Positions 1 through 32,578 of a stretch of 32,578 nucleotides of DNA are shown piece after piece. Source of the stretch: Sulfurimonas sp. (GTDB lineage Bacteria; Campylobacterota; Campylobacteria; Campylobacterales; Sulfurimonadaceae). The position numbers and the translations under genes are program-made. The notes under the pieces are model-generated. The model saw nothing but the letters and a program-made list of their open reading frames with translations. It was not told the origin of the DNA and made no database searches. Position 1 is the first letter of the stretch, and each line of letters starts with the position of its first letter. The stretch lies in NCBI GenBank assembly GCA_002899765.1, contig PPDH01000024.1, positions 1 to 32,578 on the forward strand, read 5' to 3'.

Positions 1-1194
1 TCCTGTTATAAAATCTGTTGTTTTGCCTTTAAATGTAGAGAATGATTTTTTCGCCATCTCTAGCAATTTTTCTCTTTTTTGTTGATCAACATAGAGAGAC
101 ATAACCTCGCTTTTTGCATCTTCATAACTTTTTGTTTTTGATGGGTTTACATTTATAAGTTCAAAAGTTATATAGTCTTCTCCAACCATAACAGGCTTTG
201 AAAATGGAGATGACGATGTTAAATTTGATATAGTATCAAAAGCATCTTTGTTAAACGGATTATTTGAAGCTGAGATGGTAGAACTCTCTATAGTAACATC
301 TTTTAGTTCACCTTTTTTATAAGCTATATATGTTCTTAAAGCCTCTTTCTTAGTCTCTTTTGCATTTAACTCTTCTTTGATTTTATCTTTAGCAGCATCT
401 AAAGAGAGTATTTTTCCATCTTTATCTTTAAAGTGAAGTTTGTTTTCATTGTAGTACTGGCTAAGTGTTGCATCATCATACTCTTTTGAAATTTTAGGTT
501 GTTTTATAAACTTGATATCATAACTTACCTCAGTCATAAAATCGTTTTGCATTTTTTCCCAAAAAGGTTTTATCAAACTGTCTGAAGTGTCGATATTTAT
601 TTGATCTGCATTTAAAATTTTGTACTCTATTTTATCTGCTATGTTCATGGCGGTGTTAAAAATATTTTCTTCACTCTCTTTTGTTTGAACAGGCAGAAGC
701 TGGAGAGTTTTTTTGATAAGAAGCTCTTTTTTCACGTCAGCTTCAAACTCTTTGATGCTTAAGTTATTTTTTGAGAGAACCTGTTTGTATATCTCTTTGT
801 CAAAAACACCCTCTTTAAAGAAGTACTCTTTTGTTTTAATATCATCTAAAAGTTCTGCGTCGCTGATTTGCAAATCGTAAGATTTAGCTAGATTGAGTAT
901 AAGCGCTTGTTGCGTTAAAAATTGAAGAGCCTGTGATTTTAGACCGAAACTTTTTGCTTTTTCTTCATCAAACTCTCCTTGAAACATCTGCGAGTATTGA
1001 TTGTAGAGGTTTGAATAACTTTTTTGAAGCTCGCCCATTGTAATCTCTACACTGCCGACTTTTGCAACTGCTCCGGCTTTATCTCCGTAACTGTATTGAC
1101 CCCAGCCGACAAAACCTGCTCCGACAAAAGCGATAGTAGAAATCCAAATAGTAATTATGAGATATTTTTTATGTCTCTGCATCCATGTAATCAT
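1..1194 (-). CDS. PpiD/SurA-like periplasmic peptidyl-prolyl isomerase chaperone (3' end outside window)
   Basis: The minus strand is open from the ATG at 1194 to the window edge (398 codons, no stop), so the C-terminus is missing. The N-terminus begins MITWMQRHKKYL, followed by one hydrophobic segment at about residues 11-31, which looks like an uncleaved membrane anchor. A long charged helical region follows, of the SurA-N type, containing GELQKSYSNLYNQYSQ and many Lys/Glu-rich helices. This start and architecture are typical of epsilonproteobacterial PpiD-like proteins, which are anchored in the inner membrane and assist folding of outer-membrane proteins in the periplasm. An AAGG motif lies about 13 nt upstream of the start. 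The gene is divergent from the bioA operon across about 170 bp. The C-terminal parvulin-like region would lie mostly beyond the window, so catalytic activity cannot be judged. Confidence 0.85.
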   Translation of the reverse strand, partial: MITWMQRHKKYLIITIWISTIAFVGAGFVGWGQYSYGDKAGAVAKVGSVEITMGELQKSYSNLYNQYSQMFQGEFDEEKAKSFGLKSQALQFLTQQALILNLAKSYDLQISDAELLDDIKTKEYFFKEGVFDKEIYKQVLSKNNLSIKEFEADVKKELLIKKTLQLLPVQTKESEENIFNTAMNIADKIEYKILNADQINIDTSDSLIKPFWEKMQNDFMTEVSYDIKFIKQPKISKEYDDATLSQYYNENKLHFKDKDGKILSLDAAKDKIKEELNAKETKKEALRTYIAYKKGELKDVTIESSTISASNNPFNKDAFDTISNLTSSSPFSKPVMVGEDYITFELINVNPSKTKSYEDAKSEVMSLYVDQQKREKLLEMAKKSFSTFKGKTTDFITG

Positions 1195-1363
1195 CGGGTT
1201 AAAGCCTTATGTATATGATTTTTTTGTAATTCTAGGTAAATTCGCATTAAACCTTGATAAAAAGTGCCTAAAATTAGCCTAAGAAACAAATACCGATAAC
1301 TAATAGAAATGTAAATGAAAAGCAGGTAAAATTTATTAACGAAGAGTTAGCAAAGGAGTTTTT

Positions 1364-1714
1364 ATGAGAGATATTACAAAATATTTAAACATTGAAGAAG
1401 AGTTGCCAAAGTTGCCTAAGGTGTTGCTAAATACGATTCAATCTGATGTGTTAGAGATAAAGAGCATAGATAAAGAGTGTGGTAAATACATTGATACATG
1501 TTCTAAAATACCTGAACTTAAAGATGCATTTTATGTTGTTTACTCAAAATATATCGACAGAGACAATCATAAGTATGAGAAGTTTATTTTTCTGGGCAAA
1601 GAGGGAGAAGAACTTTTTGACGTGAGTGGAGCAGAGATGGAACTTCACGGGCTTTTGGCATGCACAAATCTTGATTATACTCCAGAGTATGAAGCCGTGG
1701 AGTTAAAAAAATAG
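1364..1714 (+). CDS. Conserved-looking hypothetical protein, 116 aa, upstream of bioA
   Basis: I do not recognise this family. It is a small acidic soluble protein with no signal peptide or membrane segment. The start is supported by AAAGGAG eight bases before the ATG. The middle contains CGKYIDTCSKIPEL, with two cysteines seven residues apart, and a segment FIFLGKEGEELFDVSG that could form a beta hairpin. It ends with TAG only 3 nt before the bioA ATG, so the two are probably co-transcribed and translationally linked. A role connected to biotin synthesis is only a guess from position. Codon use matches its neighbours and nothing suggests transfer. Confidence 0.75.
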   Translation: MRDITKYLNIEEELPKLPKVLLNTIQSDVLEIKSIDKECGKYIDTCSKIPELKDAFYVVYSKYIDRDNHKYEKFIFLGKEGEELFDVSGAEMELHGLLACTNLDYTPEYEAVELKK

Positions 1715-1717
1715 TAT

Positions 1718-3016
1718 ATGAATAATTTAGAGTTAAAAAAGAGAGACTTGGAAGTTTTGTGGCATCCATGTACGCAGATGAAAGACCATGAAACATTACC
1801 TCTTATCCCGATAAAAAAGGCGCATGGAGTCTACTTGGAAGATTTTGAAGGCAACTCTTACATAGATGCCGTTAGCAGTTGGTGGGTCAATCTATTTGGA
1901 CATACAAACAGCTATATAAATGAAAAAATAAAAGAACAGCTAGATACTCTAGAACATGTGATTTTGGCGGGATTTACGCATGAGCAAGTTGTGAGACTCT
2001 CTGAGCGGTTAGTAGGGTTAACTCCGGAGGGGCTAGAGAAATGTTTCTATGCCGACAATGGTTCAAGTGCCGTTTAAGTTGCACTAAAGATGAGTTTTCA
2101 TTCGCATAAAAATAGCGGAGTGGAGAAAAAACTTTTTGTATCTTTGACTAACTCATACCACGGTGAAACAATAGGTGCGCTTAGTGTGGGCGATGTAAAA
2201 CTCTACAAAGACACTTATGAACCGCTTCTTATCCAAACTGTTCAAACACCTGTGCCAAAAGACATGAGTATAGAATCGGCTAAAGAAGCTGCTTTCATGT
2301 TTGAAGAGTTATGCAAAGAGAGAGCGGATGAGATAAGCGCTATTATACTTGAGCCGCTTGTTCAGGGTGCAGGATATATGCACATGTATCATAAAGAGTT
2401 TTTAGTTTTGGTGCGTGGTATTTGCAACAAGTACGATATTCACATGATTGCCGATGAAGTTATGGTCGGTTTTGGAAGAACAGGGGAGATGTTTGCATGT
2501 CAGAGTGCCGACATAACACCAGATTTTCTTGTACTTTCAAAAGGACTTACCGGCGGTTATCTGCCGCTTTCAGTCGTGCTGACAACAGATGAGATATATG
2601 CCAGGTTCTATTGTGAGTATAATGAGCATAAAGCATTTCTGCATTCACACAGTTATACCGGAAATGCGCTTGCATGTGCAGCTGCAAATGCTACTCTTGA
2701 TATTTTTGAGAGAGATGGCGTGATAGAAAAAAACAGAGAAATTGCTAGATATATGGGTAAAAAGCTTTTGAAGTTTCAAGAGCTTCAAAACGTCGCTTCG
2801 ATTCGCCGCACAGGTATGATCTGCGCTGTTGAACTAAAGGGATATAAGTCTCATGAGAGAATAGGGCTAAAAGTATATCAATACGGTCTTAACAACGGTG
2901 TGCTGCTGCGCCCGCTTGGGCATGTCGTCTATTTTATGCCGCCGTATATTATCACAAAAGCGGAGTGCGATAAGATGATGGACACTGCTTATGAGGCTAT
3001 AAAGAGCCTGTTTTAA
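1718..3016 (+). pseudogene. bioA: bioA, adenosylmethionine-8-amino-7-oxononanoate aminotransferase, interrupted by in-frame TAA
   Basis: BioA is a PLP enzyme that makes 7,8-diaminopelargonic acid from KAPA in biotin synthesis. The N-terminal fragment (1718-2077, 119 aa) has the [11 protein letters not shown] start and [10 protein letters not shown]. The C-terminal part (ORF from 2090) has SYHGETIGALSVGD, DEVMVGFGRTG and the PLP lysine in LSKGLTGGYLPL. Both parts are in the same frame, separated by a TAA at 2075-2077. Reading through gives SSAV-X-VALKM, where the family has Glu (AVEVALKM), so a GAA to TAA change is the simplest explanation. Everything else is intact and the total of about 432 residues is normal for BioA. 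Without readthrough or reinitiation at the ATG at 2090, the product would be a dead N-terminal fragment. The stop codon overlaps that of the convergent gene (shared TTAA). Confidence 0.9.
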
Positions 3017-3603
3017 TCAAAAACAGAGTCATTTTTTGTATTGTCTAGCAGAAGAAGTCTGCAGCTCTTCTCCAATATGGCAATTTTTTTTGCCATTTCA
3101 TGAATATCTCTGTTAAAAGTATAGACTCCATAGCCTCTAATTACCATGATGTCTGTTTTTTTACTCTGAAAATAGTAAGCGATTTCGCTGCTTGCTCTAT
3201 CATACCAATCGTCAAAGCTTCTGGGGTCAACTATCTCTATGGAGCCTAACTCTCTGTATCCGAAATAATCTTTTGGCGTAATGATATTGTGGTCAAGAGA
3301 ATACGCCGTCGTAAAAGGCGGCATGCTAAAGCAGATAAATTTAGCATCTGAGATTTGTGAGTAAATGCTGTAGTGAATATTTGAGTCAATACTGGCTTGA
3401 TTCCATCTATAATCTTTTTTGTAGTAAAGCTCAATCAGGCTGCTGCTATCAAGTGCGTCAAATATTGCCTCTTTTGTATTTATGATAAATCTGTTTGATT
3501 CTGTTTTAGCTGAGATGGAACCGTGGTAGATACCGAAGAAATCCTTTCTAAACATGGATAAGGATAATGCTGAGAGTTTATTTTTTAGATTTTCTTTATT
3601 CAT
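3013..3603 (-). CDS. Class II aldolase/adducin-fold protein lacking the usual metal-binding histidines
   Basis: A 196-aa cytoplasmic protein whose outline matches the class II aldolase/adducin domain. A GSISAK motif at 28-33 corresponds to the phosphate-binding GNxSxR loop, IHYSIY lies at 77-82, a PPFTTAYS segment at 95-102 corresponds to the family's HxHxPYATA, and MVIRGYGVYTF at 153-163 corresponds to LLRNHGVVT. In canonical members three histidines bind the catalytic zinc (HxH plus the NHG histidine). Here those positions read F92, M94 and Y158, so metal-dependent aldolase chemistry is doubtful. The frame is clean and undamaged, which suggests a conserved non-metal role and not decay. It is convergent with bioA, with overlapping stop codons, and transcribed from the gap at 3604-3671. 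Confidence 0.6.
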   Translation of the reverse strand: MNKENLKNKLSALSLSMFRKDFFGIYHGSISAKTESNRFIINTKEAIFDALDSSSLIELYYKKDYRWNQASIDSNIHYSIYSQISDAKFICFSMPPFTTAYSLDHNIITPKDYFGYRELGSIEIVDPRSFDDWYDRASSEIAYYFQSKKTDIMVIRGYGVYTFNRDIHEMAKKIAILEKSCRLLLLDNTKNDSVFD

Positions 3604-3671
3604 TTAGTTTACTCATATATTTTTGACATAAGTTTAACATAACTTTTTTGCTTTATTTGAAAATTTACTTT

Positions 3672-3702
3672 AAAACGACAGGGTTAATAGATTGTCTGTT
3701 TT
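3672..3702 (-). terminator. Probable rho-independent terminator of the HD-GYP gene
   Basis: On the minus strand AAAACAGACA pairs with TGTCGTTTT (one bulged base) around a 12-nt loop. The U-rich side forms the 3' arm, and the 5' arm overlaps the gene's stop codon. The stem is AT-rich and moderate in strength. The position directly after the coding sequence supports a terminator, but the U-tract is short. Confidence 0.4.
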
Positions 3703-6064
3703 AGTCTCTATACTTCTCTCTGATTTCTAAAAATTCATTGAGATTCTCTAGAAAGAGATTCATTAAGTTTGGATCAAAATGTTTCCCTTTTTGCTCCTCA
3801 AAGAACTTTAGTATCTCTTCAAGTTCCCACGCTTTTTTATAGACTCTATCGGCTCCTAGTGCATCAAAAACATCGGCGATGGCAACGATGCGTGCATAGA
3901 TATGAATATCTTCACCTGAAATTCCTCGTGGATAACCGCTTCCGTCATACTTCTCATGATGCTCATGGGCAATAGTTGCCGAAGCATTGAGAAGCGGTCT
4001 TTGTGAGCCGCTAAGAACTTTATATCCTATAACACTGTGCGATTTCATAATCTCCCACTCATGAGGTTCAAAAGAGCCAGGTTTTAGAAGGATGGCATCA
4101 GGAATAGCAACTTTTCCTATGTCGTGCATCGGAGAAGCATCTGCTATAAGCTCTGCTTCATTTTCACTAAGCCCTGCTTTAAGAGCTAAAATCCTTGCAT
4201 AATTTGCAACACGCCTTACATGATTTCCCGTCTCTTTGTTTCTAGACTCACCTATTTCTCCCATGCGAAAGATTATCTCTTGCTGTGTTTTTTCAATTTC
4301 TTGATGTATAAGTACAAGCTCTGTTACATCGCTCATAAGATGCAGATGCTCTATAATTTCGCAGTTGCTGTTTACTATAGGTATGATAGTTGTGTCCATA
4401 TAACATGGAGTTTTTTCTTTTGTGAGATTTTCAAACTGCATATGTACAACTTCTTTGTTTGCAAGCTTCTGTTTGACAATTTCGCAGTCTCCTTTTTCTT
4501 TATGCTTTTTATCTCTTAGCTCACTGCAATCCTTGCCAATTAGCTCATCTTTTGCATAACCGCTTTTTTTTGTAAACGTGTCGTTCACATAGGTGATGAC
4601 ATTGTTTGTATCGGTTCTTATGACGCTCCATGTTTCATTTATGGCATTTTCATACTCTTTTACTTGATGTCTGGCTTCCGTAAAATCAGCTGTTGTGACT
4701 CCAAGAGTATCTCTTATACGTTCTTTATCTTCTTGAAGTTCAGTAATATCGGTTCGTATAGCTATATACTCTATAACATTCCCGTCTTTATCTAAGATAG
4801 GGTTTATGAAAGCCTTCATCCAGTAGCTGGAGCCGTCTTTTGCAAGATTTTTGACCTCGCCGACCCATGGTTTTTTGAGCTTTTTGATGGTGTGCCATAT
4901 CTCTTTAAAGGTCTCTTTAGGCATATCCGGGTGGCGGATAATGTTGTGCGATTTTCCTAAAAGTTCCTCTTGAGAATAACCGCTAATGTCGCAAAAAGCT
5001 TTATTTGCATAACGAATAATTCCCTTAGGGTCTGTTTTTGAGACTATAAAACTTCTATCAACCGTTGTTTTATACTGCTCTAGAAGCATAAGAGAGTTTT
5101 CAAACTCTTCATTTAATATATGTGTAGATGAGAGAATTTTTTTAATGATTGTGCGCATAAGATAGATAAGTGCCGCTAAAAGTAATGCAAGAGAAAAAAT
5201 AACCAGCATAATGTTTTGATTTGCATTTTCTATTTTAAGGTTTATGGAATTTTGCAAATCTTCAAAAAGCCTTGCTTCTAGTGTTTGAAAAAGGTCTATG
5301 CTTCGCGTTGCCGTCTCAAACCACTTTGCTGCGTTAGGCATAACATCTGTATTTAAAGCCGTATCCATCATAGCGAACATCTCTTTTAGGGAGTCATGCT
5401 TAAGTGTAGTGTGATAAAATAAGAGAAGTTCCGGTTGCAGATGAAGTGTTTTTTCAAATCTATTTGTTTCAACATAATAAATTTTTAGAGACTCTTTTGT
5501 CTGTGAAAAATTTTTATGCGAAAGTGTTTTGCTTACTAAAGCTTCATGCAGCGTAGCTCTAATGCGTCCTAGTTGCTCCTTCGCCGAGGCTAGATAGCTG
5601 TATGCCTGTAAATAGTTTCTATCTTCGAGATTTTCTACCATTGTCGGCATAGTCTTTATATGGTCAAGAAGATATGAGATTTCTTTAGTATAGCTCTCTT
5701 TGGCTTGTGAGGAAGAGAGTTTAAGTTCATCTATATCTTCTCTTATTTTTGCAATGTTCTCTTTCAAGTAGGGAAATTTCTTAAGAGCCTTAAGTGCGTC
5801 ATCGAGATCTTTTCTGTTTTGAATAAACGGTAAACTTTTTTTGTTTTGTTCATCGGCAAGAAATCCGGTGCTGTATCCGCGTTCTCTTTGCATAAAATGC
5901 ACGACATCTGAGATTGATTTTGCCTCTGTAATCTGCTCTTTTGTTTTGTTAAGATTATCTTTGATGCTAAAATCATAAAAAACTCTTCCTATTGAGAGCA
6001 CTAAAATAATGGTTGTAGGGACAAGTGCCAAAAAAAGGAGTTTTGACTTTAGGTTAAGTTTCAT
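3701..6064 (-). CDS. Membrane-bound NIT-PAS-PAS-HD-GYP cyclic-di-GMP phosphodiesterase
   Basis: A 787-aa signalling protein. TM1 is at about residues 9-29. A periplasmic helical nitrate/nitrite-sensing (NIT) type domain covers about 45-280, with the diagnostic QRERG at 59-63. TM2 is at about 285-305. PAS 1 (about 335-445) carries IIRHPDMPKETF and GSSYWMKAFINPI, the pattern of Aer-type, often FAD-binding, PAS domains. PAS 2 lies at about 470-585. The C-terminal HD-GYP domain has MHDIGK (H647, D648) and HHEKYDGSGYP (702-712), so the residues for c-di-GMP hydrolysis are present. The protein probably couples nitrate/nitrite or redox state to c-di-GMP breakdown. That fits a denitrifying lifestyle, given nosZ elsewhere in the window, but the ligand is inferred. 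It appears to be a single-gene unit. Confidence 0.88.
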   Translation of the reverse strand: MKLNLKSKLLFLALVPTTIILVLSIGRVFYDFSIKDNLNKTKEQITEAKSISDVVHFMQRERGYSTGFLADEQNKKSLPFIQNRKDLDDALKALKKFPYLKENIAKIREDIDELKLSSSQAKESYTKEISYLLDHIKTMPTMVENLEDRNYLQAYSYLASAKEQLGRIRATLHEALVSKTLSHKNFSQTKESLKIYYVETNRFEKTLHLQPELLLFYHTTLKHDSLKEMFAMMDTALNTDVMPNAAKWFETATRSIDLFQTLEARLFEDLQNSINLKIENANQNIMLVIFSLALLLAALIYLMRTIIKKILSSTHILNEEFENSLMLLEQYKTTVDRSFIVSKTDPKGIIRYANKAFCDISGYSQEELLGKSHNIIRHPDMPKETFKEIWHTIKKLKKPWVGEVKNLAKDGSSYWMKAFINPILDKDGNVIEYIAIRTDITELQEDKERIRDTLGVTTADFTEARHQVKEYENAINETWSVIRTDTNNVITYVNDTFTKKSGYAKDELIGKDCSELRDKKHKEKGDCEIVKQKLANKEVVHMQFENLTKEKTPCYMDTTIIPIVNSNCEIIEHLHLMSDVTELVLIHQEIEKTQQEIIFRMGEIGESRNKETGNHVRRVANYARILALKAGLSENEAELIADASPMHDIGKVAIPDAILLKPGSFEPHEWEIMKSHSVIGYKVLSGSQRPLLNASATIAHEHHEKYDGSGYPRGISGEDIHIYARIVAIADVFDALGADRVYKKAWELEEILKFFEEQKGKHFDPNLMNLFLENLNEFLEIREKYRD

Positions 6065-6194
6065 AAATGTTCCATTTATATAAAGTATGTAAATTTTTTA
6101 TTTGTTTTAATAATTATAATACAATAAACTTAAATATTTTTTATCATTAAATATTTAAGAAATAATTCAGTTATTTCATTTTATTGAGTTACTT

Positions 6195-6222
6195 CTGCAA
6201 TAACGATGATTCGTCATTGCAG
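6195..6222 (-). terminator. Strong stem-loop downstream of dnaJ
   Basis: A 12-bp inverted repeat around a 4-nt loop (arms CTGCAATGACGA and TCGTTATTGCAG on the minus strand). The only imperfection is a G-U pair when read as minus-strand RNA, whereas the plus-strand RNA has an A-C mismatch. This orientation bias and the position 28 nt after the dnaJ stop suggest a transcript end or 3' stability element for dnaJ. No U-tract follows, so it is not a textbook rho-independent terminator. Confidence 0.45.
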
Positions 6223-6249
6223 CAAAAAATAGAGGAAGGGGAGGAAGTA

Positions 6250-7374
6250 TTACTTAAACCAGCTTTTCATCTTTTCGATGGCAGAGTCTAAAACACTCTC
6301 ATGAGGTTTTGATTCTATGCCAAAGGACTCTTGAAGTTTGCTTAGAAGCTCACGTTGTTCGTCACTTAGCTTTTTAGGGTAGGTAATGTTTACCTGCGCA
6401 ATTAAATCTCCATTGCCATGACCGTGAACATCATCTACTCCTTCGCCTCTAAAGAGAAACTGCTGCTTATCTTTTGTGCCGACATCAAGTTTTAGTTCCA
6501 GTTCTCCCGTTAGTGAAGGGATGGTGAGGCTCTCTCCTGCAACTGCCTGAGTGAAAAATACCGGAATTGCGATGTAGACATCATTTCCTTCTCTTTGAAA
6601 GTGTTTATCTGGTTTTACGTTAAATGTGACATATAAGTCGCCTCTTGTGCCTCGTTTACCGACATTTCCTTTTCCTGATACTCTAAGGCGGTTTCCATTG
6701 TCGATTCCTTTTGGAATTTTAATGGTTACACTGCTTTTTTCTTCATGGTAGCCTTTGCCATTACAGCTATTACAAGGCGCTGAGGGCGCAGAACCGCTTC
6801 CGTTACAAACAGGGCAGGTTTGAGAAAATGTCATAAATCCCTGTTTCATAAAGACTTGTCCTTGCCCCCTGCATTGACTACATGTAGAGAGTTTGCCGTC
6901 TTTTGCACCCGTGCCTTTGCAGCTGTTGCAAGAGTTTTTGTATTTGAACTCTATATCTTTTTCGCATCCAAATACTGCTTCGTTGAAACTTATGGTCATG
7001 TCAACATTCATATCAAGCGGGTACTTCTCCATGTCGGCAGGATTTTGACGTCGGCGTGACGAACCTCCAAAACCGTTAAACATCTCTTCAAAGATTGAGC
7101 CTAAATCATCAAATCCTGCAGATGAACGGCCTCTACCGCCGCCCATTCCCTGCAGACCCTCTTTGCCGTATCTGTCGTAAATACTTCTTTGTTTATCGTC
7201 GCTTAGACATTGATAGGCTTCGTTGCATAGTTTAAATTTGTGTTCGGCTTCACTGTCACCCGGATTTTTATCGGGGTGATATACTTTTGCCATTTTTCTG
7301 TAAGCTTTTTTAATAGTAGTTTGATCTGCGTCTCTTGAGACTTCCAATATTTCGTAATAGCTTAAATCCTGCAT
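6250..7374 (-). CDS. dnaJ: Chaperone DnaJ (Hsp40), type I
   Basis: A 374-aa co-chaperone that delivers unfolded proteins to DnaK and stimulates its ATPase. The J domain is at 1-70 with HPD at 33-35. It is followed by a Gly/Phe-rich region (about 72-108, including GGGRGRSS and NGFGG) and four CxxCxGxG zinc-finger repeats starting at C149, C165, C187 and C201. The C-terminal substrate-binding domains contain [14 protein letters not shown] and [15 protein letters not shown]. All domains are intact and the length is normal. The gene stands alone here, without dnaK or grpE. I see no CIRCE or HAIR heat-shock operator in the short upstream region. A TATAAT box is present at 7411-7416 on the minus strand. 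Confidence 0.97.
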
Positions 7375-7410
7375 ATTATTTTAATATCCTCATCACTTAA
7401 TATTTTTGCA

Positions 7411-7416
7411 ATTATA
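7411..7416 (-). promoter_or_regulatory. Likely -10 box for dnaJ
   Basis: TATAAT on the minus strand, about 36 nt upstream of the dnaJ ATG, in the 76-bp gap between dnaJ and mltA. No clear -35 is seen, which is usual for Campylobacterota sigma-70 promoters. A GAGGAT ribosome site lies between it and the start codon. Confidence 0.5.
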
Positions 7417-7437
7417 ACGTTTTAAATTTAATCTATG

Positions 7438-7443
7438 TATAAT
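7438..7443 (+). promoter_or_regulatory. Likely -10 box for the mltA-recR-mlaAC-RND cluster
   Basis: A perfect TATAAT ends only 7 nt before the mltA ATG at 7451, and no Shine-Dalgarno sequence lies between them. If used, transcription would start within a base or two of the ATG and give a leaderless mRNA. Confidence 0.45.
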
Positions 7444-7450
7444 CCTCTTT

Positions 7451-8542
7451 ATGAAACATTTTGCACCCTATTTAACCCTGTTTTTACTATTTGCGGGCTG
7501 TTCCAAAGAGCCTCACGTAACTTTTTCAAATATGCCTCATACGCATCTTATTAAGAGCGATTTTAGTGAGCTTCCAAATTGGAGTCAAGAGGATTATGAA
7601 AATGCGCTAGAGTCGTTTGTGCGCAGCTGTAATACGGCTAAAACAAGAGAAATTTACGCTGACTTGTGCATAAAAGCCTCTGATGCCGTCGATGCGGAGA
7701 TATTTTTAACAACCCATTTTTCTCCATATAAAATCGATTCACTAAACGATTCGCAAGACGGACTTTTAACAGGGTATTACGAACCTCAAATCAAAGGCTC
7801 GCTAACTAAAAAAGAGCCATATATCTACCCTGTGTACGCCACGCCAAAAGATTTGTTGGTCGTTGATTTGAGCGAGCAATATCCTGAATTAAAGGGTTAT
7901 AGGTTAAGAGGCAGGATGGTTGGAAATAGAGTCGTTCCCTATTATGATAGAGAAGATGCCAATATAACTCCGCTTGAGAGTGAAATTCTATGTTATACCG
8001 ATTCAAAAATAGACCTCTTTTTTTTAGAGGTTCAGGGTTCGGGGAGAGTAACGCTTGATGACGGCAGTACGATATTTGTCGGTTATGATAATCAAAATGG
8101 ACACAGGTATAGCTCAATAGGAAAGTATCTTGTTAGTATCGGTGAAATAACCTTGGAAGATGTTTCGCTTCAAAGTATAAAAGCGTGGTTAGAGCAAAAT
8201 CCATCAAGAATTGATGAGGTGCTAAACTACAACAAGTCAATGGTTTTCTTTAGACAAAAAGCCAAACCTGCAAGCGGTTCACTAGGAGTTGTTCTTACGC
8301 CAAAACGCTCAATTGCGGTAGATAGAAGGTATATCCCTTTAGGAAGTATGCTCTATCTTAGCGCTAAGACAGAAGCAGTTGATTTTAATCATGTCGTTAT
8401 GGCCGAAGATACGGGCGGAGCGATAAAAGGCAGTGTAAGAGCCGATATATTTATGGGTTATGGAGAAGAAGCAAAAAAGATAGCAGGTGAATTAAAAGCG
8501 CCCTTAAAACTCTGGATACTTTTGCCAAAAGAGAGCTCTTGA
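7451..8542 (+). CDS. mltA: Membrane-bound lytic murein transglycosylase A (MltA)
   Basis: A 363-aa lipoprotein that cleaves peptidoglycan glycan strands to 1,6-anhydromuropeptides in the periplasm. The signal peptide ends in the lipobox LFAGC (C17 lipidated). GLLTGYYEP, FFLEVQGSGRV and the C-terminal 3D domain with AEDTGGAIKGSVRADIF are family hallmarks, and D320 in the EDTGG motif matches the catalytic aspartate. Length is normal. The start is the only ATG that gives a complete signal peptide, and it lies just after a TATAAT with no evident ribosome site. Its TGA overlaps the recR ATG by one base (TGATG), which indicates translational coupling. Confidence 0.95.
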   Translation: MKHFAPYLTLFLLFAGCSKEPHVTFSNMPHTHLIKSDFSELPNWSQEDYENALESFVRSCNTAKTREIYADLCIKASDAVDAEIFLTTHFSPYKIDSLNDSQDGLLTGYYEPQIKGSLTKKEPYIYPVYATPKDLLVVDLSEQYPELKGYRLRGRMVGNRVVPYYDREDANITPLESEILCYTDSKIDLFFLEVQGSGRVTLDDGSTIFVGYDNQNGHRYSSIGKYLVSIGEITLEDVSLQSIKAWLEQNPSRIDEVLNYNKSMVFFRQKAKPASGSLGVVLTPKRSIAVDRRYIPLGSMLYLSAKTEAVDFNHVVMAEDTGGAIKGSVRADIFMGYGEEAKKIAGELKAPLKLWILLPKESS

Positions 8543-9111
8543 TGAACGGTTCTTTAGAAAAGTTTGACAAACTGGTAGATGCTCTGCAAGAACTTCCTAC
8601 CATAGGGAAAAAATCGGCAACAAGACTTGCTTATCACATGTTAATGAAAAACAGTTTTGTCGGAATGAAGATTTCCCATGCTATTGAAGAGGCTTTGGGG
8701 AGTATAAAACAGTGCAGTTCATGCGGCGGCATGAGCGAAGATGAGCTCTGTTTTATCTGCTGTGATGAGAGCAGGGATGAGACACTTCTGTGTATAGTAG
8801 AAAATGCAAAAGACATACTGATTTTAGAGGAGAACGCACTCTTTAGCGGAAGATATTTTGTGTTGGAATCATTGGCAGAGTTTGATTTCTCAAAGCTGGA
8901 GAGATTGGTAGGTTCAGGAGTAAATGAGATAGTTTTTGCTCTAACGCCATCCATCGCAAATGATGCGGTTATGTTATATATTGAAGATAAATTAAGTCAT
9001 TTTAATATAAACTACTCAAAAATTGCTCAGGGTGTTCCAACCGGAGTTAGTTTGGAAAATATAGATATTTTGTCTTTGACTAGGGCTTTGACGGATAGGG
9101 TAAAGGTGTGA
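8542..9111 (+). CDS. recR: Recombination mediator protein RecR
   Basis: A 189-aa protein that, with RecO/RecF, loads RecA at gaps during recombinational repair. It has an N-terminal helix-hairpin-helix region (LPTIGKKSATRLAYHM), a four-cysteine zinc motif (C58, C61, C70, C73) and a Toprim domain beginning LLCIVENAKDILILEE. The C-terminal segment GVPTGVSLENIDILSLTRAL is characteristic of RecR. The start chosen is the ATG overlapping the mltA stop (TGATG); an in-frame TTG one codon earlier is less likely. The gene sits in an envelope-maintenance cluster, which is an operon of convenience and not a functional link. Confidence 0.96.
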   Translation: MNGSLEKFDKLVDALQELPTIGKKSATRLAYHMLMKNSFVGMKISHAIEEALGSIKQCSSCGGMSEDELCFICCDESRDETLLCIVENAKDILILEENALFSGRYFVLESLAEFDFSKLERLVGSGVNEIVFALTPSIANDAVMLYIEDKLSHFNINYSKIAQGVPTGVSLENIDILSLTRALTDRVKV

Positions 9112-9112
9112 T

Positions 9113-9904
9113 TTGAGATTTGTCTATTTGGTTTTTGTTTTCACTTTTGTACTAACATTGTCGGGTTGCAGTTCAAAGATGATTGAACAGCCTAGTGGTA
9201 CCGTTATTCATGAAGATAAAGAAAGAAGCGATTTAAACGGCGAACTAGAAGGGTTTGCGGATGAGTTTGAAGTTAAAGAACTGTATGATCCCTTTAGCAG
9301 CTATAATAGAGCTATGACTTCCTTTAACGACGGCGCATATGAGTACGTACTTAAGCCTGTAGCAGAGGGTTATAAATATATTGTACATGTAGAGGTAAGA
9401 GAGAGCGTGAGAAACTTTTTTAACAACCTCTATTTTCCTACACGATTTGTAAACAATGTTTTGCAAGGAAAATTTCACAACGCTTCTGAGGAGACGGGGC
9501 GATTTGTCATCAATACGACAATAGGTGTATTTGGGTTGTTTGACCCTGCAAAAGTACATTTTAATATCGGAGCACATGATGAGGATTTCGGGCAGACTTT
9601 GGGATTTTACGGAGTAGGGAGCGGACCTCATATTGTCCTGCCGCTTTTTGGACCTTCAAATCTTAGAGACTTTTTAAGCATGTATCCCGATGTTCTCCTA
9701 AGCCCGATTGATTACACTGAGCGGAGTTACTGGACTTTAAGTGATACATGGTTTGAGTATTTGAGTATAAAAGCACTTGAAGAAGTCAACTATATATCCT
9801 TGGATATGGACAGATATGAGAAAATGAAAAGAGATGCTGTTGATTTATACCCGTACTTCAGGGATGTTTATGAACAGTACAGAAAAAAACAGATTGAGGA
9901 ATAA
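9113..9904 (+). CDS. mlaA: MlaA (VacJ) outer-membrane lipid-asymmetry lipoprotein
   Basis: A 263-aa lipoprotein with lipobox LTLSGC near residue 19. The family signature runs through YDPFSSYNRAMTSFNDGAYE, VRNFFNNLYFPTRFVNNVLQ and EDFGQTLGFYGVGSGPHIVLP. MlaA removes mislocalised phospholipids from the outer leaflet of the outer membrane and passes them to MlaC. The start is a TTG one base after the recR stop, with AAAGGTG about 6 nt upstream; no ATG would keep the signal peptide. The mlaC gene follows after 2 nt. The MlaFEDB transporter is not present in this window. Confidence 0.95.
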   Translation: MRFVYLVFVFTFVLTLSGCSSKMIEQPSGTVIHEDKERSDLNGELEGFADEFEVKELYDPFSSYNRAMTSFNDGAYEYVLKPVAEGYKYIVHVEVRESVRNFFNNLYFPTRFVNNVLQGKFHNASEETGRFVINTTIGVFGLFDPAKVHFNIGAHDEDFGQTLGFYGVGSGPHIVLPLFGPSNLRDFLSMYPDVLLSPIDYTERSYWTLSDTWFEYLSIKALEEVNYISLDMDRYEKMKRDAVDLYPYFRDVYEQYRKKQIEE

Positions 9905-9906
9905 TA

Positions 9907-10509
9907 GTGAAAAATATCTTTAAAAAAATAGTTGTATTATGTTTGGCGCTGCTTTTTGTGCAAAATTTGGCGGCAGATGAGCAGAGCGATTTGAAAAATC
10001 GTTTTTTAGACAAAATTAATGAAGTTATTTTAATAGTTGAAGATAAAAAACTCTCTAAAGATGAGAGAAATCGAAATATTATAAGAGTATTGACGCCAAT
10101 GTTTGATTTTGAACTTATGGCAAAGCTTAGTCTAGGCAATACTTGGAGGGAACTCTCTAAAGAAAATGCCCAGAAGTTTGTTGACTTATACGTAGAGAGA
10201 ATGAAGCAGTCCTACTCTGCAAAGATTGATGCTTATGAAGATGAGAAGGTAGAGGTTAAAAAGATTGAGCAGCCGCAGTCAAACAGAATAGCGCTTGTAA
10301 CCGACCTTGTGAGCAAATCTGAGAAGCTAGAGATTGTTTACAAATACCACAAACCAAAGACAAAAACTCCTAGTAAAGATGAATGGCTTATATATGATGT
10401 AGAGATTTTAGGAGTCAGTATCTTAAAAACCGATAGAGCTCAATTTAAAGAATTTTTACAAACAAAGAGCATAATCGAACTTATGGATGCTTTGGCAAAG
10501 CAGTCGTAA
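9907..10509 (+). CDS. mlaC: MlaC-type periplasmic phospholipid-binding protein
   Basis: A 200-aa protein with a Sec signal peptide at about 1-23 (FKKIVVLCLALLFVQNLAA). The body has the Tol-Tgt2/MlaC pattern, with LTPMFDFELMAKLSLGNTWRELS, YVERMKQSYSAKIDAYEDEKV and DEWLIYDVEILGVSIL. It shuttles phospholipid between MlaA and an inner-membrane transporter. The start is GTG, supported by GAGGAATAATA just upstream; it lies 2 nt from mlaA and 6 nt from the RND gene. The trio mlaA-mlaC-RND also occurs in Campylobacter, which suggests the RND pump may act as the inner-membrane partner. Confidence 0.93.
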   Translation: MKNIFKKIVVLCLALLFVQNLAADEQSDLKNRFLDKINEVILIVEDKKLSKDERNRNIIRVLTPMFDFELMAKLSLGNTWRELSKENAQKFVDLYVERMKQSYSAKIDAYEDEKVEVKKIEQPQSNRIALVTDLVSKSEKLEIVYKYHKPKTKTPSKDEWLIYDVEILGVSILKTDRAQFKEFLQTKSIIELMDALAKQS

Positions 10510-10515
10510 AGAGCA

Positions 10516-13002
10516 ATGTTAGAGAACCTTTATAAAAACTACATTTTAAAATATCCAAAAATTATTTTAGCTCTTATGAGTGCTTTTATAGTGGTCATGG
10601 CTCTTTTTGCATTTAAGCTCGAGATTGATGCAAGTGCCGAGACGCTTCTGCTCGAAGATGATAAAGATTTGGAGTACACAAGAGATGTCCTCAAAAGATT
10701 TGAAGCGTCTGATTTTTTAGTTGTTACCTACACTACGCAAGATGACCTTCTTAGTGATGAAAATATTGCAAATATTAAGAAGTTGAGTGTACAGATACAA
10801 ACTCTTGAGATAGTAGAGAGTATCAACTCTATAGTAAGTGTTCCGCTTTTGCAATCTCCTCCGGTTCCGCTCAAAGAACTTCTCAAAGATATACCTACTT
10901 TAGAATCTCCTAAAATTGATAAGAGTTTGGCAAAACAAGAGTTTTTAACAAGTCCGATTTATAAACAAAATCTAGTAAGCGATGATTTTAGCACTACCGC
11001 TTTAATGATAAACCTTAAAAGAGATGAGAAATATTTCAGCCTTATAGACAACAGAGATAAATTTGTAAAGCTTAAAAAGCAAAAAGCGCTCAGTACGGAG
11101 GAGAAGAGAGTTTATAAAAAAGCAGAGATAGAACTTAAAAAGTATAGAGATATCTTAAGAGAAGAGAATCACCGAACAATAGTCAAACTAAGGGATATTT
11201 TAAAAAATTTTGAGAAGGAACATAAAAAAATAAAACTCCATTTAGGCGGGGTTGAAATGATTGCCGATGACATGGTGGAGTTTGTAAAGTATGACTTAAA
11301 AACATTTGGATTTTTGATAGTAGGACTTCTTATTGCCATCTTATATATACTCCTTAAAAAGGTGCAGTGGGTTGTTATAGCACTTTTTATCTGTACCACT
11401 TCACTTGTTGTTACAAGCGGGCTTTTGGGGCTTTTTGGCTGGGAGATAACCGTTGTTTCGTCAAACTATATCTCATTGCAGCTTATCATGAACATGTCGC
11501 TGGTCGTACACCTTATAGTGAGGTACAAAGAGTTATATGCCCATGAGGAGCATGATACGCAGACGGATATAACGCTAGATACTATCCTCTCTATGGCAAA
11601 ACCCTCATTTTTTGTTGTAATTACCACGATAGCCGGATTTAGCTCTTTGGTTTTTAGCGGCATACTGCCCGTTATAAATTTTGGCTGGATGATGAGTACG
11701 GGGATAATTGTATCGCTTCTTATGACATTTATTTTGTTTCCTATTATTTTACTTCTGTTTGAGAAAAAAGAGTCTCGTGAGTTTGGCAAAGGCGGCGCTC
11801 CATTTACTGCTAAAGTGGCACATGTAGCATATCACTATAAAAAAATCATCCTTGTCTCGGCTCTAGCAGTTGTACTTTTTTCCATCTCGGGAGCAACAAA
11901 GCTTAGAGTAGAGAACAGTTTTATAGACTACTTTAAGCAAGATACCGAGATATATAAAGGGATGGCTCTTATTGATAAAAAGCTCGGAGGAACTACGCCG
12001 CTTGATATCATCTTGACGTTTAAAGACAAAAGTGACGAGGTGGCTTCTGTAGAAGTAGTCGGCTCAGGTAAAGATGTAGAACTTGATTCGTTTGCAGATG
12101 AGTTTGAGGAGAGCAAAGAGGACAAAGAGAAGTACTGGTTTACGCAAAACAAGATGCGAAAGATAAAAGAGGTTCATGAGTATCTTGAGTCTATTGAAGC
12201 TGTAGGAAAAGTGCTCTCGCTCTCAACGACGGGAGAGATTTTAAAAGTTTTAAACGGCGGTAAAGAGGCTGATGGTCTTACACTTGCTCTTATGTACAAA
12301 GAGCTTCCCAAGGAGTATAGAAAAATCATACTTACACCTTATGTAGATATAGAAAATAATCAGGTAAGGATAAGTACAAGAATCATAGACTCAATGCCAA
12401 ATCTCCAAAGAGACGCTCTTATTAAAAAAATTAACAAAGATATAAAGAAGATGCTCAATCCTGAGTATGAAGAGCATAAGAGTGAAAATCTCTTAATCAT
12501 GTACAACAACATGCTCCAGTCACTTTTTGATTCTCAGATCAAAACTATAGGAGTGGTTGTTCTCATACTCTTTTTAATGTTTTTTGCACTTTTTAGAAGC
12601 CTAAAAATTGCGGTCATTGCAATTATCGCAAACATTATTCCCGTAGGTGTTATTTTTGGGTTTATGGGGTGGATGGATATTCCTCTTGATATGATGACTA
12701 TAACCATTGCAGCCATCAGTATAGGCATAGCGGTTGATGACACCATACACTATATCTACAGATACTCTCTGCTTTACAGGGAGTCAGGCGATGCAAAAGG
12801 CTCTATGTTTAGAGCGCATAAAAGTATAGGAACGGCGATGTTTTATACTTCAACCATTATCATGATAGGGTTTTGTATTTTAGTGCTCTCTAACTTCCTG
12901 CCGACTATCTATTTTGGACTTCTTACAATGATTGCCATGTTTATGGCGATTGTCGCGGATTTGCTGCTGCTTCCTGTTCTGCTTTTGCTCTTTGGCATCT
13001 AG
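10516..13002 (+). CDS. RND-superfamily (MMPL-type) lipid/hydrophobe exporter
   Basis: An 828-aa inner-membrane protein with the duplicated RND layout. TM1 (about 14-33) precedes a large periplasmic loop (about 35-258), then five TMs (about 260-415). TM7 (about 440-460) precedes a second periplasmic loop (about 460-675) and a final five TMs. The second half has SIGIAVDDTIHYIYRY, the proton-relay signature of MMPL/HpnN-like transporters. The first loop has a charged coiled-coil stretch (KKQKALSTEEKRVYKKAEIELKK begins about residue 195). It is linked to mlaA-mlaC with a 6-nt gap, so phospholipid or another hydrophobic lipid is the likely cargo. No membrane-fusion protein is encoded nearby. Confidence 0.88.
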   Translation: MLENLYKNYILKYPKIILALMSAFIVVMALFAFKLEIDASAETLLLEDDKDLEYTRDVLKRFEASDFLVVTYTTQDDLLSDENIANIKKLSVQIQTLEIVESINSIVSVPLLQSPPVPLKELLKDIPTLESPKIDKSLAKQEFLTSPIYKQNLVSDDFSTTALMINLKRDEKYFSLIDNRDKFVKLKKQKALSTEEKRVYKKAEIELKKYRDILREENHRTIVKLRDILKNFEKEHKKIKLHLGGVEMIADDMVEFVKYDLKTFGFLIVGLLIAILYILLKKVQWVVIALFICTTSLVVTSGLLGLFGWEITVVSSNYISLQLIMNMSLVVHLIVRYKELYAHEEHDTQTDITLDTILSMAKPSFFVVITTIAGFSSLVFSGILPVINFGWMMSTGIIVSLLMTFILFPIILLLFEKKESREFGKGGAPFTAKVAHVAYHYKKIILVSALAVVLFSISGATKLRVENSFIDYFKQDTEIYKGMALIDKKLGGTTPLDIILTFKDKSDEVASVEVVGSGKDVELDSFADEFEESKEDKEKYWFTQNKMRKIKEVHEYLESIEAVGKVLSLSTTGEILKVLNGGKEADGLTLALMYKELPKEYRKIILTPYVDIENNQVRISTRIIDSMPNLQRDALIKKINKDIKKMLNPEYEEHKSENLLIMYNNMLQSLFDSQIKTIGVVVLILFLMFFALFRSLKIAVIAIIANIIPVGVIFGFMGWMDIPLDMMTITIAAISIGIAVDDTIHYIYRYSLLYRESGDAKGSMFRAHKSIGTAMFYTSTIIMIGFCILVLSNFLPTIYFGLLTMIAMFMAIVADLLLLPVLLLLFGI

Positions 13003-13069
13003 GAATAAATTCACTTAACATTTCTTGAAATTTTGATGTACAATGAGCTTTTTTATTCTAGGAAGTACA

Positions 13070-15741
13070 TTGAAATATATTATTGTTTCCCTGCTCGTTG
13101 CTTCACTTCTTCAAATTTTCTTATGGCTTGGCAACGAGCATAAATTTATTACTCCGCCCGATGCCGACAATATCATAGAATCTCTCTCGTATGCGCCCTA
13201 CAAAAAGGGAAATAAGAAAGAGATGCTTAGTGATGAAGAGGTGCTTAAAGATTTAATTCTATTAAATAAATTTACTAATAGTGTGCGCCTCTACTCTGCG
13301 GAAGATTCACGAAAAGTTATGCCGATAGTAAAAAAACTCGGCATGCAGGCGCACTTGGGTATTTGGCTTAGCGGTAATGAGCAAGATAATGAAAAAGAGA
13401 TGGCAGAGGCCAAAAGCCTCATCTCCGAGTATTATGACAACTTGCTATCTGTTATAGTCGGAAATGAGGTGCTGCTTCGCGAGGATTTGTAATCACATGA
13501 GCTAACTAGATATATCAGAGATATTAAAAGATTTGTTTATATCTTATTTAACGCTAAGAGAGATGCCAAAGAAAAAGCTATAAAAGATGAAATAGCTACA
13601 ATAAAAAACAAAAGAGAAAGAGCAGAAAAAGCAAAAATTCTTAGAGATGAACTTTTAAGGCAAAAAGAGCATGTAGTGCCTGTTACAACGGCAGATATTT
13701 GGAATACGTGGCTGCTTTATCCGGATTTGGCAGGAGAAGTTGATACTATAAATATCCATATTCTTCCTTATTGGGAAAAGATAAAAGCCGTGGATTTTGA
13801 GCCGTTTTTCAAAGAGACATATAAAAAAGTAAAAGATATGTATAAAAACAAACCTGTTACTATAGGAGAGTTTGGGTGGCCGAGTCAAGGATATAATAAT
13901 CAAGCTGCCGTGGCAAGCTCTCAAAATCAGGCAACCGTTATTAGAAGATTTTTACTTTTAGCAAAACAAGAGGGTTTTAGTTACAACTTGATTGAAGCGT
14001 TTGATCAGCCGTGGAAAGGCTCCGATGAGGGAAGTGTCGGGCAGTATTGGGGTATTTTTGATGCAAACCGCCACCAGAAATTTGAAATGCGCGGAGAAGT
14101 TCTTGTTGAGCCGTATTGGTTTATACAGATGGTTGCAGCTGCAATTATTGGGGCAATTTTAACTTTTTTTGGTCTTAGAAATCAAAACATCAATTTTTTA
14201 CATGCTTTTACCTATGGTCTTGCTGCGCAGGGTATCTCTTTGGTATCGTTATGTCGGCTGTTTATCCTTTTGTTCACTACATGAACTTCGGCACTTGGAT
14301 TATGTGGGGTATGGGTTCGATTCTTATGATACCTCTTACTCTCATTACCATGGCTAAGGCAAACGAGCTATTTAAATGTACAATAGGAAGGCGCCCGCAA
14401 AGACTTATCCCTCTTGATTTAAAGTCTGAGAGAGTTCCTTTTGTCAGTATACATGTACCTGCATACAAAGAACAGCCTGCAGTTTTAGAGGAGACACTTA
14501 TAGCACTCTCAAAACTAAATTATACTAACTATGAAGTTCTTGTAATTATAAATAATACGCCTGAGGAGTTTTATAAAGCACCCATAAAAGCTCTATGTAA
14601 AGAGCTTGGGGAGAGATTTGTCTATCTTGATATAGAGTGCAGCGGTTTTAAGGCGGGAGCGCTCAACAAAGCACTGGAGTTTACAAATCCCGAGTGTGAA
14701 ATATTAGCCGTAATTGATGCCGATTATGTTGTCAGTCCAAATTGGCTCATAGACTTAGTGCCGATTTTTGATGATCAAAAAGTCGCTTTGGTTCAAGCGC
14801 CACAAGATCACCGAGACGGAAATGAATCGCTTATCAAAACAGCAATGAACGCCGAATATGCAGGCTTTTTTGATATCGGCATGGTTGAGCGCAATGAAGA
14901 GAATGCTATAGTAGCACACGGAACAATGCTTATGGTGCGCAAAAGCGCTTTTGATGAAGTCGGAGCGTGGAATACCGATACGATAGTCGAAGATAGTGAG
15001 CTAGGGCTTAGACTTTTTGAAGCGGGTTATATCGGACACTATACAAACCGCAGATACGGGCATGGATTGCTTCCCGATACTATTGAAGCTTTTAAAAATC
15101 AGCGCCATCGCTGGGCATACGGTGCGGTGCAGATTCTAAAAAAACATTGGCAGCACTTTAAACCCTCATCCAAAACGCTTACACGTGCGCAAAAGCACCA
15201 TTTTGTCACGGGATGGTTTTTTTGGCTCTCCGACGCTCTGGGAACTCTCGCTTCGATACTCAATATCATCTGGGTTCCAGTTATTATTTTTGTAGGAGTA
15301 ACCATCCCGACAATCGCACTGAGTGTACCGATTTTAACAGCTTTTTTAGTAAATGTTATTCACTCTTTTGTGCTTTACAGGACAAGGGTAGGGGCAAATC
15401 TATATCACTCTCTTTTGGGCGCCATTGCCGCTATGAGCCTGCAGCTTATCATTTTTAAAGCGGTATATGATGGATTTGTAAAAGACAGCCTACCGTTTAA
15501 GAGAACAGAAAAAGGGGGCAACAGTAAAAAAAGCATAAACAGCCCCGTAAAAAATGAGATGATTTTAGCATCACTGATTTTAGGTTCGTTTGTGGCTCTT
15601 ATAGTGACAAATAAGCAGGGAATTATAGAAGTCTATGTTTTTTGTGCAACTATCTTTATCCAAAGCATCCCTTATGTCTCGGCGATTGTTCTTAGGATGA
15701 TTGAGAAAAGTTCTTATAAAAAAGTAAAATTGGAAAGATAA
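13070..15741 (+). pseudogene. GH17-GT2 membrane beta-glucan synthase (NdvB-like), broken by a stop and a frameshift
   Basis: One ancestral gene is now in three pieces. Piece 1 has an N-terminal TM (KYIIVSLLVASLLQIFLWLG) and the first half of a GH17 barrel, including VGNEVLLRED with the acid/base Glu; it ends at TAA 13490-13492. Piece 2, same frame, has VPVTTADIW, DTINIHILPYWE and IGEFGWPSQG with the nucleophile Glu, then TMs. Piece 3 is shifted by one base near 14239-14241 and holds a processive GT2 domain with VSIHVPAYKE, VIDADY, a VEDSELG box and QRHRW, then C-terminal TMs. The family resembles NdvB/BcsA-type beta-(1,3)-glucan synthases with an attached GH17 trimming or branching domain. 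The start chosen is a TTG with AGGAAG 4 nt upstream; an ATG at 13043 has no ribosome site. Reading TTTT instead of TTT at 14239 restores ISFGIVMSAVYPF. Confidence 0.82.
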
Positions 15742-16046
15742 ATTTTAAATATAATCCGCAAAAGATTGGACTTGTAAACCAAACCCTGATTGCGGTATAT
15801 GCAGTTATTAACTTGGATGAAACAGTCATACCATAAAGTGATATAGATATGGTAAAATTTATTTATTAAGCTTCGTTTAGCAAGGTTTTAAACCTTAAAA
15901 TGCAGTACAATTGTATTTTTCGATTTTCCATTTAATTTAAACTCTATATTTGGTTATAACAATAAAAAATATAAAATAGTGACATAACCGCGACACTTTT
16001 CTGCTATCATAATCAAACTGTTTTAAATAGTCAAAAGGAGTTGTCA
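15742..16046 (+). other. Gene-free spacer before the surface-protein island
   Basis: About 305 bp of AT-rich sequence with no convincing gene on either strand. It contains a CCGCAA...TTGCGG pair near 15756-15794, a near-palindrome AAGGTTTTAAACCTT at 15882-15896 and a perfect 10-bp palindrome TACAATTGTA at 15906-15915 followed by T5. These could be operator or transcript-end elements, but none matches a regulator site I know. Confidence 0.5.
16008..16013 (+). promoter_or_regulatory. Possible -10 box for the leader/surface-protein operon
   Basis: CATAAT within TATCATAATC, 34 nt upstream of the leader ATG, with no clear -35. The position gives a short untranslated leader that includes the AAAAGGAG ribosome site. 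Confidence 0.3.
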
Positions 16047-16142
16047 ATGTCATTTACCCCATCCCCTACAAACATAGCGTTCATTTTGGACAATGTTCAA
16101 GACTATCAAAACTATATTTTATCTCTCAAGGAAATTTTATGA
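16047..16142 (+). CDS. 31-aa leader ORF coupled to the DUF4347 surface-protein gene
   Basis: A small ORF with a strong ribosome site (AAAAGGAG, 6 nt spacing) encodes 31 residues starting MSFTPSPTN and ending LSLKEIL. Its TGA overlaps the next gene's ATG as ATGA, so translation of the two is probably coupled. The core NIAFILDNVQDYQNYILSLK resembles the first strand and helix of the DUF4347 domain that follows (SFVFVDAHLEDIQTLSMHF): hydrophobic strand, Asp, then D-x-Q near the helix start. It may be a remnant of an earlier copy of that domain, or a short peptide that controls expression. No signal peptide or membrane segment is visible. Confidence 0.55.
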   Translation: MSFTPSPTNIAFILDNVQDYQNYILSLKEIL

Positions 16143-18172
16143 ATACTACTCCGCTACACAGAAAATCGTTTGTATTTGTCGATGCGCATTTGGAGGATAT
16201 TCAAACCCTCTCTATGCATTTCCCTTATGAAGCGGAAATCTGTCTTCTAAGCAGTAATGAAAAACTTCTCTCTCAAATAGCAACACGGCTTGAAGGGCAT
16301 ACTGATGTTGCCAATCTTCATCTCATTACACATGGTCGTTCAGGTGAGATACTACTTGGAAAAAACGGTGTATCGTTAGAAACACTCCCGTTTTATGGCA
16401 AAGAACTTTTGACAATCAGTGATGCCATGAAGAAGAATGGCGAATGGTTTATTTATGGATGTGAAGTAGCCCTTGGCGAGAGAGGAGCAGCATTTGTCTC
16501 CACACTGCAAAATGTAACAGGACTTAAAATAGCAGCTTCTACGCACAAAGTCGGGCACTCTGAGTTTGGCGGAAGCTGGAAGCTGGATGCAGCGCCTGAA
16601 ATGATGGCAAATGTGCTTGAAGTGAGAGAGTGGAGAGGGGTATTAGCAGATCTTGTTAACGGTATGGGTGGAGATGACGGCTTTGGTGAAAATTCTTTTG
16701 CACGTAATGACGATGGAAATACAGATGCGATTGACATCACTTCCGTATTTGGTGAACAGTGATTAAAATTTGGCGATACATTTTACACAAGCACCTATAT
16801 TAATAACAATGGAATGATAACTTTTGGACAGGGATTTGGTGGATTTACTCCATCTGGAATTGAAGACGGACTTCAATCTGGCAGTGGCTATCTACCTCTA
16901 ATGGCGCTATTTTGGACAGATATTGACACTCGATATGGAGATGTTTCTCCATCTGCCGGTGGAAATTCAACAGGTTCTAATTTAGTTTACTATGATATTG
17001 ATACGGTTGATAGAAAAATTACCTTTACATGGGATGATGTTGGTCTTTATAGTAGTGGATCAGATTCTGCTTTGGCAGGTCAAATCATTCTTTACGATGC
17101 TGGTTCGGGCAATATGAACATTGAGTTTCGTTATGAATATGCCGGACTCTATGATGGGTATGAAGCGGCTGCCGGTTGGAATGTCGGGGTAAGCAGTAGT
17201 GATGGAGGGATTGACGGCATAGATTATTATCAGATTGCTGCACCGGCTGATTTAAGCTGGCTTGATACTACAGCAGGCAATACCGGCGAAGCAGGACTCT
17301 ATCGTTGGTATCTTCGTGATGGTTCGGTAAGCGATAGTGCAGGTTCAATCAGTTATGGTGTTAATACCTTTGTTGAATCTGCCAATAATGATGGTTCTAT
17401 CATAACAGCTATTACAATTACATTAGTCGGGGATACTTTTACAGGAAGTAATGGCGATGATTTTGTAGCTGGAAGTAAAGCTACGATTAGCAATGTTCCT
17501 ACTGGACTAACAGCGGTGATGACACGTATCAGTGACACAACAGCAACTTTGACACTAACGAGTAATGCAACAAATCACACTAATAATGAAGATATCGACA
17601 ATCTTACGGTAAGTTTTGAAAACTCAGCATTAACGGGGAATAATGCATCAATCATAAATAATGCTACCAGTCAAATTTTTAGGGTTGATTTTATAGAGGC
17701 TAGTAATACAGCGCCAACAGGCTTAGGCGATCTCATACTCACTGCCGTAGATGAAGATACAATAGCCCCGGCAGGTGTAGCTATTAATGCGTTAACTGAT
17801 TTAAATTTTACTGACGTGGATGGTGGCGATTCGCTAAGCGGCGTGGCTGTCGTAGCCAATACTGCCAATGCAGATACACAAGGCAGTTGGCAGTATAGTA
17901 CAAATGCGGGTAGTAACTGGTTTGATATAGGAAGTGTAAACAGCACTGAAGCACTTGCATTATCGAGCTCAACATTGGTTCGTTTTGTTCCTGTAGAAAA
18001 TTATAATGGTACACCTCCAACATTGAGTGTATATGCTATGGATAGCAGTGCTAATTATTTTAGTACGACAGGAGTAAGTGAAACACGAGTGACGTTGGAT
18101 GCCTCCAATAATGGTGGTGCATCTGCAATCGCTACAACAACGAATACTATAAGTACTTCTATCAATCCGCTA

Positions 18173-18823
18173 AACGATGCTCCTATTATCAGCTCTAATG
18201 CAGGTGGTGCTAGTGCAGCTATAAATGTAACAGAAGGCTCTGCAGCTGTCACTACCGTCACTGCCACAGATATAGATGGAACTGACACTATGGCTTACAG
18301 CATTGCAGGTGGAACCGATTCGGATAAATTTAACATTGTCGAAGCGACAGGCATTCTCACTTTTGCCTCCGCTCCTGATTTTGAGATTCCTGCAGACAGT
18401 GATACAAACAACACATATCAAGTTATCGTCCAAGCCGGTGATGGAAATGGCGGAACAGATACACAGACTATCACCGTAACTATTACGGATGGTCCAGACA
18501 ATCAATCTCCCGTCATCACCTCTAATGCAGGCGAAGCCACAGCCGCCATCAATGTCGCAGAAAACACTACCGCAGTCACGACAGTCGTTGCAACAGACGG
18601 TGATGACGACACGGTGACCTACAGCATTAGCGGCGGAGCAGACTCTGCTAAATTTAGCATCGTCGAAGCTACAGGCGTTCTCACTTTTGCCTCTGCTCCC
18701 AACTACGAATCGCCAACCGATAGTGACACCAATAACACCTATGTGGTAGAAGTCACGGCAGATGATAACAATAGCGGAGCCGATACCCAAACTATTACCG
18801 TAACAGTCACCAATGTCAACGAA
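18173..18823 (+). repeat. Tandem pair of cadherin-like repeats inside the surface-protein gene
   Basis: Two diverged in-frame copies of about 109 codons, at 18173-18499 and 18500-18823. Each starts with an N-x-(A/S)-P-(I/V)-I motif, contains IVEATGxLTFASAP and DSDTNNTY, and ends in TQTITVT. They are likely calcium-binding beta-sandwich modules. The copies differ at many codons, so this is not a recent duplication. Confidence 0.8.
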
Positions 18824-19549
18824 TCTACTTATACTCCGCCGAGTACCCCATCTACTCCGCCAACAACAACAGTAGATGGTGCAACAGTACAAACTGCAAC
18901 GCTTAGAGAGATAAGAACAACAACGGATGCAAGCGGAAATACAACTACTACAACAGTGAGTACGGAACAATTAATCATTGCTCCGGTAAGTGGTACACGA
19001 ACAGACTCGGTAGGTACAGCCACAACGGCAGATGTTCCACTTTTCTGGGGAGAAAGTTCTCGAACAGAGTGGGCAACTACGGCAAACTTGCCAACAGGAG
19101 TAGGTCTTACTACAGCAGGTTCTCGTGCCCCTGAAAGTACCGCAACACAACAAAGTATCCTTGATGATTTATTGTATTACATAGACACAACAACTCCCCA
19201 AACAGACGGTGGAAAAACAGAGATGCTCGCTGGAGGAGCAACTTTTTTACAAGCACTCTCAAATATTGAAACGCTAGTTGTAAATCAAATAACGCTCTCA
19301 ACTACAAATACACAAGCATCACAAGTGCCTATAACTTTAACTGGATCTGCAAACACAGTTTTAACAACAGCCGGAGCTATAGTTCCTCAAGAGGCATTAG
19401 TCATCGATGCACAATCACTTCAAACAGGGAGTATGCTTAACCTTCAAAATGTAGAGTTTGCAGTTATCATAGGTGAAAATATAACCATCAGAGGCGGAGA
19501 AGGTAAAAATATACTTTTCACAGGAGCAGGAAGCCAAAACATTATGCTA

Positions 19550-19710
19550 GGCGAAGACGATGACGAACTCCATGCAGTAGCAGGAGACGATACCGTCGGC
19601 TCAGCAGGTGGAGATGATTTGATTTTTGGAGAAAGTGGAAATGATACTGTATTTGGTGGAGAAGGCAATGATATGCTTCATGGGGGAAGCGGTACGGATG
19701 TTGCGACATA
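19550..19710 (+). repeat. RTX-type calcium-binding nonapeptide repeats
   Basis: About six consecutive 9-residue units of the G-x-D-x-L/V type, including GGDDLIFGES, GNDTVFGGE, GNDMLHGGS and GTDVATYSG. They form a parallel beta-roll with calcium and usually precede a type I secretion signal. Here they precede a DUF4214 domain. The first two units are degenerate. Confidence 0.8.
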
Positions 19711-20426
19711 TAGCGGCAATATAGCTGATTATGTCATAACAAGAGATGAAGGAAAAACTTATGTAGCTCTTGCATCTAATTCAAATGAAGTTTACACTAT
19801 TATCAACACAGAAACAATTGAGTTTGCAGATGGCAGTTATACTATTGAAAATAGTATAGCACTAAATAAGATAGCTACTCTGTATATGCAAATACTAGAT
19901 CGTCAAGCAGAGATAGACGGTTTCCAATACTGGGCAAAAGATACAAGCAGTTTAGGAAATATAGCATTAGGTTTTATAACATCCCAAGAGTATAAGACAA
20001 ACAGCGGAGTTAACTGGGAAACATTAGATGTATCAGGAAAAGTGGAACAGTTTTACGAAGCATTTTTAGGTCGTTCTTCGGATGAAGTTGGAAAAGCTTA
20101 CTGGGTTGATGATATAAATGCAGGTATGACATTTGAGCAGGCGGCTGAATGTTTTATAGACTCTGTTGAGCTTAGTGGGATTTATCAAAGCAAAGAAGAT
20201 TGGAATTTCTCTGTATAGTTTTTTATATTAATAGATATTGCTATTTATAATAACAATAAATTTCATTTATTTGATATTGAATTTGAGTAGTAATGCGTTT
20301 TGCAATAGGATAAAAAATGTTAGCTGTGGAGTTAAAATAAAAGTAGAGCATTTGTATTTGGTATTATTCCCTTTTAAATAAAATAAATATACAATGAAGC
20401 CGTATTCAAAGAAAAGAGGAATCAAC

Positions 20427-22838
20427 ATGAGACTCTTAATTATCGGCGGTGGTATAGCCGCGGCTTATTTTGCGAACAATATTAAAAAAGCGGATAATTC
20501 CCTAGACGTTACAATTCTTAGCGAGGAGAAATACGCACCTTACGACAGGATACATCTCTGCAAACTTGTTGATGAGAGTGCTTCCATAGAGGAGATATCT
20601 CTTCATCTTGACCCTACAGTTCATTTGGAGTTTAATCAAAAAATTATCAAAATCGACAAAGAGAAAAAACGCGTCTACTCAAAAGAGGCAATGTTTGGTT
20701 ACGATAAGCTCATCATCGCAACAGGCTCTTTGCCAAATGCTCCTTTTGACGTAAAGAACGTTAAAAATGCGGCTGTTTTTAGAAGTGCGGATGATTGTGA
20801 AGTTATAAAAAATGGCGTAAAAGAGAGAGAAGTTGTAGTTGTAGGCTGTGGTCCTATCGGACTTGAACTTCTTGAGACGCTGGATAAAATGTCAAATGTA
20901 GAGAAAATTTCACTGCTTATACGTTCAAACTTTTTATATGACAAAAATCTCTCAAGCGAATCTGTGAAAATTATAGAGCAGAGTTACACAAAAAACAAAA
21001 AAATTACTATACATTTTGAAGATGAGATAGCAAACACCGTTATAGAAGATTCAGAGATAAAGCTTTTAAAAACAAAAAAAATGGAGATAAAAAACCCTTT
21101 TCTCATTTTTGGTATAGGAATCAGACCTAATATTGAACACTTTAGAGATACTCTTAAATGTAACAAAGGGATTTTGACAAACACTTTTATGCAGAGTGAA
21201 GATGAGAATATCTATGCAATCGGTGAGTGTGCGGAGGTTGAAAAATTTGGTTTTATTGCAGGACATGTAGAGGCATGCACGCAGCAGGCAAAAAGTGCAA
21301 TCTCGCATATTTTACTGCGAGAGTTCCAAGAGTTTGAACCAAAAACAACCATAGATATGTTAAAAGTAGGCGAGTTTACTTTGGTAGACATCATGTCGCC
21401 GGATTTTGCCGAAGGCTATGAGAAGGTAGTTATAAGTAAAAAGAACTTTGTAAATGAGTATTTTTTAAAAGAGGGCAGAGTTTTAAGATACATTGGAATC
21501 AACTCGGATGTGGATGCCTGCTATATGAAAAATCTTATAGAGAGTGCAAAAAAGATAGAGATAGATGAGCTATACAAAGCTGCTAGAGCAGAGGGCAAAG
21601 GGAAGTTGGTCTGCAGCTGTACAGGTATGTATTATCAAGATATCGTAGCACTCGTTAAAGAAAACGGTGTGAACTCTTTTGCCGATTTGGCGGAGTTTAC
21701 GCAAGCGGGCAGGGTTTGCGGCAGATGCAGAAACGAAGTAATCAAGATTATAGAGAAGTCTCAATGTCTTATAGACCCAAATATTGTAAAAAAAAGCCCT
21801 AAAGACAAAGAGATTGAAAAAAAGCTTCAAGAGACAAAAAAAAGAGTTGCAAAGTTTAACAAAGAACATCCGCTTAACGCTCTTGATGAAAAGAATCTTG
21901 AAGCCGCCATGCAGAGTATGGATATCACAAAAGATGAGGTTAACAGATGGGTCAGCATGGTCACCGCAGATATGCAGCTGCATCCAAAGTTTGAAGAGGT
22001 AGTCGCAAAAGGGGTAAAGAGCCTTAATAAAATCCCAATTCTCTGGTTGGAACTAGCCGATTGCAGCGGCAACTCCGAAGCGTTTATCAAGTCGGCAAAT
22101 CCAGCTATAGAAGACCTTATATTTGAGTACATCTCACTTGATTATCATGAACTTTTGATGAGTGCGAGCGGCAATGAGAGCGAGAGCCTTTTGGATGATA
22201 TCATTAAAAATCAAAAGGGCGAGTATATACTTATAGTCGAAGGTGCTGTTCCGCTTGGACTAGATGGAAAGTATCTAAGAATCGGCTCTAAAGGTGAAAC
22301 GGGCATAGAGCTGCTAAAGAGATGCGCAAAAGATGCCGCTCTTGTTATTGCCGTGGGAAGTTGTGCTTTTGACGGAGGTGTTGTAGCCGCCGCTCCAAAT
22401 CCGACAGGCGCGGTAGGAGTTGCTGAGGCGCTAAAGAGAGCGGATATTATAAACATATCAGGATGTCCTACAAATCCTATCAATATCGTCGGTACACTTC
22501 TTTACTACATCATGTTTGAAGAGATGCCGCCTTTAGATAAGTTCAACCGACCTCTTTGGGCGTATGAGGGAAGAGTACATGACAACTGCGAGCGGCGCGG
22601 ACATTACGAGCTTGGAGAGTTTGTCCAAGAGTGGGGGGATGAGGGCGCGAAAAAAGGGTGGTGTCTTTTTAATATGGGTTGTAAAGGTCCTTATGCCCAT
22701 GTAAACTGTCCTACCATGAAGTTCAATCAAGGTACCAGCTGGCCTGTTCAAGTGGGGCATGGATGTATTGGATGTACGGAGATAGGCTTTTTTGACAAGT
22801 TTGCAAATGAAAGAGTATATGAGGGAAAAGAAGAATGA
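20427..22838 (+). CDS. Flavoprotein-[2Fe-2S]-[NiFe] hydrogenase small subunit fusion (cytoplasmic, group 2-type)
   Basis: An 803-aa three-part fusion. Residues 1-385 form an FAD/NAD(P)-dependent oxidoreductase of the NirB/rubredoxin-reductase type (IIGGGIAAAYF at the start, VVGCGPIGLELL near 138, NIYAIGECAE near 262). Residues 395-450 form a BFD-like [2Fe-2S] domain with C396, C398, C431 and C434. After a helical linker, residues 536-803 form a hydrogenase small subunit with GSCAFDGG (C646), GCPTNP (C680), distal ligands H718, C721, C746 and C752, and medial ligands C761, C780 and C783. The proximal motif reads CSGN (C546, N549), with Asn where most enzymes have Cys. No Tat signal, so it is cytoplasmic. 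It probably passes electrons from H2 to NAD(P) or ferredoxin for carbon fixation. The start chosen has AGAGGA 6 nt upstream; an ATG at 20394 lacks one. Its stop overlaps the large-subunit ATG. The 208-bp gap before it shows no gene. Confidence 0.9.
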   Translation: MRLLIIGGGIAAAYFANNIKKADNSLDVTILSEEKYAPYDRIHLCKLVDESASIEEISLHLDPTVHLEFNQKIIKIDKEKKRVYSKEAMFGYDKLIIATGSLPNAPFDVKNVKNAAVFRSADDCEVIKNGVKEREVVVVGCGPIGLELLETLDKMSNVEKISLLIRSNFLYDKNLSSESVKIIEQSYTKNKKITIHFEDEIANTVIEDSEIKLLKTKKMEIKNPFLIFGIGIRPNIEHFRDTLKCNKGILTNTFMQSEDENIYAIGECAEVEKFGFIAGHVEACTQQAKSAISHILLREFQEFEPKTTIDMLKVGEFTLVDIMSPDFAEGYEKVVISKKNFVNEYFLKEGRVLRYIGINSDVDACYMKNLIESAKKIEIDELYKAARAEGKGKLVCSCTGMYYQDIVALVKENGVNSFADLAEFTQAGRVCGRCRNEVIKIIEKSQCLIDPNIVKKSPKDKEIEKKLQETKKRVAKFNKEHPLNALDEKNLEAAMQSMDITKDEVNRWVSMVTADMQLHPKFEEVVAKGVKSLNKIPILWLELADCSGNSEAFIKSANPAIEDLIFEYISLDYHELLMSASGNESESLLDDIIKNQKGEYILIVEGAVPLGLDGKYLRIGSKGETGIELLKRCAKDAALVIAVGSCAFDGGVVAAAPNPTGAVGVAEALKRADIINISGCPTNPINIVGTLLYYIMFEEMPPLDKFNRPLWAYEGRVHDNCERRGHYELGEFVQEWGDEGAKKGWCLFNMGCKGPYAHVNCPTMKFNQGTSWPVQVGHGCIGCTEIGFFDKFANERVYEGKEE

Positions 22839-24499
22839 AAAAGATAGTCATTGACCCCGTTACAAGGATAGAGGGACACTTACGCATTGAAGTTGAGGTT
22901 GATGAAGAGGGTGTGGTTCAAGAGGCGTATGTAAGCGGACAGCTTTTTCGCGGTATAGAGACCATACTAAAAGGCAGAGACCCAAGAGATGCAGGACTTT
23001 TAGCGGGGAGAATCTGCGGAGCCTGTACAAATTCTCACTTTCGCGCGGCGGTGAGTGCCGTCGAAGATGCTTACTCCATTAAGCCACCGGATAATGCATG
23101 GATTATAAGAGATTTGATGGCGATGGCACTTTTTATACAAGATCATGTCGTACACTTTTATCATCTGCACTCTTTGGATTTTATTGATGTTAGTGCCGCA
23201 CTTGAAGCCGAAGCCTCTCTTGCTTCAGAAGAAGCAAAAAAATATTCCAAAAATCCCTACAGAAACTCTGTTGCGCACTACACGGAGGTGTTGCAGAAAC
23301 TTCAAAATTTTGTAAAAGCGGGAAGGCTCGGTCCTTTTGCAAACGGCTATTGGGGGCATAGCGCTTATAAACTAACACCTGAGCAAAATCTCATTATTCT
23401 CTCACACTACTTAGAAGCACTTAGGTTCCAAACAGAGATAAGCAAAGCCGTAGCGATATTCGGCGGTAAAACACCACATCCGCAAAGCATCGTAGTAGGC
23501 GGGGTTACAAGTGTAGCTGATATGCTCAACCCGCAAAGACTTAACGACTATATCTTTGTTATCAAAGAGGCAAAAGAGTTTGTGGATCGCGCTTACATGA
23601 GTGATATGAAACTGCTTGCAACGGCGTATAGAGATGAGATAAAAGAGGGTTCGGGAAGAGCAAAAGGCAACTTTTTATCCGTGGGCGGCTATGTTTTTGA
23701 TGAAAAACAAAAACTCTTTAGCGGCGGCGTGATTTATGGACATGACTTCTCAAAAATAGAGGAGTTTGACGAGAGCAGAATCAGCGAAGAGGTTGATAGA
23801 GCATGGTACGATGAGAAGGGCGAAGTCTGCTATACCGACTTGAACGATGACGGTACGCTTAAAACTGCAAAAAACAGTGATAAATATTCATGGATTAAGG
23901 CTCCACGGTATGGAGGGGAGGTGATGGAGAGCGGACCGCTTGCAAGAGTACTTATAAGTTACGTAAGCGGCAACGAACTTATAAAACCTTTTGTAGATGA
24001 GTTTTTAGATGCTACTAATCTTGAGCTTATGGATTTCTCATCAACCATTGGAAGAAATGCCGCAAGGGCGATAGAGAGTGTTTATATTTGCGAATATATT
24101 TTTAAACTTGTCTCACGGCTTGTTCAAAATATTAAATACTACAATACTGATACATGGATGAAATATGATTTTGAAAAACTCCCAAAAGAGGCAAAGGGGA
24201 GAGCTTTTTCTGAAGTTCCGCGCGGTGTTTTATCTCATTTTGTAAGCATAAAAGAGCAAAAGATAGAGAACTACTCCGTTATAGCTCCGACTACATGGAA
24301 TGCCTCGCCAAAAGATAAAGAGGGTAAAAGAGGAGCGTACGAAGAAGCGCTCATAGGTATCAAGATACAAGACAGCACAAAGCCGCTTGAAGTGCTCAGA
24401 ATCATTCACTCCTTTGACCCATGCCTCGCATGTGCTGTACATGTTATGGATATAAAGGGAGATGAGTTGAGCCTCTATAAGATAAAAGCTTTGTTTTAA
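22835..24499 (+). CDS. [NiFe] hydrogenase large subunit
   Basis: A 554-aa catalytic subunit. The nickel ligands are all present: GRICGACTNSHF (C61, C64) and DPCLACAVH (C530, C533, H536). An 18-residue tail after H536 would be removed by a maturation endopeptidase, as in true uptake or metabolic hydrogenases and unlike many H2 sensors. RIEGHLRIEVEVDEEG and PHPQSIVVGGVTS are typical of the family. It overlaps the small-subunit fusion gene by 4 nt (ATGA), so the subunits are made together. By architecture it is closest to the group 2 enzymes of Aquifex and Sulfurimonas thought to supply reductant for the reductive TCA cycle; the exact subgroup is inferred. No hyp or endopeptidase genes are in this window. 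Confidence 0.95.
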   Translation: MKKIVIDPVTRIEGHLRIEVEVDEEGVVQEAYVSGQLFRGIETILKGRDPRDAGLLAGRICGACTNSHFRAAVSAVEDAYSIKPPDNAWIIRDLMAMALFIQDHVVHFYHLHSLDFIDVSAALEAEASLASEEAKKYSKNPYRNSVAHYTEVLQKLQNFVKAGRLGPFANGYWGHSAYKLTPEQNLIILSHYLEALRFQTEISKAVAIFGGKTPHPQSIVVGGVTSVADMLNPQRLNDYIFVIKEAKEFVDRAYMSDMKLLATAYRDEIKEGSGRAKGNFLSVGGYVFDEKQKLFSGGVIYGHDFSKIEEFDESRISEEVDRAWYDEKGEVCYTDLNDDGTLKTAKNSDKYSWIKAPRYGGEVMESGPLARVLISYVSGNELIKPFVDEFLDATNLELMDFSSTIGRNAARAIESVYICEYIFKLVSRLVQNIKYYNTDTWMKYDFEKLPKEAKGRAFSEVPRGVLSHFVSIKEQKIENYSVIAPTTWNASPKDKEGKRGAYEEALIGIKIQDSTKPLEVLRIIHSFDPCLACAVHVMDIKGDELSLYKIKALF

Positions 24500-24569
24500 A
24501 GTTTTTTTGACAATTTTATCGCACTGTTTTAACAAGTAAAAATTAAGGAAGAGATAATACCTTTGGATG

Positions 24570-24575
24570 TATAAT
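24570..24575 (+). promoter_or_regulatory. Likely -10 box for the nos genes
   Basis: TATAAT preceded by TG (GGATGTATAATC), 57 nt upstream of the membrane-cytochrome ATG and within the 132-bp gap after the hydrogenase genes. No -35 is evident. It suggests the nos genes have their own promoter. Confidence 0.45.
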
Positions 24576-24631
24576 CAAGTGATATCGCAGAAAATGCAGT
24601 TATCTTAGAAAATAAATTTTAAGGAATTTAT

Positions 24632-25912
24632 ATGAATATTTATTTTGTTACTTCAAGATTTTTTGCTCTTATCGCTCTTACTTTTTTATTGTATGGTTTT
24701 GCTATTCCTTCTCTTGGTTTTCATGGTACTTTAGAGCGCATAAAAGACGGCAAGGCGGAAGATATACCTTCATACGTCTACCCTCTGTGGAATTTTTATC
24801 AAAAAGATAGATATTTTGGTGTTAATACCTCAAAAGAAGCAAAACATAATCTAAAAAAAATGATTGAATTTTCCGAAGAGATAGGTGTTCCTTCAATGCC
24901 TGTATGGAGTTTTTCTTTGGAGGCGCCAAACTATCCAAAAGAGGCATTTCCTCAAGGACTTCCCGTATTTATTCATTTTGACGGGTTAAGCGGTGAAGTG
25001 CATGAGATGGACACAATTAATCATTATGTCGGAATGGCATCCATGCAAAGAGGTGCTCCTTATGAACGTGCACTTGCTCCTTATGCACTTGTAATCGTTG
25101 CTTTGATATTTGTGCTGTTTATTTTTTACAACAATAAATGGATAAACAGATTTATGATTATTCCCATGCTGCTGCCATTTATGTTTATAGCCATTTATGC
25201 TTACTGGCTTTATTGGTTTGGACATAATCTTCATAGAGGTGCGATTACCATGGAGCCGTTTATGCCTGTTTTGCTTGGAGACGGAAAAGTGGCACAGTTT
25301 ACCACACACGCTTATCCAGCAGTCGGTTTTTGGCTGCTTGTGGCTGTTAGTATTTTCTCTTTTTTGGCTTGGTGGTTAAAAAAAAGAGGATTAAAAGAGC
25401 AGTCGTTAAAGAGGGCAACTTTTGTACATCACTCTTTTATGTTTGTTTTTTTATTGACAGCTCTGGCGTCAACCGCTTATTTACTTAAGACGGATATAGA
25501 AGTAAACAAGTTGGAGAAAATTGCTGAGCTTATTCATGTACCGGATTTAGAAACTTCGCTAAAAGCAGAGAGGGAAGAAGCTTTAGAGACACAGAAGCAG
25601 GAGATGCAAGAAGAGAGAGATGAGAAAAGAAAAGAGCAGGAGTTACAAATAAAAGCATTGGAAGAGAGAGCCGGAACTCTTGGAAAATTTAAAGTCAGCA
25701 AGATGTATAAAAGTAATTGTGCTCCATGTCACGGCAACAGTGGAGAGGGAAATTTCGGAACTAAGCTTATCGGGTTAAGCGAGGAGCATATATTGAAAAA
25801 ACTGCTTGAATTCAAAACAAATAAAGATGCAATTCATATAGAAACTATTGAATATCTCTCAGAAGATGATATAAAAAATTTAACCAAAGAGATTTCTCAA
25901 TTTGGAGATTAA
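24632..25912 (+). CDS. Multi-spanning membrane protein with C-terminal cytochrome c domain, next to nosZ (NosB-like?)
   Basis: 426 aa. TM1 at about 9-29, a periplasmic domain at about 30-145 (FPQGLPVFIHFDGLSGEV, INHYVGMASMQRG), four further TMs at about 147-166, 173-196, 228-248 and 267-286, a strongly charged coiled coil at about 305-348, and a mono-haem cytochrome c domain with CAPCH at 363-367. Histidines within or next to TM segments (H198, H201, H226, H266, H267) could bind haem or metal. It lies 45 nt upstream of nosZ in the same direction, so it probably feeds electrons to the N2O reductase. Clade II nos clusters usually carry nosB, a membrane gene of unclear function; this could be a NosB with an added cytochrome, but I cannot confirm homology. 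Start supported by AAGGAATTTATATG. Confidence 0.75.
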   Translation: MNIYFVTSRFFALIALTFLLYGFAIPSLGFHGTLERIKDGKAEDIPSYVYPLWNFYQKDRYFGVNTSKEAKHNLKKMIEFSEEIGVPSMPVWSFSLEAPNYPKEAFPQGLPVFIHFDGLSGEVHEMDTINHYVGMASMQRGAPYERALAPYALVIVALIFVLFIFYNNKWINRFMIIPMLLPFMFIAIYAYWLYWFGHNLHRGAITMEPFMPVLLGDGKVAQFTTHAYPAVGFWLLVAVSIFSFLAWWLKKRGLKEQSLKRATFVHHSFMFVFLLTALASTAYLLKTDIEVNKLEKIAELIHVPDLETSLKAEREEALETQKQEMQEERDEKRKEQELQIKALEERAGTLGKFKVSKMYKSNCAPCHGNSGEGNFGTKLIGLSEEHILKKLLEFKTNKDAIHIETIEYLSEDDIKNLTKEISQFGD

Positions 25913-25957
25913 CAAATAAAACAGTGATATGCTGTTCTTTATAAAGAGGAGATACTT

Positions 25958-28549
25958 ATGGTAAGAAAATATTTGAATATTGTAATAACACTCGGATTGC
26001 TGTTTGCAGCACAAACTGTTTTTGGCGAATCTGCATTTCAAACAATAATGAAAAAACGAGGATTAACTGAAGAGGATGCTCTTGCCGCAATAAAAGTTTA
26101 CAACCCCAGCGGCAAACATGATGAGTACTATGTTTTTGTAGGAGGAGGACAATCAGGACAAGTTTTGGTTTATGGGGTTCCATCTATGAGACCCTTGAAA
26201 TATATAGGAGTGTTTACGCCAGAACCTTGGCAGGGGTACGGTTTTGATACAGATTCAAAAGAGGTTTTGAGACAAGGAAATGTCAGAGGAAGAGAGATTA
26301 ACTGGGGAGATGTACATCATCCCGCACTCTCGGAGACGAATGGAAAATATGACGGAGAATACCTTTTTGTCAATGATAAAGCAAATGCCAGAATCGCAGT
26401 AATCGACTTAAAATATTTTGAAACTTCTCAAATAGTAGTGAATCCTATCTTCAAATCAACTCACGGAGGAGCATTTTTAACTCCAAATACTGAGTATGTT
26501 CTTGATACATGTCAGTATGCCGCACCTTTGACAAATGACTATTATCCTATAGAAGCGTATCAGGATGTTTATAAAGGCGGAGTAACATTTTGGAAGTTTG
26601 ATAGGAAAAAAGGAAAGATTCAACAAGAAGAGTCCTTTAGTTTAGAGTTTCCGCCTTATATGCAGGATTTAACCGATGTCGGTAAAGGTATTTCCTACGG
26701 TTGGGCATTTACAAATTCGATAAATTCAGAACTCTATACGGGAGGTATTGAAAAAGGTCTTCCTCCTTTTGAAGCAGGATGCAGCCGTAACGATACGGAT
26801 TTTTTACATATATATAATTGGAAAAAATTAGCGTTACTTGCAAAAGATAAAAAAAATATTAAAATAATTAACGGGCATAAAGTTATTCCTATAGAGGTGG
26901 CGGTAAAAAACAATGCTCTTTTTTTAGTTCCTGAAAATAAATCTCCTCACGGTGTAGATGTGAGTCCCGATGGCGGTTATATAATTGTTTCTGGTAAACT
27001 AGATACCCATGCATCCGTTTATGATTTTAATAAGATTATGAAGCTGATTCAAAACAGGGAGTTTGAGGGAAAAGATCTATATGGGATACCGATTTTAGAT
27101 ATGAAAAAATCACTCTATGGGCAGGTTGAACTTGGACTGGGTCATCTGCATAATACTTTTGGCAAGGAAGAGGGTTCTATCTACAGCTCTTTGTATGTCG
27201 ATTCTCAAGTCGTAAAATGGGATTTTAAAAAACTTAAAGTCATAGATAAAATCGGTATTCACTATAATATCGGACATATTGAGGCAATGGAGGGAAAATC
27301 TGCAGATCCGCAGGGATAGTATCTTGTTGCCATCAATAAGCTTGCTATTGACAGATTTTTGCCGGTCGGACCGCTGCATCCGCAAAATAATCAGCTTATA
27401 GATATCGGTGGAAATAAGATGAAACTTCTTTTAGATATGCCCATACCGCTTGTAGAACCGCATCAAGGAGCATCAATCAGAGCAAGTAAGATTCACTCTG
27501 AAGTCCGCTTTAAAACTGGAACAAACTCTAGAACGGGTGAGCCTCATGTCGGAAAAGCTCTTGCAGGTGAAGAGAGAGTTGAGCGAAAGGGAAATCATGT
27601 TTTTATTTATGCAACGGTAGTACGTTCTCATATCAACCCTGAGCGTGTCACGGTAAACAAAGGTGACCATATTAGTATGTATATTACAAATGTTGAGCGT
27701 GCTCAGGATGAGACCCACGGTTTTACGATTGACCACTTTAATGTACATACTTCACTTGAACCGGGTGAAACCACCCAAATCGATTTTATAGCGGATATTG
27801 AGGGTGTTTTTCCCTACTATTGTACAGAGTTCTGTTCCGCTTTGCATATAGAAATGATGGGGTATTTGTTGGTTAAAGATCCAAACAAAAATTATGAGTG
27901 GATTCAAAAATTAAAAATGAAAAGCCTCTCTGCCGAAGAACTACAGGTAGAATATAAAAAAATTACAGCCAGCAACAGTGCAACAGATGAGGTTATTCAA
28001 TCTCTTTTTGCATTTTTAGAAGAGAAAAAGTACAGTAAATATATAACGGTAAAAAATCTGGTAGACGATGCAAAAGATCAATATACAAAAATTGCTCTAG
28101 AGAAAGAGAAATCGGAAAAAGCATATCGGGAAAATAATTTGGAAAATGCTATTCTTTTTGAAAATATGGTATGGCAATACATGATAAAAACCGCAGATTC
28201 TGCTATAAGAGCCAAAGATCTTCTTATAAGCTCTATAGCCACGCCAAAATCAGAAACTGCCAAGAGAGGCGAGAGGGCATTTCGTGAAGGAGGTTGTTCA
28301 GGATGTCATGTTATCGGCAAAATAAGTTCAGGTCCGGATTTAATCGGTGTTCTTAAACGACATAGGAATGCGCAACAGTGGGTTGCTGAGTATATTAAAG
28401 ATCCACAAAGCAAGTTTAATGAACCATATATGAAAAAACTGATAGAGTTTTTTAATCTTAAAATGCCAAATCAAAACATGAGTGATCGGGAGATTAAAGA
28501 TATTATAGAATATTTTAAATGGATAGATGATAACGCAGATCTTTTTTGA
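25958..28549 (+). pseudogene. nosZ: nosZ, clade II nitrous-oxide reductase with C-terminal cytochrome c, in-frame TAG
   Basis: Reduces N2O to N2 in the periplasm. A Sec signal (about 1-23, no twin Arg) marks clade II. The beta-propeller carries CuZ histidines in DVHHP (118-122), FKSTHGGAF, SPHGVDVSPDGG and LGLGHLHNTF. The cupredoxin domain has the CuA motif CTEFCSALHIEM (C622, C626, H630, M633). The C-terminus has a cytochrome c with CSGCH (780-784), a known epsilonproteobacterial feature. A TAG at 27317-27319 (codon 454) interrupts DPQG-X-YLVAINK; homology continues at once in the same frame. A change from GAG (or AAG) would explain it. As written, the product lacks CuA and would be inactive. 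A good AAGAGGAG ribosome site precedes the ATG. No nosD, nosF, nosY or nosL follows; the next gene is convergent, 5 nt away. Confidence 0.93.
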
Positions 28550-28554
28550 TTAAA

Positions 28555-30144
28555 TTATTGAGAACTATGATTTGAATAAACCCTAAAATCTAAAAAATCA
28601 AATATGGAGTTTTTTTTGGCTATGTCAGTGAAAAACTTCTCATTAAAGTAGTTGTTCTCGAGCATATCTACAAGCTTGAAAAAGTTATATATATGCTCTT
28701 TTGTTCTGGCTGTGCTGTACTCTGCTGCCGTTTGCGTACTCATCAAAAAAGCCCAGTCGCTGCTTTGGGCAAGAAGCAGTTCTCTCGTCATTTGATTTAA
28801 AACTTTAGTTTGATGTTCGTTTGCGTTATAGTATTTGTCTGCATAGTAGCACATAGTATCAGCCATCTCATGAAGGTGTCTGTATATCCAGTCGTTTGAG
28901 TGATTCAGCCAAACATCAAAGTAGCCTTTATCTCCCCAAGATGAGGGGTGCGGAACCGCTTCTTGATTTTGCGGGTACATGTTTAGGTATTGCAGCGGAG
29001 TGATTGATTTTATGACTTTATGTTTTGAGATCTCTTTAAACATGTTGTATAAAAATTCAGGACCTTCAAACCACCAATGCCCAAAAAGTTCTGCATCGTA
29101 TGGAGATACTACAACGGGAAGCCTATCCATCATGGAGCAGACTTTGTTTATCTGTACCTCTGTGTTAAAGTGAAAATTCTGCGCATGTTCTATGGTTTTT
29201 TGTAGTGCGGCAGATGGGTCGTAAATCTCTTTGTAGTCGCTTTTCCCGGTAATTTTATAATATTTAAAACCTGTAAATATTCTTATGCCGTCGGGATTTA
29301 TATAATCTTTTATATACTCAAAATCAAGGTCATATCCGATATCACGGTAAAAATCACGATAAGAAAAGTCACCGGGATAACCCTCTTTTGAGCTCCAAAT
29401 TTGTTTGGATGATTTATGCTCTCTTGCAAATACCGCTACTTTGTTTGGTGTTACTATCGGCGCATATACACCGTTTTTCGGGGTTGGAGTCGCATAAAGC
29501 AAGCCATGAGCATCTAAAATAAAAAATTCAATCCCGTAACTCTTTAGTATTGCATCAAGTGAGTCATAATAGGCACACTCGGGAAGCCAGATGCCTTTTG
29601 GAGCTTTGTTGAAATGTTTTTTATGAGACTCTACGGCAACTTTTATCTGCGCTCTTACTGCTTGTTCATTTACCGATAACAGCGGTAAAAAACCGTGTGT
29701 CGCACCGCAAGTGATAATCTCTAAGACATTTTTGTCGTAAAAGTACCTGTAGCCGTTTAAAATCTTTCTGTCTAAAAAGCCTTCAAAAAACTCTTTAGTA
29801 CGGGTAAAAAAATCCAGATAAAATTTTGCGACATTATAGCTGTCGCTGTTTTTGGTTCTTATAAGCTCTTTTTCTCCCAGTTCTATAAGGTTTTTCAAAT
29901 AATTTTCATACTTTTGCATAAGATGTTCGTCATCAAGCATCTCCGCCAAAGGCGGAGTTACTGAGACGGTTAGGGCAAACTCTATCTCTTCTTCTTCAAG
30001 TTTTTTCAGTCTTTGCAAAAGCGGTATGTAGCACTCGGTAATAGCTTCAAACAACCAGCGCTCTTCTAGGAAATTTTCATGTTGTGGGTGTTTTACAAAC
30101 GGCAAGTGAGAGTGAAGGATTGGTATCCAGTATCCTTTTATCAT
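28555..30144 (-). CDS. GH57 1,4-alpha-glucan branching enzyme
   Basis: 529 aa. The GH57 family signatures are clear: ILHSHLPFVKHP at the N-terminus (H11, H13), GATHGFLPLL (148-155), KGIWLPECAYYDS with the probable nucleophile E189, and VVSPYDAELFGHWWFEGPEFL with the probable acid/base D350. Length and C-terminal helical region match the Thermus/Thermococcus GH57 branching enzymes, which make alpha-1,6 branches in glycogen. The start is supported by GGGAGG seven bases upstream, inside the end of the DUF4912 gene that directly abuts it. It is the last gene of a minus-strand alpha-glucan operon. Amylopullulanase-type GH57 activity is less likely given the WLPECAY motif. Confidence 0.9.
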   Translation of the reverse strand: MIKGYWIPILHSHLPFVKHPQHENFLEERWLFEAITECYIPLLQRLKKLEEEEIEFALTVSVTPPLAEMLDDEHLMQKYENYLKNLIELGEKELIRTKNSDSYNVAKFYLDFFTRTKEFFEGFLDRKILNGYRYFYDKNVLEIITCGATHGFLPLLSVNEQAVRAQIKVAVESHKKHFNKAPKGIWLPECAYYDSLDAILKSYGIEFFILDAHGLLYATPTPKNGVYAPIVTPNKVAVFAREHKSSKQIWSSKEGYPGDFSYRDFYRDIGYDLDFEYIKDYINPDGIRIFTGFKYYKITGKSDYKEIYDPSAALQKTIEHAQNFHFNTEVQINKVCSMMDRLPVVVSPYDAELFGHWWFEGPEFLYNMFKEISKHKVIKSITPLQYLNMYPQNQEAVPHPSSWGDKGYFDVWLNHSNDWIYRHLHEMADTMCYYADKYYNANEHQTKVLNQMTRELLLAQSSDWAFLMSTQTAAEYSTARTKEHIYNFFKLVDMLENNYFNEKFFTDIAKKNSIFDFLDFRVYSNHSSQ

Positions 30145-30639
30145 CTATTTGCCTCCCAGTAGAGTTGAAGTGTAGATTAAATCATCGCGCATGCTCTTTG
30201 GAGTGTTTTGTTGTGCGCCTATAATATTTGAGCTTGAGATATATTCAAGCTTGTTGCAGAGGTTTAAAAAGAGTTTTACATGTAAGGATTTGTGTCCTGA
30301 TTTGTGTCCTGATTTGTGATTTATGTAGTAATTGCCTATAGTAAGAGAGGAGCTAAACTCTCCAATCTCATGATTTGCTGCGTCAAGAAGTTTAAAAGAG
30401 AGTTGTACATTTTTTGGGTCGATACCGAATTTCTCAAGTGTTTTGTCCGTAATCTCCCAGTATACAAAGGAGCTGTTTGGATTTATAGGGAGTAGTACAA
30501 GTTTGTCTTTATTGTACTTTTGAGGAATCGGATGAGATATTGGACTCTCTTTTATAATTTTAAAATTTTTAATATTTTCGCCGGAGCTTTTGCAAATATG
30601 AGACAAACTTTGTGCAATCAAATCATCCGTAAAATTCAT
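30145..30639 (-). CDS. DUF4912 domain protein in the glycogen operon
   Basis: A 164-aa soluble protein. KDKLVLLPINPNSSFVYWEIT (about 45-65) is the DUF4912 signature, followed by a beta-rich region like a carbohydrate-binding or Ig-like module. DUF4912 proteins are often encoded beside GH57 branching enzymes and glycogen genes; their function is not established. A histidine-rich HKSGHKSGHKS stretch (about 108-118) comes from a 12-nt tandem repeat and is probably a variable surface loop. It follows the phosphorylase gene by 11 nt and directly abuts the GH57 gene. A role in binding glycogen or the branching enzyme is inferred from context only. Confidence 0.8.
   Translation of the reverse strand: MNFTDDLIAQSLSHICKSSGENIKNFKIIKESPISHPIPQKYNKDKLVLLPINPNSSFVYWEITDKTLEKFGIDPKNVQLSFKLLDAANHEIGEFSSSLTIGNYYINHKSGHKSGHKSLHVKLFLNLCNKLEYISSSNIIGAQQNTPKSMRDDLIYTSTLLGGK
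30287..30318 (-). repeat. 12-nt in-frame tandem repeat in the DUF4912 gene
   Basis: The unit GATTTGTGTCCT (plus strand) occurs about 2.7 times without mismatch and encodes repeated HKSG. Perfect identity suggests recent replication slippage that keeps the frame. Confidence 0.85.
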
Positions 30640-30650
30640 TCTCGGTTCCT

Positions 30651-32300
30651 TTAACTATCTTTATCATACATGTTAGCGTAATACTCATGTGCCATTCTGT
30701 CTGAATCAAAGGCATTAATGGTATCGAGCATAGAATTTTTCATAATGTTCACCCATTTTTTGCTATTTTCATAGTAGAGCGGAATAATCTCAGTGGATAA
30801 AATATTCATGAGGTTTGCATTATCTATAGAGTCCTGTTCCTCAATGGGCAATGTTGGGTCTGTTGCTGTGATTGTGAAGCAGTTGATGCCATGTTTTTCA
30901 AATTCAGGGTGCCATCCATCAAGCGTGGAGAGATTTACGGCACCGTTCATAGCAGCACTCATGCCGCTGGTTCCGCTTGCTTCTTTTGTAATTCTCGGGG
31001 TGTTTAACCAGATATCTGCTCCTTTTTTAAGCATCATTGATAAACTGAGTTCATATCCGACCAAAACAGCTACATTTTTTAGGTTGTTGCTTATGTAGTT
31101 TATTTCGTTAAAGATGTTTATGGCACCGTTGTCAAATGGATATGGTTTTCCTGCCCAGATAATTTGAACAGGCATCTCTTGATTTTCAACAAGTTCTAAA
31201 AACTTTTTCAAATCATATTTTAAGAGCCCCGGCCGCTTGTATTCTGCAAATCTTCTTGCCCAGACAATAGTTAAAATATTTGGGTCAAACATCTTGCCTG
31301 TTTGATTTGCCACTTCGTCAAAAAGTACTCTCTTTAGATGTTTTTTTCTGGCTTCAACCTCATAATCCTCATGTTCGTCAAGTGCCCTTAGAACTCCTTT
31401 ATCAGCCCAGTATCTTCTATTTTGAGCGTTTGTTATATGTATAATCTCAGATCTGTTTTGAACATGTGACCACATTTTGTTTGCTACTTTTGCATGAAGA
31501 AGTGAGACTCCGTTTGAGATTTTTGCGGCTTTTAGAGCACCGATTGTCAGATTGAAGATATCGCCTTTATTTCCCATAAATTGTTGGATTTAATCTATGG
31601 ATAACCCCGCAAAAAATCCCATTTTATGAAGCAGTGCCGTACTATGCTCTTCATTTCCTGCAGCTTCTGGGGTATGTGTCGTAAAAACTATTTTTTGCTG
31701 CAGTGCATCAAATGTTTTGCATTTTTTATATAACTCAAATACTAAAGGAAGTGCATGCCCCTCGTTAATATGATGGATTTTCGGCTTTATATGCAGTGCC
31801 TCAAGCACTTTGGCTCCTCCGATACCAAGAACAATCTCTTGCGCTATTATTGTCTCTTCATCTGCATCATATAGTTTATGGGTTATTGTTTTGCTCAAGT
31901 AGTCGTTATCTTCTATGTCAGTTGAGATAAGTATTATAGGAGCGGTGTTAAATATCTCGCTCTGTAGTAAAAAAGGCTTTACTTTAAGCGTTTTGGAGTT
32001 TATAACCACATCAACGCATAACTCTAAATCTTTAAGAAAGTAGTATTTTTTCCTTCTAAATTCTACTTTTAGGTTTCTGTCTTTATCTCTTGTCTGGTCA
32101 TAGTATCCATAGCTCCAGAGTATTCCGACACCTATCATGTTCTGCCCTAAATCATAAGCGCTTCTCATGTGCGAACCGGCTAAAAATCCAAGTCCTCCGC
32201 CGTAAAGTTTAAGTGCTTGATGTATAGCAAACTCCATTGAAAAGTATGCTACGCTTGTAGCGTATTTTTGAGTTATGTTGTAGGGTATAAAATTTGACAT
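30651..32300 (-). pseudogene. glgP: Alpha-glucan (glycogen) phosphorylase, GT35 short form, in-frame TAA
   Basis: Phosphorolysis of glycogen to glucose-1-phosphate. The N-terminal part (32300 down to 31590) has VAYFSMEFAIHQALKLYGGGLGFLAGSH in pieces typical of the TIGR02094-type phosphorylases, IHHINEGHALPL and VFTTHTPEAAGNEEH. A TAA at 31590-31592 follows GLSID; the same frame resumes with IQQFMGNKGDIFN and continues through WARRFAEYKRPGLL and KEASGTSGMSAAMNGAVNLS. A GAA to TAA change would explain the stop. Total length (about 549) is normal. At the position where related phosphorylases have the PLP-binding Lys (SGMK) there is Ser448 (AGT, 30957-30959), so catalysis may be altered; this may be a subfamily trait. 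AAAGGTTAGAG precedes the ATG, 2 nt after the glucokinase stop. Confidence 0.82.
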
Positions 32301-32302
32301 CT

Positions 32303-32578
32303 CTAACCTTTTGATACTATTTTCAGACCTTCTATACTAGCATTGTCAATATCTGAAACAGACATTTTTAATTCACTCCTGATTGTTTTAAAAGAGCTGT
32401 TATTGTACTCCTCTTTTAGAAAATCCAAAATAAACGGATTGTTTCTTACAACGCCGCCGCCTAAAATAAACAGATTAGGGAGCCGCTTGCAAATTCCACC
32501 ATCATAAACTAGTGAATTTGTAAACCTACTAAACTTATCAAGCAGATCTTTTAAACTTTTAATCATTTTACCGCTTTA
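32303..32578 (-). pseudogene. glk: C-terminal fragment of glucokinase (upstream part outside window)
   Basis: The visible ORF (ATG at 32566) encodes 87 aa containing LPNLFILGGGVVRNNPFIL, matching the late GGV-(V/I)-x-(K/R)-N segment of bacterial glucokinases, and ends IEGLKIVSKG. A glucokinase needs about 320 residues, so this is only the C-terminal quarter. A TAA in the same frame occupies 32576-32578 at the edge, so either the gene has an internal stop like its neighbours or the ORF start is an internal methionine after decay. Glucokinase next to a phosphorylase fits glucose salvage from glycogen. Family identification is moderate because the ATP- and sugar-binding N-terminal half is not visible. 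Confidence 0.55.

Follow-up and report, generated by a model that had tools for sequence, protein, structure and literature searches.

The window analysed here is an entire contig (C7) of 32,578 bases, from a genome of 2,390,858 bases in 45 contigs with a completeness of 98.48% and a contamination of 3.11%. Five of its genes, bioA, a GH17-GT2 gene, a gene for a DUF4347/NIDO/cadherin-domain protein, nosZ and a phosphorylase gene, are each interrupted by an in-frame stop codon, and the contig ends in a repeat (Table 1). The reading frames at 2075, 13490, 16760 and 27317 (+ strand) and at 31590-31592 (- strand) resume directly past each stop. Relatives have full-length homologs of bioA, nosZ, the phosphorylase gene and the GH17-GT2 gene for which no internal stop is listed; genome G023 carries a TGA in a weaker GH17 paralog. 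The nearest relatives by bioA DNA identity, among 135 genus genomes searched, are G104 (85%), G004 (82%) and G011 (80%), the last being a single-contig genome. In a nosZ search, the closest named records are from Sulfurimonas and other Campylobacterota.

Table 1 Interrupting stops and associated features of the window
Feature	Position	Strand	Codon in relatives or remark
bioA (1718-3016), in-frame TAA	2075..2077	+	GAA (Glu) in relatives
GH17-GT2 gene, in-frame TAA	13490..13492	+	TCA (Ser) in nearest relative
GH17-GT2 gene, one base missing (frame -1)	14237..14242	+	HSP junction 14221-14242; DNA alignments to relatives
DUF4347/NIDO/cadherin-domain protein, in-frame TGA	16760..16762	+	no close homolog
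nosZ (25958-28549), in-frame TAG	27317..27319	+	GAG (Glu) in nearest relative
Phosphorylase gene (30651-32300), in-frame TAA	31590..31592	-	GAG and GAA (Glu) in two nearest relatives
Contig-end repeat	32480..32578		also at starts of contigs C10 and C36; contains 'glucokinase' TAA

The ancestral codons were read from aligned relatives. At the bioA stop, all 9 distinct relatives have GAA, as do all 22 entries of a set in which some genomes recur, which bears out an earlier reading of the sequence alone that the conserved residue is Glu. At the nosZ stop, the 23 aligned entries, with some genomes repeated, have Lys in 12, Glu in 10 and Asp in 1. With the relatives divided between Lys and Glu, the ancestral Glu codon rests on the nearest relative. 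The phosphorylase site, at looser identity, shows a mixture of Glu, Thr, Lys and Ser in 10 entries. At the GH17-GT2 stop, the nine entries (G011 twice) have Ser in 5, Lys in 2, Asp in 1 and Glu in 1. As the nearest relative has TCA, this stop likely arose by a second-position C-to-A change rather than a first-position G-to-T change. For the DUF4347 protein, all 137 plasmid records match at below 60% identity, which leaves no close homolog from which to read the ancestral codon.

The GH17-GT2 gene also lacks one base, and DNA alignments to five loci in four relatives place this frameshift at about 14237-14242. The contig-end repeat has copies of 95 and 91 bases at 100% identity at its two other locations, and ROK-family homology at the contig edge starts only beyond it. 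Because the 'glucokinase' TAA (32576-32578) lies within this repeat, it is not a stop of this class. Thus, among the six stops in otherwise intact genes claimed by the sequence-only reading, five are present as described and the one at the glucokinase edge drops out. The frames do resume after those five, and 'otherwise intact' does not hold for the GH17-GT2 gene with its frameshift. That reading had also derived every stop from a first-position G-to-T change on the coding strand, in agreement with Glu at bioA, nosZ and the phosphorylase gene but not with Ser at the GH17-GT2 gene. The direction is shared only as the G:C-to-T:A class, since of the four window stops with a readable ancestral codon one is a coding-strand C-to-A change. 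None of the relatives aligned has a stop at the window sites, shared stops being one of the two observations named as refuting the sequence-only reading.

Stops were then surveyed beyond the window. We sampled 720,656 of the 2,390,858 bases and compared the sampled stretches with the relatives' non-overlapping gene sets; the homolog-covered part is 268,803 bases. In this part, 33 raw in-frame stops were found, and 23 were picked by hand as interior and well aligned, so the effect is not local to the window. Two of the raw stops, at 26317 and 26428 in the window, belong to an antisense ORF and were left out. The others dropped are L052 8327 (Ser, weak local identity), L153 3349 (Thr, residue 25), L161 3862 (Gln, 70/92), L169 6142 (Tyr, residue 33), L169 16938 (Gln, weak), and L166 720, 741 and 771 (Gln, query residues 21-38, where G104 too has stops at residues 31 and 38). 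Two other designs were abandoned, reference-free detection of interrupted genes via codon usage for its noise, and a homolog pass using every ORF because antisense shadow ORFs swamped the signal.

When the same search is run on relatives, the raw stops number 10 for G011 (286,955 covered bases), 4 for G104 (98,760) and 1 for G004 (207,877). Of these 15, over 593,592 covered bases in all, none lies inside a real-gene interior; a single ORF antisense to nosZ accounts for 5, and the other 10 fall in the first 52 or last 20 query residues.

All 23 kept stops are of a kind producible by G:C-to-T:A change. When the three arguable rows (L052, L161 and L169 16938) are kept, the fraction is 24 of 26, and counting the two weak Gln cases makes it 23 of 25 (P = 4e-10, on a hand-made set). 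The relatives' residues at the 23 stops are Glu in 15, Ser in 6 and Gly in 2, close to the mix expected under random G:C-to-T:A change on both strands (Glu 12.9, Ser 3.5, Gly 3.5, Tyr 2.5 and Cys 0.7). On the coding strand, 17 are G-to-T and 6 are C-to-A, with about 16:7 predicted from the opportunities. Both strands are thus affected alike: over the genome the changes are G:C-to-T:A whichever strand carries the G, and are not confined to coding-strand G-to-T as had been proposed.

The stops are evenly spread across the sampled stretches (p = 0.645). The rate is 23 stops in 10,565 opportunities over all aligned codons, or 0.22% per site, and extrapolation from the sample gives about 1,900 altered bases and about 200 stops in the genome. 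Raw stops show no difference with contig size (21 in 5,955 vs 11 in 4,610 opportunities, p = 0.37), so thin coverage in particular gains no support from this comparison. Only one frameshift junction was found in the covered sample.

The mutation class was also determined independently of the hand-picked set. A codon counted as polarised when its two best relatives agreed and came from different genomes, giving 13,290 codons with no hand selection of stops. This replaced an unpolarised pairwise spectrum, in which a base-composition difference masks a small excess. On the genome's own branch, G:C-to-T:A changes comprise 137 silent, 60 missense and 5 stops, and the other classes pooled comprise 2,334, 327 and 0, respectively. 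On the best relative's branch, the corresponding numbers are 160, 29 and 0 for G:C-to-T:A, and 2,647, 261 and 0 for the other classes. All 5 polarised single-change stops are G:C-to-T:A (P = 0.0035 vs the neutral spectrum), as would be expected of oxidised guanine, and all are G-to-T on the coding strand. A sixth polarised stop, TCT to TAA, takes two changes.

From the relative's share, about 35 of the G:C-to-T:A missense changes are expected, leaving an excess of about 25. At 5 stops in 1,883 opportunities, 29 extra missense changes (24 at the 0.22% rate) and about 3 silent ones are predicted. Nonsense and missense changes therefore fit a single unselected rate, on small numbers. Silent G:C-to-T:A changes are not in excess on the own branch (137 vs 160), where the predicted excess is only about 3. 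Over half of the polarised G:C-to-T:A missense changes are ordinary divergence, so their sequence context is no fingerprint of the chemistry.

The broken genes, named by the intact copies of relatives, include gyrB, typA, uvrA, rpoD, ligA, nuoG and lysS, as well as those for a hydrogenase small subunit, a cobA-like gene and a dam-like gene. gyrB, rpoD, ligA and lysS are essential genes, and gyrB and rpoD have one copy apiece in the whole genome, each interrupted by an internal stop. What was reported as a second gyrB stop is the codon immediately before the gene's start. Such a sequence could not support a living cell, which argues for error rather than mutation, and no lineage can carry stops in its sole gyrB and rpoD.

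These stops are most likely absent from the living organism, with about 0.2% of G:C positions being wrong in the consensus and read as T:A. 8-Oxoguanine pairs with A on copying. Guanine would have been oxidised to 8-oxoguanine in the sequenced DNA, either in the library or in the sample before extraction, and G:C would thereby be read as T:A on both strands. Few template molecules or few reads per position could then fix the error in the consensus, making thin coverage or few templates a likely co-condition; a single-cell or low-coverage assembly had been among the causes suggested by the sequence-only reading. On G-to-T library artefacts of 8-oxoguanine, PMC12390751 cites Costello et al. and Chen et al. 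Oxidative damage of the DNA or library was among the candidate causes named by the sequence-only reading, and it gains from the change class, the even spread, the invisibility of selection and the damage to essential single-copy genes. What we infer is that oxidation caused the errors and that they entered the consensus through thin coverage or few templates. That the stops are consensus errors of this origin and not inherited mutations is, in our judgment, highly probable.

Another technical source of G:C-to-T:A error, such as polymerase or amplification, base calling or polishing, is unlikely, even though the errors look technical regardless of the chemistry. Deamination would turn Gln, Arg and Trp codons into stops by C-to-T change, but only the two weak interior Gln cases were seen; depurination would add A-to-T stops at Lys and Arg, but the 33 raw rows, judged by the best relative, contain none. 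Long-read error would yield frameshifts, and with one junction in the covered sample, the read type is not an indel-prone one. This shortage of C-to-T, A-to-T and frameshift changes favours oxidised guanine over all three. Base-calling error linked to methylation is opposed by the lack of a single motif, both in a motif search at the stops and in a wider set of 87 events, in which there were a mild excess before A or G and a deficit after G, many of the events being ordinary divergence and some genomes being counted twice.

Causes within the organism were weighed against the same observations, starting from GO repair. Without MutY and MutM, G:C-to-T:A mutations build up and genes decay, and a heritable mutator of this kind, also named by the sequence-only reading, would explain the change class. 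Only short endonuclease-III-like matches to MutY (TIGR01084) were found in this genome, none full-length, and the same was true of G004 and G011; of the 31 genomes searched, a set that includes this one but not G104, 13 score 263 bits or more, and G042 has a match split across two contigs. MutM (TIGR00577) was matched in 0 of 31 genomes, by a profile that as a control matches 8 of 14 well-known genomes. A review table (PMC2734928), as far as its flattened columns show, credits both Campylobacter jejuni and Helicobacter pylori with mutY and neither with mutM. By these profile matches, part of the clade, clean relatives included, may be weak in GO repair. Such apparent absence of MutY and MutM in this genome and part of the clade would favour G:C-to-T:A change in life. 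However, the absence is not limited to the affected lineage, as G004 and G011 have no interior stops despite lacking full-length MutY. Essential genes are not intact either; stops fall in single-copy gyrB and rpoD, which no lineage could inherit, and in ligA and lysS. The single unselected rate of nonsense and missense changes also opposes a mutator, as does the missing silent excess, small as its predicted size is. The genome resembles GO-repair-deficient mutators in mutation class and in having no MutM or full-length MutY detected, and differs from them in sharing this with clean relatives and in damage to indispensable genes, so that the changes are not heritable. We consider the mutator very improbable. 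Somewhat less so, but still improbable, is that the oxidised guanines were present in living or dormant cells, as a standing 8-oxoguanine load in a MutM-less clade without full-length MutY. If so, sequencing of few cells would read this load as G-to-T throughout the genome, and the assembly would be a snapshot of natural unrepaired damage. Real pseudogenes in a decaying genome with spreading mobile elements would agree with a ~200-bp element that has 19 left arms in the sample, with other repeats at contig ends and with the frameshift in the GH17-GT2 gene. The single mutation class, the lack of a frameshift load and the affected essential genes speak against it, to the point of making it extremely improbable. 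Readthrough or reassignment of stop codons has practically no chance, although genes continue in frame and are conserved past the stop. TAA, TAG and TGA all replace Glu, Ser and Gly positions, so that no one stop codon has one meaning with a matching tRNA, and missense changes of the same class accompany the stops. Nor were suppressor tRNAs, whose search had been suggested with the sequence-only reading, found; of the 40 tRNA genes located and then read with ARAGORN, none has a stop anticodon, though the set is incomplete as it has no tRNA-Ala or tRNA-Ile. When tRNA genes were compared for G-to-T changes, 16 of 32 distinct tRNAs had a relative, several being paired to the wrong isoacceptor.

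The proposed consensus errors have published parallels. Cooley and Wright 2024 (PMC11017572), in the portion available, describe internal stops that are artefacts of assembly and become more numerous at low coverage and with low-quality reads, the latter increasing internal stops more than frameshifts. Their spurious pseudogenes are like the present stops in interrupting intact genes of public bacterial assemblies, but a single-class G:C-to-T:A signature is not described in that portion of the text. The 23 stops in about 269 kb here also far exceed the 'at least one per million bases' given there for coverage of 10-fold or less. PMC12390751, likewise in its available part, discusses oxidation artefacts as mismatched bases and called variants in reads from human exomes. 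The changes are of the same kind, G-to-T and C-to-A through oxidation of guanine outside the cell, whereas the present case is an assembled bacterial consensus, known from the consensus alone. A literature search for an assembly with this signature recognised none, which is no proof of absence. In our view this type of artefact is a known one, and its signature here is unusually clean.

By extrapolation, a genome 98.48% complete appears to contain about 1,900 wrong bases and about 200 false stops. Claims of gene loss made from this assembly, for example that the function of bioA or nosZ is missing, would be wrong. Single-class stops together with a missense excess under zero selection make a test that needs only relatives, and it could be used to screen public assemblies for damage.

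A search of 31 genomes yielded no MutM, and full-length MutY has a patchy distribution in the genus; some members of the clade may thus have a weakened MutM/MutY repair of oxidised guanine (GO repair). The sole frameshift junction found in the 720 kb sample of the genome holding the window is at window positions 14237-14242, in the same gene (GH17-GT2) as the in-frame TAA at 13490.

Repeats of two kinds were observed in this genome. One, about 200 bp long with terminal inverted repeats of ~22 bp and target duplications of 7-8 bp, is a MITE-like element; 19 left and 17 right arms of it occur in the 720 kb sample, where its middle is also the site of 17 of the 21 short N-runs. Repeats of the other kind, ~90-100 bp long, lie at contig ends and are shared within several sets of contigs; some of them are IS-like. 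The ROK (glucokinase) gene at the right edge of the window is interrupted by one of these contig-end repeats.

A tRNA-Glu(TTC) gene was found to be strongly divergent. It is placed within a Lys-Asp-Val-Glu-Val-Asp cluster, and two more tRNA-Glu genes are present elsewhere in the genome.

Repeats and the divergent tRNA gene in the window and in sampled stretches (L numbers) of its genome
Feature	Location	Score
~200-bp repeat	L051 4396; L062 15052; L154 2656; further copies	
Contig-end repeats (examples)	window 32480-32578; starts of L051, L061, L065, L166	
Divergent tRNA-Glu(TTC) gene	L052 4263-4338 (contig C5)	44.9 bits
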